Positions 1 to 64,000 of a stretch of DNA of 64,000 bases are shown here, piece after piece; the stretch's first letter is position 1; every line of letters begins with the position of its first letter. Origin of the DNA: Microbulbifer pacificus (GTDB taxonomy: Bacteria; Pseudomonadota; Gammaproteobacteria; Pseudomonadales; Cellvibrionaceae); the NCBI RefSeq assembly GCF_033723955.1, contig NZ_CP137555.1:676001-740000 (forward strand), written 5' to 3'. A program made the position numbers and the translations under genes. The notes beneath the pieces are model-generated. The model saw nothing but the letters and a program-made list of their open reading frames with translations, was not told the DNA's origin and made no database searches.

Positions 1-63
1 CGGAAAGCATATTACGTACAATGCGCCCCCAAACCTTTCAACGCAGTAAGTCGTAACCTGCCT

Positions 64-1101
64 ATGCGCGACCAGCCCAAACTACCCACACCGAAAATCT
101 ATCAGGCACCGATGGAAGGGGTCATCGACCACCATGTGCGGGCCCTGCTGTCCGCTATCGGCGGCATTGACGTGTGCGTGACAGAGTTTGTGCGGGTGAC
201 CCACACGCGCCTGCCGCGCAAGGTCTTTACCCGCTTTTGCCCCGAACTGGAGCAAGGCGCAACGACCCCAAGCGGCACTCCGGTAAAGCTGCAACTGCTC
301 GGGGGCAACCCGGAGTCCATGGCGCACAATGCCGCCCGTGCCGTGGAAGCCGGCGCCCGCGCCATCGACCTGAACTTCGGCTGCCCGGCCAAATCCGTCA
401 ACAACAGCGATGGTGGAGCCTGCCTGCTGCAGTCTCCATCACGGGTGGAAGGCATTATTGCCGCTGTGCGCAAGGCCCTGCCGGCAGAGATTCCGGTATC
501 CGCCAAAATCCGCCTGGGCTACGAAGACCGCAGCAGCTATCTTGACAACGCCCGCGCCGCAGAAGCCGGCGGTGCCTCGGAACTCGCCGTCCACGCCCGC
601 TCCAAGGTGGATGGCTATCGCCCCCCCGCCTACTGGGAGTACATCGGCGAGATTCGCCAGCAGATCGGTATCCCCGTCATCGCCAACGGCGACCTGTGGA
701 CCGTCGACGACTTCCTGCGCTGTCGCGCAGTGACCGGCTGCGACGCCTTCATGTTCGGGCGCAGCCTGCTCGCGCGCCCGGATATCGGCCTGCAGATCCG
801 CGCCCAGTGCGAAGGACGGGACTATCAACCACTGCAATGGCACGAAATCGTCGCCCGCCTCTATAACTACTACAACGCCACCAAGGCCGAGTACCCCGCC
901 AAGTACCTGGGCAACCGGATCAAACAGTGGCTCGCCTACCTGAAACTCAGCTATCCCCAGGCGGAAGTGTTCTTCGAGCAGATCAAGCGTCATCGGGAAC
1001 CGGAGTTGCTGGAGCTCGCATTCGCACAACATCTGAACCCTAATGCCGAGCGCGAGGCACCCGCGCCCGAGCGCTTAGCGGCAGAATGCAGCGCGGCCTG
1101 A
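64..1101 (+). CDS. dusC: tRNA-dihydrouridine synthase, DusC type
   Basis: Flavoenzyme that reduces uridine to dihydrouridine in the tRNA D-loop; in Escherichia coli DusC modifies U16. The 345-residue protein has the family opening motif APMEG (residues 15-19), then LNFGCPAK around residues 103-110 with the catalytic Cys107, and the SAKIRLG and ANGD segments of the FMN-binding TIM barrel. The length is normal for DusC, slightly longer at the C-terminus. The ATG start puts the first conserved strand at residue 12. It stands alone upstream of a tRNA gene, and its product acts on tRNA in the cytoplasm. DusA and DusB are less likely because of the very early APMEGV and the overall pattern. Confidence 0.9.
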   Translation: MRDQPKLPTPKIYQAPMEGVIDHHVRALLSAIGGIDVCVTEFVRVTHTRLPRKVFTRFCPELEQGATTPSGTPVKLQLLGGNPESMAHNAARAVEAGARAIDLNFGCPAKSVNNSDGGACLLQSPSRVEGIIAAVRKALPAEIPVSAKIRLGYEDRSSYLDNARAAEAGGASELAVHARSKVDGYRPPAYWEYIGEIRQQIGIPVIANGDLWTVDDFLRCRAVTGCDAFMFGRSLLARPDIGLQIRAQCEGRDYQPLQWHEIVARLYNYYNATKAEYPAKYLGNRIKQWLAYLKLSYPQAEVFFEQIKRHREPELLELAFAQHLNPNAEREAPAPERLAAECSAA

Positions 1102-1302
1102 GGGCGTCCAAGAGACGAATGTGGCGCTGAAAAGGCAAACCCAGCCAAGAAAAAGCGGAAATTGAAAAAGTGCTTGCAATAGCCCCACCCCAGAGGCAGA
1201 ATGCGCGCCCTATCGAGCTGAACCGGCCTTCCCCGGAACGCCCACAAGTTCGGTAACCTGCGGATTTTTAAAGAGTTTTTGAAAAAAATCTTTAAAAACA
1301 AG

Positions 1303-1331
1303 TTGACGAAGCCAAGGCAAGTCACTATAGT
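1303..1331 (+). promoter_or_regulatory. sigma-70 promoter of tRNA-Arg
   Basis: TTGACG at 1303-1308 and TATAGT at 1326-1331 are separated by exactly 17 bases, ending 17 bases before the mature tRNA. The -10 element is followed by a short discriminator, as expected for a stable-RNA promoter. Confidence 0.75.
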
Positions 1332-1347
1332 TCGCAACCACAACGAC

Positions 1348-1424
1348 GCACTCGTAGCTCAGCTGGATAGAGTACTCGGCTACGAACCGAGCGGTCGGAG
1401 GTTCGAATCCTCCCGAGTGCGCCA
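1348..1424 (+). tRNA. tRNA-Arg (anticodon ACG)
   Basis: A 77-nt cloverleaf with acceptor stem GCACTCG/CGAGTGC, discriminator G and an encoded CCA. The anticodon loop CTACGAA at 1380-1386 gives anticodon ACG (1382-1384), normally modified to ICG and reading CGU/CGC/CGA. The T-loop GTTCGAATC is present. It borders the distal end of the integron array. Confidence 0.97.
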
Positions 1425-1431
1425 AATAGCA

Positions 1432-1463
1432 AAGCCCGATCCGAAAGGATCGGGCTTTTTTAT
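1432..1463 (+). terminator. Rho-independent terminator of tRNA-Arg
   Basis: The hairpin AAGCCCGATCC-gaaa-GGATCGGGCTT is followed by a run of T residues, starting eight bases after the tRNA CCA end. Confidence 0.9.
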
Positions 1464-1627
1464 TTCCCCTGCCTATGCACCTTCTGCCCTAATATCCCGC
1501 CAAGAACGCAACAAGGCCAGGCACTCAACGCAACCCGAACCCAATGACCAGCACAATACTCCTTACCCATCAGTGAACGTGTCTGAGTGTGCTGAGTGGC
1601 GACACGAAGAAATTAGGCTGCGCGCAA

Positions 1628-2002
1628 TTATGGCCTGCTCTGCCGCGGCGGCACTGCATACGCGACACCCCGACACTCCATGTATTCATGGCACATGTCA
1701 TAGGCAGTTTTACCACACGCCTCAAGTACTACGCCGTTACCACCCAAGCTATGGGTTCTAACCTTTAGATCGCTTACCAAGGCCGCTTTACTTGGCTTTG
1801 GCTGATCTAAACGCTCCTGGCAGTAAGAAGCCTCAACAAATCCCAGAGAAGTCGCGTCGTACTTTGAGATCTCTGCCAGCGAATACTCTTCAACGATTAC
1901 CGTTTTTACTTTATTTGTTGCGTACGGTCCCAGATTTGTATTAAAGGTCATACCATTGCATGCGGATATCAGGACAGCAAAAATTATTACAAATATCTTC
2001 AT
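1628..2002 (-). CDS. RcsF-like outer-membrane lipoprotein (integron cassette 22, distal end)
   Basis: Small lipoprotein of 124 residues. The N-terminus is a lipoprotein signal with lipobox I-S-A-C, lipidated Cys15. Downstream are four cysteines at 61, 96, 104 and 110, within YCQ, LEAC, MC and ECRGVAY. E. coli RcsF, the surface-stress sensor of the Rcs phosphorelay, has its four disulfide cysteines at 74, 109, 118 and 124. The spacing here is 35-8-6 against 35-9-6. The start at 2002 has GGAG eight bases upstream; an ATG 15 bases earlier is part of the cassette boundary. Similarity to RcsF is from memory of that family; a role in a stress relay is inference. It is the last cassette, and I see no intact attC downstream of it. 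Confidence 0.65.
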   Translation of the reverse strand: MKIFVIIFAVLISACNGMTFNTNLGPYATNKVKTVIVEEYSLAEISKYDATSLGFVEASYCQERLDQPKPSKAALVSDLKVRTHSLGGNGVVLEACGKTAYDMCHEYMECRGVAYAVPPRQSRP

Positions 2003-2015
2003 TGTTGTTTCCTCC

Positions 2016-2129
2016 ATTACGCCGCCCCCAAGGACGCCTTACTTTATACCCCTTTTGCGCGAAAATTGAAGCGCAGCAACTGCGCAAAAGGCGCATAACG
2101 TAAGACGTTGACTGAAGCACCATGTTAAC
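2016..2129 (-). repeat. attC site of cassette 21 (degenerate R')
   Basis: Outer ends ATTACG (left) and GTTAAC (right), with an inner near-palindrome built from ttttgcgcgaaaa and ctgcgcaaaag. The crossover box reads CGTAAT on the minus strand instead of CGTTAN, so the site is probably weak or inactive. Confidence 0.65.
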
Positions 2130-2541
2130 CGCTGATGCTCCTATCGCGATCCAGCACCCAACAACGCTCGTTATTTTGAAAACCTAAATGTTCATAGTAA
2201 GAATTTGCTGCGGGAGCCGCGATCAAGATTAGTTTACATTTTGGACCAAGCTGCTCTTGCGTAAGGACTTGTAAATTTCGCCCTACTCCCATTCCTTGAT
2301 AGCGTTTATCTACCGCCAAATCAGAAAGATAACATGCATAATGAAAATCTGTGACGCTCCGCGCAATACCCACAAGGCGATCTCCATCCCAGGCACTTAC
2401 CGTGAGATTGCTATTTTTTAGCATACCTTGAAGACACTCTCTGTCCTCTACCGGCCTACGCTCGGCTAAAGTTGAGCTTTCCAGCAAGTTCAGGAACTGC
2501 TCGACTGATACTTCTTTATCAATTCTATATTCGATGTTCAT
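2125..2541 (-). CDS. GNAT-family N-acetyltransferase (integron cassette 21)
   Basis: 138-residue single-domain GNAT protein that would transfer an acetyl group from acetyl-CoA to an amine. Motif A, the pyrophosphate-binding loop, is visible as YQGMGVGRNL at residues 81-90, preceded by the strand YLSDLAVDKR. The C-terminal segment SYYEHLGF is the usual motif B. The substrate cannot be read from sequence; in integrons this fold includes both resistance enzymes and proteins of unknown target. Its stop codon TAA overlaps the attC right end, and its ATG begins 14 bases inside the cassette, the normal compact cassette layout. Confidence 0.8.
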   Translation of the reverse strand: MNIEYRIDKEVSVEQFLNLLESSTLAERRPVEDRECLQGMLKNSNLTVSAWDGDRLVGIARSVTDFHYACYLSDLAVDKRYQGMGVGRNLQVLTQEQLGPKCKLILIAAPAANSYYEHLGFQNNERCWVLDRDRSISG

Positions 2542-2554
2542 CGTTACCAGAGCC

Positions 2555-2695
2555 GTTAACGTCCACAGCGGGATGGCTTATCTTACGTGCTTTTTGCGCG
2601 AAAATGGGACCGAAGCGAGCACGCGACATGCACACAAGTTAGGTTGCCCCACGGAAGGCCGCAAGCCTGGAACAAATTACCCGACCTTGCTATGC
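2555..2695 (-). repeat. attC site of cassette 20 (long type, one degenerate box)
   Basis: A 141-bp site of the long class, with R' GTTAACG at the left, the tttttgcgcgaaaatggga core, a side stem near ccacggaaggccgcaagcc, and GCTATGC at the right where GTTATGC is expected. Confidence 0.75.
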
Positions 2696-2715
2696 ATTGC
2701 CCGGAGATACACGTT

Positions 2716-2937
2716 CTATTGCCCAGGAAGGTCATTGCACAACTTACATGCGACCCGCCTTTTGTAGTTACGCACACGTACAATCAAGAAGATGCATGAG
2801 CTGATCAAGGCCCAAAATACACCGAACTTTAACGCGTAAACTAGATCCCTTCCTTTTAGATACTGTACACCGGAAAATAGTGCGAAAAGCGCCAGCACCA
2901 TCACGACAGTTTGAAAACTCCATTTTCTAATTGGCAT
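2716..2937 (-). CDS. Small two-helix membrane protein (integron cassette 20)
   Basis: 73-residue protein that I do not recognise. Two hydrophobic stretches, about residues 8-25 and 33-53, are joined by a short charged loop (YLKGRD), and the C-terminus is basic (RVRNYKRR). By the positive-inside tendency both ends would face the cytoplasm. It fills its cassette, reading with the array on the minus strand. Confidence 0.6.
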   Translation of the reverse strand: MPIRKWSFQTVVMVLALFALFSGVQYLKGRDLVYALKFGVFWALISSCIFLIVRVRNYKRRVACKLCNDLPGQ

Positions 2938-2966
2938 ATCGAAATTCCACTAGTGTTGATTACGAT

Positions 2967-3025
2967 GCTTAACGCGCCCCACGGAGGCCCAACGGGTCGG
3001 AGTATACTGCCTGTGATTGTTAGGC
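2967..3025 (-). repeat. attC site of cassette 19's upstream neighbour, short form (cassette 19)
   Basis: A 59-bp site from GCTTAAC at the left to GTTAGGC at the right. It keeps the right-hand CCTGTGATTGTTAGGC arm and the small ggcccaacgggtc stem. It lacks the left L-box (CACAGCAGG) and the long central hairpin of the other sites. Confidence 0.75.
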
Positions 3026-3469
3026 ATACTTACCCTCTACGAAGCATGTTACCAACAGTGTACTACCGATAAAAAGTATATTTATTGCTGCACGGACAAT
3101 CCACGGATATGAGCGATAAGAAATAGCAAAATACTTTGATAGAACAACTGCAACACCCATAAGGGAAAACCATGGTGTAAAAAATATAATTACTTTCCAT
3201 TTAACGAGAGAAACCGCTAAATCATGGAGCGCGCCACTAACAAGAAAGGTAAAAACGACCGCCAGCCAACTCGGCATAAATAAACCGAGCGGCTTCATGA
3301 TGTTGCGCGACAAATAGTAGCCCCATATTGGGTTCCAATAATGCCAAAAGACCGGGAATGAACCGGCACCCAAAGAGCGAGATAGCATATTTCTCATGGA
3401 ATGGTTTGCGCCCAGCGAAACACCGTTTCGCCTCCTAACGTACTGCGATAATGAAACTGTATTTTGCAT
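3020..3469 (-). CDS. Membrane protein resembling part of an MBOAT-type acyltransferase (integron cassette 19)
   Basis: 149-residue polytopic protein. The segment at residues 41-60 contains W-x-x-W-N-P and GYYL, and is followed by a hydrophobic helix with SGALHDL (His82). This resembles the MBOAT region around the conserved histidine that precedes or follows the acyl-acceptor site. Full MBOAT proteins have 350-500 residues, so this would be a mini or partial version. Further helices lie around 92-112 and 122-142. The assignment rests on motif memory only; an unrelated small membrane protein is possible. The stop codon overlaps the attC right end. Confidence 0.45.
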   Translation of the reverse strand: MQNTVSLSQYVRRRNGVSLGANHSMRNMLSRSLGAGSFPVFWHYWNPIWGYYLSRNIMKPLGLFMPSWLAVVFTFLVSGALHDLAVSLVKWKVIIFFTPWFSLMGVAVVLSKYFAISYRSYPWIVRAAINILFIGSTLLVTCFVEGKYA

Positions 3470-3482
3470 GATATTTCCGGAT

Positions 3483-3568
3483 GCCTAACGCTCGGTTTAG
3501 GGGCAGCTGGAGCGTAGTGTAAGCCGTTCCAGCCGCGTATTCCGCGGCGATTACAGCCGCTTTTTATG
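3483..3568 (-). repeat. attC site of cassette 18 (medium type)
   Basis: An 86-bp site beginning GCCTAACGCTCGGTTTAGGGG with inner stem agccgcg/cgcggc. The right end reads TTTATGT where GTTATGT is expected. It shares most of its sequence with the attC at 7906-7992. Confidence 0.75.
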
Positions 3569-3577
3569 TGAGCGAGG

Positions 3578-4024
3578 TCATCGCTTTAAATCGTGTGGAT
3601 CAAACCCAGTACCAAGCCGCTCACATAGCAGCCTAACCTTTGATTCATCCGCGAAACCTGCACGGTAGCATCTTAAAATAAATGCATACGCAGTATCACT
3701 TAGCTCTTTATGCATTTTTTTCAAATCAGAGCTAGGAACTCTTACCGGCGGGATTGGCACGCCATCTGAAAACTCACACCTTCCCATACAGATCGGGCAG
3801 TACTCATGAACTACCGTTCCATGTTCTCTTACCCAGGTTTTTTGAGCATCTCGCATACTCTCAAAACGATGGTGATATTCATTAAGAGCCGATAGTGCCG
3901 ATTCGATTTCACCTAGCCAGAACTCCAAATTGGCAAATTGTCCCGAAAGGTGGTGAACATATGACGTAGTAAAGCGCCTTATTTGCTCATTTATCAGCCC
4001 CGCTTTTTGAAGCGTATAAACCAT
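3578..4024 (-). CDS. Hypothetical protein with a CxxC-x3-C cluster (integron cassette 18)
   Basis: 148-residue soluble protein that I do not recognise. The N-terminal half is largely helical and hydrophilic. The centre has EYCPICMGRCEF with cysteines at 76, 79 and 83, preceded by two histidines, which may bind zinc. No partner domain is visible. It reads with the array. An ATG directly starts the track at 4024, and no better internal start is evident. Confidence 0.6.
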   Translation of the reverse strand: MVYTLQKAGLINEQIRRFTTSYVHHLSGQFANLEFWLGEIESALSALNEYHHRFESMRDAQKTWVREHGTVVHEYCPICMGRCEFSDGVPIPPVRVPSSDLKKMHKELSDTAYAFILRCYRAGFADESKVRLLCERLGTGFDPHDLKR

Positions 4025-4067
4025 AGTTCAACCCTCCAGCTTAAGCCTCCTGGCTCACAGGTAGCCC

Positions 4068-4139
4068 ACATAACGCTCGTAGCACGAGCAAATTTGTAGC
4101 GCAGCGGAAACTTTGTCGACGTGCTTACGTTTGTTATAT
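4068..4139 (-). repeat. attC site of cassette 17 (72 bp)
   Basis: Ends ACATAACG and GTTATAT. The inner arms tagcacgagcaaa and tttgtcgacgtgctta form a simple imperfect hairpin without the long conserved core. This is a different attC family from its neighbours. Confidence 0.75.
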
Positions 4140-4508
4140 TGCCGACGTATCAGGTTCACTCTGAACCCACCAAGACACGTCCATTCCTCTAAACCCTTCC
4201 GGAAAACCACATTGGTCATGGCTATTGATGTAAGGAAAACATTCTAGGGTAATTTCAGAATCTAAAAAAATTAACAAATACCCAGTTTCCAAACTCCCCG
4301 CAGATGCGCAAACCCAGGGAGTATCAATAATTGCATGTTCCTTCGGGAAAATCTCATCCGCAACAGTTAGATAATAGCCCCATCCAGTATATTCATACTG
4401 AGCATAATCTAGACATTGAGAAAGCTTCGCCCTTTGTTCACCAGACAGGTGAGCTTGAGCTAAAAATCGAATGATTTGCTGTTCGAAACTCTTGAGCTTA
4501 ACTTTCAT
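4134..4508 (-). CDS. Hypothetical protein (integron cassette 17)
   Basis: 124-residue soluble protein starting MKVKLKSFEQQ. An in-frame ATG 27 bases upstream lies inside the neighbouring attC, so the internal start at 4508 is preferred. It is rich in aromatic residues (YEYTGWGYYL, WWVQSEP) and has no motif I can name. The stop codon lies in the attC right end. Function unknown. Confidence 0.6.
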   Translation of the reverse strand: MKVKLKSFEQQIIRFLAQAHLSGEQRAKLSQCLDYAQYEYTGWGYYLTVADEIFPKEHAIIDTPWVCASAGSLETGYLLIFLDSEITLECFPYINSHDQCGFPEGFRGMDVSWWVQSEPDTSAI

Positions 4509-4510
4509 GC

Positions 4511-4655
4511 AATATAACGCCCACAGCAAGGGCAACTTACCTTATTCATGTTTTGAGCAAAAATGGGAGCGAAGCGACCGCACAAAACGTGCATAAGGTA
4601 AGCCGTCCCGCAGAGGCTCAAAGGGCCGGAGCTTCACTGCCTGTGATTGTTAAGC
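4511..4655 (-). repeat. attC site of cassette 16 (long type)
   Basis: A 145-bp site from ATATAACG to GTTAAGC. It has the CCCACAGCA L-box, the long cttaccttattcatgtttt stem and its partner, the second stem near gaggctcaaagggccgg, and the CTGCCTGTGATTGTTAAGC arm. Confidence 0.85.
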
Positions 4656-5024
4656 ACTTGGCACTGGGCATGAAGGTTCTTTACCTTCCAGCGGTGACAA
4701 AAACTTAGCCAATTCCCCTGAGCATATTAAGTAGAAATTTGGATCAGAGTCAGCATCTTTCGCTTGCACCGCTGAATGAATGACTTTGCCATTAGAATAC
4801 AGAGTTGACTCAAGATTCTTAGAATTCTTGGGATTTACTATAACGGAGAGACGAAGCTCGTCCGTGAGCACAAGTTCTTGGGAGACATAAGAGTCTATAT
4901 CTATCAGAAACTCTTGGATTGAATTCTGATCAATTACAACTTTTAGCTTAAACGGTGCTCTCTCGTTTGCTGATGCTAAACCAGAAAGGAGCATGAAAAG
5001 TAACGATGCAGCTATGGTTTTCAT
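4650..5024 (-). CDS. Secreted or periplasmic hypothetical protein (integron cassette 16)
   Basis: 124 residues with a clear Sec signal peptide (MKTIAASLLFMLLSGLASA, cleavage expected after ASA at about residue 19). The mature part is beta-rich, carries two cysteines (LICSG and PSCPV) that could pair, and has no recognisable domain. It reads with the array, its stop lying in the attC. Likely periplasmic; function unknown. Confidence 0.65.
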   Translation of the reverse strand: MKTIAASLLFMLLSGLASANERAPFKLKVVIDQNSIQEFLIDIDSYVSQELVLTDELRLSVIVNPKNSKNLESTLYSNGKVIHSAVQAKDADSDPNFYLICSGELAKFLSPLEGKEPSCPVPSA

Positions 5025-5051
5025 TTTCTATTCCCTGATTGTGATTTCTGT

Positions 5052-5144
5052 GCTTAACGCCTTGCACACGGGCCGACTGAAGCGCAGCGTAAGGAGGTCC
5101 GGGCCGCCGCGCAGTGGCGGCTGAAGTGCTGCAAATTGTTATGC
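5052..5144 (-). repeat. attC site of cassette 15 (93 bp)
   Basis: Ends GCTTAACG and GTTATGC, with inner stem gggccgccgcgcagtggcgg. It is a medium-length site, unlike the long class in its core. Confidence 0.75.
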
Positions 5145-5157
5145 ATTTTACCTAAAT

Positions 5158-5556
5158 TCATTTTAGCCGGATTAGCTCTTTGGCATTTATCTCTCTATAT
5201 TCACCATAGACGTCACAATTAATAGTTTTCGAAGATTTTAATTCACACATAATTGTCACTTCACCTTGGTCTCTACCATTATCGCAAAATCCGCCAGTGC
5301 CACTTAAAAGAATAATCTCTTCACTTTTGTATTCTATATATGCCGGCTGGTAACACCGAGTAGGGTCCGACTCGATCGCTTTATTTGAATAATAAGTAGA
5401 AAGTGAACCTACTTTATGATTTACGCAAAGCGTAACTATATTTTCATATTCTCCAATTTCTGCTGTCCAACACCCCACAGCGTACTTATCTTCACCAGAA
5501 TGGGCCAACAACGGAATTAACAGACATACGACAAATACGGAGAATCTATATTTCAT
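5158..5556 (-). CDS. Cysteine-rich secreted hypothetical protein (integron cassette 15)
   Basis: 132 residues with a signal peptide (hydrophobic core VFVVCLLIPLLAHS, cleavage near residue 20). The mature part has cysteines in GCW, TLCV, RCYQ, GFCD, IMCEL and INCDV, six in all, an even number consistent with three disulfides in an oxidising compartment. No known domain is recognised. It follows its neighbour in the array orientation. Periplasmic or secreted location is inference from the signal peptide. Confidence 0.65.
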   Translation of the reverse strand: MKYRFSVFVVCLLIPLLAHSGEDKYAVGCWTAEIGEYENIVTLCVNHKVGSLSTYYSNKAIESDPTRCYQPAYIEYKSEEIILLSGTGGFCDNGRDQGEVTIMCELKSSKTINCDVYGEYREINAKELIRLK

Positions 5557-5574
5557 ACTGGTATCCTATGACAT

Positions 5575-5655
5575 GCATAACGTTCGCCGCACAGGCGAGC
5601 AACTTGTTGCGAGTCCAGCGCACGTAGTGCGCGATTGTGCCGGTGCTTGTTAGGC
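5575..5655 (-). repeat. attC site of cassette 14 (81 bp)
   Basis: Ends GCATAACG and GTTAGGC. The inner palindrome cgcacgtagtgcgcg is distinct from the common long class. Confidence 0.75.
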
Positions 5656-5659
5656 TGGC

Positions 5660-6313
5660 TTACCCCCAAAATTTCCACCATGGCCTTGGGGTAACTTCTT
5701 CTACGTCGACAATATTGATACTTTTACAAACCTGATTCATTTTAGAGCGGACTTTACTTAAAGGATGCTCTGGGAATTGGCTATCATATTCCTCAGAGTC
5801 TGCATTATTCCTCAGGCTTGGCCCTTTATATTCAGGAAAATAAGGATCGCATGCCCAACCAGATGGAATTCCATCGTCATTGAGAACATCATCTCCACTT
5901 TCAGATAAATATTTATCAAAAACTATGGCATCCCTAAGGCCAGTCATTCCATCTTCTCTGGAGTAAAGCGACAATACAAATGATCGATCCATAAGCGGCA
6001 TTGAAAGTGATGCAATATATTGCGCTGATTCACCAGAAGCGACTATTTTCCCAATCGCTCTCGCGGATGGGTAACCAGAAATAATGACTGAATCACATTC
6101 GACCACGCCCACACCCTGCGCGGCCAGATTAGCTCTAAAATACTCTCTCATAGCATTTTCATCAGAGAGCAAGTCGCTTAGTTCTTTATCTGGGCCAATA
6201 CATTGCAGTCGCATGAGAACGCCATTTCCATCGTGCCAATTCTTTACATTTTCTCCTGAACTCTTTTCGTCAAAGATCCACTCCTTATCAGAAAATTTGA
6301 AATATTTTGGCAT
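5660..6313 (-). CDS. Hypothetical protein (integron cassette 14)
   Basis: 217-residue soluble protein, the largest cassette product. The start at 6313 (MPKYFKFSDKEW) is chosen because AAGGAG lies nine bases upstream; an ATG nine bases earlier would sit directly on that ribosome site. No domain is recognised. The C-terminus ends TPRPWWKFWG, a short aromatic tail seen in many unrelated proteins. Function unknown. Confidence 0.65.
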   Translation of the reverse strand: MPKYFKFSDKEWIFDEKSSGENVKNWHDGNGVLMRLQCIGPDKELSDLLSDENAMREYFRANLAAQGVGVVECDSVIISGYPSARAIGKIVASGESAQYIASLSMPLMDRSFVLSLYSREDGMTGLRDAIVFDKYLSESGDDVLNDDGIPSGWACDPYFPEYKGPSLRNNADSEEYDSQFPEHPLSKVRSKMNQVCKSINIVDVEEVTPRPWWKFWG

Positions 6314-6332
6314 TTTTACCATCTCCTTGGCT

Positions 6333-6476
6333 GCCTAACGCCGCCGACAGGGGCAGCTTACCTTGTGCGCGTTTTGCGCGAAAATGGGAGCGCAGCGACC
6401 CGCGCAAAATGTGCACAAAGTAAGCTGTCCCGCGGAGGGCCCCAGGCCCGGAGCAAATTGCCCGGCCTTGTTATGC
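6333..6476 (-). repeat. attC site of cassette 13 (long type)
   Basis: A 144-bp site from GCCTAACG to GTTATGC. It carries the full long stem (cagcttaccttgtgcgcg with its partner cacaaagtaagctg) and the second stem gagggccccaggccc. Confidence 0.85.
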
Positions 6477-6527
6477 CTAGGGGCTATGGGATAACTACAA
6501 TCCACCACATACGCCTCAGATCTGTAC

Positions 6528-6809
6528 TTAGCCCTGCTCAAAAATTTGGTAATGACGCTCTACATTTTTTGTGACTTTACCCCAGTGCGAACTTTTGACT
6601 CGCTGCTGATGGTAAGCAAATGCTTCTTTGTTAGAAAATTCTTCGTATACGTTGAATCGACAAATATTATTTTTGTCTTGACTAACGTTGAATTTCTCGC
6701 AGCCAAATTCTTCTCTAGTGAGCTGAATATGACTAATCAATTCCTTTTTGACGATCTCAAGATCTGACTCAGGAACGACGATATACCCTTCCAATATTAC
6801 CTTGTTCAA
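6528..6809 (-). CDS. Antibiotic-biosynthesis-monooxygenase-like (ABM/YgiN) protein (integron cassette 13)
   Basis: 93-residue dimeric alpha-beta barrel type protein. The pattern LEGYIVVPESDLE..., a central CRFNVYEEFSNKEAFAYH segment and the SSHWGKVTKNVE tail match small ABM-domain proteins, which act on quinones, haem or polyketides. No ATG is available inside the cassette. A TTG at 6807-6809 with AAGGA seven bases upstream is the best start; longer readings run into the attC. The substrate is unknown. Confidence 0.7.
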   Translation of the reverse strand: MNKVILEGYIVVPESDLEIVKKELISHIQLTREEFGCEKFNVSQDKNNICRFNVYEEFSNKEAFAYHQQRVKSSHWGKVTKNVERHYQIFEQG

Positions 6810-6827
6810 TATTCGATCCTTGATGAC

Positions 6828-6946
6828 GCATAACGCCGCGCTCAGGGGCCGCTTGCTTTGGGCGCATTTTGCGCAAAAATGGGAGTGGAGCGACCTGCGC
6901 AAAAGGTGCATAAAGTAAGCCGTCGCTTTGCAGCGCCTTGTTAGGC
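6828..6946 (-). repeat. attC site of cassette 12 (119 bp)
   Basis: Ends GCATAACG and GTTAGGC. It has the long stem cttgctttgggcgcattttgcgc, but the second GGCCC-type stem is replaced by gctttgcagcgcc. Confidence 0.8.
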
Positions 6947-7329
6947 TGCTGGCTGTACCAAATTTATAAGATTGCCACAGCTATCTTCGAAAAGAACATT
7001 TGTAATAGGACCCATGTTCTTTGGTTCGCCGCGAAATTGCACCCCGAGCGCCTTAAGTCGAGTGTACTCAGCGGAAATGTCACTTGAGATAAACGCGGTA
7101 GCCGGAATTCCGGCTTCAAAAAGCGCCTTCTGATATGTAATCGCCGGTGGAAATGCAGCCGGTTCAAGAACAAGCTCAACTCCGGCAGCGCTTCCGGCGA
7201 AATTACCGTAAGCCAACGAAATTCACCAATCGGAATGTCATTCTTTACTTCAAAACCGAGCACTTTCGTATAGAAATTCAAAGCCCGATTTTGATCTTCT
7301 ACTGTAATGCTTGCCAACGTAATTTGCAT
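6941..7329 (-). pseudogene. Glyoxalase/VOC-family protein with a frameshift (integron cassette 12)
   Basis: The first part (from 7329) reads MQITLASITVEDQ...ALNFYTKVLGFEV...GEFRWLTVISPE, a standard vicinal-oxygen-chelate N-terminus. From about 7180-7198 the family sequence continues in a different frame as AGVELVLEPAAFPPA...TAFISSDI...NVLFEDSCGNLINLVQ to the stop at 6941. The two frames together make one complete VOC domain of about 128 residues; neither alone does. Either the gene carries a one-base indel in gcgcttccggcg, or the assembly has an error there. If intact, it would be a small metal-dependent VOC enzyme or binding protein. Confidence 0.75.
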
Positions 7330-7353
7330 AAATATACCTGGATCAATTTTTAA

Positions 7354-7413
7354 GCCTAACGCCGTCCCGCGGAGGCCCGAAGGGCCGTAGCAAACTGCCT
7401 GCGATTGTTAGAG
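7354..7413 (-). repeat. attC site of cassette 11, short form (60 bp)
   Basis: Ends GCCTAACG and GTTAGAG. It retains the GGCCCGAAGGGCC stem and the CTGCCTGCGATTGTTAG arm. The left L-box and the long hairpin are absent, as in the site at 2967-3025. Confidence 0.8.
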
Positions 7414-7422
7414 TTTGCTGAC

Positions 7423-7887
7423 TCAGAACCTGGAATCGTTCTCACATGGAACCCCGTCATTATCGCCATCCATTTTTGTATTTGGGCAGTTTCTTATAAA
7501 AAACACCGCCTCTTCTCTGGATGTCATTTGGCTACAATGCTGCCGGCCATCGCATTTGAAATGCGGACTTGAAAGATTGGATGAATAGAAATTTGAATTT
7601 TCAGGCCTTAATACGTTTAAGTTGGAGAAGCTTGAACTTACCGAGCCCGGCAATTCCAAACCGCCATTTGCATACGCCAACCCCAAGATTACAAGAATTC
7701 CCAAAAGTTGGAGCTTGAATGGACCTTTTGCATCTTGCCAATGGACGATTAAATAAATTATGGAAACTGGTGCAATGAGCAGTACTGCAAGCCCCCAGAG
7801 GATGCCTGTTCTAAAGGCCGCTATAAGTAGGCCGATTCCGCCGATAATAAATATCCCAAGGCCTACGTAAAAAATTATCTCTGCCAC
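7423..7887 (-). CDS. Membrane protein with C-terminal Excalibur calcium-binding domain (integron cassette 11)
   Basis: 154 residues. Two or three hydrophobic helices (about 4-24, 28-48 and 59-74) are followed by a Ser/Asn-rich linker. The C-terminal Excalibur domain runs from about residue 111: KCDGRQHCSQM, then EAVFFIRNCP and the EF-hand-like DGDNDGVPCE at 140-149. Excalibur domains bind calcium and are often on secreted or surface proteins, so the C-terminus is probably outside the cytoplasm. The pairing of polytopic N-terminus and Excalibur tail is visible; the role is unknown. Confidence 0.75.
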   Translation of the reverse strand: MAEIIFYVGLGIFIIGGIGLLIAAFRTGILWGLAVLLIAPVSIIYLIVHWQDAKGPFKLQLLGILVILGLAYANGGLELPGSVSSSFSNLNVLRPENSNFYSSNLSSPHFKCDGRQHCSQMTSREEAVFFIRNCPNTKMDGDNDGVPCENDSRF

Positions 7888-7905
7888 TCGATATTCCTTT
7901 GCGTA

Positions 7906-7992
7906 CTCTAACGCTCGGTTTAGGGGCGGCTGGAGCGTAGCGGAAGCCGTCCCAGCCGCGTATTTCGCGGCGATTACAACCGCTTGTTAGGC
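7906..7992 (-). repeat. attC site of cassette 10 (87 bp)
   Basis: Ends CTCTAACG and GTTAGGC, with inner cggcggctggagcg and ccgcgtatttcgcgg stems. Nearly the same sequence as the attC at 3483-3568. Confidence 0.8.
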
Positions 7993-7998
7993 ATCTGG

Positions 7999-8406
7999 CT
8001 AACCACGCAACGCCTCTTCGTATTGCACCCTATCAAAAACAAACTCTTCGGGTATTTGTTGCCACTGCAATTCACGATCAACATCTAGTCCGTTTTCATA
8101 GCGCCAGTCAGACCAGCAATAGCAATCACCTTGCTTAGAAACACGGACAGTGATAGCACCACAATTGATATCTCGACAGAGCTCACATGCTAGAACTGCA
8201 TTCCGCCCGGATTCGAGCTCCGGCAGAGACCTACATAGGAATCTACTGACACACTCATTGTGATCCAGACCTCCAAACACAGATAACTGTGTGGGGTGGA
8301 GGCCTTTCCTACTCACAAAATATTTATTTAATGCTTGGCCATCTATGTAGATGTCCAAGTACTTTTCTCCATTATAGGTAGAGGGCACTAATTCGATCTT
8401 ATTCAT
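7999..8406 (-). CDS. Conserved hypothetical protein ending in an FVFDRxQYEEAL motif (integron cassette 10)
   Basis: 135-residue soluble protein starting MNKIELVPSTYNG at 8406; a longer reading begins inside the neighbouring attC and is rejected. The centre has a cluster of cysteines (LACELCRDINCG and DCYCW), followed by a Trp-rich stretch and the C-terminal EFVFDRVQYEEALRG. I recall this layout from a family of small uncharacterised bacterial proteins, sometimes labelled oxidoreductase without evidence. Function unknown; the cysteines may bind a metal. Confidence 0.6.
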   Translation of the reverse strand: MNKIELVPSTYNGEKYLDIYIDGQALNKYFVSRKGLHPTQLSVFGGLDHNECVSRFLCRSLPELESGRNAVLACELCRDINCGAITVRVSKQGDCYCWSDWRYENGLDVDRELQWQQIPEEFVFDRVQYEEALRG

Positions 8407-8421
8407 ATACCGGCTATCCGT

Positions 8422-8565
8422 GCCTAACGCCCGCAACAGGGGCGAGCAATGCTATGCACATTTTGTGCGAATATGGGAGCGCAGCGACCCGCACAAAATG
8501 TGCATAGCGTTGGGCGTCCCGCGGAGGCCCAAAGGGCCGTAGCAAACTGCTTGCGTTTGTTAAGC
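8422..8565 (-). repeat. attC site of cassette 9 (long type)
   Basis: A 144-bp site from GCCTAACG to GTTAAGC. The core gagcaatgctatgcacat and its partner are almost identical to the attC at 11259-11402. The side stem is ggcccaaagggcc. Confidence 0.85.
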
Positions 8566-9144
8566 ATTTGACGCTGAAACTGGGTGCTGGGGAGCTGGAA
8601 TCCCAAGCTTTGTGAAAAAGAACGTCACTGTTAAGGCCCGTATGCCTCTCGCCGCAATTTCCAACATTGCATAATCATCCGTGGTATTTTCTCTGCCCAG
8701 AGTTGGATGAGCTATCTCTTTATGCCCTATGTGAATAATTCTTGCTAGTGACATCTCCGCCTCTTCTTTCGGACCAGGGTAAAGACTGTATACATCTTCA
8801 ATACTAACCTTGGATAGTTTTCCACTGGTGCCTTCGAAGTCCTCTATGAAGAGGTCATCATCATATCTTCTTCCATTTCTTTCACTCAATTTGTATGGGT
8901 TTCCTTTTTCTACCTTTAAACCCAAAAATTCGAGCAAAGCTCTTGCATTAATAATTCCAGCTTCGACAGCACCATTCGCTATGAATGAAGTATTTCCTCG
9001 CACCTTGAGCTTGCCTTCGACGAAAAGCTCAAAGGGTTTGCTGCCCTCTTCAAAGATAAGAGTGTCTAGCACGAAATGCATGATATCTACCATGCCTAAC
9101 CGGTGAGGAATGATTGAACTTATATACTCTTCTTTAGTTCTCAT
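8560..9144 (-). CDS. Hypothetical protein (integron cassette 9)
   Basis: 194-residue soluble protein starting MRTKEEYISSIIPHRLGM. No domain is recognised. There is a conserved-looking middle with KLSERNGRRYDDDLFIEDFEG, a helical segment containing IIHIGHKEIAHPTLGREN (three His in a helix-like spacing) and a hydrophobic C-terminal region ALTVTFFFTKLG. It reads with the array and its stop lies in the attC. Function unknown. Confidence 0.65.
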   Translation of the reverse strand: MRTKEEYISSIIPHRLGMVDIMHFVLDTLIFEEGSKPFELFVEGKLKVRGNTSFIANGAVEAGIINARALLEFLGLKVEKGNPYKLSERNGRRYDDDLFIEDFEGTSGKLSKVSIEDVYSLYPGPKEEAEMSLARIIHIGHKEIAHPTLGRENTTDDYAMLEIAARGIRALTVTFFFTKLGIPAPQHPVSASNA

Positions 9145-9147
9145 TTT

Positions 9148-9236
9148 GCTTAACGTTCTAATAACCGGCAGCCGAAGCGTAGCGTAGGCTGTCCGGCGCG
9201 CGCCTTTCGCGCGCGAAGTTCATTAGCTTGTTATAC
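9148..9236 (-). repeat. attC site of cassette 8 (89 bp)
   Basis: Ends GCTTAACG and GTTATAC. Strong inner palindrome cggcgcgcgcctttcgcgcgcg; not of the long class. Confidence 0.8.
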
Positions 9237-9464
9237 GTATTGCTGCCCATAAATCACCAAGGCAGCAGAAACAATGACGGAGGCGAAGATCGAGAAGTTT
9301 AGCCTCTTTAACCATACCTCATTCTCTCTATTCTTAAAGCGAACAAATGCTCCGATAAGCGAAAGAGCCAAGAGAAGGATCATGACTGGCATAAAGTCAG
9401 TTAAAACTGCCCAAGCCGTCATTGCGATGATGCCCAGCGGAGCCAGGAAAGCAAAATCCTTCAA
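9231..9464 (-). CDS. Small membrane protein, probable TTG start (integron cassette 8)
   Basis: 77 residues with three hydrophobic stretches (about 4-20, 24-42 and 55-72) separated by charged loops (RFKNRENEVWLKR). No ATG is in frame within the cassette. TTG at 9462-9464 has GGAG six bases upstream and is preferred; a GTG start at 9497 would lie inside the attC. Not recognised; inner-membrane location is inferred from hydrophobicity. Confidence 0.55.
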   Translation of the reverse strand: MKDFAFLAPLGIIAMTAWAVLTDFMPVMILLLALSLIGAFVRFKNRENEVWLKRLNFSIFASVIVSAALVIYGQQYV

Positions 9465-9484
9465 TTCATTCTCCGATCTAATAC

Positions 9485-9629
9485 GTATAACGCCCACGGC
9501 AGGGGCGGCTTACCTTATGCGCAATTTACGCGAAAATGGGAGCGAAGCGACCCGCGTAAAACGTGCATAAGGTAAGCCGTCCCGCGGAGGCCCGAAGGGC
9601 CGGAGCATCACTGCCCGTGATTGTTATGT
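9485..9629 (-). repeat. attC site of cassette 7 (long type)
   Basis: A 145-bp site from GTATAACG to GTTATGT, with the long stem ggcttaccttatgcg / gcataaggtaagcc and the side stem GGCCCGAAGGGCC. Confidence 0.85.
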
Positions 9630-9857
9630 GGAATCTGGCACATGGCCTAACCAACGCGCTATAAGTACCAGCAACAGAGAAAGTACCCACGCTGGCCAGG
9701 CCCCTTCTACCGTACGGAACAATGCGACAACACCTTGAGAATCAACCATATCTGGGCCGAGACCATCTCTCAAGACGTAGCTAATTGCGCCCCCTAGCAC
9801 GAAGATCAAAATTGACAGGAAGTACGCGACTCTTCTTCCGATTAACTTCGCTTTCAT
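9624..9857 (-). CDS. Small two-helix membrane protein (integron cassette 7)
   Basis: 77 residues starting MKAKLIGRRV. Two transmembrane segments are seen, about residues 10-29 and 53-70, linked by a polar loop of roughly 23 residues. The basic N-terminus suggests that end is cytoplasmic. No family is recognised. Confidence 0.6.
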   Translation of the reverse strand: MKAKLIGRRVAYFLSILIFVLGGAISYVLRDGLGPDMVDSQGVVALFRTVEGAWPAWVLSLLLVLIARWLGHVPDST

Positions 9858-9891
9858 TTTCTATATATTTCTAGCTGCGTTTTCGATGGAC

Positions 9892-10036
9892 ACATAACGC
9901 CCACAGCAGGGGCGACTTACCTTGTGCGCGTTTTGCGCGAAAATGGGAGCCAAGCGACCTGCGCAAAATGTGCACAAGGTAAGGCGTCCCGCGGAGGCCC
10001 GAAGGGCCGGAGCTTCACTGCCTGTGATTGTTATGT
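9892..10036 (-). repeat. attC site of cassette 6 (long type)
   Basis: A 145-bp site from ACATAACG to GTTATGT. Complete long stem, side stem GGCCCGAAGGGCC and both L/R arms are present; a good reference copy for this array. Confidence 0.9.
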
Positions 10037-10297
10037 GTTGCTTGCGACAAAGCTCGATAAATATTCTCTTGCATCCTCAAAAGTTGGCAGAATTGCCTTC
10101 TCATTTTCCGGGCACCAAACTGGAAGGCGCCACTGATGATCTCGTTGCTTTCTAAATGAATAAGGTAGATAGCAACCATCAGCTCTTTGATAAATTATTT
10201 CTAGGCGATCCAGCTTCTTGCTATAGCTTTCATGCACCACTCTAGATGAATCATCTTCTTCAATGTTAAGCCAAATTGCTTCGTACTTTTCTTCCAT
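10031..10297 (-). CDS. Hypothetical protein (integron cassette 6)
   Basis: 88-residue soluble acidic protein (MEEKYEAIWLNIEED...). It looks like a small alpha/beta protein with aromatic strands (LEIIYQRADGCYLPYS) and a C-terminal helix. No motif is recognised and no signal peptide is seen. The stop overlaps the attC right end. Confidence 0.6.
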   Translation of the reverse strand: MEEKYEAIWLNIEEDDSSRVVHESYSKKLDRLEIIYQRADGCYLPYSFRKQRDHQWRLPVWCPENEKAILPTFEDAREYLSSFVASNT

Positions 10298-10307
10298 GAC
10301 TACTTAC

Positions 10308-10452
10308 ACATAACGCTGCCAGCAGGGGCAGCTTACCTTGTGCGCGTTTTGCGCGAAACTGGGAGCGCAGCGACCCGCGAAAAACGTGCACAAGGTAAAC
10401 TGTCCCGCGGAGGGCCGAAGGCCCGGAGCATTACTGCCTGGCCTTGTTATAG
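10308..10452 (-). repeat. attC site of cassette 5 (long type)
   Basis: A 145-bp site from ACATAACG to GTTATAG, with long stem gcagcttaccttgtgcg and side stem gagggccgaaggccc. Confidence 0.85.
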
Positions 10453-10475
10453 GGCACCTCACTCGATACTTTAAT

Positions 10476-10673
10476 TTATGCATAACCATATATGCCGGGA
10501 TCACTGAATATTGCAGCTACCGTATTCTGCGCCTGCTCTATTGAAAGCTCAGCACGTAGTAAAATAGCAACTGCCTCCCTCTCGTCCCGCGCCAATATCG
10601 CAGCATCGAATTGCTTGATGAGCCCGACATTAAAAAGGCGCTCGTTTATCGTCATTCCAGCGAGTTCGCTCAT
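10476..10673 (-). CDS. Small conserved hypothetical protein (integron cassette 5)
   Basis: 65 residues. The pattern INERLFNVGLIKQFDAA...RDEREAVAILLRAELSIEQAQ...DPGIYGY is one I recall from short uncharacterised proteins in many bacteria, often near toxin-like or phage genes. It appears all-helical. No catalytic residues are evident. Function unknown; an anti-toxin or immunity role is only a guess. Confidence 0.6.
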   Translation of the reverse strand: MSELAGMTINERLFNVGLIKQFDAAILARDEREAVAILLRAELSIEQAQNTVAAIFSDPGIYGYA

Positions 10674-10688
10674 AGTCAGATGGACGCC

Positions 10689-10805
10689 CTATAACGCCGC
10701 GCTCAGGGGCGGCTTACTTTGTGTATTTTATGTGCAACAATGGAGCGAAGCGACGGCGCATAAAGTGCACAAAGTAAGCCGTCCCGTTGCAGCGCATTGT
10801 TATGC
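10689..10805 (-). repeat. attC site of cassette 4 (117 bp)
   Basis: Ends CTATAACG and GTTATGC. It has the long stem ggcttactttgtgtatttt with partner, and the short side stem is reduced to gttgcagcgc, as in the attC at 6828-6946. Confidence 0.8.
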
Positions 10806-10807
10806 GC

Positions 10808-11248
10808 TTACTCTGAGCGCCATAGGACCTCTGTTAAAACTGGAAACTCACCGTAACTCAGCACAATTTCTTTTTCCAAACTGTCATTTAACCCGCTAAA
10901 TCCAAGGTAAACATAGTGATCGAAGCAACCCTGCACCATAATGTTGCCCTGCTTAGGTCTTACCTTTACCACCTTTAAATCATTGAATTCATCAGGCAGC
11001 TCATTATTTTGTAGCCTGGAGTATCCACCGAACGGCGTATCTTCACTCAGAGAGTAGTCATGCATTTGAAGGTAGAGCAACTCCAAACGCTCTTCAGATA
11101 GTGAGCGCGCATATCTAACAGCCTCAGAGTCTTCATCACAAGAAGGACGGTCCCAGCCAAAAATAAACCCGCCCAAAATGAAAAAGAACAGGCAAATACC
11201 AAGAAATGCCGATGTTAAGATTCCTATAAGTTTGAGAGTAAACTTCAT
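10808..11248 (-). CDS. Membrane-anchored hypothetical protein (integron cassette 4)
   Basis: 146 residues. A single hydrophobic helix at about 7-31 (LIGILTSAFLGICLFFFILGGF) is followed by a hydrophilic domain of about 115 residues with many charged residues, which would face the periplasm if the helix is an uncleaved signal anchor. No domain is recognised. Confidence 0.6.
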   Translation of the reverse strand: MKFTLKLIGILTSAFLGICLFFFILGGFIFGWDRPSCDEDSEAVRYARSLSEERLELLYLQMHDYSLSEDTPFGGYSRLQNNELPDEFNDLKVVKVRPKQGNIMVQGCFDHYVYLGFSGLNDSLEKEIVLSYGEFPVLTEVLWRSE

Positions 11249-11258
11249 CAGTCTCTAC

Positions 11259-11402
11259 GCATAACGCCCGCAGCAGGGGCGACCAATGCTATGCACATTT
11301 TGTGCGAATATGGGAGCGCAGCGACCCGCACAAAATGTGCATAGCGTTGGGCGTCCCGCGGAGGCCCGAAGGGCCGGAGCATCCTGCCTGCGATTGTTAT
11401 AT
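11259..11402 (-). repeat. attC site of cassette 3 (long type)
   Basis: A 144-bp site from GCATAACG to GTTATAT. Its core is almost identical to the attC at 8422-8565 (ccaatgctatgcacatttt), with side stem GGCCCGAAGGGCC. Confidence 0.85.
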
Positions 11403-11813
11403 GTGATACCACCATTTTTCACTAATTTTTCCGTGATATTCCTTACCGCTCCGCACCAATACTCTCACAAAACAGGCTGGATTTGACGTGTTTCCAAACT
11501 GCAACTCCAACCCTCCAATGTCTATGCCTGAGCTGCTACCAGACTTGATACTGGTGTCTTTCATGTCCATGGAATACAAATGGTTTCTCATATGGTCAAG
11601 GAAATCGATTCTTCCTACGATCTGTTCTCTAAAGGAATTATTTTTGAGTATCACCATCAATGGTGATCTTCTATGCGAACAGTATTTGCCTTGATAGTTT
11701 TTATAGGCTTTTACAACCAAAAAACCACATATGAGTCTCTTCCATGCGACATATTGGGTTATCACGACAACGATGACCAGAAGGGTCCAAATAATTAGCT
11801 CGTCAGTTTTCAT
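11397..11813 (-). CDS. Membrane-anchored hypothetical protein (integron cassette 3)
   Basis: 138 residues. One N-terminal transmembrane segment (about 6-28, IIWTLLVIVVVITQYVAW) is followed by a basic soluble domain with GIDIGGLELQFGN and RVLVRSGKEYHG. Not recognised. The stop codon lies in the attC right end. Confidence 0.6.
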   Translation of the reverse strand: MKTDELIIWTLLVIVVVITQYVAWKRLICGFLVVKAYKNYQGKYCSHRRSPLMVILKNNSFREQIVGRIDFLDHMRNHLYSMDMKDTSIKSGSSSGIDIGGLELQFGNTSNPACFVRVLVRSGKEYHGKISEKWWYHI

Positions 11814-11817
11814 TTAC

Positions 11818-11962
11818 ATATAACGCCGCCAGCAGGGGCAGCTTACCTTGTGCACGTTTTGCGCGAAAATAGGAGCGTAGCGACCCGCGCAAAACGTGCA
11901 CAAGGTAAGCTGTCCCGCGGAGGGCCGAAGGCCCGGAGCTTTACTGCCTGGCATTGTTATGT
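11818..11962 (-). repeat. attC site of cassette 2 (long type)
   Basis: A 145-bp site from ATATAACG to GTTATGT, with long stem gcagcttaccttgtgcacg and side stem gagggccgaaggccc; close to the attC at 10308-10452. Confidence 0.85.
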
Positions 11963-12201
11963 TTTTTCCTATTCAGGCTAAAAATACCAATTAAAAATAA
12001 CCCGAACACACTTATTTGGCTTAATTTCCTATCTAAAACCCCTACCAAATAGCTGACATCACCTGAGCTAGCCCCCTTAACCTTAAGTATTTCATCGAGT
12101 AGTTCTCGCATTGTTTGTACATGAAGGAAAAGAGTCGAAAAAAGCAGTAATAGCAATATTTCCGGAAGATATCTTAATGTGAAATTCTTAATAATTAGCA
12201 A
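11941..12201 (-). CDS. Small membrane protein (integron cassette 2)
   Basis: 86 residues with hydrophobic segments at about 11-28 (LPEILLLLLFSTLFLHV) and 63-76 (ISVFGLFLIGIFSL), separated by a polar linker. The frame runs through the R'' box of the attC before its stop, so the last residues (HNNARQ) are encoded by the recombination site. Not recognised. Confidence 0.55.
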   Translation of the reverse strand: MLIIKNFTLRYLPEILLLLLFSTLFLHVQTMRELLDEILKVKGASSGDVSYLVGVLDRKLSQISVFGLFLIGIFSLNRKKHNNARQ

Positions 12202-12219
12202 AGTGAGATTCTCAGTAAA

Positions 12220-12312
12220 ACATAACGCCCACAGCAGGGGCGGCCGACGCGTAGCGTAGGCCGTCCCGCAGAGGCCCGAAGGGCCGGCGCAAACTGCCTG
12301 TGATTGTTATGA
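12220..12312 (-). repeat. attC site of cassette 1 (93 bp)
   Basis: Ends ACATAACG and GTTATGA. It keeps both L-boxes and the GGCCCGAAGGGCC side stem; the long hairpin is shortened to ggccgacgcgtagcgtaggcc. Confidence 0.85.
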
Positions 12313-12750
12313 GCAGGAGCGCTCATAGGTAAAAACGTAGCCATCATATAGCTCGAATATTTTATTAGAGTTCACTATTTCAATATAAGTGTATGGATCT
12401 TCCTCATCTTTATTTTCATAAACCTCAATTTTCTTAACAAGCTTACGATCCGGGTATACACCATAAAATACCGAATCTTTCTGCCTGATATTTCCCTCTT
12501 CGTGGTCGGCGAAATTTTCTACAGTTAATTTATAGATAGGATTGTAAATCACGCTCGAGAGGGAGCTAAATTCATTTTTTGAAATTAAAACTTTGGTCCC
12601 AAGCCAATTTTTAGCCTCTTCCTCAGGGATTATTGAGCCACGAAAGGTGTCCATTTTCACTACGCACCATTCCCCAAAGAAGTCTTTAAATGGTTCTTCT
12701 GCAGAAATATTGAAGGAAACCAACATAAATATGAGTGGTAATAGTCTCAT
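12307..12750 (-). CDS. Secreted or periplasmic hypothetical protein (integron cassette 1, attI-proximal)
   Basis: 147 residues with a signal peptide (MRLLPLIFMLVSFNISA, cleavage near 17). The mature domain starts EEPFKDFFGEWCVVKMD and ends YVFTYERSCS, so the two cysteines near its ends could form a disulfide. Not recognised. As the first cassette it is the one most strongly served by the cassette promoter. Confidence 0.65.
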   Translation of the reverse strand: MRLLPLIFMLVSFNISAEEPFKDFFGEWCVVKMDTFRGSIIPEEEAKNWLGTKVLISKNEFSSLSSVIYNPIYKLTVENFADHEEGNIRQKDSVFYGVYPDRKLVKKIEVYENKDEEDPYTYIEIVNSNKIFELYDGYVFTYERSCS

Positions 12751-12830
12751 TTTTTATCGCTCATAACAGTTTATTCAAGGGCCATTGGCCTTATATCTCT
12801 TTCGCAACTATTTCTTGTCGCCAACTTAAC
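12751..12830 (-). other. Probable attI recombination site
   Basis: On the minus strand ACTGTTATGA (12761-12770) provides the GTTAT crossover core just before the first cassette. It is not flanked by an attC-like palindrome on the integrase side, as expected for attI. The exact right limit cannot be set from sequence alone. Confidence 0.65.
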
Positions 12831-13021
12831 CCTGGAAACTGATTTCTCTTTAAAATCAATGGGTTATTAATTTCAAGCCCAGTACTTTTCCAAATTAGAA
12901 CGAATCATCGTTCTCCAATGAGTTTATCCAATGGCTTTTGAGCATATTTGAATGTCCTTAAAAGTCAACGACTTACACGCTCTCTTCCAGAAATAGTGGA
13001 CTGTTCAATATATTTCGGTGA
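12831..13021. other. Leader region between attI and intI
   Basis: An AT-rich stretch with no credible gene on either strand. It should hold the cassette promoter and integrase-binding sites. Confidence 0.5.
12941..12968 (-). promoter_or_regulatory. Candidate cassette promoter (Pc)
   Basis: On the minus strand TTGACT (12963-12968) and TATGCT (12941-12946) are separated by 16 bases, reading toward the first cassette, with a leader of about 170 bases. It is the best sigma-70 pair I find in this region; not proven. Confidence 0.45.
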
Positions 13022-13046
13022 TTGACGGAATCCTATACTGCGACCA

Positions 13047-13062
13047 CTGTATATAAAAACAG
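13047..13062 (+). promoter_or_regulatory. LexA-type SOS box upstream of intI
   Basis: CTGTATATAAAAACAG matches the LexA consensus CTGT-N8-ACAG exactly. It lies 17 bases before the ATG and overlaps a plausible -10 (TATATA). A TTGACG element is at 13022-13027, with a long spacer. SOS control of integrase genes is established for other integrons. Confidence 0.8.
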
Positions 13063-13078
13063 TAGACGAGAGGCCGTC

Positions 13079-14122
13079 ATGGATGACATTCGCCATGCAA
13101 TACCCAGCTCTTCCGAACGCTTTATGCCGTTGCTTAGACGGCATATGCGGGAATCTGGACTTGCATATCGCTCAGAGCAGACTTACACGCACTGGATCAA
13201 ACGGTTCATTCATTACCACAAGCTTCGTCATCCAAGGGATATGGGGGTTGTGGAGGTGGAAGAGTTTTTGACCTATCTGTCCGTTGACAAGTTTTGTGCA
13301 ATTAACACTCAGAAAATTGTATTAAATGCTCTCGTATATCTTTACAAGCGCTATCTGGAATTAAGCCTTGAGGGGCTTAACTTTAAACCGGCGCGACAAT
13401 ATCGGCGTCTACCCGTGGTATACAGCCAATCTGAAATCCAGGCGATTCTTGTGCACTTGAACGGAACACACCGTCTTTTAGTGGAACTTATGTATGGTGC
13501 CGGGCTTCGCAGTGCCGAGTTACTTTCCCTTCGAATCAAGGATATAGACTTCGGCAGCAATAATATTGTGGTGAGAAGTGGCAAGGGAAATAAGGATCGC
13601 ACTACGATTCTTCCTCAGGCTCTCATTCCTGCATTGAGGCGGCAGATTGAGAAAGTGAGGATACTTCACGCGGAAGACGTTGCTGCCGGCTTTGGGGAGG
13701 TATATCTGCCTGACGCGCTGGAGCGGAAATATCCAAGAGCCGCTAGCGAAATTGCCTGGCAGTTCCTGTTCCCCTCCTCCAGAGTCGGGCCCTGCCCGCG
13801 GACAGGAGTTATTAGGCGCCACCATCTGCATCCGTCCGCGCTGGCTAAGCATATCCGCCATGCAGTCAAATCCGCGGGCGTACACAAGCCTGCTCGCGCG
13901 CACGCGTTTCGGCACAGTTTTGCAACGCACCTGCTGGAATCCGGTTACGACTTGAGGACTATCCAAGAGTTACTTGGCCACTCGGATATTTCTACTACCG
14001 AGATTTATACCCATGTGGTTAATCGAGGTGGGAAAGGAGTTCTTAGTCCAATGGATCGCCTGCCGACACCATTGGATTCAGGAGTTTCGGAACACTGCCC
14101 TGAATATCGCTTAGCCGGCTAA
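13079..14122 (+). CDS. intI: Integron integrase (tyrosine recombinase)
   Basis: 347-residue recombinase that joins cassettes at attI and attC. Catalytic residues are visible: Arg144 (GAGLRSAE), Lys169 region (SGKGNKDR), His275/Arg278 (HAFRH), His301 (LLGHSD) and nucleophile Tyr310 (IYTHV). The integron-specific insertion between the conserved boxes runs from about 196 to 232 (LHAEDVAAGFGEVYLP...KYPRA...WQFLFP) and separates IntI from phage or XerC/D recombinases. The start at 13079 has GAGAGG five bases upstream; a TTG reading from 13022 would cross the promoter and the LexA site. It is divergent from the cassettes, the classic layout, and appears intact. Confidence 0.95.
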   Translation: MDDIRHAIPSSSERFMPLLRRHMRESGLAYRSEQTYTHWIKRFIHYHKLRHPRDMGVVEVEEFLTYLSVDKFCAINTQKIVLNALVYLYKRYLELSLEGLNFKPARQYRRLPVVYSQSEIQAILVHLNGTHRLLVELMYGAGLRSAELLSLRIKDIDFGSNNIVVRSGKGNKDRTTILPQALIPALRRQIEKVRILHAEDVAAGFGEVYLPDALERKYPRAASEIAWQFLFPSSRVGPCPRTGVIRRHHLHPSALAKHIRHAVKSAGVHKPARAHAFRHSFATHLLESGYDLRTIQELLGHSDISTTEIYTHVVNRGGKGVLSPMDRLPTPLDSGVSEHCPEYRLAG

Positions 14123-14131
14123 GGCTGACCA

Positions 14132-14163
14132 ATAAAAAACCCCGCAAAAGCGGGGTTTTTTAT
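14132..14163. terminator. Bidirectional terminator between intI and groEL
   Basis: Hairpin CCCCGC-aaaa-GCGGGG flanked by an A-run on one side and a T-run on the other, so it can end both convergent genes. Confidence 0.9.
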
Positions 14164-14183
14164 TGGTTTGGCTGGAGGCCGGC

Positions 14184-15827
<1,644 letters not shown>

Positions 15828-15860
15828 TCAATTCTGTGTGCGATGGAGGTTCGGGGCTTA

Positions 15861-16154
15861 TCAGCCTTCCAGAACGCCGTAGATGTCGCTTTCGCTCATG
15901 ATGATCAGCTCTTCGCCGTCCACCTTGAGGGTGTTGCTGTCGGCGTAACGGCCGAACACTACGGTGTCACCCACTTTTACGGACAGTGCGCGTACGTCGC
16001 CGTTGTCCAGCAGCTTGCCTTCACCCACGGCAACCACTTCGCCCTGATTCGGCTTCTCTTTTGCAGCGCCCGGCAGAACGATACCGCCAGCAGATTTGGC
16101 TTCTTCTTCCTTACGGCGTACTACGACGCGGTCGTGTAAAGGACGAATTTTCAT
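15861..16154 (-). CDS. groES: Co-chaperonin GroES (Cpn10)
   Basis: 97-residue lid protein of the GroEL chamber. It has [14 protein letters not shown] at the start, the mobile-loop region SAGGIVLPG, and [11 protein letters not shown] at the end. The start at 16154 has GGAGAG seven bases upstream; a longer in-frame reading is not conserved in the family. First gene of the groESL operon. Confidence 0.98.
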
Positions 16155-16276
16155 GGATTGGCTCTCCATTGAGTTATTTGAGGTTGCAATAACAAGTGGC
16201 CCCACGCCGTCTTGGTGGCCGTGGAACCAGCCCCTCTGCAGAGACTGCAGCGGGGCAAAAACTTGAGGTGGAAGCT

Positions 16277-16304
16277 ATCTGAGGGCGAGCGGTGGGATTT
16301 CAAC
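16277..16304 (-). promoter_or_regulatory. Possible sigma-32 heat-shock promoter of groESL
   Basis: On the minus strand GTTGAAA (16298-16304) and CCCTCAGAT (16277-16285) are 12 bases apart, resembling the sigma-32 pattern CTTGAAA-N11-15-CCCCATNT. It lies about 120 bases before groES. The match is partial. Confidence 0.4.
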
Positions 16305-16386
16305 AGCGACAGGAAAAAAACTGGGAAAAAATCTGTGGTAAGTACTGACGGATGGCAAAATCGAACAAAAAACAAGCAATCCTGTT

Positions 16387-16878
16387 CTAGCGATCATCCT
16401 TTGGGGATTCGTCGCGCGACTCGTCACGCGGGTTCCGATCTCGCCCCTCCCGCTGATAGTCTCCCTCAATGACGTTGCCGCCCCCCTGCTCTCGCCCGCC
16501 TGTATGCGGACCATACCCCGGGCGGATCACGACGATGTGGTTCAGCAGTTTACCCAGCACCAGCTGGCGCAGTCCCGGTATCAGGCAGATAAACCCCAGC
16601 GCGTCGGTGATAAACCCCGGCGTAAGCAACAGGGCGCCCCCAACCGCAAGGAAGATTCCTTCGGCCATTTCCCGCGCAGGTACTTCCCCGGCGCGCATTT
16701 TCTCCTGCGCGCGCATCAGGGTGGATATTCCCTGGCGCCGTAACAGCGCCACCCCCACCACCGCGGTGAACAGTACCAGGCCGATGGTGGGCAGTGCGCC
16801 GATCTTCTCGCCGACGGTAATCAACAGCCACATTTCGAGAATGGGCAGGACGATAAACAATACAAGGAACGGACGCAT
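16387..16878 (-). CDS. fxsA: FxsA-family inner-membrane protein
   Basis: 163-residue membrane protein of the FxsA/YtzA family; E. coli FxsA eases phage T7 exclusion by the F plasmid when over-produced, and its normal role is unclear. It starts MRPFLVLFIVLPILEMWLLI, has the family segment VGVALLRRQG and the GGALLLTPGFITDALGF helix, and ends in a hydrophilic Arg/Asp-rich tail. The start at 16878 matches the family; a longer frame would add an unconserved extension. FxsA genes commonly lie beside groES-groEL, as here. Confidence 0.9.
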   Translation of the reverse strand: MRPFLVLFIVLPILEMWLLITVGEKIGALPTIGLVLFTAVVGVALLRRQGISTLMRAQEKMRAGEVPAREMAEGIFLAVGGALLLTPGFITDALGFICLIPGLRQLVLGKLLNHIVVIRPGYGPHTGGREQGGGNVIEGDYQREGRDRNPRDESRDESPKDDR

Positions 16879-17133
16879 GGTCTTGAACTCCCCCGGGCGC
16901 ACCGCCGCACAACGCGGCCCCGGACTGTGAATACCGGCGAATCCCGGTATTTCTAATATGCTTAAATGGAAAAAGCGCAAAACCCGCAAATACGGGGAAA
17001 TCGGCGCAAGTCATTGGGTTCGCAGTGTAGCCACTCTCCAGTATGACGCGCAAATGCGCGCTGCAGAGCCCATTCCACCACGACACGGATTCAGCCAACG
17101 GCTGGTCGGCACTGCGACGGGATATTCGGCAAG

Positions 17134-18309
17134 ATGGAAAGTGACACCGTTACCAACAATCCGGAAAAAGAAATCCGCAGCAAGGGCGCCACCGCGGCGG
17201 GCTCTCCCGGATCACACCTGCTGGCGGAGCTGCTGCAAGCTGCCGATATACGCATCAACGGCGACAGCCCCTGGGATATGCAAGTGCACCGTACCCGGGC
17301 ACTGGACGAGATTGTCGCCCGCCACAGCCTGGGTCTGGGGGAAACCTATATGCGCGGCGACTGGTCCTGCGCCGCCCTGGACCAGTTTTTCTGCCGCCTG
17401 CTGCGGGCAAACCTGCAAAACCAGATCAAACCGTTTCGCCACCTGTGGAGAGTCGCGCGCAGCTACTTCATCAACCTGCAGAGCCAGCGCCGGGCATTTC
17501 AGGTGGGCGAACACCACTACGATCTGGGCAACGATTTTTACCGCACGATGCTGGACAGTCGCATGACCTACAGCTGCGGCTACTGGAAAGACGCGGAATA
17601 CCTGGAACAGGCACAGGCGGCAAAGCTCGACCTGATCTGCCGCAAACTCGGCCTGCGACCGGGCATGCGCCTGCTGGACATCGGTTGTGGCTGGGGCAGC
17701 CTGGTGGGCTACGCGGCGGAGCATTACGGCGTGGAATGCGTGGGGGTTACGGTTTCCCGCGAGCAGAAACAGTTTGTCGACGAGCACTACGCCGATCGCC
17801 CCATCCGCGTTGAGCTGATGGACTACCGCAAACTCACCGGCAAATTCGATCGCATCGCCAGTGTCGGCATGTTCGAACACGTGGGCCGCCGCAACCATCG
17901 CACCTTCATGCAGGTAGCCAAGCGCTGCCTGAATCCCGACGGGCTGTTGCTGCTGCACACCATCGGCAAGAACCGGCGCCACTCCACCTGTGACCCCTGG
18001 ATCGAAAAATACATTTTCCCCAACGGCGACCTCCCCAGTAACGGCCAGATCTGTGATGCCGCGGAAAATCTGCTGCTGGTGGAAGACCTGCACAATTTCG
18101 GCTGTGATTACGACCGCACCCTGATGGCCTGGCACGAGAACTTTGAAAATAGCTGGGAAAAGTTTGCAGATCGCTTCGGTATGGAGTTTTACCGTATGTG
18201 GCGCTACTACCTGCTCTCCTGCGCCGGCGCCTTCCGCGCCCGCCATATCCAGTTGTGGCAGTGGCTGCTATCCGACAATCGCGACGGTGGCGTCGCCAGG
18301 GTGAGCTGA
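17134..18309 (+). CDS. cfa: Cyclopropane-fatty-acyl-phospholipid synthase
   Basis: 391-residue methyltransferase that adds a methylene from S-adenosylmethionine across a cis double bond of membrane phospholipid acyl chains. The SAM-binding motif LDIGCGWGS is at 181-189, GEHHYDLGNDFY at 125-136, and GMFEHVG at 245-251. Length and order match E. coli Cfa. Usually induced in stationary phase; no promoter is assigned here. It stands between fxsA (divergent) and a convergent SDR gene. Confidence 0.95.
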   Translation: MESDTVTNNPEKEIRSKGATAAGSPGSHLLAELLQAADIRINGDSPWDMQVHRTRALDEIVARHSLGLGETYMRGDWSCAALDQFFCRLLRANLQNQIKPFRHLWRVARSYFINLQSQRRAFQVGEHHYDLGNDFYRTMLDSRMTYSCGYWKDAEYLEQAQAAKLDLICRKLGLRPGMRLLDIGCGWGSLVGYAAEHYGVECVGVTVSREQKQFVDEHYADRPIRVELMDYRKLTGKFDRIASVGMFEHVGRRNHRTFMQVAKRCLNPDGLLLLHTIGKNRRHSTCDPWIEKYIFPNGDLPSNGQICDAAENLLLVEDLHNFGCDYDRTLMAWHENFENSWEKFADRFGMEFYRMWRYYLLSCAGAFRARHIQLWQWLLSDNRDGGVARVS

Positions 18310-18359
18310 ATCTCGCAACTACGCGAGATCCAGCAGAAGGAAAAATATGTGCGGACGGA

Positions 18360-19121
18360 TTACATTCTCGCGCCGCCGTCAACCTCGATAACTCGACCGC
18401 TGATGTAATCATTGTCGATGATAAACGCCACGGTGCTGGCGATTTCTGCCGGCTCGCCAATACGGCGCAACGGAACCTGCTTCACCAGGCTGTCCAGAAT
18501 TTCCGGGCGCATCTGCGCCACCATATCGGTACCGATAAACCCGGGGGCGATGGCCGCAACCCGCACACCGTAACGGGCCAGTTCCCGCGCCCAGGTCACG
18601 GTCATGGTGGCGACACCGGCCTTGGACGCAGAGTAATTGGTCTGCCCCATATTGCCGGCGCGGGACACGCTGGAAATATTGACGATCACGCCACCCTCGC
18701 CTCGCTCCGCCATAATGCCAGCGGCCGCGCGCGTGCAGAGAAATACTCCGGTCAGGTTCACATCGATCACCGACTGCCACTGCGCCAGCGACATCCGCTC
18801 GGTGACCTTGCCGTCCTTCACCTTGAGCAGCATACCGTCGCGCATGATGCCGGCGTTGTTCACCAGCACATTCAGCCCACCAAAATCTCCGGCAATGGCC
18901 GCGAAGGTGCCATCGACCGCCTCCTCATTCGCCACATCCACCACATAGCTGCGCGCTTCCGCACCCAGCGCGGCACAGGCGGCAACACTCTCGTCGAGAC
19001 CGGCCTGATTCACATCCAGCAGCGCGAGCCGCGCGCCGCGCTCGGCGAGATAAACGGCCATGGAACGACCGAGGCCCTGACCGGCTCCGGTAATGGCAAT
19101 AACACTGTTTGCAACCTGCAT
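18360..19121 (-). CDS. SDR-family oxidoreductase, FabG-like
   Basis: 253-residue classical short-chain dehydrogenase. The Rossmann motif TGAGQGLG (11-18), NNAG (88-91), and the catalytic set Ser151, Tyr163, Lys167 are all present, as is the PGFIGTDM segment. It resembles 3-oxoacyl-ACP reductases, but a FabG for fatty-acid synthesis normally sits in a fab cluster. Here it is alone, so a paralogue acting on another ketoacyl or hydroxy substrate is likely. Confidence 0.85.
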   Translation of the reverse strand: MQVANSVIAITGAGQGLGRSMAVYLAERGARLALLDVNQAGLDESVAACAALGAEARSYVVDVANEEAVDGTFAAIAGDFGGLNVLVNNAGIMRDGMLLKVKDGKVTERMSLAQWQSVIDVNLTGVFLCTRAAAGIMAERGEGGVIVNISSVSRAGNMGQTNYSASKAGVATMTVTWARELARYGVRVAAIAPGFIGTDMVAQMRPEILDSLVKQVPLRRIGEPAEIASTVAFIIDNDYISGRVIEVDGGARM

Positions 19122-19173
19122 AGCAACCTCTGAATTAAGATGTCGCGGGGCTTTCGCATGTTCCCTGGACGGG

Positions 19174-20241
19174 TTACCAGGAATAGCCCACGCCGACGGT
19201 CATTTTTGTATCTTCTTTTTCACTTTCCAGTGACGGCGTATTGTCGTACTGCCAGGCGTATTTCAATTCCATCAGAATGCCTTTCACCAGCGGAGTGCGC
19301 ACACCGATTTCCGCATTGCTCTGGTAGTCCGCGCTGCGATCCAGCGACTGCAGCAGCTCCTGGTTGTAATACACCTCGGGGCCCAGCTCGAACTTATAGC
19401 GGAAATCCCATGCGGTACGGCCCGCTGCGTATCGCTTGTCGGAAGTTTCACTCAAGGTGGGATCGATGAAGTCGTCTTTTACGCTACTCATACCACCCTG
19501 AATGGAAAATGCGGACTTGTCTGTATCGAAAAACAGGTAACCGAGACCGAGACCCACGGTGGTGCTGAGATCCAGGTTGCGCGCCTCTTCGTGCAGGAAG
19601 GCGCTGTTGCCCGCGGCAAACCACTTCTCGGAGAAGATCCAGCGCAGGTCGTAGTTGAGGCGATATTTCTCCAGGTTTTCGACTTCGGTGCTGTTCTGAT
19701 TCTGGTACTGGGTGGCGACCAGATGGTGGAAGTCGCCATTGCGCACATCGAAGTTGGCATTGATATCCCAGTCCTCACGCTCGCGGTTGCCATCCTCGAA
19801 TACACCGGACGCGGCCACGTTACCGCGGAAAATAATCGGGTCACCCACAAAATTGATATAGGGCTCGGCGTGGTCGATCGCGGGGAAGTCCATCACCCAG
19901 CCGTCGCCCTCATCGCAGTAAAGCTCCCACTGTTCACGACGGTGACCTGCCAGCGCACAGGGTTCATCCCGACCGGCAATTTTCAGGTCCTTATCGGTTT
20001 CCAGCGACAGGATTTTGCCTTTCTCTACGGTAATATCGCCGAAGGTTTCCGAGCGCCACACCACGTGATCGCGCTCGACCACCACCAGTTCGCCTTGAAT
20101 CCGGTCCCCGTTGGCCAGGCTCAGTACACCTGCGCGGGTATTCGGGGCAACGGCGGTCAGCAGAGTCATCGTCAGTACTGCGGAAAGGGGGCCTGAAGCA
20201 GCGGAAAAGAAGCGTAAAGTTCTGGAAACAGCAGAATGCAC
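19174..20241 (-). CDS. DUF481-family (YdiY-like) outer-membrane protein
   Basis: 355 residues with a signal peptide ending near APNTRAG. The N-terminal part (about 38-70) reads LSLANGDRIQGELVVVERDHVVW, a small beta motif seen before DUF481 domains, and the C-terminal 220 residues alternate in beta strands up to the terminal aromatic WTVGVGYSW, which suits a barrel. DUF481 members such as YdiY are salt-induced outer-membrane proteins; no transport function is established. It ends 52 bases from the SDR gene but its role with it is unclear. Confidence 0.8.
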   Translation of the reverse strand: MHSAVSRTLRFFSAASGPLSAVLTMTLLTAVAPNTRAGVLSLANGDRIQGELVVVERDHVVWRSETFGDITVEKGKILSLETDKDLKIAGRDEPCALAGHRREQWELYCDEGDGWVMDFPAIDHAEPYINFVGDPIIFRGNVAASGVFEDGNREREDWDINANFDVRNGDFHHLVATQYQNQNSTEVENLEKYRLNYDLRWIFSEKWFAAGNSAFLHEEARNLDLSTTVGLGLGYLFFDTDKSAFSIQGGMSSVKDDFIDPTLSETSDKRYAAGRTAWDFRYKFELGPEVYYNQELLQSLDRSADYQSNAEIGVRTPLVKGILMELKYAWQYDNTPSLESEKEDTKMTVGVGYSW

Positions 20242-20273
20242 GAAACAACCTTTAGATAGCCTGGAGTTATTAG

Positions 20274-20663
20274 GTGAAAGTGCGCAATAAATCTGGAAAT
20301 GAAAATATTAAAACTTCAGGAACCAGTGGAACGCGGAAAATCAAAGATGAGCCCAATGATGCCACAAGTCGCATCTGCCTTGCACTTGCGTTGGTCCCAA
20401 TGGGGCGGGTGGTAACTTATGGAAGTCTGGCGGAACTGGCCGGGTTGCCGAGGGCAGCGCGCCTTGTGGGGCAGACCCTGCGCAAGCTGCCAAAAGACAC
20501 TCGTCTGCCATGGCACCGGGTGCTGAACGCGCAGGGAAAAATTTCACTGCCGGAACCCGGCGCCGAGCGGCAGAAGAAGCGGCTTGAGAATGAGGGCGTG
20601 ACCTTGCTTAACGGCAAGGTGGATTTGGGCATTTATCTCTGGCCCAAACCGGGGGAACTCTAG
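20274..20663 (+). CDS. Alkyltransferase-like (ATL) DNA-repair protein
   Basis: 129 residues homologous to the C-terminal DNA-binding domain of O6-alkylguanine-DNA alkyltransferase, but with PWHR (79-82) in place of the catalytic PCHR. ATL proteins bind O6-alkylguanine lesions without removing the alkyl group and recruit nucleotide-excision repair. The helix region GRVVTYGSLAELAGLPRAARLVG is typical. The GTG start at 20274 gives about 30 extra N-terminal residues, so the true start may be further in. Confidence 0.88.
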   Translation: MKVRNKSGNENIKTSGTSGTRKIKDEPNDATSRICLALALVPMGRVVTYGSLAELAGLPRAARLVGQTLRKLPKDTRLPWHRVLNAQGKISLPEPGAERQKKRLENEGVTLLNGKVDLGIYLWPKPGEL

Positions 20664-20702
20664 TTTGTTGAACGCTAGTCTGCACAAATACCGCCAACAA
20701 AC

Positions 20703-22073
20703 CTAGCTTTGCACTCTCTCCGCTTTTTCTGCAAAGCTTGCGGCCTCCTCATCCTTGTTGCGATACCAGATATAAATCGCGAGCAGGACCGCAGGAATAC
20801 CGAGAATCGCCACCAGGATAAAGAAATACGGGTATCCCTCTGCATCCACAACAATGCCGGAAAAGCCGCTGATAAACTTGCCAGGCAGTGTCATCAGGGA
20901 GCTGAACAACGCGTATTGCGTCGCCGTATAGGATTGGTTGACCAGGCTTGAAAGGAAGGCAATAAATACCGAGTTGGAAATACCCCCGCTGATATTGTCT
21001 GCGCTGATCGCGATCGCCAACCACGTCTTATCCGCGCCCAATGTGGCTAGGTGCGCAAACAACAGATTGGTAGAGGCCACCATCACCGCGCCGAGTATCA
21101 GCGGGCGCAGGATACCGAAGCGCACAACCATAGCCCCGCCCAAAAAGGCGCCAATCATGGCGCAGAAAAAACCGAACAATTTGCCGATCTGGGCAATATC
21201 GTCTTTGCTGAAACCGAGGTCCAGATAGAAGGGGTTGGCCATAACCCCCATGGCGATATCGCTCAACCGGTAAATACCGATAAACAACAGCAGCACAATC
21301 GCAAACCGGCCATTGCGCTCGAAGAAATCAATAAACGGGCAGGCAACCGCGCGCACGAACCACTCGCTGAACCGGCTGTGCTTACCACTGCCGAGCACGC
21401 GGTCCACCCACTCGTGCTGGAACTCCTCACCCTGAGCACGGACTTTCTGGTGGTCAGGTTCTGATACCAGCAGTGTGGTGATAATACCGACCACCATCAG
21501 CGCCGCCATGGACATATAGGCGATGCTCCAGTTGGTATATTCGGCAATGAACAGGGCTCCGGCGCCGGCGATCAGCAGTGCCACCCGGTAACCAAACACG
21601 TACATGGCCGCCATCGCGCCCTGGTATTGCTTGTCCACCGCTTCGATACGGTACGCGTCGATCACCACATCCTGCGATGCCGAACAGAACGCCACCAATA
21701 CACCAAAACCGAAAATCGATGGGAGACCCAGCTGCGGGTTGATCTGGCTCATGGCGAACAGCCCTGCGGCAATGCCGATCTGTGACACCAGCATCCAGCT
21801 GCGCCGTTTGCCCACGAGGCTGGTGAGGAAGGGAATACGCAGGGAATCAATAATCGGCGCCCAGGCAAACTTGATGGAAAAGGTGATGCCAATCCAGGCC
21901 GCAAAACCGATGGTGGTGCGACTGACACCGTAATCCCGCAGCCAGGCCGTGAGGGTGGAGAATACCAGCAGGTATGGAAGCCCAGCGGATATCCCCAGGA
22001 AAAACATGGCCAGCACTTTCGGTCGCGAATAAACCTTGAGCGCCTCTCCCCAGGTCATTTTATTTTGCTGCAT
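20703..22073 (-). CDS. ampG: AmpG-type muropeptide permease (MFS)
   Basis: 456-residue MFS transporter with 12-14 hydrophobic helices. The opening KVLAMFFLGISAGLPYLLVFSTLTAWL, then GFAAWIGITFSIKFAWAP and FCSASQDVVIDAYRIE, match AmpG, which imports anhydro-muropeptides from the periplasm for cell-wall recycling. ampE and ampD, which act in the same pathway, lie 2-4 kb away on the same strand, which supports the call. Confidence 0.88.
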   Translation of the reverse strand: MQQNKMTWGEALKVYSRPKVLAMFFLGISAGLPYLLVFSTLTAWLRDYGVSRTTIGFAAWIGITFSIKFAWAPIIDSLRIPFLTSLVGKRRSWMLVSQIGIAAGLFAMSQINPQLGLPSIFGFGVLVAFCSASQDVVIDAYRIEAVDKQYQGAMAAMYVFGYRVALLIAGAGALFIAEYTNWSIAYMSMAALMVVGIITTLLVSEPDHQKVRAQGEEFQHEWVDRVLGSGKHSRFSEWFVRAVACPFIDFFERNGRFAIVLLLFIGIYRLSDIAMGVMANPFYLDLGFSKDDIAQIGKLFGFFCAMIGAFLGGAMVVRFGILRPLILGAVMVASTNLLFAHLATLGADKTWLAIAISADNISGGISNSVFIAFLSSLVNQSYTATQYALFSSLMTLPGKFISGFSGIVVDAEGYPYFFILVAILGIPAVLLAIYIWYRNKDEEAASFAEKAERVQS

Positions 22074-22159
22074 GGGCGAGCTCTGTATCCTTATTGTTTG
22101 TGGCTTACAGCCAACGGCGCACCGTTCCGGCAGAATTCTGATGGTAATCGAGCCGCAGA

Positions 22160-22828
22160 TCAGCGGCCGTATATGACATCCATTTGTGCTTCCGCCAGTT
22201 TATTGGCATGGATGTGATCTGCCACCATCGCCGCGGGACTGCTTTCATCCAGCGGTAACAGGTCTACCTTGAGTGCGTAAATCCGAAACTGGTAGCGGTG
22301 ACCATTGCTGCCCTCCGGCGGGCAGGCACCGCTGTAGCCGTGACCGCGGAAATCTGTGCGCCCCTGGATCGCTTCGGGAATCAGCCCGGACTTGGGCTCA
22401 CCCGCACCTTCCGGCAGGGACATCGACTCCGCCGGAATATTGAATACCACCCAGTGCCAACGGCCACTGCCGGAGTCCGCATCCGGGTCGTACATGGTCA
22501 GTGCAAAGCTGCGGGTACCCAGCGGGGCATCCCGCCAGTGCAACTCCGGCGAAATATTCTCACCACTGCAGCTGGACCCCATATACAACCTTGCAGACGC
22601 TATCCGATCCCCACCGCTGACGGCATTGGACGCCAGGGTAAACACTTCCGCACCAGCCTGCGCAGTGGGCAACACGAACAGCGACAGCAACCCCAGAGAC
22701 GAAAGCCAAACCGCCACTGTGCGACGGCGCAAAACTGCCAACAGTGTAGCAGCAGACGTATTCAACCATTGTGCTGCGCTTACTCGCATAACCTGCGCGC
22801 CCGCTGACAACCGTCTAGGGTATTGCAT
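22160..22828 (-). CDS. Secreted YbhB/YbcL-family (PEBP) protein
   Basis: 222 residues. An N-terminal extension with hydrophobic core VWLSSLGLLSLFVLPTAQA is followed by a phosphatidylethanolamine-binding-protein fold with YMGSSCSGENISPELHW, LTMYDPDAD, HWVVFNIP and GHGYSGACPPEGSNGHRY. This is the bacterial Raf-kinase-inhibitor-like family, whose biochemical role is uncertain. The start at 22828 has GGAG six bases upstream; an internal ATG at 22789 is an alternative that also keeps the signal sequence. Confidence 0.88.
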   Translation of the reverse strand: MQYPRRLSAGAQVMRVSAAQWLNTSAATLLAVLRRRTVAVWLSSLGLLSLFVLPTAQAGAEVFTLASNAVSGGDRIASARLYMGSSCSGENISPELHWRDAPLGTRSFALTMYDPDADSGSGRWHWVVFNIPAESMSLPEGAGEPKSGLIPEAIQGRTDFRGHGYSGACPPEGSNGHRYQFRIYALKVDLLPLDESSPAAMVADHIHANKLAEAQMDVIYGR

Positions 22829-22864
22829 ACAACACTCCGAGCAATTTTTCACAGGCCGTCGCCA

Positions 22865-23854
22865 TTACCGGTCGGCCAGTAAGCCCGCCACTGCCGCAAA
22901 ATCCATATTGCCGCCACTCAGCACCACCACCACGCGCTTGTTGCGAAAGCGCGCGCTGTGCTCCATCACCGCGGCCAACCCCACTGCGGCCGAGGGCTCC
23001 ACCAGCTGCTTGGTGCGGCGCCACAACAGTTCCAGCGCGGTCAGGATCCCCGTCTCGGATACCGTCACGATGTCGCTGACACGCTCGCGGATCACCGCAA
23101 AATTGCGCACGCCCAGTGTGGTACGCAAGCCGTCGGCAATGGTCTCCGGCACCTGCTCGGTTACCCGCGTGCCGCTGCGGAACGAGCGCTGCGCATCATC
23201 CGCTCCCGCGGGCTCGGCTCCAAGCACCCTGACATCCGGCGCCAGCGCGGACATCGCCAGCGCCACGCCCGCGAGCAATCCGCCGCCGCCCACCGGGGCC
23301 ACCACCAGATCCGGGCTGAACCCCAGCTCGCGGCACTGGCCGACAATTTCCTGCGCCACCGTACCCTGCCCGGCTATGATGCGGGCATCGTCAAATGGCG
23401 GTACCACGTGGGCGCCGGTTTTTGCCACCAGCTCCGCCAGGGTGGACTCCCGCGCCGCCAGCGTGGGCGCGCAATACAGAATTTCCGCGCCGTAAGCGGC
23501 CACCGCGGTTTTCTTCGCGGCCGGGGCATTTTCCGGCATGACCACGGTGCAGCGGATGCCCTGTTGCGCAGCGGCCCAGGCCAGTGCCGCGCCGTGATTT
23601 CCGGAGGAGTGGGTTGCGACCATCTCCGTGCCCGGTGGCAGCTGCAGCACCGCATTGGCCGCGCCGCGCGCCTTGAAGGCACCCACTTTCTGCAGGTGCT
23701 CGCACTTGAAATGGATCTCCGCCCCCAACAGCTGGTTGAGGCTCGAAGAGGTCACCAGCGGTGTGCGATGGATCTGCCCGTGCAGGCGTTCGGCGGCAGC
23801 AAATACATCCGCCGCCGTTGGCAGGTCAGGCGCCTGAATATTCGTTTCGGTCAC
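22865..23854 (-). CDS. PLP-dependent threonine/serine dehydratase (fold-type II)
   Basis: 329-residue enzyme likely converting threonine or serine to an oxo acid and ammonia, or acting as a serine racemase. The PLP lysine is Lys61 in VGAFKARGA; SSGNHG (83-88) and the glycine-rich phosphate loop VGGGG (188-192) are present, and SGGN lies near the end. Without the ACT regulatory domain of IlvA it resembles the catabolic or racemase subgroup. It lies directly downstream of ampE on the same strand with about 57 bases between. Confidence 0.87.
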   Translation of the reverse strand: MTETNIQAPDLPTAADVFAAAERLHGQIHRTPLVTSSSLNQLLGAEIHFKCEHLQKVGAFKARGAANAVLQLPPGTEMVATHSSGNHGAALAWAAAQQGIRCTVVMPENAPAAKKTAVAAYGAEILYCAPTLAARESTLAELVAKTGAHVVPPFDDARIIAGQGTVAQEIVGQCRELGFSPDLVVAPVGGGGLLAGVALAMSALAPDVRVLGAEPAGADDAQRSFRSGTRVTEQVPETIADGLRTTLGVRNFAVIRERVSDIVTVSETGILTALELLWRRTKQLVEPSAAVGLAAVMEHSARFRNKRVVVVLSGGNMDFAAVAGLLADR

Positions 23855-23911
23855 ATATTCCCCAGTGTGCAGGTGTCAGATAAAACAAAAAACATCCGCA
23901 GTATTGTGAGC

Positions 23912-24832
23912 TTAGCTGCCAAATAGCACATACAGCGCCATGATCGTCAGCCACATGAGTAGTGCGCGGGACAACACCCCCTGCATGGCTTCGAGTTCCG
24001 CACCGCACAGACGCTGCCCCTCGCTGACCATCGCACCTGCGCTGCATTCACTGCTGTCGATGCCGCCCAGGGCGCCCTCGAGGTAGCGCTCCATAATCTC
24101 TTCGGTACGACTCTCGCGACAGGTCAGGTGTTCCCGCCAGACGCGATAGCAACCGGCGAAATTACCGACGATCGCCAGGGTGAATCCCACCACCCGTACC
24201 GGCAGCCACTCGATCAGCCACAGCCAGCGCACTGCCAGGTCCCGGTTCGCTGCGATAGCGGGCGTCGACGGCCCCTCCCGTTCGCAGTGCGCGAGTGTCT
24301 CGGCGGCAAGCTGGCTCAGGCGATACAGCACCGCCCCGGGAATTCCCAGCAGCAGGAACCAGAACAACACAGCGAAAATACGTTCAAACGCACGATAGGC
24401 GGCAGCGCGGACAACCAGCAAATGCAACGCCTGGGGGTCGGCTAACGAAGCCTCGATGGCATCCTCCGGCTTCAATAAAGGTTTAGCCGCGGCTCTGGCA
24501 GCCACCATATCGCCCTGGTACCAACCCCGCAGGTATCCGGACATAGCCTCGTTGAAGTTGCCGCGACCGAAGCTATACAGCAGTGCCGGCACACTCACCA
24601 GCAATACACCGAGGCCCCCGAGCGCCGATTCCGCCAGTGCCAGTAATAGTGCCACCAGCAGCGCCGGGCCGAGCACCAGCAGGCCGAAGCCGACCCCCTG
24701 CCTGTCGCGCATCAGCGTGCGCCGGTAAATGAATTGCTGCCAGTGTACGAACCAGCCATCGCGCTGGACGGGTCCGCCGGAACCCCAGATCTGTACCAGT
24801 CCCAATGCCAACAGCACGATTAAAAGCGCCAT
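23912..24832 (-). CDS. ampE: AmpE-like membrane protein
   Basis: 306-residue integral membrane protein with helices at about 1-17, 48-80, 166-188 and 285-304, and no metal-binding or catalytic motif. It follows ampD by 54 bases, the order found in enterobacteria and pseudomonads, where AmpE is an accessory protein of the beta-lactamase regulation locus. Family sequence is poorly conserved, so the call leans on gene order and topology. Confidence 0.8.
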   Translation of the reverse strand: MALLIVLLALGLVQIWGSGGPVQRDGWFVHWQQFIYRRTLMRDRQGVGFGLLVLGPALLVALLLALAESALGGLGVLLVSVPALLYSFGRGNFNEAMSGYLRGWYQGDMVAARAAAKPLLKPEDAIEASLADPQALHLLVVRAAAYRAFERIFAVLFWFLLLGIPGAVLYRLSQLAAETLAHCEREGPSTPAIAANRDLAVRWLWLIEWLPVRVVGFTLAIVGNFAGCYRVWREHLTCRESRTEEIMERYLEGALGGIDSSECSAGAMVSEGQRLCGAELEAMQGVLSRALLMWLTIMALYVLFGS

Positions 24833-24886
24833 AGCACCCCCACGTCAGTTTCTGATTATCGTTTGGCCGATCAATCGACCGTGTCT

Positions 24887-25480
24887 CTAACGTCCGCCGT
24901 TATCCGCTGGCGGGATTCGGTCCCCGCTCAATTGATCCAGCGTCTTGAAATACAGTGGCCAGTCGAATCCCGGGCCGGGGTCCAGCTTCCGCCCCGGCGC
25001 GATATCCGAGTGGCCGGTAATGCGCGATTTGTCGATCATCGGATAGGCATCCATGATCGCCAGTGTCACCTCCGCGAGTGACTCGTACTGTGCCGGCGTA
25101 AAAATGTCGGTATCCAACCCCTCGAGCTCGATACCGATCGAGAAATCATTGCAATTTTCCCGCCCGCAGAATGCCGACTGTCCCGCATGCCAGGCGCGCC
25201 CGGAGAGCGGCACATACTGGGTAACGCGGCCATTGCGGTCGATCAGCAGGTGCGCGGACACCTGCAGGCTGGCGATTTCGGAAAAGTAGGGATGCGCATC
25301 AATATCCAGATGCCCGAGGAAGAATTCGTCGATATAGGAGCCGCCGTACTGGCCGGGCGGCAGGCTGATACTGTGGATGACCAGCAAATCCACTTCTGCA
25401 CTGTCCGGGCGGCAATTGCAATGCGGACTCGGCACCCGGCGTACACCGGACAACCAGCCTGACTGGACCTGGTATTTCAC
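24887..25480 (-). CDS. ampD: 1,6-anhydro-N-acetylmuramyl-L-alanine amidase AmpD
   Basis: 197-residue zinc amidase of the cytoplasmic cell-wall recycling pathway, cleaving the lactyl-L-Ala bond of anhydro-muropeptides. Zinc ligands are visible: His36 (VIHSISL), His157 and Asp167 (GHSDIAPGRKLDPG). The GTG start at 25480 is preferred, with GGAG eight bases upstream and the family opening SGWLSGVRRVPSPHC right after it; a longer ATG-started frame would add 38 unconserved residues. Loss of AmpD causes AmpC derepression in other species. Confidence 0.93.
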   Translation of the reverse strand: MKYQVQSGWLSGVRRVPSPHCNCRPDSAEVDLLVIHSISLPPGQYGGSYIDEFFLGHLDIDAHPYFSEIASLQVSAHLLIDRNGRVTQYVPLSGRAWHAGQSAFCGRENCNDFSIGIELEGLDTDIFTPAQYESLAEVTLAIMDAYPMIDKSRITGHSDIAPGRKLDPGPGFDWPLYFKTLDQLSGDRIPPADNGGR

Positions 25481-25602
25481 AAACACGACTCCGCTGGAAA
25501 TGGGCAGAGGACATTTTATGGAAGCAACTAACCAACTGCCAATAGCCGTGCCCGATTCCGCGATGCCAAACAGGGCGCATCCGTCGGCAGCCACCCGAAA
25601 AT

Positions 25603-25632
25603 GAAAAGGCCGGAGTAACTCCGGCCTTTTCG
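25603..25632. terminator. Terminator downstream of DUF1631 gene
   Basis: Hairpin AAAAGGCCGGAGT-aa-CTCCGGCCTTTT ending in T-run on either strand, positioned between the stop at 25682 and ampD. Confidence 0.85.
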
Positions 25633-25681
25633 TCGCTCACTCTCGGCGCCTGGCACCGCGGCAAAGCGCCGCGGTCTGGCA

Positions 25682-28204
25682 TCAGACGCTGATCGCCAGC
25701 TTGCTTTCACCGCAACTGCCTACCACATGCTGCAGTGCGCGCTCAAACAGCGGCCCCTGCTCCAGCGGCAGTAACTCCTCGTCGCGCAACGCGTGGGCGA
25801 GCTCCAGACGGGAGTAAACGCCCACCTTGGCGCCCTGGCGATTGACGAACATAAACTGATCCAGATCGCTGATGATGGCCGCGAGACGGCAGCGCATCGG
25901 CAGTTTTTCCGGCTGCCGCAGCAGGAACCAGCTGTCCTTGAGGTGGTAGGTCTGCTGCCAGTGGTCGTCGCTCTGCGGCAGCGCCTTCAGGTCGACGGGT
26001 TTGACGGCACTGGCCTGAGTGACCACCTGCTGGATTTCCTCTACTTCCGGCAGCGCCTTCTGCGTCGGCGGCAGTTCACGCGCTTCGTCGAGTACCACAT
26101 CCGCGGCGCCCACGACTTCCTGCAGCGGTGGTGCGGACATCACCTCGTCGGCCACCGGAATCGACAGCACGCTGTCCGCCTCCCGCCGCAATTCCTGCAC
26201 CAGCCGCTCGCGAATACGGCGCTCGCGCTCCGATTCCACACGCTCTCCGAGTTTCTGCCGCTCCCGGTACAGCGCCTCAAGGCCGCCGAGCAGCCGCTGG
26301 CAATCAGCACCACTCAGTGACAGCGATTGCGCGCCGTCTTGCAGCCGCTTTTTCAGATCCGGCAGCAACTGGCGCATCTTGGCACTGCTCTCCGGCATCG
26401 GTGCCACCACGCTCCAGATGAGGTCGCGGGCGGTCAACACATGCTGGCGCCAGGAACCGCTGTCGGTTCCCTCTTTCAGGCAGGTGCGGAACAGCACACT
26501 GCTCCACACCCGGTTCAGCCACTCGTGCACAATTTTTGGCAGTTTGCGCTCTGCGGTAAGTGCTTCGAAGACCGCCGCCACCCGCGCCTTGGCCGCCTCT
26601 ACCCGGGCCGTACCCTGGGCTTCATCGATGGTGCGCCGCTCCATGACCGCGGCGCGCTTGCGCTCACGCTGTGAAAATTCGCGGAAGGATTCCAGCAGGC
26701 GCAGGAAGATCTGCTCATCCTGGTCGTACTCTGCCAGCACGCCGTCGACAATCGCGGATATTTCACGATACAGCGGGTCGTTGCGGTAGTCTTCTCCCGG
26801 CTGCCAACCGATCGCGGCATCCGCCAGTTCGTTCAGCAGACGCCGCGCCGGGTGCCCGCCCTTGCTGAAAAAGGCCTTGTCCGCCACCGCCAGTTTAAGC
26901 ATGGGCAGCTGCAGGCGAATCAACTGGACCTTGATGGGTTCCGCCAGATTGCGGTCCTCGAGCATGAACGAGAACAGCATGTCCACCAGGCGGATAACTT
27001 CGCTATCCAGCTCCTGCAGCGACGCACTCTGCTTGCTGGCAATCAGATGTTGCTGCAACAACTCAGTGACATTGACCAGGTGACCGGTGGCACCGGATTG
27101 CACCGGCAGAGCCATCTGGAATTGCCCGAGATGCTGTAGCAGCGTCGGCGTCGCCATCGGCGCAGCGCCGGAGCCGAACGGCATCAGCCCCGGGGCATAA
27201 CTACCATTGCCGGTACCTGCACCCCCATCGACTGCGCCGCCATAACCCATTTCGGGGTAACCTGGCGCGGCGTATCCGGAAGCACCCGGCGCCATCCCGG
27301 CAGCAGAGAGACCGGTGGGCGCCATGCCTTCCGTGCCCTGCGGCCCTGCTGGCAATTGACCGAGGGCTTGCATGCCGGCATCCGCCACTGCGCCAGGAGG
27401 CATTGGCGGGCGGCGCTGGGGACGGGCCTGCTGGCGAGACTGGCGGCGCAGCGGGTCATCGATCGTGGGGAGCACGCCCTGCTCAATCAACAGGCGGTTG
27501 CACGCCTCATACAATTCGCCCAGGCGATTGACCAGCTGCAACTCAAACTTCTTGAATACGGTCATGCGCGCACGCAGCGAAATTTCCACGTCTTCCAGTG
27601 CATCGGCAAAGGCGGCGCAGATGGCAGCCGGGCCGAGGGGCATATTCTCGTCGTAGATTTTGCTTGGCAGCAGCGTGTCCAGACGCAGTGACAGCGCCGC
27701 AATGGATTCCGCGTGATCCCGCCTTACGTTCGCCACCATGGTGCGAATGGCAACCTGCTGTTCCAAGTCGTCATTGTTGAGCAGTGACAGGGATTTCAGG
27801 GTGCCGGAGGAGTTGAGCTCAGCGTCTTCGCCGGGGTTGTCGTTGCGCGGGGAATGGAATCGCTCCTCTATACCATCGCAGAAACCATCCAGCAGGTTGC
27901 TGTGCTCCACGCGAATGGCACGAATTGCCCCGAACAGGCGATCCTGCTCATCCTGTTGGTGGGCTTTTTCCGCCATGGTAAACAGTGAATCATCCACCTG
28001 GGCGAGAACCTCTTCCGCCCGGGCCTGCAACCACTGTATGGCTTTCTGATTGACTAGGTTCACATTCTTCGACAATTGTCGCGGTGCGGAATGACGGGAG
28101 CCACCACGGGTTTTACCGTAGCCGCCGAAATCTCTCTTGTCTCCATTCGGAGCACCGCCAGTGATGACAAACAGTTCTTTATTGTTTCTTTCCATATCGT
28201 CCAT
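25682..28204 (-). CDS. DUF1631-family protein, paralogue A
   Basis: 840-residue soluble protein of the large DUF1631 family; function unknown. Features include FTMAEKAHQQDEQDRLFGA near the start, MPLGPAAICAAF, a disordered middle rich in Pro/Gly/Ala/Met, and a long helical C-terminal half with RQPEKLPMRCRLAAII and FMFVNRQGAKV close to the end. The first plausible start is 28204 (MDDMERNN), with 28195 as alternative. A paralogue lies about 470 bases upstream in the same direction. The two share these blocks in the same order, so one is a duplicate of the other. Confidence 0.85.
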   Translation of the reverse strand: MDDMERNNKELFVITGGAPNGDKRDFGGYGKTRGGSRHSAPRQLSKNVNLVNQKAIQWLQARAEEVLAQVDDSLFTMAEKAHQQDEQDRLFGAIRAIRVEHSNLLDGFCDGIEERFHSPRNDNPGEDAELNSSGTLKSLSLLNNDDLEQQVAIRTMVANVRRDHAESIAALSLRLDTLLPSKIYDENMPLGPAAICAAFADALEDVEISLRARMTVFKKFELQLVNRLGELYEACNRLLIEQGVLPTIDDPLRRQSRQQARPQRRPPMPPGAVADAGMQALGQLPAGPQGTEGMAPTGLSAAGMAPGASGYAAPGYPEMGYGGAVDGGAGTGNGSYAPGLMPFGSGAAPMATPTLLQHLGQFQMALPVQSGATGHLVNVTELLQQHLIASKQSASLQELDSEVIRLVDMLFSFMLEDRNLAEPIKVQLIRLQLPMLKLAVADKAFFSKGGHPARRLLNELADAAIGWQPGEDYRNDPLYREISAIVDGVLAEYDQDEQIFLRLLESFREFSQRERKRAAVMERRTIDEAQGTARVEAAKARVAAVFEALTAERKLPKIVHEWLNRVWSSVLFRTCLKEGTDSGSWRQHVLTARDLIWSVVAPMPESSAKMRQLLPDLKKRLQDGAQSLSLSGADCQRLLGGLEALYRERQKLGERVESERERRIRERLVQELRREADSVLSIPVADEVMSAPPLQEVVGAADVVLDEARELPPTQKALPEVEEIQQVVTQASAVKPVDLKALPQSDDHWQQTYHLKDSWFLLRQPEKLPMRCRLAAIISDLDQFMFVNRQGAKVGVYSRLELAHALRDEELLPLEQGPLFERALQHVVGSCGESKLAISV

Positions 28205-28677
28205 GCTCACCCCAGTTGCCCTCCTGGCAATGGTTTTGAGTGTACCGACCGCAGGGGCCTTTACGGCATCCCCAAACCCTGCGAAGGGCGAATGTTTTAC
28301 AACATATCGGGCAAATAAATCAGGTTTAAAAACCACATCAATGGCCCAGTGCCGGCGAGACGGCGCAACAATCAACGCAACCGATCACCTTACTAGTTGG
28401 CACTAGTTACCAATAAAAATGGAACTTTCGCTCAATATCCTGCAAACATAAACGACACGCAAGTCCCAAAGAGGACCATTATTAGACAATTGGCTTGTAT
28501 AAAGTTGGATTTTGAACACTAGACAGGAAAGTCAAGCGAAAGATGTATTAAAAGGCGACGAATATTCGATATTCGCCGCCATCCAAACACTTCGCCTGAC
28601 TTAAAACGACGGCTTTATGACAGCGCCGCCGGAATGGTTTACGACCCGCACCGAGCCTGGGCACTACGCGCTTCAGA
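28205..28677. other. Intergenic region between the two DUF1631 genes
   Basis: No credible gene. The half nearer paralogue B carries a strong terminator (28549-28580). The rest is AT-rich and may hold the paralogue A promoter, but I find no clear -35/-10 pair. Confidence 0.5.
28549..28580 (-). terminator. Terminator downstream of DUF1631 paralogue B
   Basis: On the minus strand, hairpin GGCGGCGAATA-tcgaa-TATTCGTCGCC (one mismatch) followed by TTTTAAT, 98 bases after the stop at 28678. Confidence 0.75.
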
Positions 28678-30957
28678 TCAGTGCATTTCTCCACGGGATT
28701 TGCGCACGGTACCGATCACGGACTGCAGTGCCCGCTCAAACAGCATGCCGTCATCCAGCGGCATCAACTGCGCAGCCCGCAGTGCCTGCGCCAGCTCCAT
28801 GCGGGTGAATTCCGCCACCTTGGCGCCGTTGCGATTGACGAAGATGAACTGGTCGATATCTTTGATCACAGCCGCCAAGCGACAGCGAAACTGCTCCTCG
28901 TCACCGCGCTTCAACTCGAACCAGCTGCCCTGGGCCAGGCGGAATGTCTGCTGCCAGTGAGGATCACTCTCTGACAACTCCTCGGCTTCCGCCTTTTGTC
29001 CCTTACGTTCGACTTCGGCAACCACCTGCTCGAGCTCTTCCATCTGCGGAAGCTCGACGACCTTTTCCACGTCCACGACCACCGCGCTGTGCGAAGCCAC
29101 GCGAACTTCCTCACGCACCTCATCGCGCACCTGTTCACGCACTTCATCACGCTCTTCCTGGGCCTTGCGGCTGCGCTCTTCGACGATACGCTGTGCCAGC
29201 GCGAAGCGCTCGCGGTAAACCTCTTTGAGGCCCGCAAACATGCGCCGCGCATCAAAGGAATTGAGCGACACCGCTTCCACCCCCGCCTTCAGCCGCTCCT
29301 GTAGCGCTGGCAGCAAACCCAGCAACTGCTTGCGACCGTCTGGCATCGGTGCGTGCACACTCCACACAAGATCCCTGGCGGTACGCACGTCGCGAGTCCA
29401 GCTCTCGCTGTCGGTGCCCTCCTTGATACAACTGAGGAACAGCATGTTGGCCCAGACTTTTTCCAGCCACTCGCTAACCACGGGCGGCAGTTCCCGCTCC
29501 GCCACCAGCGCATCCATGACCGCCGCAACCCGCGCACGGGCAGCCTGGGTCTTGGCGCGACCATCGGCCTCGTCGACGATGCGCTGCTCCAGCTTCTGCG
29601 CACGCTTGCGCTCGCGCTCGATGAACTCCCGGAAGGACTCCACAAGCACGGAAAAGATATTGATGTCCTGATCGAACTCCGCCAGTACCTGCGCGACCAC
29701 TTCGCTGACTTTTTTGAACAGTGGATCCGATTCGTACTTGTCTTTTGCCTGCCAGCCGGTGCTGGCATCCGCCAGCTCGTTCAGCAGCTTGCGCGCCGGA
29801 TGCCCGCCCTTGCTGAAAAAGGACTTGTCGGCAATCGCCACCTTGAGCAGTGGCAATTGCAGGCGCCCCAACTGGGTTTTGATCGGTTCGGCGAGGTTGC
29901 GGTCTTCAAGAATGAACGAAAACAGCATCTCCACCAGTTTGATGATGTCGCTGTCGACCTTGGTCAGCGCCGCCGCCTGGCGCACATCCACCAGGCGCTC
30001 CTGCAGCAGGCTGTTGATATTCAGCAGCTGGATTCCGCCGTCGCTGTAACTGCCCGGCAGGTGGCTCTGCAGCGCACCGAGGTGAGACAGCAGGTCCTGA
30101 GCCGCCATCGGTGCAATGCCCGAATTCATCGGCAGCAGGCCGTACCCGGCGGCCGTTACCGTGGCTCCCATGCCCGCTGAGCCCACAGGCTGTTGACCCG
30201 GCTCCTGCCCCGCCTGCGGCGCTGGGCCGCGCGCAGAAGAACGCTGTTGCTGGCGCGCGACGCGACGCTGCTGTTTGAGCGAAGGCAATACCCCGTGCTC
30301 CACAAACAGGTCATTGCACTGTTCGTAAACAGTTCCCAGATTGGCCATAACAATCTGCTCGAACTTCTTCAGCAGGGTCAGGCGGGCACGGATATGCAGG
30401 TTCAGCGGGCGCGACGCCTCGACAAACGCATCGCAGATGGCGTCGGGGCCAATAGGATTGTTCTTGTCGTAAATTTTGACGGACAACAGGGTGTTGAGGC
30501 GCAGAGAAATTTCCGCGAGCGGCTCGGCAAAATCCCGCTTGGCGTTGGCAACCATGGTATCGACTGCCACCAGCTGCTCGAGGTCGTCGTTATGAACCAA
30601 TGACAGGCTATCGGCGGAGTAGAGATCATTGGCTTCATCGGAGGATTCGCGCACCAGAAAGGCGCGCGCCACATTGTCCGCAAACCGCTCCACCACCTTG
30701 CGCCGCTCTACGCGCAACAGTCGCAGAGCCTGAAACAGGCCGTCCTGCTCCTCCTGGCCGTGGGCCTTCTCCGCCATAGCGAAGAGCGAGTCGTCCACCT
30801 TGGCAAAAACCAGTTTGGCCTGCTCGGCAAACAGTTCTCTGGCCTTGTCACGCACGGCGGCTACCGGCACCGGAAGGCTGGCGCCTCTTTTGCTCTCGCG
30901 CTGCTCCCGTTGTAAACCCTGGATGGATACTACGTTATCGGAGTCTTTCATTGCCAA
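28678..30957 (-). CDS. DUF1631-family protein, paralogue B
   Basis: 759 residues. It shares with paralogue A the blocks KVDDSLFAMAEKAHGQEEQD, NPIGPDAICDAF, LKKFEQI, SFILEDRNLAEPIK, FSKGGHPARKLLNELADA and FRCRLAAVIKDIDQFIFVNRNGAKV. A Gln-rich linker (about 225-250) and an acidic/basic stretch (REQVRDEVREEVR) suggest a coiled coil in the C-terminal third. No enzymatic motif is seen. The start at 30957 is MAMKDSD; a second Met is two residues in. Function unknown. Confidence 0.85.
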   Translation of the reverse strand: MAMKDSDNVVSIQGLQREQRESKRGASLPVPVAAVRDKARELFAEQAKLVFAKVDDSLFAMAEKAHGQEEQDGLFQALRLLRVERRKVVERFADNVARAFLVRESSDEANDLYSADSLSLVHNDDLEQLVAVDTMVANAKRDFAEPLAEISLRLNTLLSVKIYDKNNPIGPDAICDAFVEASRPLNLHIRARLTLLKKFEQIVMANLGTVYEQCNDLFVEHGVLPSLKQQRRVARQQQRSSARGPAPQAGQEPGQQPVGSAGMGATVTAAGYGLLPMNSGIAPMAAQDLLSHLGALQSHLPGSYSDGGIQLLNINSLLQERLVDVRQAAALTKVDSDIIKLVEMLFSFILEDRNLAEPIKTQLGRLQLPLLKVAIADKSFFSKGGHPARKLLNELADASTGWQAKDKYESDPLFKKVSEVVAQVLAEFDQDINIFSVLVESFREFIERERKRAQKLEQRIVDEADGRAKTQAARARVAAVMDALVAERELPPVVSEWLEKVWANMLFLSCIKEGTDSESWTRDVRTARDLVWSVHAPMPDGRKQLLGLLPALQERLKAGVEAVSLNSFDARRMFAGLKEVYRERFALAQRIVEERSRKAQEERDEVREQVRDEVREEVRVASHSAVVVDVEKVVELPQMEELEQVVAEVERKGQKAEAEELSESDPHWQQTFRLAQGSWFELKRGDEEQFRCRLAAVIKDIDQFIFVNRNGAKVAEFTRMELAQALRAAQLMPLDDGMLFERALQSVIGTVRKSRGEMH

Positions 30958-31362
30958 TCAGCCTCGGCCAGCGGCCCCGTCGGGCAGCCGGGTAGTGCAA
31001 CCGCAGCGGGCCTGGGAAACCCTCCGCGAACCTGTTGTTATGTTGTGTCGCCGGTGTTGCCGCTCTTGCAACCGCCAGAAAACTGCGGCTGGTAAGGTTA
31101 CAGGAGAGCGGAACAACAGCGTGGTATGACCAAAAATGGTCGACGGTCGATTCTACGGAGTTACGCGCCAATAGCACAACAGCCTCATAATTGACACGGA
31201 TGTTTTTGCGACAGTGGTCACAGCGCCATAGGCACAAGGCCGCAGACAGGATGGCCATGGAAGCGACCATTTACCTTCAGACCCACACTGTGAATTTGCT
31301 AGTATTGCCAGCCACAATATCCGGCCACGTTTCACGCCGGGCCCAATTTACCGAGGTTCCCC
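30958..31362. other. Divergent intergenic region upstream of nadC
   Basis: 405 bases with no credible gene between divergent genes. A perfect TTGACA occurs at 31191-31196 but has no matching -10 at a suitable distance. Promoters of both genes presumably lie here. Confidence 0.5.
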
Positions 31363-32220
31363 ATGACACCTGCCGACGCCGCCATCCCCAACCTGCAGCA
31401 GGATATCCAGCGCGCCGTAAAAAATGCACTGGCGGAGGACATAGGCGATGGTGACATCACCGCACAACTGATTCCGGCGGACCGCCAGGCGCGCGCGCGG
31501 GTGATTACCCGTGAGGACTGCGTCTTCTGCGGCAAAGCCTGGGTTGATGAAGTGTTTCGCCAGCTGGACCCGGAGCTGCAAGTGCTCTGGCAAGTGGCAG
31601 ACGGAGACAGGGTCACGGCGGACAGCACCCTGTTTGAACTGCGCGGCAACGCGCGCTCGATACTCACCGGCGAGCGCTGCGCGCTCAACTTTGTACAGAC
31701 GCTCTCTGGCACCGCCACGACGGCATCGGAGTATGCGGCCCTCGCAGAGGGCTCTGAAATTCGTATTCTCGATACCCGCAAAACCATCCCGGGCCTGCGC
31801 ACCGCGCAGAAATACGCGGTGCTCTGCGGCGGCTGCCACAACCATCGCATCGGCCTTTACGACGCCTTCCTGATCAAGGAAAACCACATCGCCGCTGCGG
31901 GTGGCATCGACAAGGCGGTCAGTCAGGCGCACCAGATCAAACCCGGGGCACTGGTAGAAGTGGAAGTGGAAAGTCTGCAGGAGCTGCAGCAGGCGCTCGA
32001 CGCCGGCGCCGATGTGATCATGCTCGACGAGTTCACCGATGAGATGACTGCGGAAGCGCTGAAACTCGCCCGCGGCCGCGCAAAAATCGAAATTTCCGGC
32101 AGCGTAAACGAGGCGCGCCTGAAGCAGCTGTCCGGGCTGGCCGTGGATTACATTTCCTCCGGCAGCCTGACCAAGCACCTGCGTGCCATCGACCTGTCGC
32201 TGCGATTGCTGTCTGAATAA
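31363..32220 (+). CDS. nadC: Nicotinate-nucleotide pyrophosphorylase (carboxylating)
   Basis: 285-residue quinolinate phosphoribosyltransferase, which makes nicotinate mononucleotide from quinolinate and PRPP in de novo NAD synthesis. Family landmarks are [74 protein letters not shown] and ISGSVNE. Length is standard. It is a monocistronic gene here. Confidence 0.96.
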
Positions 32221-32242
32221 CCGGGAAAGTGGAACCCGCCTA

Positions 32243-33328
32243 TCAACGGCCAGGCGGGTTGGCCAGCGCTTCGTCGCGGGCCAACCCGCCCGGGTAGCGC
32301 GCCTGCGGATACCCCGGCATTAAACTGCCCGCCTCCGGACCTACCACCGGCTCGGCGCCGACCACCTCACGCAAATGGAACCGAGGTCGGCGCTTCACTT
32401 CTTCGTAGATCTTCCCCAGGTACTCGCCGATCACTCCCAGGCAGAGCAGCTGTACACTGCCGATAAACAGCACCGGCACCATAATCGACGCCCAGCCTGG
32501 CACCACAGAATTGGAAAAGAGCTTCACGAACAACACCCAGACAATCAGCCCCAGCGCCAGGCCACCGGAGACCAACCCGAGCAGGGTTATGGCCCTGAGC
32601 GGTGCAATGGAAAATGCCGTTACCCCCTTCCACGCCAGCGACAACATCCGCCGCAGCGGATATTTGCTCTCCCCTGCCAGACGCGGCCTGCGGGAATAAA
32701 ACACGCTGGTGGAGCGGAAACCGAGCTCGCGCACCATGCCGCGCAGAAACAGGTTGGTTTCCGGATACTCGAGCAGGGTGTCCACCGCGCGCCGCGACAT
32801 CAGGCGGAAATCCGCGTGGTTGAATACCAGATCCACACCGAGGCTCCGCATCACCCGGTAATAGCCCTCGGCGGTCATACGCTTGAACCAGGTGTCCGAA
32901 TCCCGCTCCTCACGCACCCCGAACACCACCTCAAACCCGGCGCAACAGGCATCCACCATCGCAGCGATATTTTCCGGCCCGTCCTGCAGGTCCGCATCGA
33001 TACTCACCACCATATCTTCCCGGGTCTGCGAGAGACCGGCGTACAGCGCGTTCTGGTGACCGCGGTTGCGAGACAGCGCCACGGCCACAATGCCATTGTT
33101 TTCTCTGGCGAGCTTTTCCAGCAGCGGCCAGGTGGCATCGCGACTGCCGTCGTCCACGAAATAGATTTTGGAGGCCGCCGCGATACGCCCGCTGGCCTCC
33201 AGTTCCGACAGTGCCGCCAGTAATTCCGCGGCGGTATCCGCAATCACCGCCTCCTCGTTGTAACAGGGGACGACAATGGCCAGGGATGGCGCCAGCAAGT
33301 GTGCCGCAGGTTCAGTTACGGATTCCAT
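32243..33328 (-). CDS. Family 2 glycosyltransferase, GtrB/DPM1-like
   Basis: 361-residue membrane glycosyltransferase that would transfer a sugar from a nucleotide donor to undecaprenyl phosphate on the cytoplasmic face. The GT2 fold is shown by VVPCYNEEAVI (19-29) and DADLQDGP (111-118), and two C-terminal helices follow (about 262-290 and 297-322). This is the GtrB/ArnC architecture. The start at 33328 (MESVTEP) overlaps the gtrA-like gene by 13 bases, so they are likely translationally coupled; a longer frame would run deep into that gene. Confidence 0.88.
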   Translation of the reverse strand: MESVTEPAAHLLAPSLAIVVPCYNEEAVIADTAAELLAALSELEASGRIAAASKIYFVDDGSRDATWPLLEKLARENNGIVAVALSRNRGHQNALYAGLSQTREDMVVSIDADLQDGPENIAAMVDACCAGFEVVFGVREERDSDTWFKRMTAEGYYRVMRSLGVDLVFNHADFRLMSRRAVDTLLEYPETNLFLRGMVRELGFRSTSVFYSRRPRLAGESKYPLRRMLSLAWKGVTAFSIAPLRAITLLGLVSGGLALGLIVWVLFVKLFSNSVVPGWASIMVPVLFIGSVQLLCLGVIGEYLGKIYEEVKRRPRFHLREVVGAEPVVGPEAGSLMPGYPQARYPGGLARDEALANPPGR

Positions 33329-33744
33329 TGAGGCTCCCGGTAGATCCAGTATTGATGCAGGATAAAGTTGCCAACCAACGTGACCAGTGTGGCAATCAGC
33401 TGCGCCAGCAGGTAGGGCAACAGCGGCAGCGCCAGGGAAAAACACAGGGTATTGGTAGCAAGCCCGAGCGCGGCCACCACAACAAACTTCGGCAGGGCCT
33501 GCCAGTGGCGTGAACCGCCTCCAAACGTGAGATGGAAGTTCAACAGATAGTTGAAGACAGCGGCAAGGCCAAAAGCCAGCGCTGAGGAAACCACCTCCCC
33601 CACCGCCGCCAGCTCAACCAGTGCCACCAGCAGCAGATACTGGACAGCGGTCGCCACGCCGCCCACCGCGGCAAAACGCACGGCCCTGCCGAGCAACTGT
33701 TCACAGCGGCGAGGCGAAGTGGTGCAGTGATCAGACCGCGGCAT
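33316..33744 (-). CDS. GtrA-family polyprenyl-sugar flippase-like protein
   Basis: 142-residue four-helix membrane protein. GRAVRFAAVGGVATAVQYLLL, AFGLAAVFNYLLNFHLTF and the ending GNFILHQYWIYR match the GtrA family, proposed to flip polyprenyl-phosphate-linked sugars to the periplasm. It overlaps the GT-C gene by 14 bases and the GT2 gene by 13, consistent with one operon. Confidence 0.88.
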   Translation of the reverse strand: MPRSDHCTTSPRRCEQLLGRAVRFAAVGGVATAVQYLLLVALVELAAVGEVVSSALAFGLAAVFNYLLNFHLTFGGGSRHWQALPKFVVVAALGLATNTLCFSLALPLLPYLLAQLIATLVTLVGNFILHQYWIYREPQWNP

Positions 33745-35155
33745 TGTCTTTTTCCCGCCGCGTTTCAGGCTCGGGCACAGTGACCGCCACAGGCTCCGGC
33801 CCTGCTGTCGCCGTCAACACGCCGGCATTCGCCAACGACACCTCGTCTTCGCCTTCACTGTCGCGCCGCGCGCGACGGCGAAGGACACCGGCCAGCAGCA
33901 CGGCCTGGGTGAGCAACAGCCCCTCCGCAGGTTTGCGGTAGCGCCCTTCGTTGACCGCGATGGGCAACAGCCCCTGGACCAGAATCCAGGTCGCAATGAG
34001 CGCCGCAAACAGGCGCGCGCTCCGCAAACGGCGCCAGTAAAGCGCGGTGCCCAGCATCAGTAACAGGGTCAACGGCGCCCACAGCCAGCGACTCTGGTGA
34101 TTCACACTTTCCAGCCAGCGCGCGCGGTTGTTGTCCGGCCAGGAGGAACCGAAAAACAGGTAGATCAGGTTTTCCCCGGTCAGCGTCAGGTAACGCTCCA
34201 GTGTCCACGGATATCTGGCCAGCGCACGGGTCCAGTCTTCGCTGCCATTTTCGATACGGATACGCGCATGCACCTGGCCTTCGCGGGAGGTGGTCCAGTC
34301 ACTGAGTGGCGCCAGCGGCTTTTCGCCGGTAGAGGGGGAGCCGAACCAGTAGTTCCAGTGCGCGCCCTGGCGGCTGTAGTGCACATGGATTTCGCGCTTG
34401 CCGGAGCGCAGGTACAGCGCCACCAGCTGGCCGATGCCATGGGGCGAAACCATATGCATAGCCGCATAGCTGCGGTAGGCGAGCGGCCCCATCAGCAAAC
34501 CGAGCAGCACTAGGCTGTACCCGGCCTTGGCCAGCTTCTGCGGCTGCCACAGCCACAGCCAGGTAGTAACGACCGCCGCCAGCGGGATGGCGATGCCGCG
34601 GGTCAACCCAGCCAATGTCCACAACACCACCATCAACAGGAAGCTCGCCAGGGTCTGCTTGCGCCGGCAGCGCCAGCTGGCGTAGAGCGCCGCCCCCAAC
34701 AGCGGCAGCAGCAATGTCTCCTGCATGAAATAGCTGTAGATCGCGATCCACGACGGCAACAGCGACAGCGCAGCCCACACCGCAGTCGCCTGCAGGCGCC
34801 CCGGCAGCAGCTCGCGGGCAAAGCGATACCAGATCCACGGCGTCAGGCACGCGAGCAGCGCGGTGAAGAAAGCAACCAGCAGCGGCTCACCCAGGGTAAG
34901 TTTTGCCAGTATCCCCACATACACCTGGTACATCACCGGGTCTGTGAGGGTCATCGGGTCCCGCCGCAAGGTCTCGGTGCCCTGCTCCCAGTGCCGCTGG
35001 GGGTCACTCCAGATGTGGTCCATCGGGTTGTAGGTGAAAACCTGGTCCACCCGCAGCCAGATCCCCAACGCGATCAGCAGGTAGAGCGCGGCATAGGCCC
35101 ACCAGCGGCGATCGATCCGGCGCATACCCGGCGGTACCATTTCCCACATACTCAA
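33731..35155 (-). CDS. Polytopic GT-C-type glycosyltransferase
   Basis: 474-residue membrane protein with about 10-12 helices. The first periplasmic loop has an acidic pair region (FTYNPMDHIWSDP), and a large soluble segment lies at roughly 245-330. This is the ArnT/PMT-like layout, which uses polyprenyl-phosphate sugars as donors in the periplasm. With GtrA and GtrB it would be the acceptor-specific third enzyme, analogous to GtrC, but the acceptor cannot be read. It overlaps the upstream gene by four bases (ATGA). Confidence 0.75.
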   Translation of the reverse strand: MSMWEMVPPGMRRIDRRWWAYAALYLLIALGIWLRVDQVFTYNPMDHIWSDPQRHWEQGTETLRRDPMTLTDPVMYQVYVGILAKLTLGEPLLVAFFTALLACLTPWIWYRFARELLPGRLQATAVWAALSLLPSWIAIYSYFMQETLLLPLLGAALYASWRCRRKQTLASFLLMVVLWTLAGLTRGIAIPLAAVVTTWLWLWQPQKLAKAGYSLVLLGLLMGPLAYRSYAAMHMVSPHGIGQLVALYLRSGKREIHVHYSRQGAHWNYWFGSPSTGEKPLAPLSDWTTSREGQVHARIRIENGSEDWTRALARYPWTLERYLTLTGENLIYLFFGSSWPDNNRARWLESVNHQSRWLWAPLTLLLMLGTALYWRRLRSARLFAALIATWILVQGLLPIAVNEGRYRKPAEGLLLTQAVLLAGVLRRRARRDSEGEDEVSLANAGVLTATAGPEPVAVTVPEPETRREKDNAAV

Positions 35156-36564
35156 TAACCACCTGCGCCCGCGGTGGCATTGCCGGTTACCAGTGGTGCC
35201 GGTGGCGGCACATCCGCCCCCCGGTAAAACAGGCGACCGTTACCGAAGCGCAGCGCCGGGAACCAGCGGCCGAGGAAGGCAAACAGCCCCCGCTCGCCGA
35301 TGTAGTTGGCGTAAGCCACATAGGTGGGGTCCCAGGAGAGGTGGCGTTCTTCGGTACGTGCACGCATGAAGTAAATGAAGTTCACCACCAGCAACAGCAG
35401 TGAATGCCGCAGGGCCTCCGGCACACTGGAACTCACCATGAACGGCATGGAGATCATCCACCAAGAGAGGTTCTTGCTGATGTATGCCGGGTGCTTGGTG
35501 TAGCGATAGGGTCCGTTGGTGAGAATGCCGCGGTGGGTCAGGTTGGAAAAGCGGATCCCGAAGGGGATGCTCGCCCACACGTAAATGGCAATCAGCAGCA
35601 GGATCGTCGAGCCCCAGATGCCATACGCCAGCGGGGTATTCCACAACCAGTAGCCCCAGGCCGGCGCTTCGTCGTATTTGAGATAAGTTCCTGAGAACAG
35701 GCTCCAGAACGGCTGATAGCCGATCAGCGCCACACCCCAGCCGAGAAAACTGGGCTCTGCGGTGCGGATATGCGAATCGAACAGGCGCAGGGTGCACACA
35801 TACCCCGCGGTGACAAACAGCAGGTCGATGTAGAACAGGAAGTTGAAGGTGAAATCAAACACCGCCTTGAAACTGTCCAGCAGACGGGAGAAATCGAATG
35901 CCAGCAGCGTACCCAGGTTGTTGCCCATATACACGAACATCAGCGGCAGGAAGAACAGCTTCACCAGCCAGCCCAGATACAGCTGGCCCACCGCCTTGCC
36001 GGAGATTCCCGTGCGCGTACCCAGCAGCCAGCTGCCCAGCTGCCAGTAGCTGTCTTTGGGCTCGGCCATGGCGCCGTCGAGCAGGTAGAAATACGGCACC
36101 GCGAGCAGCAGCCACCAGGGCAGCACAGCGCGCACCACCGAGAAATAGTTGTGGTAAAACGAACCGTGATATTCGGGCAGCAGCCAGTACACAAAGGCCA
36201 CCGAGCCCACCGCGAGATAGAAGCCCAGCAGTTTCACCGCCGTGCGACGCAGGCTGTAATTCCTGCGCCCGAAATCCAGTCCCGCCGAGGGGTTGCGATA
36301 GGGTTTGAGGAAAAACCACTCGAGTACAATGATGGGCAGGGCCAGCGCCAGTGCCACGATCACCAGGGCGTGGGTTTTCACGTTCAGATCCTGACCGTAG
36401 GCCCGCAGCCATAACACCGCCCCCAGCGAGACCGCCAGCGCGAGCAAATTGATCCATATACGGGTGGGCGAATCGGGGCAGTCTGGCGCCACCGCAGCTT
36501 CCGATGCCGATTTCCTGTGCGCGACGCTGTTTGCGCCGCCTGCTTTGTTTTTTATTTTTTTCAT
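35152..36564 (-). CDS. Polytopic protein with C-terminal isoprenylcysteine-carboxyl-methyltransferase-like domain
   Basis: 470 residues with about 10 transmembrane helices. The C-terminal third holds GILTNGPYRYTKHPAYISKNLSWWM, the SAM-binding motif region of ICMT/PEMT-type membrane methyltransferases, and the final RTEERHLSWDPTYVAYANYIGERG that follows it. The N-terminal 250 residues are extra helices. Start at 36564 (MKKIKNK). Its stop overlaps the next gene by four bases, the first of four coupled genes, so it probably acts on the same lipid or glycan. Substrate unknown. Confidence 0.75.
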   Translation of the reverse strand: MKKIKNKAGGANSVAHRKSASEAAVAPDCPDSPTRIWINLLALAVSLGAVLWLRAYGQDLNVKTHALVIVALALALPIIVLEWFFLKPYRNPSAGLDFGRRNYSLRRTAVKLLGFYLAVGSVAFVYWLLPEYHGSFYHNYFSVVRAVLPWWLLLAVPYFYLLDGAMAEPKDSYWQLGSWLLGTRTGISGKAVGQLYLGWLVKLFFLPLMFVYMGNNLGTLLAFDFSRLLDSFKAVFDFTFNFLFYIDLLFVTAGYVCTLRLFDSHIRTAEPSFLGWGVALIGYQPFWSLFSGTYLKYDEAPAWGYWLWNTPLAYGIWGSTILLLIAIYVWASIPFGIRFSNLTHRGILTNGPYRYTKHPAYISKNLSWWMISMPFMVSSSVPEALRHSLLLLVVNFIYFMRARTEERHLSWDPTYVAYANYIGERGLFAFLGRWFPALRFGNGRLFYRGADVPPPAPLVTGNATAGAGGY

Positions 36565-36733
36565 AGCCAATCCAACTGTCACTTCGCGAACTCTGGCGAC
36601 GGCAAGCGCGACCTCAGTGATGGCCAGCAAAAGTGGTCAGGCCAGAAATTGCCGTGGCGCCAGTGTACCCGCAACCCCCGAAATCTGCCACGCCGCCAAA
36701 GCGGCGATGGGGCTCATGCAGCGATGGCGAGAA

Positions 36734-37678
36734 TCAGTCCCCAGAATCGTCGCCGAAGTCCTCGCCCGCGGTCTGGTCGTCATGGTGATGGTGATGGTGG
36801 TGGTGCGCGCCGGGGTGGGCATCCTCCGTCCGTCCCTGTTCTGGAGTGGGATTGACCGCCGGATCCTGATGCGTTGAAGAATGTTCGATCGTGGCTTGCG
36901 GAGCGGAAGCGTGATCGTGCACCCCATCATGGGCAGGCGCATGAGTCTGGTGAGCGCTGTGATCCCCATGGGCACCTTGTCCGCTGTGGGCACCCTGCCC
37001 GCTGTGGGCGCCGTGGCCCAGCGCGCCCCAGATGGTCCAGATACCGAACAGCAGTACCAGCGCCGCCATAAACAGGCGCACACCTGGCCGGCGCACAATC
37101 TCCCGCAGGCGCGTGGCCGCAAAACCAGTGGCGAGTACCGCCGGCAAGGTACCGATCCCGAAGGCGAGCATGGCAAGCGCCGCCTGCCCACCACTGCCCT
37201 GGGCCAGTGCAAACGTGAGCGCGCTGTATACAAGCCCGCAGGGCAACCACCCCCACAGGGCCCCGAGTGCCAGCGCTTGGGATGTGGATTTGACCGGCAA
37301 CAATTTGCGCGACAGCGGTTGTACGCCCCGCCACAGCACGGCACCGCCGCGCTCGAGCCAGGTCAGGCCCCGCCACCAGTCCGCCAGATACAGGGCCATG
37401 GCAATCAACATCAATCCCGCCAGCAAGCGCAGCGGTGCCAGGCTACTGGCGATGTCCGTCGCCACATAGGCCCCCAACAGGCCGACAAGTAACCCCATCA
37501 GGGTATAACTGGCCACGCGGCCGGTGGAATAGCCGAGCAGGCGCGGCCAGGCGGCCTTCTGCCCCGGCACCGCGAGCCCGAGGGCACCGGAGATACCGCC
37601 GCACATACCGATACAGTGACTGCTACCCAGAAAGCCGATGGCCAGGGCCGCGCCGAGGCTGCTCCATTCAGGCATCAA
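36734..37678 (-). CDS. TauE/SafE-type membrane protein with a His-rich C-terminal tail
   Basis: 314 residues. About six helices in residues 1-220 carry the conserved HCIGMCGG (21-28) and a second GWLPCGLVYSALTFA block (143-157) of the urease-accessory-like branch of TauE/SafE, often found beside ccoS and thought to help copper handling for cbb3 oxidase. The tail (221-314) has 21 histidines, including eight in a row at 292-299. It overlaps ccoS by four bases. A metal-buffering role for the tail is inference. Confidence 0.82.
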   Translation of the reverse strand: MMPEWSSLGAALAIGFLGSSHCIGMCGGISGALGLAVPGQKAAWPRLLGYSTGRVASYTLMGLLVGLLGAYVATDIASSLAPLRLLAGLMLIAMALYLADWWRGLTWLERGGAVLWRGVQPLSRKLLPVKSTSQALALGALWGWLPCGLVYSALTFALAQGSGGQAALAMLAFGIGTLPAVLATGFAATRLREIVRRPGVRLFMAALVLLFGIWTIWGALGHGAHSGQGAHSGQGAHGDHSAHQTHAPAHDGVHDHASAPQATIEHSSTHQDPAVNPTPEQGRTEDAHPGAHHHHHHHHDDQTAGEDFGDDSGD

Positions 37679-37917
37679 TTTTGCTCCCGCGACGGGCCTT
37701 GTGGGGAGGGCGCAGACTCGGTGTCATCTTCCTGTGCGGGGATATCCTTGCCGGATGTCCGCGGCGCGTCATCGTCAAACAGGATGCGCCGGCCCTCGGT
37801 CTCCAGGTCGTCATACTGACCGCTGTTGACCGCCCAGAAGAACAGCTTTACCGCAACGGCGATAAAGATAATGACAATGGGGACCAGCAGAAAAATACTG
37901 TCCACGATATACCTCAA
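37675..37917 (-). CDS. ccoS: cbb3-type oxidase assembly protein CcoS
   Basis: 80-residue single-pass membrane protein needed for cofactor insertion into cbb3 oxidase. The helix at about 8-30 is followed by AVNSGQYDDLETEGRRILFDDD, the family signature. The C-terminal tail is longer and more polar than in most. Between ccoI and the TauE/SafE gene. Confidence 0.93.
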   Translation of the reverse strand: MRYIVDSIFLLVPIVIIFIAVAVKLFFWAVNSGQYDDLETEGRRILFDDDAPRTSGKDIPAQEDDTESAPSPQGPSREQN

Positions 37918-37962
37918 ACGATTTCAGTAGCGGCCTCGGCAATTACCCGAGGCCCCGGGCCA

Positions 37963-40473
37963 TCAAAGCGCCGGCTGCCAACGGGACAGGCGCAGGGCGT
38001 TGACCACCACGATCAGGGAACTCAGCGACATACCGATCGCCGCCGCCCACGGCGGTACCAGGCCGAGGAACGCCAGTGGCAGCGCCACCAGGTTGTAGAG
38101 AATGGCCCAGGCCAGATTCTGGCGAATAATTGTGCGGCACTTGCGCGCCAAAGCAAAGGCCCGGGGCAGTGCGCGCAGGTCCCCCTGCAGCAGGATGGCG
38201 TCGGCTCGCGATTGCGCCAGATCCGCTGCCGACATCATCGCCACCGACACATCCGCACCGGACAGCACCGGCACATCATTGATGCCGTCACCCACCATCA
38301 GCAACCGCTCACCGCCCGCCTGCAACGATTGCAGACGGGCCAGTTTCTGCTCCGGCGAGGCACCTGCGCGAAAAGTTTCGATGCCGGTAAGCTCCGCCAG
38401 GCGCGGAACCTCCGCAGACTGGTCGCCGCTCAGCAGTTCCGCCGAGAGCCCCTCATCCTGCAGCTGCGCGACCGATGTCGCCGCGCTCTCGCGCACTTCA
38501 TCGCCGAGCCCCAGCCAGGCCAAGGGCCCAACAGTATCTCCCAACAGCAGCCACTGCCCTGGCTGCGATGGCACCTGCAGCGGCGATGTGGCACCGGCAA
38601 AGCCTTCCTGCACAAAGTCGGCACGCCCGAGACGGTAGTTCAAGCCACTGCAGATACCGGACACCCCGCGACCGGTGACCGAGCGCAGCTCCCGCGCACT
38701 GCGCTTTCCGATCCACGGTTGGAAAGCGCGCGCCAACGGGTGGCTGCTGTGGGCCTCCAGCGCGGCAGCAATTTCGCGCACGTCGGTGTCGCTCACACCG
38801 GTGCGCAGCGGCACAATCGCCCGCAACCGCGGCTGCCCCTCGGTGAGGGTTCCGGTCTTGTCAAAAATCACCCGGGTGAGGGTTGGCAGCGTTTCCAGCA
38901 CATGCCCCCGTGCGACCAGGAGCCCCAGCTGCTGCAAGCGCAGGGTTGCCGCGGCCAGCGCCGCCGGCGTCGCCAGGGACAGCGCACAGGGGCAGGTCAC
39001 CACCAGCACCGACAGCGCAATCCAGAAGGCCCGCTCCGGTGCCTGCTGCCACCAGAACACGAAAGCCGCGACAGCAATTAACAGCACCGCCGCGATAAAG
39101 CGCCCGGCGAGGCGATCCGCCAGTGCCACCTGCGCAGGCTTGTCCAGCTGCGCCCGCTCCACCAGCTTTTCGATTGCCGAGAGCCTCGTACTCTTGCCCG
39201 CGGCCGTCACCTCCACAGTCAGTGAAGAGTCACTGTTTACACTGCCGGCATAGACCGAGCTGCCAACCACCTTCTGCTGCAGTGCGGACTCGCCGGTGAG
39301 TATGGACTCATCAACCCCGCTGGCCCCGTCAGTCACCACGCCGTCGACCGGAATCGTATCCCCCGCCCGCAGCAGTATGCGTTCACCAACCTTCAGCGCC
39401 GTTACCGGCACAGATTTGATCACCGCGCCATCGCCCTCAACACACAGCCGCTGTGCCGCCAGCGGCAGCAACTGGGCCAGGCCGCCGCTGGCCAGTCCCG
39501 CGCGGTGTCGCGCGCGCATTTCCACCGCGCGCCCCAGCAGCAGGAAGAAGGTGAACATGGAAATCGATTCGAAATACACCTCACCGGTTGCAAACACCGT
39601 GGCATATACACTGGCGCCGTACGCGAGACCGATGGCCAGGGATACCGGCACATCCATCACCAGCTGGCCGCTGCGCAGCGCCCGCCAGGCGGCGGCAAAG
39701 AAGGGTTGTGCGGCATAGCACACCACCGGCGTCGCCACGATCAGCGACACCCAGCGGAAGAACTGCTCGAACTCGCGCTCGATGCCCTTGCTGGCACCAA
39801 AGTACAGGGCAATGGCAAACATCATCACCTGCATGGTACCGAGTCCCGCCACCCCCAGGCGGCGCATGGCCGCGCGCCGCTCCTGCAGGATCAGCCGCTC
39901 GCTGTTGGCGGCGGTGGCGGGCGCGGGGCGGTAACCGATGGTGGCGAGGGCGGCAAACAACCGGCTGACCGGGATCTGCGCCGGATCAAACACGACCTGG
40001 GCGCGGTGGGTGCTGGCGTTGACCGAAACCCGCTCCACGCCGGGAATGCCCAGCAGGTGCTTTTCGATCAGCCACACACAGGCGGCGCAGGTGATGCCAC
40101 TGACCAGCAGGCTGGAAACCTTCAGTGCCCCCACCTGCCCTGTCCGGCCAGGCGGTTCAAAATCGCGTACGAATTCGCCCTGTACTTCCGGCAGATCGTA
40201 AGCACTCCAGCGGTCACTTTGTGCGGCCGATTCCGGGCGCTGGCTGCTCTGTTCGCGGAAACGGTAGAAGTTGTCTAGGCCACCGGCGACGATCGCGCCA
40301 GCGACCGCTTCGCATCCGGGGCAGCACATGGGTCTGCGTGCCCCGTCAATCTGGACGAAGTAATTGCTGCCCTCGGCCACCGGCAGACCGCAGTGATAGC
40401 AGTCAGCAGAGGTTGCCAATGTCTCTGGACGGGAGGGTGTGGCGGTAGAAGCCGTGGCAGAAGATCCTGTCAT
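37963..40473 (-). CDS. ccoI: Copper-translocating P-type ATPase CcoI
   Basis: 836-residue P1B ATPase supplying copper for cbb3 oxidase assembly. An N-terminal CCPGC motif (50-54) and a heavy-metal-associated domain with GITCAAC (Cys129, Cys132) are followed by TGES (393-396), the membrane metal site CPC (494-496) and the phosphorylation motif DKTGT (538-542). The extra N-terminal cysteine module (CYHCGLP...CCPGC) is typical of CcoI/FixI rather than CopA. Third gene of ccoGHIS. Confidence 0.95.
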   Translation of the reverse strand: MTGSSATASTATPSRPETLATSADCYHCGLPVAEGSNYFVQIDGARRPMCCPGCEAVAGAIVAGGLDNFYRFREQSSQRPESAAQSDRWSAYDLPEVQGEFVRDFEPPGRTGQVGALKVSSLLVSGITCAACVWLIEKHLLGIPGVERVSVNASTHRAQVVFDPAQIPVSRLFAALATIGYRPAPATAANSERLILQERRAAMRRLGVAGLGTMQVMMFAIALYFGASKGIEREFEQFFRWVSLIVATPVVCYAAQPFFAAAWRALRSGQLVMDVPVSLAIGLAYGASVYATVFATGEVYFESISMFTFFLLLGRAVEMRARHRAGLASGGLAQLLPLAAQRLCVEGDGAVIKSVPVTALKVGERILLRAGDTIPVDGVVTDGASGVDESILTGESALQQKVVGSSVYAGSVNSDSSLTVEVTAAGKSTRLSAIEKLVERAQLDKPAQVALADRLAGRFIAAVLLIAVAAFVFWWQQAPERAFWIALSVLVVTCPCALSLATPAALAAATLRLQQLGLLVARGHVLETLPTLTRVIFDKTGTLTEGQPRLRAIVPLRTGVSDTDVREIAAALEAHSSHPLARAFQPWIGKRSARELRSVTGRGVSGICSGLNYRLGRADFVQEGFAGATSPLQVPSQPGQWLLLGDTVGPLAWLGLGDEVRESAATSVAQLQDEGLSAELLSGDQSAEVPRLAELTGIETFRAGASPEQKLARLQSLQAGGERLLMVGDGINDVPVLSGADVSVAMMSAADLAQSRADAILLQGDLRALPRAFALARKCRTIIRQNLAWAILYNLVALPLAFLGLVPPWAAAIGMSLSSLIVVVNALRLSRWQPAL

Positions 40474-40477
40474 GGGC

Positions 40478-41035
40478 TTACTGCACGGCGGGTTTCAGGG
40501 GCACTCCGTTGCCGAGGTCAAAATTGATTTCCCCTTTGAGCCGCCACTGGGCATTGCGGAACTCTTCCGGATTCATTTCCGGACTCACCTGCACATACCA
40601 GCGATGCTGTAGTGGCGCATGCACCTGCCCGCGATAGCGGCCAATCGACACCTGCTCCAGCACGACGTGATCGTCCAGATCCGCCTCTACCGGGTGGCTC
40701 AGGGACAGCAGCAATTTTTCCGGGTAATCGATATCGCCGCGCAGGTCCAGGGTGACCACCTTGTCTTCCGGTGAAAACAGCAGCACACCGGCCAGATTCA
40801 ACTCCCGGGCATGCTGATCCTGCTCCGCACTGTAGTGATACAGACGGCTCTCCTTGTAATAGGTGTCGCTCACCACATCGTCGCTGTGGCGCACGGCGAT
40901 CGAGACCATGACGAAGGAAGTTATCACTACCAATATCAGCGGTGCCATCACCATCCAGAACCATGGCTCGCGATACCAGGGAGCCGGCGCGTCGGTATTG
41001 TTGTTGGCGGTCTGCTGCACTTTTCGTTTAACCAT
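40478..41035 (-). CDS. ccoH: FixH/CcoH-family protein
   Basis: 185-residue membrane protein with one helix at about 27-50 and a periplasmic domain. The family segment VVSDTYYKESRLYH and the C-terminal ...WRLKGEINF are seen. CcoH assists cbb3 assembly and stability. The start at 41035 (MVKRKVQQ) is chosen over a longer frame reaching into ccoG. Four bases separate it from ccoI. Confidence 0.88.
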   Translation of the reverse strand: MVKRKVQQTANNNTDAPAPWYREPWFWMVMAPLILVVITSFVMVSIAVRHSDDVVSDTYYKESRLYHYSAEQDQHARELNLAGVLLFSPEDKVVTLDLRGDIDYPEKLLLSLSHPVEADLDDHVVLEQVSIGRYRGQVHAPLQHRWYVQVSPEMNPEEFRNAQWRLKGEINFDLGNGVPLKPAVQ

Positions 41036-41085
41036 CAAAATTTGTTTCTGTAGGATGGCAACTGCGCTCGGCAGCTGCCCCGGGG

Positions 41086-42501
41086 TCATTTGGGCCCGAT
41101 AAACACCGTCTGGTGGCGGTCTTCAAGCTCGGGAGCATCCTTGGCCTGGATCACGATCTCGATATCGTGCTTGGTTTTCTTCAGCTGCTGTTGCGGCACA
41201 CTGACGCGGATGGGCACGGAGTATACCTCACCGGGGTTTACCACAATCCCCTGCTGCATCCTTAGTGAATAGTCGTAACCCTCTCTGCCCTCGATATGAA
41301 TGCTGAATTCATGGGGCTTCTGGTCCATATTGTTGATTTTGACCGTGTAGACATTCTGCACCAGTCCCTGGGAAACCCGGTACATACGCGCACCGCGATC
41401 CCGCAATACCTCCGCCTGCACAGGACTTCTCGTTGACACCGCGTAGGCAAACGCGCCGATCATCAGCAGCAAAACCAGGCCGTACCCAAACAGGCGCGGG
41501 CGCGCGAAATTTGTCTTGCCTGTTTCCAGCTCGTCTTCCGAGGTAAAACGGATCAGACCGCGGGGATATTCCATCTTGTCCATGACGCTGTTGCAGGCGT
41601 CCACACACAGACCGCAGTTGATGCACTCGTACTGCATGCCGTCGCGGATATCGATATCCACCGGGCACACCTGTACACACCAGAAACAGTCGATACAGTC
41701 GCCCATGCCCTGGGCCTTGTAGTCGATGTTTTTCTTGCGCGGACCGCGGGCTTCCCCACGACGGGCATCGTAATAGACCGCCAGGGTGTCCTTGTCGTAC
41801 ATCACCGACTGGAAGCGGGCATAGGGGCACATGTACTTGCACACCTGCTCGCGCATAAAGCCCGCGTTCATATAAGTGGCGAAAGTAAAGAACGCAACCC
41901 AGAACACACCCTGCGGATGGGCGCTGAAGGTGGCGAGATCCACCACCAGGTCGCGGATGCCGTAAAAGTACCCGACGAATGCCAGTGCGGTGGCGAGGGA
42001 GATAAGTAGCCAGATGAGATGGGTGCCGCTCTTGCGCAGAACCTTCTCCGCATTCCATGGGGAAGCATCCAGCTTCATGCGCTTGCTGCGATCCCCTTCG
42101 CACACCCGCTCTGCCCAGATAAACATCAGCGTCCACACCGTTTGCGGACAGGTGAACCCGCACCAGACACGACCGAGCCAGGTGGTCACTGCAAACAGCG
42201 CAAACGCGGAAATGATCAGCAGCCAGGCGAGAAGGAATCCATCCTGGGGGCCGAAGGTGGTCCACAAGATGTGGAACTGGCGCGCCGGGAGATCAAAGTG
42301 AACCGCCTGGTGCCCATCGATGTTGATCCAGGGGATAAAGAAAAATGCCAGTAACAACGGAAGACCCGTGTACTTGCGAATGCGGGTGTAGACGCCACGG
42401 ATATGGCGAATATACACCTTGTCTTCAGACTCATAGAGCATGCGATAGCGGACTTCGCCGTCGCCGTCCTGCTCTTCCCGTGTAGGTATTCTGTCGCTCA
42501 C
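41086..42501 (-). CDS. ccoG: cbb3 oxidase accessory protein CcoG (polyferredoxin)
   Basis: 471-residue membrane protein with two [4Fe-4S] motifs, visible as CIDCFWCVQVCP and CINCGLCVDACN, after five helices. The segment CGFTCPQTVWTL and the C-terminal FixG-type domain (IMIQAKDAP) match CcoG, which reduces copper for cbb3 oxidase. It is the first gene of ccoGHIS, about 150 bases after ccoP in the same direction. Confidence 0.95.
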   Translation of the reverse strand: MSDRIPTREEQDGDGEVRYRMLYESEDKVYIRHIRGVYTRIRKYTGLPLLLAFFFIPWINIDGHQAVHFDLPARQFHILWTTFGPQDGFLLAWLLIISAFALFAVTTWLGRVWCGFTCPQTVWTLMFIWAERVCEGDRSKRMKLDASPWNAEKVLRKSGTHLIWLLISLATALAFVGYFYGIRDLVVDLATFSAHPQGVFWVAFFTFATYMNAGFMREQVCKYMCPYARFQSVMYDKDTLAVYYDARRGEARGPRKKNIDYKAQGMGDCIDCFWCVQVCPVDIDIRDGMQYECINCGLCVDACNSVMDKMEYPRGLIRFTSEDELETGKTNFARPRLFGYGLVLLLMIGAFAYAVSTRSPVQAEVLRDRGARMYRVSQGLVQNVYTVKINNMDQKPHEFSIHIEGREGYDYSLRMQQGIVVNPGEVYSVPIRVSVPQQQLKKTKHDIEIVIQAKDAPELEDRHQTVFIGPK

Positions 42502-42651
42502 AAAACCTCACTCCCCGAATTTTCCGGATCGGGACATCGCTGCAGTTAGATGCAATGAGGCTTGTTATTCTTCCCTGCGGTGCCCTTCCCTGTGAGACGA
42601 GTGGCGGCTGAACCGCCACGCGTCCAATCAATCAGCTCGCTCAATCCGAGC

Positions 42652-43560
42652 TTACTGCTGAACCTCATCCTGGCGAGACAGACTGTAGACATAGGCCGCC
42701 ACCAGACGGATTTTGTCCTCGCGCAGTTTTTCTTTCTGGGCCGGCATAACGTTGCTGCGACCGCCGCGAATGGTGTGCTGGATCTCTTCGCGAGTGCTGC
42801 CGTAAAGCCAGATATTGTCGGTCAGGTTTGGCGCACCCAATGCCTGGTTGCCCTTGCCGTCCATACCGTGACACGCCATACACACAGTGCCGAAGATCTT
42901 CTTGCCCTTCTCTGCCATGGCGGCGTCATGCTCGAGACCATTCATCGCCAATACATACTCTGCTGCATCCCTGACACCGGCCTCACCGATCACAGGACCT
43001 TGCGGCGGCATCATGCCCTGACGGCCGTTATGCAGGGTCTCCAGGATTTTTTCCGGTGTACCGCCGTACAGCCAGTCGCTGTCGGTCAGGTTCGGGAAAC
43101 CGTAGTTGCCGCCACCATCGGCGCCGTGACACACCGCGCAGTTGTTGGCAAAAATCCGCGCACCCATTTTGAGGGCTTCCGGACTTTCGGCAATTTTCTC
43201 GATCGGCATGTCCACATATTGACCGAACGTTTCCTTGAACTGTGCCTGTGCCTTGGCCTGGTCCGCCTTCAGCGCGCCTACGGAACTCCAGCCGCCGACA
43301 CCCTTGAAGTTACCCATGCCCGGGTAGATCACCAGATAAATGGCGGAAAACACCAGCGTCAGTACGAACAACAGGAACCACCACTTGGGCAGCGGGTTAT
43401 CGTACTCCTCGATGCCATCGTAAACGTGGCCGGTTGTGCGGTTTTCCGGGTCGTCCTGGTCATTTACCGCCACCTTGCGGTTTGCGAAAAGAACCCAAGT
43501 TACCAATCCGAGATTGGCGAGGGTGAGCACAATTACCCAAACACTCCAAAATGTACTCAT
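42652..43560 (-). CDS. ccoP: cbb3 oxidase subunit III, di-haem cytochrome CcoP
   Basis: 302-residue membrane-anchored cytochrome with two haem c motifs, CAVCH (141-145) and CMACH (227-231). The N-terminal anchor helices are at about 6-26 and 60-80. It passes electrons from cytochrome c to the catalytic subunit. Overlaps ccoQ by four bases. Confidence 0.97.
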   Translation of the reverse strand: MSTFWSVWVIVLTLANLGLVTWVLFANRKVAVNDQDDPENRTTGHVYDGIEEYDNPLPKWWFLLFVLTLVFSAIYLVIYPGMGNFKGVGGWSSVGALKADQAKAQAQFKETFGQYVDMPIEKIAESPEALKMGARIFANNCAVCHGADGGGNYGFPNLTDSDWLYGGTPEKILETLHNGRQGMMPPQGPVIGEAGVRDAAEYVLAMNGLEHDAAMAEKGKKIFGTVCMACHGMDGKGNQALGAPNLTDNIWLYGSTREEIQHTIRGGRSNVMPAQKEKLREDKIRLVAAYVYSLSRQDEVQQ

Positions 43561-43781
43561 TTGTCCTGCCCCTGTTCCTGTTTCTTACCGACCTCGTCGC
43601 CGGTGCTGGTTTCGCGCGTTTGCGCGGCCTTGTCAGAAGTTTGTTCTTCGTCTGCGAATGGCAGCTTGGCATCCTCCTCAAAGCGCTTTCTGCGCTTCGG
43701 GGAAAAGGCCCACCAGCAGACGGCCAGGAACGCTACCGCCCCTAGCACCACTGATATCTGCCGCAGAATATTGATATCCAC
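43557..43781 (-). CDS. ccoQ: cbb3 oxidase subunit CcoQ (FixQ)
   Basis: 74-residue single-helix protein. The helix ISVVLGAVAFLAVCWWAFSP is followed by KRRKRFEEDAKLPF, the CcoQ signature. GTG start at 43779-43781 with GAGG seven bases upstream; an ATG-started longer frame overlaps ccoO and is rejected. The tail of about 30 polar residues (Asp/Glu/Lys/Gln) is longer than in many CcoQ. Confidence 0.9.
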   Translation of the reverse strand: MDINILRQISVVLGAVAFLAVCWWAFSPKRRKRFEEDAKLPFADEEQTSDKAAQTRETSTGDEVGKKQEQGQDK

Positions 43782-43794
43782 TGCTCGCCCTCGC

Positions 43795-44412
43795 TTAGCG
43801 CTTCTGCTGCACCAGCGTACCCAGCTGCTGCAGGTAGACCACCAGCGCGTCAATCTCGGTCACACGACCGCCGACAAACGGCTTGGCGGCACTGGCAATG
43901 TCTTCGTCGGTATAGGGAACACCCACGGTGCGCAGCGCGCGCATCTTGGCCGCGGTGTGATCCCCGGTTACCACATTGTCAAACAACCACGGGTAAGACG
44001 GCATGATGGATTCCGGCACTACGTTGCGCGGATTGTAGAGGTGTGCACGGTGCCACTCGTCAGAGTAGCGACCACCCACACGCGCCAGATCCGGACCGGT
44101 ACGCTTGGAGCCCCAAAGGAAGGGGTGCTCGTATACGTGTTCCTGCGCCATGGAATAGTGACCATAGCGCTCCACTTCCGCACGCAGCGGGCGCACCATC
44201 TGGGTGTGGCACACATGGCAGCCTTCGCGGATATAGATATCGCGACCTTCCAGCGCCACCGGACCCAGCGGCTTCAGGCCGGCGATGGGTTCACGGTTGT
44301 TCTCGACGAAGAACTGGGGAACGATCTCCACCAGCGCGCCAAAGCTGATCGCAATGACGGTGAGGATGATCATCAGGCCGATATTCTTTTCTACGATGTC
44401 ATGATTCTTCAC
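43795..44412 (-). CDS. ccoO: cbb3 oxidase subunit II, mono-haem cytochrome CcoO
   Basis: 205-residue membrane-anchored cytochrome c with CHVCH at 65-69, TM helix at about 12-32, and the family segment [23 protein letters not shown]. The distal Met of the haem is likely in [11 protein letters not shown]. Twelve bases after ccoN in the operon. Confidence 0.97.
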
Positions 44413-44424
44413 GATCGATTCCCC

Positions 44425-45885
44425 TTAAACACTCTTCGCAACCGGCAGGTTTTCGTCGTCACGCACTTCGCCTTCTTTCGGCTCATCGGTGATGGTGCGG
44501 AAGACGTTGTAAGCCATCAGAAGCATGCCGGTCACAAAGAAAGTACCGCCCAGCCAGCGGACGATATAGCCCGGATGACTTGCGATCACACTTTCCACGA
44601 AGCTGTAGGTCAGGGTGCCGTCGGCGTTGAATGCACGCCACATCAGGCCCTGGGTAATACCGTTCACCCACATCGCGGCGATGTACAGCACGGTGCCCAC
44701 GGTAGCCAGCCAGAAGTGCGCATTGATCAGGCTCACGCTGTACATCTGGCGACGGTTCCACAGCACCGGAACCAGGTGATACAGGGCGCCGATGGAGATC
44801 ATCGCGACCCAGCCGAGTGCGCCGGAGTGCACGTGGCCCACGGTCCAGTCGGTGTTGTGGGACAGCGCGTTCACGGTCTTGATGGACATCATCGGGCCTT
44901 CGAAGGTAGACATACCGTAGAAGGACAGGGAAACCACCAGGAAGCGCAGGGTCGGGTCGGTGCGCAGTTTGTGCCAGGCACCGGACAGGGTCATGATGCC
45001 GTTGATCATGCCACCCCAGGACGGCGCCAGCAGGATCACGGACATGATCATCGCCAGGCTCTGGGTCCAGTCCGGCAGTGCGGAGTAATGCAGGTGGTGA
45101 CCACCAGCCCATACGTAAATGGAGATCAGCGCCCAGAAGTGCACGATGGACAGCTGGTAGGAGTAAACCGGGCGACCCGCCTGCTTCGGCACGAAGTAGT
45201 ACATGATGCCGAGGAAGGCTGCGGTCAGGAAGAAGCCCACCGCATTGTGGCCGTACCACCACTGGATCATCGCATCGGTGGTGCCCGCGTAGGCGGAATA
45301 GGATTTCAGCGCACTCACCGGAATCGCGATGCTATTGACGATATGCAGGGCGGCCACGGTGATGATGAACGCACCGAAGAACCAGTTGGCCACATAGATG
45401 TGGGAGGTGCGGCGCTTCATGATGGTGCCGAAGAACACGATGGCGTAGGCGACCCACACCAGCGCGATCAGGATATCAATCGGCCACTCCAGCTCCGCGT
45501 ATTCTTTACTGGAGGTGTAACCCAGTGGCAGCGTGATCGCGGCGGCGACGATAACCACCTGCCAGCCCCAGAACGTGAATGGAATCAGCCAGCCGCCCCA
45601 GAGACGGGTCTGGCAGGTACGCTGAACAACGTAGTAGGAAGTGGCGAACAGTACGCTACCGCCAAACGCGAAAATTACCGCGTTGGTATGCAGCGGACGC
45701 AGGCGCCCGAAGTGCGTAAAGGGCTGCCAGATATCATTCAGCGCAGGCCATGCCAGCTGTGCGGCGATGAGTACGCCGACACCCATTCCAACAATACCCC
45801 AGACCACCGACATGATGGTGAACTGGCGCACAATGTTGTAGTCATAGTCCGGCAACTTGCCGGCCTCTGCCACTGTTGTCGTCAT
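44425..45885 (-). CDS. ccoN: cbb3-type cytochrome c oxidase subunit I CcoN
   Basis: 486-residue catalytic subunit with 12 helices carrying the haem b / haem b3-CuB centre that reduces oxygen with high affinity. Landmarks are [62 protein letters not shown] and the [16 protein letters not shown] block with its metal-ligand histidines. First gene of ccoNOQP, preceded by an FNR-type site. Confidence 0.98.
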
Positions 45886-45986
45886 TGTGTAACTTCCGTT
45901 GCTTTTAGAGATTCGTTTCCGTCAAGCGCGAGTGATATCCGCCATTAAAGTAGCGGCTGTTCCCTTCACGGTAGACCGGGGGGGCG

Positions 45987-46024
45987 CAGAAACGACGATT
46001 TAAACGCTTCAATCGTCGTTTCTG
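45987..46024. repeat. Perfect 14-bp inverted repeat upstream of ccoN
   Basis: CAGAAACGACGATT (45987-46000) and AATCGTCGTTTCTG (46011-46024) are exact reverse complements around a 10-base loop TAAACGCTTC. It lies between the argG stop and ccoN. It is not followed by a T-run on either strand, so it is not a standard intrinsic terminator. Confidence 0.9.
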
Positions 46025-46025
46025 A

Positions 46026-46039
46026 CTGATTTAGATCAA
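46026..46039 (-). promoter_or_regulatory. FNR/Anr-type binding site for ccoNOQP
   Basis: CTGATTTAGATCAA matches TTGAT-N4-ATCAA at 9 of 10 positions. Its centre (46032.5) is about 31 bases from a possible -10 (TTTAAA at 45999-46004 on the minus strand), which suits a class II FNR promoter. It overlaps the end of argG. Confidence 0.65.
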
Positions 46040-47251
46040 GTCTCTGCCTTTACCTGCCGCAATTCGCAGGCGCAGGGCGTTCAACTTGATAAATCCTTCG
46101 GCGTCTTTCTGGTTGTAGGCGCCAGCATCGTCCTCGAAGGTGGCGATGCGCTCATCAAATAGACTGTCGGCGGAGCGGCGCCCTACGGCACTCACGCTGC
46201 CCTTGTAGAGTTTCAGGCGCACTTCGCCGTTGACCACCGCCTGGGACTCGTCGATCGCCGCCTGCAGCATGCGGCGCTCGGGGGACCACCAGTAGCCGTT
46301 GTAAATCAGCTTCGCGTAACGCGGCATCAGCTCATCTTTCAGGTGTGCCACTTCACGATCCAGGGTGATGGATTCGATGGCGCGATGCGCCTTCATCAGG
46401 ATGGTGCCGCCGGGGGTTTCGTAGCAGCCGCGGGACTTCATGCCCACGTAGCGGTTTTCCACGATATCCAGACGGCCGATGCCGTTGGCTCCGCCCAGCT
46501 TGTTCAATTTCTCCAGCAGGGTCGCCGGGCTCATGCGCTCGCCGTCGATGGCAACGGGATCGCCCTTTTCAAATGCCAGGGTGATATAGGTGGGCTGGTC
46601 TGGCGCAGCTTCCGGGCTGACACTCCAGCGCCACATGTCTTCTTCGGCCTCAGCCCACGGTTCTTCGAGCACGCCACCTTCATAGGAGATGTGCAGCAGG
46701 TTGGCGTCCATGGAGTAAGGGGACTTTTTCTTCTTGTTGGAAAAGTCCACCGGAATCTTGTGTTGCTCACAGTACTGCATGAGCTTCTCGCGCGAGGTCA
46801 GATCCCACTCGCGCCAGGGAGCGATCACCTTGATGCCAGGTTTCAGCGCGTAGGCGCCGAGCTCGAAGCGCACCTGGTCGTTACCCTTACCGGTCGCGCC
46901 GTGGGAGATGGTATCGGCACCGGTTTCGTTGGCGATCTCGATGAGTCGCTTGGCAATCAGCGGACGGGCAATGGAGGTACCCAGCAGGTACTCCCCTTCA
47001 TAGATGGTATTGGCGCGAAACATCGGGAACACGAAATCGCGCACGAACTCTTCGCGCAGATCGTCGATGTAGATCTCTTTCACGCCCAGGGCCTGAGCCT
47101 TGGCACGCGCTGGCTCGACCTCTTCACCCTGACCGATGTCGGCGGTAAAGGTAACAACCTCACAACCATAGGTATCCTGAAGCCAGCGTACGATCACCGA
47201 AGTGTCGAGCCCGCCAGAATACGCCAGTACCACCTTGTCGATCTTGCTCAT
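46031..47251 (-). CDS. argG: Argininosuccinate synthase
   Basis: 406-residue ATP-dependent enzyme joining citrulline and aspartate in arginine synthesis. AYSGGLDTS (10-18) is the ATP P-loop; [23 protein letters not shown], and the ESITLDRE segment match the family. The start at 47251 (MSKIDK) gives the usual length; a 28-residue longer frame is not conserved. argG followed nearby by divergent pyrC and rnt resembles the pseudomonad arrangement. Confidence 0.97.
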
Positions 47252-47608
47252 TACTATCCTCTGTATAGTGGGCCCGTACACTCGGGCAAAGCCGTCACCA
47301 ACAGGCGCAGCACATCCTGAACGGGCGCCAGCCACCTGTGAAATGTCTCGATCTGGGGAGATTCTTTTTGGATATGTGCCCAGGAAGTGCGGATTGGCCG
47401 CCCTTTTTTCGGGGCGGGATTGTAGCGCCTAGATTGGCCCACGACTAGCACCCGACAGAGAGTCGGCAGATTACACAGGAAGCAAACAGCAGCTCCTGTT
47501 TACTTTATATTCAATCTGTCGAGCGATGAGGCAATTACCGCAGTTTTCGCAATTTATTGGCGCTTCAGGTAGCATCGGCGCCGCGATCAATCCGGGAGGA
47601 ATTATTCG
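47252..47608. other. Divergent intergenic region between argG and pyrC
   Basis: 357 bases with no credible gene. Promoters of argG and pyrC should lie here. I see no convincing sigma-70 pair, ARG box or attenuator; a GC-rich ggccgcccttttttcggggcgg stretch may form a small hairpin. Confidence 0.5.
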
Positions 47609-48646
47609 GTGGACTCCAGACAACAAATTACCCTGCGCGCGCCTGATGACTGGCACATTCACCTGCGGGATGGCGCCGCCCTCGCGCGCACGGTTGGCGA
47701 TGCCGCCCGGCAATTCCGCCGCGCCATCATCATGCCGAATCTGGTTCCACCGGTGGTCAATGCCGAAGACGCGCTGGCCTACAAGGCCCGCATCGAAGAC
47801 GCAGTGCCCGCGGGAAATGTATTTACCCCGCTGATGGTTATCTACCTGACGGACAAGACCACGCCCAAAATCGTACAGCAGGCCCACGCCGCCGGTGTCG
47901 TCGCCGCCAAACTGTACCCGGCCGGCGCCACCACCAACTCCGATTCTGGCGTTACCGATATCACCAACATCTATCCTGCGCTGGAAGCCATGCAGTCCTG
48001 CGGCATGAAGCTGCTGCTGCACGGAGAGGTCACCACCAGCGATATCGATATCTTCGATCGCGAGCGTGTGTTTATTGAGAATATTCTCGGCCGCGTGGTA
48101 GAGGACTTCCCGAGCCTCAAAATCGTGCTCGAGCACATTACCACCGCCCATGCGGCGGAATTTGTGGCAAATGCCCGCACAGGGGTTGCCGCAACCATTA
48201 CCGCACACCACTTGCTGTACAATCGCAATCACATGCTGGTGGGCGGAATTCGCCCCCACTATTACTGCCTGCCAATCCTGAAGCGCAGCATCCATCAGGA
48301 CGCGCTGATTGAAGCGGCGACCAGCGGCAGCCCGAAGTTCTTCCTCGGTACCGATTCCGCCCCGCACGCCCAGGGCAAAAAGGAAGCCGCCTGTGGCTGC
48401 GCCGGTTGCTACACCGCGTTCAGTGCCATTGAACTGTATGCGGAGGCCTTCGAGCGCGCGGGCAAACTGGACAAACTGGAAGGTTTCGCCAGCGAATTCG
48501 GTCCCGATTTTTACGAATTGCCGCGCAACAGTGACACCATTACCCTGGTGCGCGAGCCGTGGACTCTGCCCAGCGGGCTGCCGATGGGTGCGGACGCGCT
48601 AATTCCGCTGGCCGCGGGTGAAACGCTTAACTGGCGACTGCTCTGA
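47609..48646 (+). CDS. pyrC: Dihydroorotase (class II)
   Basis: 345-residue zinc hydrolase of pyrimidine synthesis, cyclising carbamoyl-aspartate. Metal ligands HIH (16-18), the carbamylated lysine region [24 protein letters not shown] and GTDSAPH are all present. GTG start at 47609 with GGGAGGA eight bases upstream. Monomer length matches the E. coli PyrC type. Confidence 0.97.
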
Positions 48647-48691
48647 CAGCAGCCGCGCCAACCCACGAAAGATGAAGTACCAGGAAACCCC

Positions 48692-49369
48692 GTGACCCCA
48701 GCAGAAGCTCCCACCGGCCCCAAATCCCTCTTGGCTCAGCGATTCCGCGGTTTCCTGCCGGTCGTGCTGGATCTCGAGACCGCGGGATTCAATGCCCGCA
48801 CGGATGCCCTGCTGGAGGTTTCCGCGGTCATCCTGAATATGGATGAGGACGGCACCCTCTACCCGGAGGAGACCCACAGCTTCCATATCGAACCTTTCGA
48901 GGGTGCGAACATCGAGCAGTCGGCGCTCGACTTCATCGGTGTTGACCTCGAGTCACCAGAGCGCGATGCCTGGCCAGAGGAGATTGCACTGCCGGAGCTG
49001 TTCCGCCAGATTCGTCGCGCGATCAAGAGTCACAGCTGCACCCGCGCCATCATGGTGGCGCACAACGCGCATTTCGATCTCGGCTTCATCAACGCCGCCG
49101 TCAACCGCTGCGGACTGAAGCGCAACCCGTTCCACCCCTTCTCCTGTATGGATACCGCCACGCTTTCCGGTCTCGCCTACGGGCAGACGGTGTTGGCGAA
49201 GGCCTGCCAGACTGCCGGGATCGCCTTCGACAACAGTGCCGCACACTCCGCCGAATACGATGCGGAAAAAACCGCTGAACTGTTCTGCGGTATCGTCAAT
49301 CGCTGGCGCGACCTGGGTGGCTGGCCGCTGTTGGCGCAACCGGAAGACGACATCCCCGCGGACGAATAA
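48692..49369 (+). CDS. rnt: Ribonuclease T
   Basis: 225-residue DEDDh 3'-5' exonuclease that trims tRNA ends and other stable RNAs. [10 protein letters not shown] at 24-33 has the first acidic pair (Asp27, Glu29); [12 protein letters not shown] has the next Asp; and [13 protein letters not shown] holds the final His/Asp pair. GTG start at 48692. 46 bases after pyrC, probably co-transcribed. Confidence 0.95.
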
Positions 49370-49458
49370 TCCGAGCTGCGGCCCGGGTTAATACCTTGGT
49401 CGCATGTTCACTGCTACCGCGCCCCGCTAGGCTGAGGCGGCCTTAAATAACAATAGCG

Positions 49459-50412
49459 GTGTATGTGATGAACTGGACCAAACAGCCCAAGCTCCTGACG
49501 TTAGGCCTGGGGATATCCGCGGCACTGGCTGCCGGCAGTACAAACGCCGGTAGCTGGCAGCAGAACGTCTCGCTCGGCGGTTTCGACAAGGTCCACATCT
49601 ACACCCCGGATTCCACCTCCCCCATCGGCAAGGGCCACTCCCTGCTGGTGGTCCTGCACGGATGCACACAATCCATCGATGCCTACCTGACGGCAAACCT
49701 GCAGGACGCTGCCGACGAATACGGTATGGTTATCGCCGTTCCCGACGCGATGAACAAGGCCGGCTACGGTTGCTGGTCCTACTGGGAGGACAATCGCTCC
49801 CGAACTTCCGGCGATTACAAGAACCTGATCGATCTGGCCAATACCATGAGTGGCGATGCCAGCCGCAATATCGATCCCGATCAGGTCTATATTGCCGGTC
49901 TTTCTTCTGGTGCCGTATTCGCCAATACCGCCGCCTGCATTGCCCCGGATGTCTTTGCCGGCATGGGCATCAGCGCGGGACCGAGTGTTGGCACCAGCCC
50001 CAGCGGTGCTATTCGCAACTGTGAAAAGGCGGATGTTGCCAGCCGCTGTGGCAGCTATGCCGGCAGCTATTCCAGCCATTTCAGCACCCAGATATCCTCA
50101 ATTACCCACGGCACCAGCGATGCGGTGGTCGACAACTGCTACAACACCCAGAATGCGGAAGGCATGGCGGAGTTGTACGGTGTTGAGCAGCAGCCGGGAA
50201 GCAATACCATTAGTGAAGGCGACCACACCGCCACCGAAACCCTGTGGCAAGACGGAAGGGTTTCGATGCTGTGGCTGAACGGTGTGGACCACTCCTGGTC
50301 CGGCGGACAGGGTGCAAGTGGCAGCTATGTCAGTGCTGCAGGCGTCAATTATGCGAGCTATCTCGGCCAGTTTTTTGTCGACAACAACAAGCGTGTTAAT
50401 CGCAATCCGTAA
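49459..50412 (+). CDS. Secreted polyhydroxybutyrate-depolymerase/esterase-like protein
   Basis: 317 residues with a signal peptide ending near STNAGS. It has an alpha/beta hydrolase core: LLVVLHGCTQ (oxyanion region), the lipase box GLSSGA with the nucleophile serine, and a C-terminal GVDHSWSGG with the likely catalytic His. This is the PHB-depolymerase / feruloyl-esterase branch (esterase_phd). No substrate-binding domain is attached, so a short-chain polyester, acetylxylan or ferulate ester could be the target. An ATG three codons in (49468) is an alternative start. Confidence 0.85.
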   Translation: MYVMNWTKQPKLLTLGLGISAALAAGSTNAGSWQQNVSLGGFDKVHIYTPDSTSPIGKGHSLLVVLHGCTQSIDAYLTANLQDAADEYGMVIAVPDAMNKAGYGCWSYWEDNRSRTSGDYKNLIDLANTMSGDASRNIDPDQVYIAGLSSGAVFANTAACIAPDVFAGMGISAGPSVGTSPSGAIRNCEKADVASRCGSYAGSYSSHFSTQISSITHGTSDAVVDNCYNTQNAEGMAELYGVEQQPGSNTISEGDHTATETLWQDGRVSMLWLNGVDHSWSGGQGASGSYVSAAGVNYASYLGQFFVDNNKRVNRNP

Positions 50413-50501
50413 CCCCCAAATCAGACCCTTCCCGGGGCGTCAATAGTTGCGGGTGATTTTTTGCACAGATTGCGGTATTATCTTGCGCTCATACATGAAT
50501 A

Positions 50502-50711
50502 GTGGACAAAAAAGTGGCTAAGAAAGCATCCAGCGTGAGCAAACGGGGCAAGGAAACCGTGTCGACCGAATCACGCGAAGCAATTGAAGCGCAAGTTCAG
50601 GCATTCCTCGCCAACGGCGGAAAAATTGAACAGATCCCCAAAGGGGTCAGCGGGCAGACCAACACCTCAGGCCCCAAGCACATTACCCTCGGTAAAAAGC
50701 CCCGCGCCTGA
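50502..50711 (+). CDS. Small conserved basic protein
   Basis: 69 residues, Lys-rich N-terminus (KKVAKKASSVSKRGKE) and a core IEAQVQAFLANGGKIEQIPKGVSGQ. I do not recognise a named family; the pattern FLxxGGKI also occurs in small RNA-polymerase-associated proteins such as SutA, but that is only a resemblance. GTG start at 50502; another GTG 12 bases further in is possible. Terminator follows. Confidence 0.6.
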   Translation: MDKKVAKKASSVSKRGKETVSTESREAIEAQVQAFLANGGKIEQIPKGVSGQTNTSGPKHITLGKKPRA

Positions 50712-50766
50712 CCCCCACCTGGGGTCTCATTGAAAAAACGCAGCGCAGAGGCTGCGTACAGATAAG

Positions 50767-50793
50767 AAAAAGGCGGGTATCACCCGCCTTTTT
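50767..50793. terminator. Bidirectional terminator between the small basic protein and secF
   Basis: Hairpin AAAAAGGCGGGT-atc-ACCCGCCTTTTT between convergent genes, with A/T runs on both sides. Confidence 0.9.
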
Positions 50794-50816
50794 CCGCATA
50801 CCGAGAACAATCCCAA

Positions 50817-51818
50817 TCAGGGCATCTCATCCAGTTCTGCGCCTTCCTTGACCGGAGGCATCAGGTCTTCCTTGGTGGTATTCATCGCCATCAGAATGTT
50901 GGCGGCCACGTATACCGACGAGAAAGTACCGATAACGACACCGACAATCAGGGCCAGGGAGAAGTTGTGAATCAGCTCTCCACCGAAGAACTGCAGCGCC
51001 CAGAGCACCAACAGGGTGGTGAACGAGGTCATGAAGGTACGGCTCAGGGTCTGACTCATGGAGATGTTGATAATCTCCTCCGGACTCGCCTGACGCACCT
51101 TGCGGAAGTTTTCCCGCACCCGGTCGTACACCACAATGGTGTCGTTGATCGAATAACCGATCACCGCCAGTACGGCGGCCAGTACCGTCAGGTCAAAGTC
51201 CAGTCGCAAGATCGCAAAGAACCCGAGCACGATGATGACGTCGTGAATCAGCGCCACAACTGCGCCTACCGCGAATTTGTACTGGAAGCGAAGCGCTACG
51301 TATGCCATCACCACCGCAAGGGCAAACAACATTCCCAGGCCGCCGTCGTCACGCAGCTCTTCACCGATCTGCGGACCGACCATTTCCACCCGGCGCAGGT
51401 CAATTCGACCGTCGCTGTGCTGGCGCAGGGCACCCACGACCTTATCGCCAATGGAATTGTTGGCCTCGGCGTCGCGGGCGTTCTGCTGCGCCTGGGCTTT
51501 GGCGACTTCCGGTGGCAGCTTGATCAACAGCTCTCTGTCGGAACCGAAGCGAACCACGGCCGCGCCCTTGAAGCCGGCGCTTTCCAGCTGCGCGCGTACA
51601 TCTTCAATTTTCGGGGCATTTTCATACCCCACTTCGATCTGGGTACCGCCGGTAAAGTCGAGCCCCAGCTTCAGGCCATTCATTGCCAGCGCAATAATCG
51701 AAACAATCACCATCCCCAGGGAGATGGCCGCCGCAAGCTTGCGCCAGCGCATGAAATCGAACACGCGCTTGCCCATATATTCGGTGATTCGGCCGTTTTC
51801 TTCTTTGGTTGTACTCAT
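50817..51818 (-). CDS. secF: Preprotein translocase subunit SecF
   Basis: 333-residue inner-membrane protein with six helices; with SecD it uses proton motive force to help pull secreted proteins through SecYEG. LDFTGGTQIEV, GYSINDTIVVYDRVRENFR and SLALIVGVVIGTFSSVYVA are the family blocks. Start at 51818 (MSTTKEEN). Eleven bases after secD. Confidence 0.96.
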   Translation of the reverse strand: MSTTKEENGRITEYMGKRVFDFMRWRKLAAAISLGMVIVSIIALAMNGLKLGLDFTGGTQIEVGYENAPKIEDVRAQLESAGFKGAAVVRFGSDRELLIKLPPEVAKAQAQQNARDAEANNSIGDKVVGALRQHSDGRIDLRRVEMVGPQIGEELRDDGGLGMLFALAVVMAYVALRFQYKFAVGAVVALIHDVIIVLGFFAILRLDFDLTVLAAVLAVIGYSINDTIVVYDRVRENFRKVRQASPEEIINISMSQTLSRTFMTSFTTLLVLWALQFFGGELIHNFSLALIVGVVIGTFSSVYVAANILMAMNTTKEDLMPPVKEGAELDEMP

Positions 51819-51828
51819 CGCCGCGCCC

Positions 51829-53697
51829 TCAAATCCAGAGTTTCTGAACACGGCGACCGCCGTAGAACAAGTTGATCAATGCCCGTGTACCCATAATCGC
51901 ACTGAACATGGAGGTCAGGATGCCGATGGACAGGGTCACCGCAAAGCCCTGAACAGGACCGGAGCCGATCGCATACAGAATCACCGCAACGATCAGGGTG
52001 GTGATGTTCGCATCCACGATTGCGCTGTATGCGTTATCGAAACCGGCACTGATCGCCGATTGCGGTGATAGCCCGTTGCGCAACTCCTCCCTGATCCGGG
52101 AGAAAATCAGCACGTTGGCGTCCACCGCCATACCGATCGTCAGCACCATACCGGCAATGCCAGGCAGGGTCAGTGTTGCGCCGAGAATCGACATCACCGC
52201 CACCAGCAGCACCATGTTCACCGCCAGGGCAATATTGGCGGCGAGACCGAACACCCGGTAGAAAATCAGCATGCACAGCACTACCGCCAGCATACCGATC
52301 TTCACGGAGGTCACCCCCACCTCAATGTTGTCTGCACCCAGGGACGGTCCGATGACCCGCTCTTCCACAAAGTACATCGGTGCCGCCAACGCGCCGGAGC
52401 GCAACAGCAGAGCCAGTTCCTGGGCTTCCGCGGGGCTACCGAGCCCGGTGGTACGGAACTGACGCCCGAGGGGGCTCTGCACCGTGGCCAGGCTGATAAT
52501 TTTCTTGTCGTCGGTGCGCTTCTGGACAATGACTTCATTGCCTTGCGCATCCACCTGCTTCTCCGGGGTGAACCGGCTCTCCACAAACAGGGTTCCCATG
52601 CGACGACCGACATTTTTCCAGGTAGCCCGATGCATCATCTCGCCGCCGCGGGAGTCCAGGGTGATATTCACCTGCGGAAAACCGCTCTCGTCATACCCTA
52701 CCCGCGCATCGGTTACGCGCTCACCGGAAATGATGATCTTGCGTTCCAGCCAGGCGCCGCCGTAGGCCGCGCGCTCCTGTTCATTGCGGTACTCGAAGTA
52801 TTCCTTGTTGGTGACCAGCGCGTCGGGCTTGGCCTCCATACGGTATTCCAGGTTCGCGGTCTTGCCGATGATGCGCTTGGCCTCGGCGGTATCCTGCACC
52901 CCCGGCAGCTCTACTACGATCCGGTTGCGACCCTGGCGCTGAACGATGGGCTCGGCAACACCCAGCTCATTGACCCGGTTGCGCAGGGTGGTCAGGTTCT
53001 GGGTTACCGCATAATCTTCCAGCTGCTTGATTTCCTGTTCGGAAAGCGTCGCCCGCACCTCGAGGTTATCGCCGCTGCCAGACTCGGTGAGCTGGAGTGT
53101 CGGGAATTCCTTGCGCAGGGTACGCATACCCAGAGCCCTCAGCTCCTCGTCGCGAAAGCTGGCGACGATCTCGCGGTCACCTTCCAGTTCCACACCGCGA
53201 TAACGCGCTTTGGCGGCGCGCAGCTTGGTTTTTACATCCGCGACATAGCCTTCCATATTGGTTTTGACGATGGAGTTGGTATCCACTTCCATCAGGAAGT
53301 GCACCCCACCGGCCAGATCCAGGCCGAGCTTCATCGGGCTCGCGCCCATTTTATTGAGCCAATCCGGGGTCGTCGGCGCCAGGTTGAGCGCCACTACATA
53401 GTCGCTGTACCCCAGCGCTTCCTGAATGGCGCGCTTCGCTGGCAGCTGTTCCTCAATGGACTTCAAGCGCAACAGGACCGATTTTTCCTGCACTTCTCCG
53501 CCAAAGTAGGCAATGCCAGCGTCATCCAGTGCTTTCTCGGCGCGACCGAGCACATTTTGATCAACCTTGAGCGCGCTCGACTGCCCGGAAACCTGTACTG
53601 CGGGATCGGGGCGGTACAGGTTCGGCGCCGCGTACAGCAGCCCCAACCCGGTAATGATCAGGATCAGGAAATATTTCCAGAGGGGGTAGCGATTCAT
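51829..53697 (-). CDS. secD: Preprotein translocase subunit SecD
   Basis: 622-residue partner of SecF. MNRYPLWKYFLILIITGLGLLYAAPNLY opens it; GLDLAGGVHFLMEVD, RVNELGVAEPIVQRQG, and the membrane block GMAVDANVLIFSRIREELR are diagnostic. Length is typical. In many gammaproteobacteria yajC precedes secD; here only 202 bases separate it from tgt and they hold no yajC. Confidence 0.97.
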   Translation of the reverse strand: MNRYPLWKYFLILIITGLGLLYAAPNLYRPDPAVQVSGQSSALKVDQNVLGRAEKALDDAGIAYFGGEVQEKSVLLRLKSIEEQLPAKRAIQEALGYSDYVVALNLAPTTPDWLNKMGASPMKLGLDLAGGVHFLMEVDTNSIVKTNMEGYVADVKTKLRAAKARYRGVELEGDREIVASFRDEELRALGMRTLRKEFPTLQLTESGSGDNLEVRATLSEQEIKQLEDYAVTQNLTTLRNRVNELGVAEPIVQRQGRNRIVVELPGVQDTAEAKRIIGKTANLEYRMEAKPDALVTNKEYFEYRNEQERAAYGGAWLERKIIISGERVTDARVGYDESGFPQVNITLDSRGGEMMHRATWKNVGRRMGTLFVESRFTPEKQVDAQGNEVIVQKRTDDKKIISLATVQSPLGRQFRTTGLGSPAEAQELALLLRSGALAAPMYFVEERVIGPSLGADNIEVGVTSVKIGMLAVVLCMLIFYRVFGLAANIALAVNMVLLVAVMSILGATLTLPGIAGMVLTIGMAVDANVLIFSRIREELRNGLSPQSAISAGFDNAYSAIVDANITTLIVAVILYAIGSGPVQGFAVTLSIGILTSMFSAIMGTRALINLFYGGRRVQKLWI

Positions 53698-53899
53698 GCT
53701 TTTCTCATTGTTGGAATGGCCCGCAGGGCGGACTCGTTTTTAGCAATATCCGTGGATATGCGGGCTAACTCTTATATTTACAAGGCCAGTTCTCGGTCGC
53801 ACCGACCGGATGGGCCCTTCCCGGCTTCGCACCGGTGATAAAAGGCGGTGGCTGATTATACGGGGATAAAAAGTCGGTACAAATGCGCCAACCCGCGGC

Positions 53900-56144
<2,245 letters not shown>

Positions 56145-56213
56145 GCAATCAGTTTAGGTGGACAATTAACGGGCGCGAAGAGTAACGGAATCCGATGGCT
56201 TCGCCAAATCTGG

Positions 56214-56241
56214 TTGACCGGCAACCGGCCATCGCTATAAT
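56214..56241 (+). promoter_or_regulatory. Sigma-70 promoter of tRNA-Leu
   Basis: TTGACC (56214-56219) and TATAAT (56236-56241) are 16 bases apart, ending 47 bases before the tRNA. Confidence 0.75.
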
Positions 56242-56288
56242 CAACACCCTCGCCGAGGCACCTGAAAGCACATTCGCCTCGAGCCACT

Positions 56289-56375
56289 GCCAGAGTGGTG
56301 AAATTGGTAGACACAGGGGATTCAAAATCCCCCGCCCTTAAAAGCGTGCCGGTTCGAGTCCGGCCTCTGGTACCA
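56289..56375 (+). tRNA. tRNA-Leu (anticodon CAA)
   Basis: An 87-nt type II tRNA with long variable arm and encoded CCA. Acceptor stem GCCAGAG pairs with CTCTGGT. Anticodon loop TTCAAAA (56321-56327) gives CAA, reading UUG. Confidence 0.97.
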
Positions 56376-56379
56376 AATA

Positions 56380-56407
56380 AAAAGGCCTGCATTTGCAGGC
56401 CTTTTTT
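56380..56407 (+). terminator. Terminator of tRNA-Leu
   Basis: Hairpin AAAGGCCTGCA-ttt-TGCAGGCCTTT followed by T residues, five bases after CCA. Confidence 0.9.
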
Positions 56408-56439
56408 GTTACTGGAGGCAAATCACGCTGCGAACCTGG

Positions 56440-56910
56440 TCAGGGGGTCGCCTCGTCAGTGCACTCCACTTTTTGATAGGTAATTTGCTCGGCCGGGCCA
56501 TATCCTGCGTCAATTGCCGCGTCGAGCGCATTCGCTCTGATCAAGTGCAGCAATATGCGTCCTGTGGGCTCGCCGCAACCTGCCAGAAAAACCTGATCTG
56601 TGCGAAATCCGCAGTGGGATTCATGGGCAGCCACACCACTCTCTTTCAGCTTGGCACGGCTCTCATCCAGTGACATATCCTCACCCTGGCACTGCTTAAC
56701 CCGTCGATGCCGAAAGACCCAGATTAAGGGACTCGGCTCAGCCGGCTTCGCCGCCTGATCTTGCAACTCCTGAGATTGGGCCATCAGTGGAAGCAACACT
56801 GTTTCGTGGGCTGCGACCAACTCTACTTTCTTGACCACGTTCTGCCCGAAGGCCCCCACCGATAATACAAGGCCAATCGACAGCAGAAAAAATTTGCACT
56901 CAAACTTCAT
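56440..56910 (-). CDS. Secreted hypothetical protein
   Basis: 156 residues starting at 56910 with GAGGAAGC before the ATG. Signal peptide MKFECKFFLLSIGLVLSVGAFG, cleavage near 22. The mature part has cysteines in KQCQG, SHCGF, AGCGE and VECTD, four in all, suggesting two disulfides. No family recognised. A longer frame upstream has no ribosome site and is discarded. Confidence 0.65.
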   Translation of the reverse strand: MKFECKFFLLSIGLVLSVGAFGQNVVKKVELVAAHETVLLPLMAQSQELQDQAAKPAEPSPLIWVFRHRRVKQCQGEDMSLDESRAKLKESGVAAHESHCGFRTDQVFLAGCGEPTGRILLHLIRANALDAAIDAGYGPAEQITYQKVECTDEATP

Positions 56911-57248
56911 GCTTCCTCCAGAAAACTCGGGGGAGTGCTTAACCATCGCAACCAACCGCCCGCAGGATTTTGGCGGCCATATCAATTCGTCAGCAACGAA
57001 CCGGTACCTGTGCCGGTCGTGCCGAATTCTCACGTGCAAAGGCGCTCCCACTTTGAAGGATAGCAACGGTCGATAAATGTTGCGGGGGGAATGCCAGCCC
57101 CTAGCACAATAACTTGTCCGCCCACCTTTCCGTATCGCCATCATCCCTACCTTGTGCCCGGTAATACCCGCGCTTTATAGTGATCTCCGGCGCTCCCCCG
57201 CGAGCAATACAATAAACACAACCGCCCAGCCATTGCCGAGAACACAAG

Positions 57249-58292
57249 ATGCCGATTCGCCCCATGTTGACCACAATCATTACCCTGGCCTTGCTCAATC
57301 CGCTATACACATTGGCCAGTGAAAAGATGCCACAGTGGAAGTTACTCAACCTGGAAAACAAGGCCTCGCTGCGCGGCAGCGCGGTGGGTCCGGCAACTCT
57401 TTGGATTACCGGCACGGGGAATACCGTAATGCGCAGCGTCGATGGAGGTAACACGTGGCAGGACGTCTCAGTCCCCGCCGAGCCGAAAATGGACTTCCGC
57501 GATATTGCCGTATTCGACGACCAGAGCGCGATCGTTATGGGAGTGGGGGAAGGCGCGCAGTCCCGCCTGTATCTCACCGAGGATGGCGGCCAAACTTGGC
57601 AGTTATTGTTTGAAAACCCGGACGAACTGGGGTTCTTTGATTCCATCGGCTTCTGGAACCGGAAACACGGCCTTCTGCTCGGCGACCCGGTCGACGGCTA
57701 TTACGTGGTCATGGTCACCGAAGATGGCGGACAACACTGGCAGCGCATTCCAAAAGCTGCGCTGCCGGCACTCAGCGAGAGGGAAGCGGCGTTCGCCGCA
57801 AGTGGCAATACCCTCATCACCGGCCCCAACGGCAAAGCCTGGTTCACTACAGGCGGTTTTGCCGCCCGGGTGTACAGCAGTAATGATTACGGACGCACCT
57901 GGCAGCAAGCCGAAGTCCCCCTCCACCGGGAAAGCCAGACGTCCGGCGGCTACGCACTGTCATTGAACAGTCTCGGAGAAGTATTTGTCATGGGCGGCGA
58001 CTACACCAATCGCCCGGGCACTTACCCCAACCTGGCAAGTTACGACCAGGGGCAGTGGAATTTGGCCGACAACGGGCAGCGCGGTTTGCGCACCGCCATG
58101 AGCTGCATTAAAAGCACCTGCGTGGCTAGCGGAAAAACCAGCAGTGATATTTCGTTTGATGACGGGAAAACCTGGCAGCCGTTGGCCGGTCCCGGTTTCT
58201 ACACACTTGCCGCCGGCGGTAATCTGCTACTGGGCGCCGGCGCGGAGGGAACGGTCGGCATACTCACCCTACAACGGGATAAATCCCACTAA
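57249..58292 (+). CDS. Secreted YCF48/BNR-repeat beta-propeller protein
   Basis: 347 residues with a signal peptide (cleavage near TLASEK). Five Asp-box-like repeats are visible: SVDGGNTW, TEDGGQTW, TEDGGQHW, SNDYGRTW and SFDDGKTW, spaced for a propeller. Proteins of this type are labelled oxidoreductase or photosystem II stability factor-like, but in non-photosynthetic bacteria the role is unknown. Likely periplasmic. Its last bases overlap the convergent C69 gene. Confidence 0.85.
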   Translation: MPIRPMLTTIITLALLNPLYTLASEKMPQWKLLNLENKASLRGSAVGPATLWITGTGNTVMRSVDGGNTWQDVSVPAEPKMDFRDIAVFDDQSAIVMGVGEGAQSRLYLTEDGGQTWQLLFENPDELGFFDSIGFWNRKHGLLLGDPVDGYYVVMVTEDGGQHWQRIPKAALPALSEREAAFAASGNTLITGPNGKAWFTTGGFAARVYSSNDYGRTWQQAEVPLHRESQTSGGYALSLNSLGEVFVMGGDYTNRPGTYPNLASYDQGQWNLADNGQRGLRTAMSCIKSTCVASGKTSSDISFDDGKTWQPLAGPGFYTLAAGGNLLLGAGAEGTVGILTLQRDKSH

Positions 58293-59461
58293 AAACACGC
58301 TTCTGGTTCCATACCGTCCGCGATCGTATTGTTGAATATGGTCGCCATCCCGTGCCGGGCAACTTTTTCCGACGCTTCGAGCTGGCCGCTCTCCAGCTTC
58401 GCGAATATTTCTCGTTCGGCCTCTTCGATTTTTATCGCGAGCCGTTCGCGGTCTTCATTTGTGAAATTGTGATGATCCAGCCACACCTTGTGTCTTTCCC
58501 ACAGATCCCGCTGGCAAACACTCCAGCTTGCAGAAAACCCCACCGGTTTAAACAGACTGGCGCAGGTAGAGGAAGTCCCGGTAAATACAACTTTGGGACC
58601 ATCGCCTCCCAAGCGTACGATCATGCTGTTGACGGTATGTGATGGGCGCAGGAATTTAAACGGTGAGTGCGCGGAGCCGGCATGCATACACAGATCGCCA
58701 TTGCCACTCGGTCTGTTACGTCGATGGGATCTCAATAGCCGAGCAAAGTCCGCAAAGCTAACGCTGTTTACATCGAGTTTTCGCAGCGCGTTGAGGCTGG
58801 TGTTGCGCCGTCGATGGCTGGCACCGACAAACGGCACCAGCCAGGTATCAAAGTGACGGCGAAAATTCAGCGGATTTGCGGCCAGCTGCGCATCGCTGTG
58901 TTGAAAGTCGCTACCGATGGTCAGCGCGTTGGAAATACTGTCCGCGGTTCCCACTCTCTCCGCTGCCCAGTGGCGCCCGGCCGTTTCGAGCTTCCAAACG
59001 GATGCTTTGTCGGCAATAAGAAAACTGTTGTCGTAGCGAAAATCGCTTTGGGTATAACCTGCCGGACCGCCCTGCCCGTATTGTTCAAGCAGATCGACCA
59101 TTACCTGCAGAGCATTGTCTGCGGTGTCCGCCCGCTCCAGCGCCAGACGCAACAAGTCCATCCCCAGCAAGGCCACGCCGCTGCGGCGCACCTTGCGGGA
59201 AAAAATCGCCTCGTTGCCGATCGCCAGGCCACATTCATTGACCCCCATTTCGGCACCCCACATCCACGCCGGACGACCGATGATACATCTGTAGCGATCG
59301 GGCACCTGCGCGACGTCGATCCAGGTACAGCGAACGCGTTTGGCGTTGTCACCATGCACCGCGGTAATCACTTCCACTCGCTGCGCCTCCAGCGGGTCCC
59401 TGTCGCTGTTCTTGGCCAACCAGGTGAATTCAGGCCCGCGCAATGTCAGGGTGTCACACAT
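58289..59461 (-). CDS. C69-family (secernin-like) peptidase or amidohydrolase
   Basis: 390 residues. After the initiator Met the sequence begins CDTLTL, so Cys2 becomes the N-terminal nucleophile of an Ntn-type hydrolase. WLAKNSDRDPLEAQ, NECGLAIGNEAIF and the later FLIADKASVWKLETAGRHWAAERV are typical of secernin/dipeptidase-type members. The start at 59461 is needed to place the cysteine; a frame from 59506 would hide it. It overlaps the amine oxidase gene by eight bases. The substrate might be a peptide or an acyl-amide. Confidence 0.82.
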   Translation of the reverse strand: MCDTLTLRGPEFTWLAKNSDRDPLEAQRVEVITAVHGDNAKRVRCTWIDVAQVPDRYRCIIGRPAWMWGAEMGVNECGLAIGNEAIFSRKVRRSGVALLGMDLLRLALERADTADNALQVMVDLLEQYGQGGPAGYTQSDFRYDNSFLIADKASVWKLETAGRHWAAERVGTADSISNALTIGSDFQHSDAQLAANPLNFRRHFDTWLVPFVGASHRRRNTSLNALRKLDVNSVSFADFARLLRSHRRNRPSGNGDLCMHAGSAHSPFKFLRPSHTVNSMIVRLGGDGPKVVFTGTSSTCASLFKPVGFSASWSVCQRDLWERHKVWLDHHNFTNEDRERLAIKIEEAEREIFAKLESGQLEASEKVARHGMATIFNNTIADGMEPEACF

Positions 59462-60869
59462 GGTGGGCCTCAGGTTTATTAAAATCGTGGTGGCCAGTCG
59501 TCCCATTGAGGACTGCGTCTACTTCGGCGGCCACACGTTCGGCGGCCTCCAGTGCCCCCTCCATATAGCCGAACCATTCCACAGCAAATTCCGTTCCCGC
59601 CCAGTGAATCCGGCCATTGGCCTCCCGCAGCCGCGCACCTCCACCGGTCCAGGTACCCGGAGCGAATAGCGCCGCGTAACAGCCTCGCGTCCAGCCTTCG
59701 CTACTCCAGTCCTTGTCCACATATTCCAGCGGGTTGCGCGCAGTCTCACCAAAGTAACGTGCGAAACAGTCGAGTACCGCCTCACGCCTTTCAGAGGGAC
59801 TTACATTGCTGTAGTAGCGCGCCACATCTCCTTCCAGAAACCCCATCAGCAAACCGGAAGCCTTGCCCTGCTCGGAGTTATCAAATGTCACCCGCACCGG
59901 CCCCTGCGGGCTCGCCACCTGCCCGGACAGGTTACTGTCTCGCCAGAATGGCTTTTCATAACGGGCGACGCACTTGATACAGGAACCGGCAGGCATCCGC
60001 TGCAATAGCTTGTCCCGCCACGCTGGCAGTTCGGGTTCAAAGCGAATGCGCAGCGCCTGATTCGGCGGTACCGCAACAATAACCCGATTACAAATAATGA
60101 CGCCTTGCCTGTAGCGTACTTGCAAGCTGCCGCCGGGCAATTCCGTAACCGATTCAACGGGCGCGTTGCACCGCACTCTTTCCCCCAGATCCCGTGCCAT
60201 GGCCTCGCACAGGCCCGCGGTACCACCATGTACCCGGTCCTGTTGAGCACCACCGGTAACGGCAAGCAGAGTTTCCAGAGAGTTACCGGAACGAGCGTAG
60301 AAAAGTGCGTGCAGCAGGGAAAGCTCGGCGGGCTCTGCCGCAAAAACCGCTCCGATTCCCACGGCAAATAGCTGCCGGGCGAGCTTTGTGCGGCAATTTT
60401 TCTGCAACCAGCTATCCAGCGTCATGGAATCCCAATGCAACGCCTTCTTATGTAGCCAGGGTGCCGCCGGGTCGAGACTGCGGGCCATAGACTCGAATCG
60501 AGCCATCGCGAGCCCCAGGTCCGCAAGTGCAATGGGATTGATTTTAGGGATAGTGCCGCGGTAACGGCGGGATTTCCCCGCAAGATAAAGCAGGTTGTCG
60601 CCGCGGTCGTACAGCGGCCAGATAGCTGCGCCCAGCTCTCCAATCAACCGGTACATGCGATCCTGACCCGGTCCTACCCATTGCCCACCAACATCCACGC
60701 TATCGCCATTGGCAAAAAAATGATTCTGTAACCGCCCGCCCACCCGTTCCCTGGCCTCGAGCACCTTTACCGAGTATTTACCCCGCAGCAGACGCGCTGC
60801 CTGAAGGCCTGAGATTCCGGCCCCCACCACCACGACCTCGACACGTTCCGGCTCTATTTCGTTTTGCAT
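59454..60869 (-). CDS. Flavin-containing amine oxidoreductase
   Basis: 471 residues. FAD-binding motif GAGISG (16-21) and EARERVGGR (38-46) at the N-terminus; C-terminal WAGTEFAVEWFGYMEGALEAAERVA is the second FAD block of monoamine-oxidase-like enzymes. GGQWVGPGQ and the substrate-domain segments match flavin monoamine oxidase. It probably oxidises a primary or secondary amine to an aldehyde, releasing H2O2. Coupled to the C69 gene. Confidence 0.88.
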   Translation of the reverse strand: MQNEIEPERVEVVVVGAGISGLQAARLLRGKYSVKVLEARERVGGRLQNHFFANGDSVDVGGQWVGPGQDRMYRLIGELGAAIWPLYDRGDNLLYLAGKSRRYRGTIPKINPIALADLGLAMARFESMARSLDPAAPWLHKKALHWDSMTLDSWLQKNCRTKLARQLFAVGIGAVFAAEPAELSLLHALFYARSGNSLETLLAVTGGAQQDRVHGGTAGLCEAMARDLGERVRCNAPVESVTELPGGSLQVRYRQGVIICNRVIVAVPPNQALRIRFEPELPAWRDKLLQRMPAGSCIKCVARYEKPFWRDSNLSGQVASPQGPVRVTFDNSEQGKASGLLMGFLEGDVARYYSNVSPSERREAVLDCFARYFGETARNPLEYVDKDWSSEGWTRGCYAALFAPGTWTGGGARLREANGRIHWAGTEFAVEWFGYMEGALEAAERVAAEVDAVLNGTTGHHDFNKPEAHHV

Positions 60870-60918
60870 TGTTATTGTCCTTGCCTACCGTCTGTCTTGC
60901 TGTCGCCCGTATCAAAAA

Positions 60919-62025
60919 TCACGGTAACCAGACACTGGAAATGATCGCACCATTCCGACGCTCCCCCTGCATGACCTCACCATTGATGATGGCCGTGGTA
61001 CGGCCATCATCTCCCAGGTCCCAGAGATCACCGCGTAGAAAAGTATTTATACCCGCGCGTATATGGCCGCCACGCCCTGCCAGCGCGTACTTGAGCCAGG
61101 CTTCACCCTCACTTAACCGCCCGATGTCCTGACGATCTACGTCTATCGGTGTTGCCGCGCCGTTATAACCTGCCCAGGGTTTTTGCCAGATGCCACTGGG
61201 CGAAGAAAAAGACGGTACCGCCACAATGTCTGCCGATGCAATCTGCTGCCAGCTATATGGATACCAGCTATCAGCACAGATCAGTACGGCAAGACGACCA
61301 AGCGGCGTTTGGAAAATGGGTAAATCCCTGTCGCCCGGCTGGATAAAAGGCTGTTCACTATCGATCGGATAATTTTTACGTACCGGCCCCGCGACACCAC
61401 CGTCGGCATAGAAAACAAAGCTATTGTTGTACAGTGGTCCCGGCCTCAGGGAAATTCGGTTGTCTTCGATTTTCGGATCTGGAAGCACAATGGATCCGGC
61501 CACCAATGTCACACCGAATTCCCGCGCTAGCCCGGAAAAAATCTGCTGGTACTGCCCTGCCATCTCCGCAGATTTGGATTTGAACAGCGCTGCAGCAAAC
61601 GGGTCGGTGGCAGTTTCCTCCATCAGCAGCCGGGCAAATTGCGGCAGGTTTCCCAGTGCCGACCAGAACAGGGCGGTATCTGTGCGCCGACTGGAGAAAA
61701 CCATAAAGCTTTCACCTTCAGCAACCAGCCAGGTTCCAATATGCTCGGGAAACACCACCAGGCTTTTCGCACTCAGCAATCCCGCATCCCGCGCCCTCTG
61801 CAGATATTCGTGTAACTTGCGCTGCAGCCGTTCGGCACTGGCGTAGTCATCCGGTGTTAAATAGGGCTGGATTGATACCAGGTTCTCAGCATCCGGACGG
61901 GGGGTATTGAGCGGCTCGAGTACAACGGGCGGTTCCTCACGGACGCGGCTTGAGGGCGGGACATAGAGCAACGCGACCAGCACTGCGATGCATAAAACCA
62001 AAGTAACAAACAGTTTTTTTATCAT
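60919..62025 (-). CDS. Membrane-anchored carbon-nitrogen hydrolase (nitrilase superfamily)
   Basis: 368 residues. An uncleaved signal anchor (about 4-22) precedes a nitrilase fold with the triad Glu94 (VFPEHIG), Lys217 (VRKNYPIDSEQPF) and Cys250 (LICADSWYP). The domain therefore lies in the periplasm or on the outer face of the inner membrane. Acts on amide or nitrile C-N bonds; substrate unknown. 49 bases upstream of the amine oxidase gene, same strand. Confidence 0.85.
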   Translation of the reverse strand: MIKKLFVTLVLCIAVLVALLYVPPSSRVREEPPVVLEPLNTPRPDAENLVSIQPYLTPDDYASAERLQRKLHEYLQRARDAGLLSAKSLVVFPEHIGTWLVAEGESFMVFSSRRTDTALFWSALGNLPQFARLLMEETATDPFAAALFKSKSAEMAGQYQQIFSGLAREFGVTLVAGSIVLPDPKIEDNRISLRPGPLYNNSFVFYADGGVAGPVRKNYPIDSEQPFIQPGDRDLPIFQTPLGRLAVLICADSWYPYSWQQIASADIVAVPSFSSPSGIWQKPWAGYNGAATPIDVDRQDIGRLSEGEAWLKYALAGRGGHIRAGINTFLRGDLWDLGDDGRTTAIINGEVMQGERRNGAIISSVWLP

Positions 62026-62125
62026 TATTCTGCGTTTTGTTATGTGTAGTTTAACTACTATACCGATGTTCTATCCGGGCCGGAAACATTGACCTGGTGG
62101 CCAATACTTCCGAGGCAGAACTGAG

Positions 62126-62866
62126 ATGCCAACACTGACATTCCGCATTTATCGCGAACTAAATGACTTTCTACCGAAGCCGTTCAGACAACGAAGCTTT
62201 ACCCGGAAATTTGTCACTCTCAGCACCATAAAGGATGCGATCGAAAATCTCGGCATACCACATACGGAAGTGGATTTGATTCTGGTGAATGGCCAGTCAG
62301 TAGATTTTAGCTGGCGACCACAGGACGGCGACCGTGTCAGTGTATATCCAATGTTTGAATCACTGGATATCTCCGGCATCACACGGCTGCGCCCCAAACC
62401 CCTGCGCGAATCGCGCTTCATCCTCGATTGCCATCTCGGGCGCCTGGCACGTTACCTGCGGATGCTCGGTTTTGACTGCCTGTATTATGGACATTGCAGC
62501 GATGAACGCCTGGTAGCGATTTCCCTGGATCAGCAGCGGATTCTGCTTACTCGCGATCTGGGGCTGCTGAAACGAAAAGCGCTGACGCACGCTTATTATG
62601 TGCGCGCTACACGGCCTCAAAACCAGATCGAAGAAATCGTTGCTCGATTGCAGCTTCAGAACAGCTTCCGACCTTTTTCACGCTGCACGTTCTGCAACGC
62701 TCCCTTGGTAAAAGTAGATAAGCAGGCCGTGTGGTCAAAAATTCCCGAAAACAGCCGACGTTGTTTTAATGACTTTGCCTACTGCAATGTTTGCGGCCGC
62801 GTGTACTGGAAAGGCAGTCACTTCGAGCGTATGCAGCGACTGATAAGCAAGCTGAGAGATAGCTAG
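62126..62866 (+). CDS. Mut7-C RNase domain protein with N-terminal ubiquitin-like domain
   Basis: 246 residues. The N-terminal 80 residues look like a ThiS/ubiquitin-like beta-grasp (VNGQSVDFSWRPQDGDRVSVYP). From about 97, RFILDCHLGRLARYLRMLGFD with Asp101 and LLTRDLGLL with Asp144 match the Mut7-C/PIN-like nuclease fold. A zinc ribbon follows with Cys187, Cys190, Cys220 and Cys223. Predicted RNase; target unknown. No neighbour suggests one. Confidence 0.85.
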   Translation: MPTLTFRIYRELNDFLPKPFRQRSFTRKFVTLSTIKDAIENLGIPHTEVDLILVNGQSVDFSWRPQDGDRVSVYPMFESLDISGITRLRPKPLRESRFILDCHLGRLARYLRMLGFDCLYYGHCSDERLVAISLDQQRILLTRDLGLLKRKALTHAYYVRATRPQNQIEEIVARLQLQNSFRPFSRCTFCNAPLVKVDKQAVWSKIPENSRRCFNDFAYCNVCGRVYWKGSHFERMQRLISKLRDS

Positions 62867-62921
62867 CAGCGGCGTCGATGCAGTGCCACCCACCGGAAAC
62901 GCATTTTAGCGCAAAAAGAAA

Positions 62922-62953
62922 AAAGGCCCAGCCGCGTAAGCGACTGGGCCTTT
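62922..62953 (-). terminator. rRNA operon terminator
   Basis: Hairpin AAAGGCCCAGTCGC-ttac-GCGGCTGGGCCTTTT on the minus strand, followed by T residues, about 10 bases after 5S. Confidence 0.85.
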
Positions 62954-62962
62954 GAATTAAAA

Positions 62963-63079
62963 CCTGACGATGACCTACTCTCACATGGGGAAGCCCCACA
63001 CTACCATCGGCGATGTTGCGTTTCACTTCTGAGTTCGGCAAGGGATCAGGTGGTTCCACAACTCTATTGTCGTCAGGCA
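62963..63079 (-). rRNA. rrf: 5S ribosomal RNA
   Basis: On the minus strand it starts TGCCTGACGACAATAGAG, contains CCGAACTCAGAAGTGAAACG and GCCGATGGTAGTGTGGGG, and ends GGTCATCGTCAGG, matching E. coli 5S throughout. Confidence 0.97.
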
Positions 63080-63280
63080 AACTGGCTTGGGTTGGTGTTG
63101 GTCTTATGGGCGATTGTTGCCCTGCGCTACCTGTTATCGCTGTTTGCCTGGTCTCTTTGGACCGGCGATAACCCCAAATTAATCGGTGAAACATTCTGTA
63201 GTAATACACCGCAAGTCGATCTTGCTCTGTGTGTCTCTTGGGCCACAACCCAATCAATCGTTAGTAACCATCTCTGTTGT
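63080..63280 (-). other. 23S-5S rRNA spacer
   Basis: About 200 bases between the end of 23S and the start of 5S. I see no tRNA gene in it. Confidence 0.7.

Positions 63281-64000
<720 letters not shown>

Follow-up and report, generated by a model that had tools for sequence, protein, structure and literature searches.

A chromosomal integron of Microbulbifer pacificus and its apparent sharing of a cassette pool with a second integron

The window analysed here, a stretch of 64,000 nucleotides (64 kb) from the Microbulbifer pacificus chromosome, almost certainly holds a sedentary chromosomal integron, set between groESL and tRNA-Arg-dusC and accompanied elsewhere in the chromosome by a second integron with which it appears to have a common cassette pool. 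The integron of the window is otherwise ordinary; the shared pool is the part that deserves follow-up, and Microbulbifer, as a genus outside Vibrio with complete genomes and paired arrays, would allow cassette traffic to be measured.

Integrase, attachment sites and cassettes

The integrase gene intI (13079..14122, plus strand) encodes 347 aa from an ATG; its open reading frame opens at 13022, and the TTG start placed there by the earlier note is corrected to the ATG at 13079 as the likely start. Its best match among solved structures is the Vibrio cholerae integron integrase 2a3v (291.6 bits, E 9.9e-86), the next-ranked chain being XerC-like at 109.3 bits, and the insert of integron-type tyrosine recombinases is present in alignment to 2a3v, with the motif LPDALERKYPRA. 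The pattern for this motif, as written here, was present in 35 of 53 integrases and in none of six other sequences, and missed the second integrase of the genome. Grouping of intI with phage or XerC/D recombinases had been set beforehand as a test of the integron claim, and these scores place the enzyme elsewhere. Together with the attC covariation and the attI described below, they refute the idea that the locus is a phage or XerCD-type recombinase island, or a run of chance repeats, to which we give practically no credence.

The presence of intI with a LexA box, as previously described, is borne out: the box, CTGT-N8-ACAG, lies in the intI promoter at 13047..13062, as in SOS-regulated integrases, and was found in 13 of the 14 related platforms compared. 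The proposed attI-like crossover also held. As in a complete integron, attI adjoins intI, and comparison of the 14 related platforms, all alike up to AACTG|TTA and diverging beyond, locates it to a single base (12767|12766; crossover G|TT at 12765..12767, minus strand). A weak candidate cassette promoter lies at 12941..12968 (minus strand), one being found against 0.9 expected by chance. From what is known of the family, the SOS response would lift LexA from the intI promoter and IntI would be made; the enzyme would bind the folded bottom strand of attC and double-stranded attI, excise cassettes and insert them at attI, and the first cassettes would be transcribed from attI towards tRNA-Arg.

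The array contains 21 attC sites, all on the plus strand: attC 1 (12219..12312), 2 (11817..11962), 3 (11258..11402), 4 (10688..10805), 5 (10307..10452), 6 (9891..10036), 7 (9484..9629), 8 (9147..9236), 9 (8421..8565), 10 (7905..7992), 11 (7353..7413), 12 (6827..6946), 13 (6332..6476), 14 (5574..5655), 15 (5051..5144), 16 (4511..4655), 17 (4067..4139), 18 (3482..3569), 19 (2966..3025), 20 (2553..2707) and 21 (2013..2130). Outer boxes are degenerate in attC 18, 20 and 21 (R'' in the first two), and the short attC 11 and 19 are without the inner palindrome. A covariance model (R2), built from 14 of the sites with a structure from the DNA fold of one of them, replaced a first model (R1) whose automatic consensus had yielded only three pairs. 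R2 finds all 21 sites in the window (E 4e-38 to 0.006, the last for attC 19), including, as independent recoveries, the seven kept out of model building (attC 4, 11, 12, 14, 19, 20 and 21). Twenty of the matches span the whole model, attC 11 being reported as 7301-7413, and attC 21 was recovered only via its inner palindrome (2034-2109). The remaining 11 of the 32 matches read these palindromic sites a second time, on the minus strand, and nothing else is listed in the 64 kb at E up to 10; when the 4.19-Mb genome was searched, 20 of the 21 were found at E ≤ 1, attC 14 being absent.

Tested on a structure derived from one of the tested sequences, the attC sites showed pairing in 92.3% of cells, compared with 79.8% in shuffles and 34.5-38.5% in slid controls; 20 of 46 pairs were changed on both sides, and the covariation score was equalled in none of 500 shuffles. 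The array thus has the conserved fold of a complete integron, the 21 attC-like sites noted earlier are borne out by model and independent recovery alike, and the test set beforehand, failure of an attC covariance model at the listed spacing, ended with the sites found there.

All 22 of the cassette genes previously reported are present, every one on the minus strand. They had rightly been called AT-rich, since their coding sequence has 42.7% G+C against 59.4% in window positions 14201-62900. Only four products exceed the Pfam cut-off: cassette 11 (7423..7887, 154 aa, Excalibur domain), cassette 12 (6941..7329, VOC), cassette 13 (6528..6911, ABM domain) and cassette 21 (2125..2541, 138 aa, GNAT). 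Below the cut-off are an MBOAT-like match in cassette 19 (3020..3469, 149 aa, with an 80% relative over 101 aa in L035) and an RcsF-like match in the lipoprotein-like cassette 22 (1628..2017, 129 aa), beyond which there is no attC, so that the original estimate of about five known families was fair. The VOC-family gene of cassette 12 is split across two frames (6964-7329 and 6941-7216), a correction to the earlier description. In cassette 13 the listed ORF opens inside attC 12; the true start is probably later, and matches to the attC-encoded residues were dropped from the cassette comparison.

For the other 18 of the 22 products Pfam gave nothing above the cut-off. Cassettes 1 (12307..12750, 147 aa, secreted-looking), 3 (11397..11813, 138 aa), 4 (10808..11248, 146 aa, with a 43% relative in L038), 5 (10476..10673, 65 aa), 6 (10031..10297, 88 aa), 10 (7999..8436, up to 145 aa) and 17 (4134..4535, up to 133 aa) gave no family, and cassettes 2 (11941..12201, 86 aa, membrane-like), 7 (9624..9857, 77 aa), 8 (9231..9497, up to 88 aa, with an 88.5% relative in L063) and 14 (5660..6322, 220 aa) none over the cut-off. 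Cassettes 15 (5158..5556, 132 aa) and 16 (4650..5024, 124 aa, with a 72% relative in the groESL array of G032) are secreted-looking and cassette 20 (2716..2937, 73 aa) membrane-like; cassettes 9 (8560..9144, 194 aa) and 18 (3578..4024, 148 aa) are orphans, with matches in their own genome only among the 144 family genomes searched. Single-sequence structure prediction gave no usable model for cassettes 9 and 14 (mean pLDDT 32.3 and 32.4); by eye, the cassette 9 product has an R-x5-H motif that may be HEPN-like. Plasmid searches with cassettes 9, 14, 15 and 17 returned a single weak match, to cassette 14. PADLOC, which covers known anti-phage families only, matched none of 23 ORFs at E ≤ 0.1, and on such families the array does not qualify as an anti-phage biobank. 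PHROGs gave one solid match, to the unnamed family phrog_5854 (2.3e-11), not tied to a particular cassette.

Chromosomal address and orientation to replication

All parts of the integron lie between tRNA-Arg and groESL, where the earlier note had put them. The proximal flank is groEL (14184..15815, minus strand); the distal flank is tRNA-Arg(acg) (1348..1424, plus strand), followed by a dusC-like gene at 64..1101 (plus strand). The order groESL-intI-array-tRNA-Arg-dusC recurs in three other species (G017, G031 and G032), where the dusC-like gene stands beside the same tRNA, similarity stops near 1465 and the integrases are 71, 66 and 47% identical to IntI. With both flanks alike, the position has been kept over speciation, as in sedentary integrons, and the address is one that these species have in common while integrase and cassettes differ. 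Comparison at the tRNA-Arg flank gave no sign of a tRNA-attachment origin. The locus lies in one 4.19-Mb contig, has core-gene flanks and a single attC family, and so does not have the character of a mobile integron.

More widely, intI has groEL as its neighbour in 10 or more of the 16 complete genomes. On our tree (where outgroup placement is unreliable, branches being long) groEL stands beside 20 of 53 integrase loci, in several lineages. A dusC gene no more than 60 kb from an integrase is limited to 4 of the 16 complete genomes, that of the window included, and the distance exceeds 180 kb in the other 12; the distal flank is therefore not generally kept. Integrons might have inserted several times, independently, at a hotspot beside groEL, which would explain the differing integrases there, since the groEL label requires nine changes on the tree (eight on starred branches alone) and integrase lineages A, A' and B are all found there. 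We regard this as a serious but minority possibility, because the far flank is also alike in G017, G031 and G032, for which one ancestral insertion is simpler; integrase exchange within one old integron would account for the differing integrases.

Of 31 integrase loci, 29 have their cassettes oriented with the replication fork, and two, at 4.85 Mb in G035 and 2.08 Mb in G047, run against it. The own genome has dnaA at C1:2.19 Mb and both of its arrays are fork-wise. Because a dif pattern based on that of E. coli was matched in only 5 of 16 genomes, origins were placed from dnaA and termini half-way round. Clusters of attC are fork-wise in 39 of 45 cases and against the fork in six, counted from 86 attC positions hand-picked from model searches of the own genome and 15 others (the best 150 matches of the latter, with none among them in G028, G035 or G047); the own genome has two further single sites, both weak (3401536 and 3639484), that were left out and would count as fork-wise. 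Against a null of 60% fork-wise, p is 3e-5 for the integrase loci and 9e-5 for the clusters, values that are too good because loci in sister or closely related genomes lack independence. Where no integrase lies within 40 kb, clusters are fork-wise in 21 of 27 cases (p 0.04 at a 60% null, 0.11 at 65%), so the orientation rule is not shown for them. In the window, as in sedentary integrons, attC bottom strands lie on the leading-strand template; the fork-wise orientation accords with the published rule, for which Microbulbifer supplies many further loci.

The attC family, the second integron and shared cassettes

A second integron lies in the same chromosome, with an integrase at C1:3541408 that is 43% identical to IntI and 27 attC sites of the same family as those of the window. 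The genome also has a four-site attC cluster (C1:2056854-2058808) and three single attC sites, all integrase-free; two sites of the cluster and two of the single ones are weak model matches (E 0.002 to 0.75). The second integron, the shared attC family and cassette, the recurrence of the address and the replication layout all lie beyond what the earlier note took in.

The attC family is homogeneous and taxon-specific. Among the matches listed it occurs in 24 genomes of the genus, whose best E values span 7.6e-19 to 3e-37 and reach 1.2e-26 or better in 23, against 1.7e-20 for the best of any other genus; that listing does not name the 14 genomes lacking a match. Same-family attC sites adjoin 27 of the 29 integrase loci searched, the other two being cut by a contig end.

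The cassettes all point the same way and appear to move as exact units. One of the 22, cassette 15, is present with its attC in both arrays: the stretch 5055..5582 (minus strand) is 99.1% identical over 528 bp to C1:3554926-3555453 in the second integron, with similarity bounded by GTTA at each end. From this sequence comparison, the two integrons, with quite different recombinases, appear to draw on the same cassette pool, one that would feed cassettes into both arrays. Among 12 Microbulbifer genomes with two integrons, most of whose arrays were read only in part, five have cassettes common to both arrays at 97-100%, and no shared cassette was seen in the other seven.

Two arrays that do not exchange, each capturing the same cassettes separately from the DNA of other cells, would also yield such copies. 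The seven genomes without sharing suit this account, as do cassettes at 91-97% identity between species, from which it follows that an outside pool exists; yet copies within a genome reach 100% over >370 bp (G004, G031 and G047), whereas the closest between-species match listed is 96.6% (array G047 and its own deposit YPW16 set aside). We think separate capture somewhat doubtful. Direct transfer between arrays, expected from knowledge of the family, would be indistinguishable here from two captures of one incoming cassette. Homologous recombination between alike attC repeats, in place of the integrase, seems improbable. The attC sites of both arrays do form one family, and in G031 similarity continues into the preceding attC, but in G000 and G004 it ends at the GTTA crossover and not inside the attC arms, and the G004 copy lies at attI, where it heads the array of integron B and is matched at 100% identity by two copies in integron A.

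Beyond the common pool, we consider it an evenly balanced possibility that Microbulbifer integrons form one network, in which at least three integrase lineages (43-63% mutually identical) accept the genus-wide attC family, pass cassettes between arrays in the cell and take each other's place at fixed addresses, groESL for example. If so, the inherited stable part would be the attC family rather than the integrase, and the integrases would be its interchangeable readers. To our knowledge the origin of attC taxon-specificity is an open question, with the resident integrase the usual suspect; different integrase lineages with one attC family, in the same cell and at the same address, make it testable.

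Relation to known integrons

Saccharophagus is kin of Microbulbifer. According to the available parts of PMC2386152, S. degradans 2-40 has a low-G+C set of 40 genes, all on the same strand and separated by 140-bp repeats, in a genome with several integron/phage integrases, all of which resembles the present case; its repeats are given there as >95% conserved, whereas the attC sites of the window range from 60 to ~146 bp and covary. The V. cholerae superintegron and other sedentary integrons are alike in IntI (2a3v), LexA box, homogeneous attC and many small cassettes of no known function. Bottom strands of attC on the leading-strand template, as here, were found in 25 of 30 sedentary chromosomal integrons (PMC5371416, in part). 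The superintegron is larger, with 179 cassettes (PMC11551772, in part) against 22, and differs further in that no toxin-antitoxin family is among the Pfam matches listed for the window and that the Microbulbifer chromosome has a second integron, whose integrase belongs to another lineage.

For Shewanella, strains with more than one type of chromosomal integrase, as here, are described and stated not to have been found before (PMC9229058, in part); unlike here, one attC family and cassette-exact copies between integrons are not reported in the available parts of that source. Clusters of attC without an integrase are termed CALIN (PMC9024848, in part), and the four sites at C1:2056854-2058808 and the three single sites are of this kind, with the difference that they match the resident attC family model, some of them weakly.

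Integrase, attI and attC sites

The DNA studied here (C1:676001-740000 of a single 4,194,096-bp contig, 100% complete) carries a tyrosine recombinase gene, a 366-aa open reading frame whose product is likely 347 aa long, starting from the ATG at 13079. The closest solved structure is the Vibrio cholerae integron integrase 2a3v (E 9.9e-86, 291.6 bits), against 109.3 bits for the XerC-like 4a8e, and the stretch that distinguishes IntI from Xer aligns with 2a3v, so the gene encodes an integron integrase rather than a Xer-type recombinase. The nearest named relatives of the protein come from Microbulbifer species, and the host is taken to be a Microbulbifer. The window integrase, a member of our lineage A, groups with that of the related genome G002 (support 100/99) in a tree that combined 53 integrase rows with six other recombinases of the window's own genome. 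The outgroup was not relied upon, because all six of its rows have very long branches and one is placed among the integrases at an unresolved fork. A crude test flagged some integrase frames of relatives as interrupted (L043, L053, L055, L056, L058, L060, L065, L074 and L112); in the case of L058 and L112 this may reflect only alignment past the true stop.

The alignment of 14 lineage-A loci, chosen from those in hand, began at the start of intI and ran in the direction of the array. An exact LexA box (CTGT-N8-ACAG) is present in 13 of them, with L131 deviating; LexA control of intI is treated in PMC3108266. All 14 are identical at AACTG|TTA, beyond which no conserved column was marked, and this end of identity places the attI crossover at 12767|12766. 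Our scan gave one promoter-like pair, at 12968-12941, where 0.9 was expected, which is no better than chance.

A covariance model built from 14 well-aligned attC sites recovers all 21 sites located across 2013-12312, the number claimed in the earlier note, seven of them outside its building set. Compensatory change, with both sides altered, occurs in 20 of 46 pairs, and the covariation score is 0.297 versus 0.105 in shuffles, none of 500 shuffles scoring as high. Slid controls were 34.5 to 38.5% paired, a comparison that favours the true register, as the structure was derived from one of the aligned sequences. Sites of a long type (about 145 bp) combine a side hairpin with a long inner palindrome; those at 7353-7413 and 2966-3025 resemble this type without the inner palindrome, as if it had been lost through slippage. 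Several sites distant from attI are decayed: R'' is off consensus at 3482-3569 and 2553-2707, as are both outer boxes at 2013-2130. Between tRNA-Arg and the last cassette, 14 bases (1510-1523) match an attC outer arm in the opposite orientation (E 0.003 against 48 attC sites), perhaps a relic, perhaps chance.

The feature is thus a real chromosomal integron, as first interpreted, and belongs to a known kind; that of S. degradans is described in PMC2386152.

Cassettes of the window array

The 22 cassette genes predicted earlier are all present and all on the minus strand. Numbered from attI, four exceed the Pfam cut-off: cassettes 11 (Excalibur), 12 (6941-7329), 13 (ABM) and 21 (GNAT). Cassette 12 holds a Glyoxalase/VOC-like gene in two separate frames, each piece matching its part of the family. 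Matches below the cut-off comprise MBOAT in cassette 19, a weak RcsF match (17.7 bits against a cut-off of 29) for the lipoprotein-like product of cassette 22, the last (1628-2017), and a few weaker, chance-like ones. Fetched arrays from other species contain relatives of cassettes 4, 8, 16 and 19. For cassettes 9 and 18, a search of 143 other genomes of the family gave no relative at E 1e-5. Cassettes as phage defence are reviewed in PMC12409362; here, none of 23 open reading frames has a PADLOC match to an anti-phage family at E 0.1.

Chromosomal address and orientation

Three related genomes (G017, G032 and G031) repeat the window's layout, with groEL (95 to 98% identical) adjoining the integrase (71, 66 and 47% identical, respectively) and tRNA-Arg(acg)-dusC at the opposite end, where the distal flank is 85-87% similar to window 1165-1465. 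Between these flanks lie 60, 19 and 18 attC sites, respectively (hand count, E ≤ 0.001), the last in G031 among the matches listed falling about 39 kb before the tRNA. Several stretches of the G017 array (L142, L143) are present twice or more at 99.6-100% identity. Among 16 complete genomes, dusC lies within 60 kb of an integrase locus only in these three and the window's own; the remaining 12 have it at a distance of more than 180 kb, which counts against this address as a general rule. At least 10 of the 16 have groEL next to an integrase (G000, which is the window's own genome, and G001, G004, G006, G007, G010, G017, G031, G032 and G035). The integrases on the groEL side belong to lineage A, its branch A' (G032) or lineage B (G006, G007, G031 and the draft genome G016), and the groEL label requires nine changes on the integrase tree, eight of them forced by starred branches. 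Either repeated insertion or integrase exchange at one address would produce this diversity. For lineage C, four of six loci compared (G000, G006, G016 and G031) have one set of neighbour genes in common and the remaining two share a separate set.

With dnaA at 2.19 Mb in the window's own genome, and cassette direction taken as opposite to intI, cassettes run with the replication fork at 29 of 31 integrase loci in the 16 complete genomes, as do 39 of 45 attC clusters. Among the integrase loci, only G035 C1:4851024 and G047 C1:2076917 run against it, and attC sites of the same family adjoin both integrases. The same orientation is reported for 25 of 30 SCIs (PMC5371416), and it fits the mechanism put forward in PMC11023631; the layout in Microbulbifer is confirmation, not discovery.

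A second integron and shared cassettes

The same chromosome encodes a second integrase, of lineage C and 43% identical to that of the window, which adjoins 27 attC sites of the same family. More than one IntI is reported for 22% of genomes having any (PMC9024848), and different chromosomal integrases within single Shewanella strains are described (PMC9229058).

The second array holds a copy of one of the 22 window cassettes, cassette 15 (99.1% over 528 bp); the copy begins at CGTTATGC and stops at the GCGTTA that follows, and the neighbouring cassettes differ between the two arrays. In a comparison of 38 array stretches, made with attC masked and mostly on the fetched part only, five of the 12 genomes for which two arrays from different branches were available share cassettes between them at 97-100%. 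Their integrases are 43% (G000), 46% (G002), 51% (G004), 63% (G031) and 67% (G047) identical, both in G047 falling in the broad A group; sharing stands at four of nine once the three genomes with both integrases in that group are removed. G000 and G004 show exact ends; for G002 and G047 the fetched stretch stops short of one end, and in G031 similarity extends into the preceding attC. The first cassette of integron B in G004, at attI, matches two copies within integron A at 100% identity. Between genomes, 10 rows match at ≥90% over 150 bp, five of which (four of nine array pairs) link different lineages, every time A with B.

These sequence comparisons point to different integrases that read a single attC family and probably a common pool of cassettes, a moderate addition to an otherwise known kind of element. 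Cassette-exact sharing between different-lineage chromosomal integrons of one genome was absent from the titles and abstract openings searched, in which subscription journals were thinly covered, and this absence is no proof of novelty.

Elsewhere in the genome, a cluster of four attC sites without an integrase lies near 2.057 Mb (C1:2056467-2058808; 4467-6808 of the fetched stretch L102), and single sites occur at 232743, 3401536 and 3639484. The cluster adjoins another tRNA-Arg (ccg), much as the window array ends beside tRNA-Arg (acg). At the far end of the window, 62962-64000 holds a 5S rRNA gene together with the terminal part of a 23S rRNA gene.
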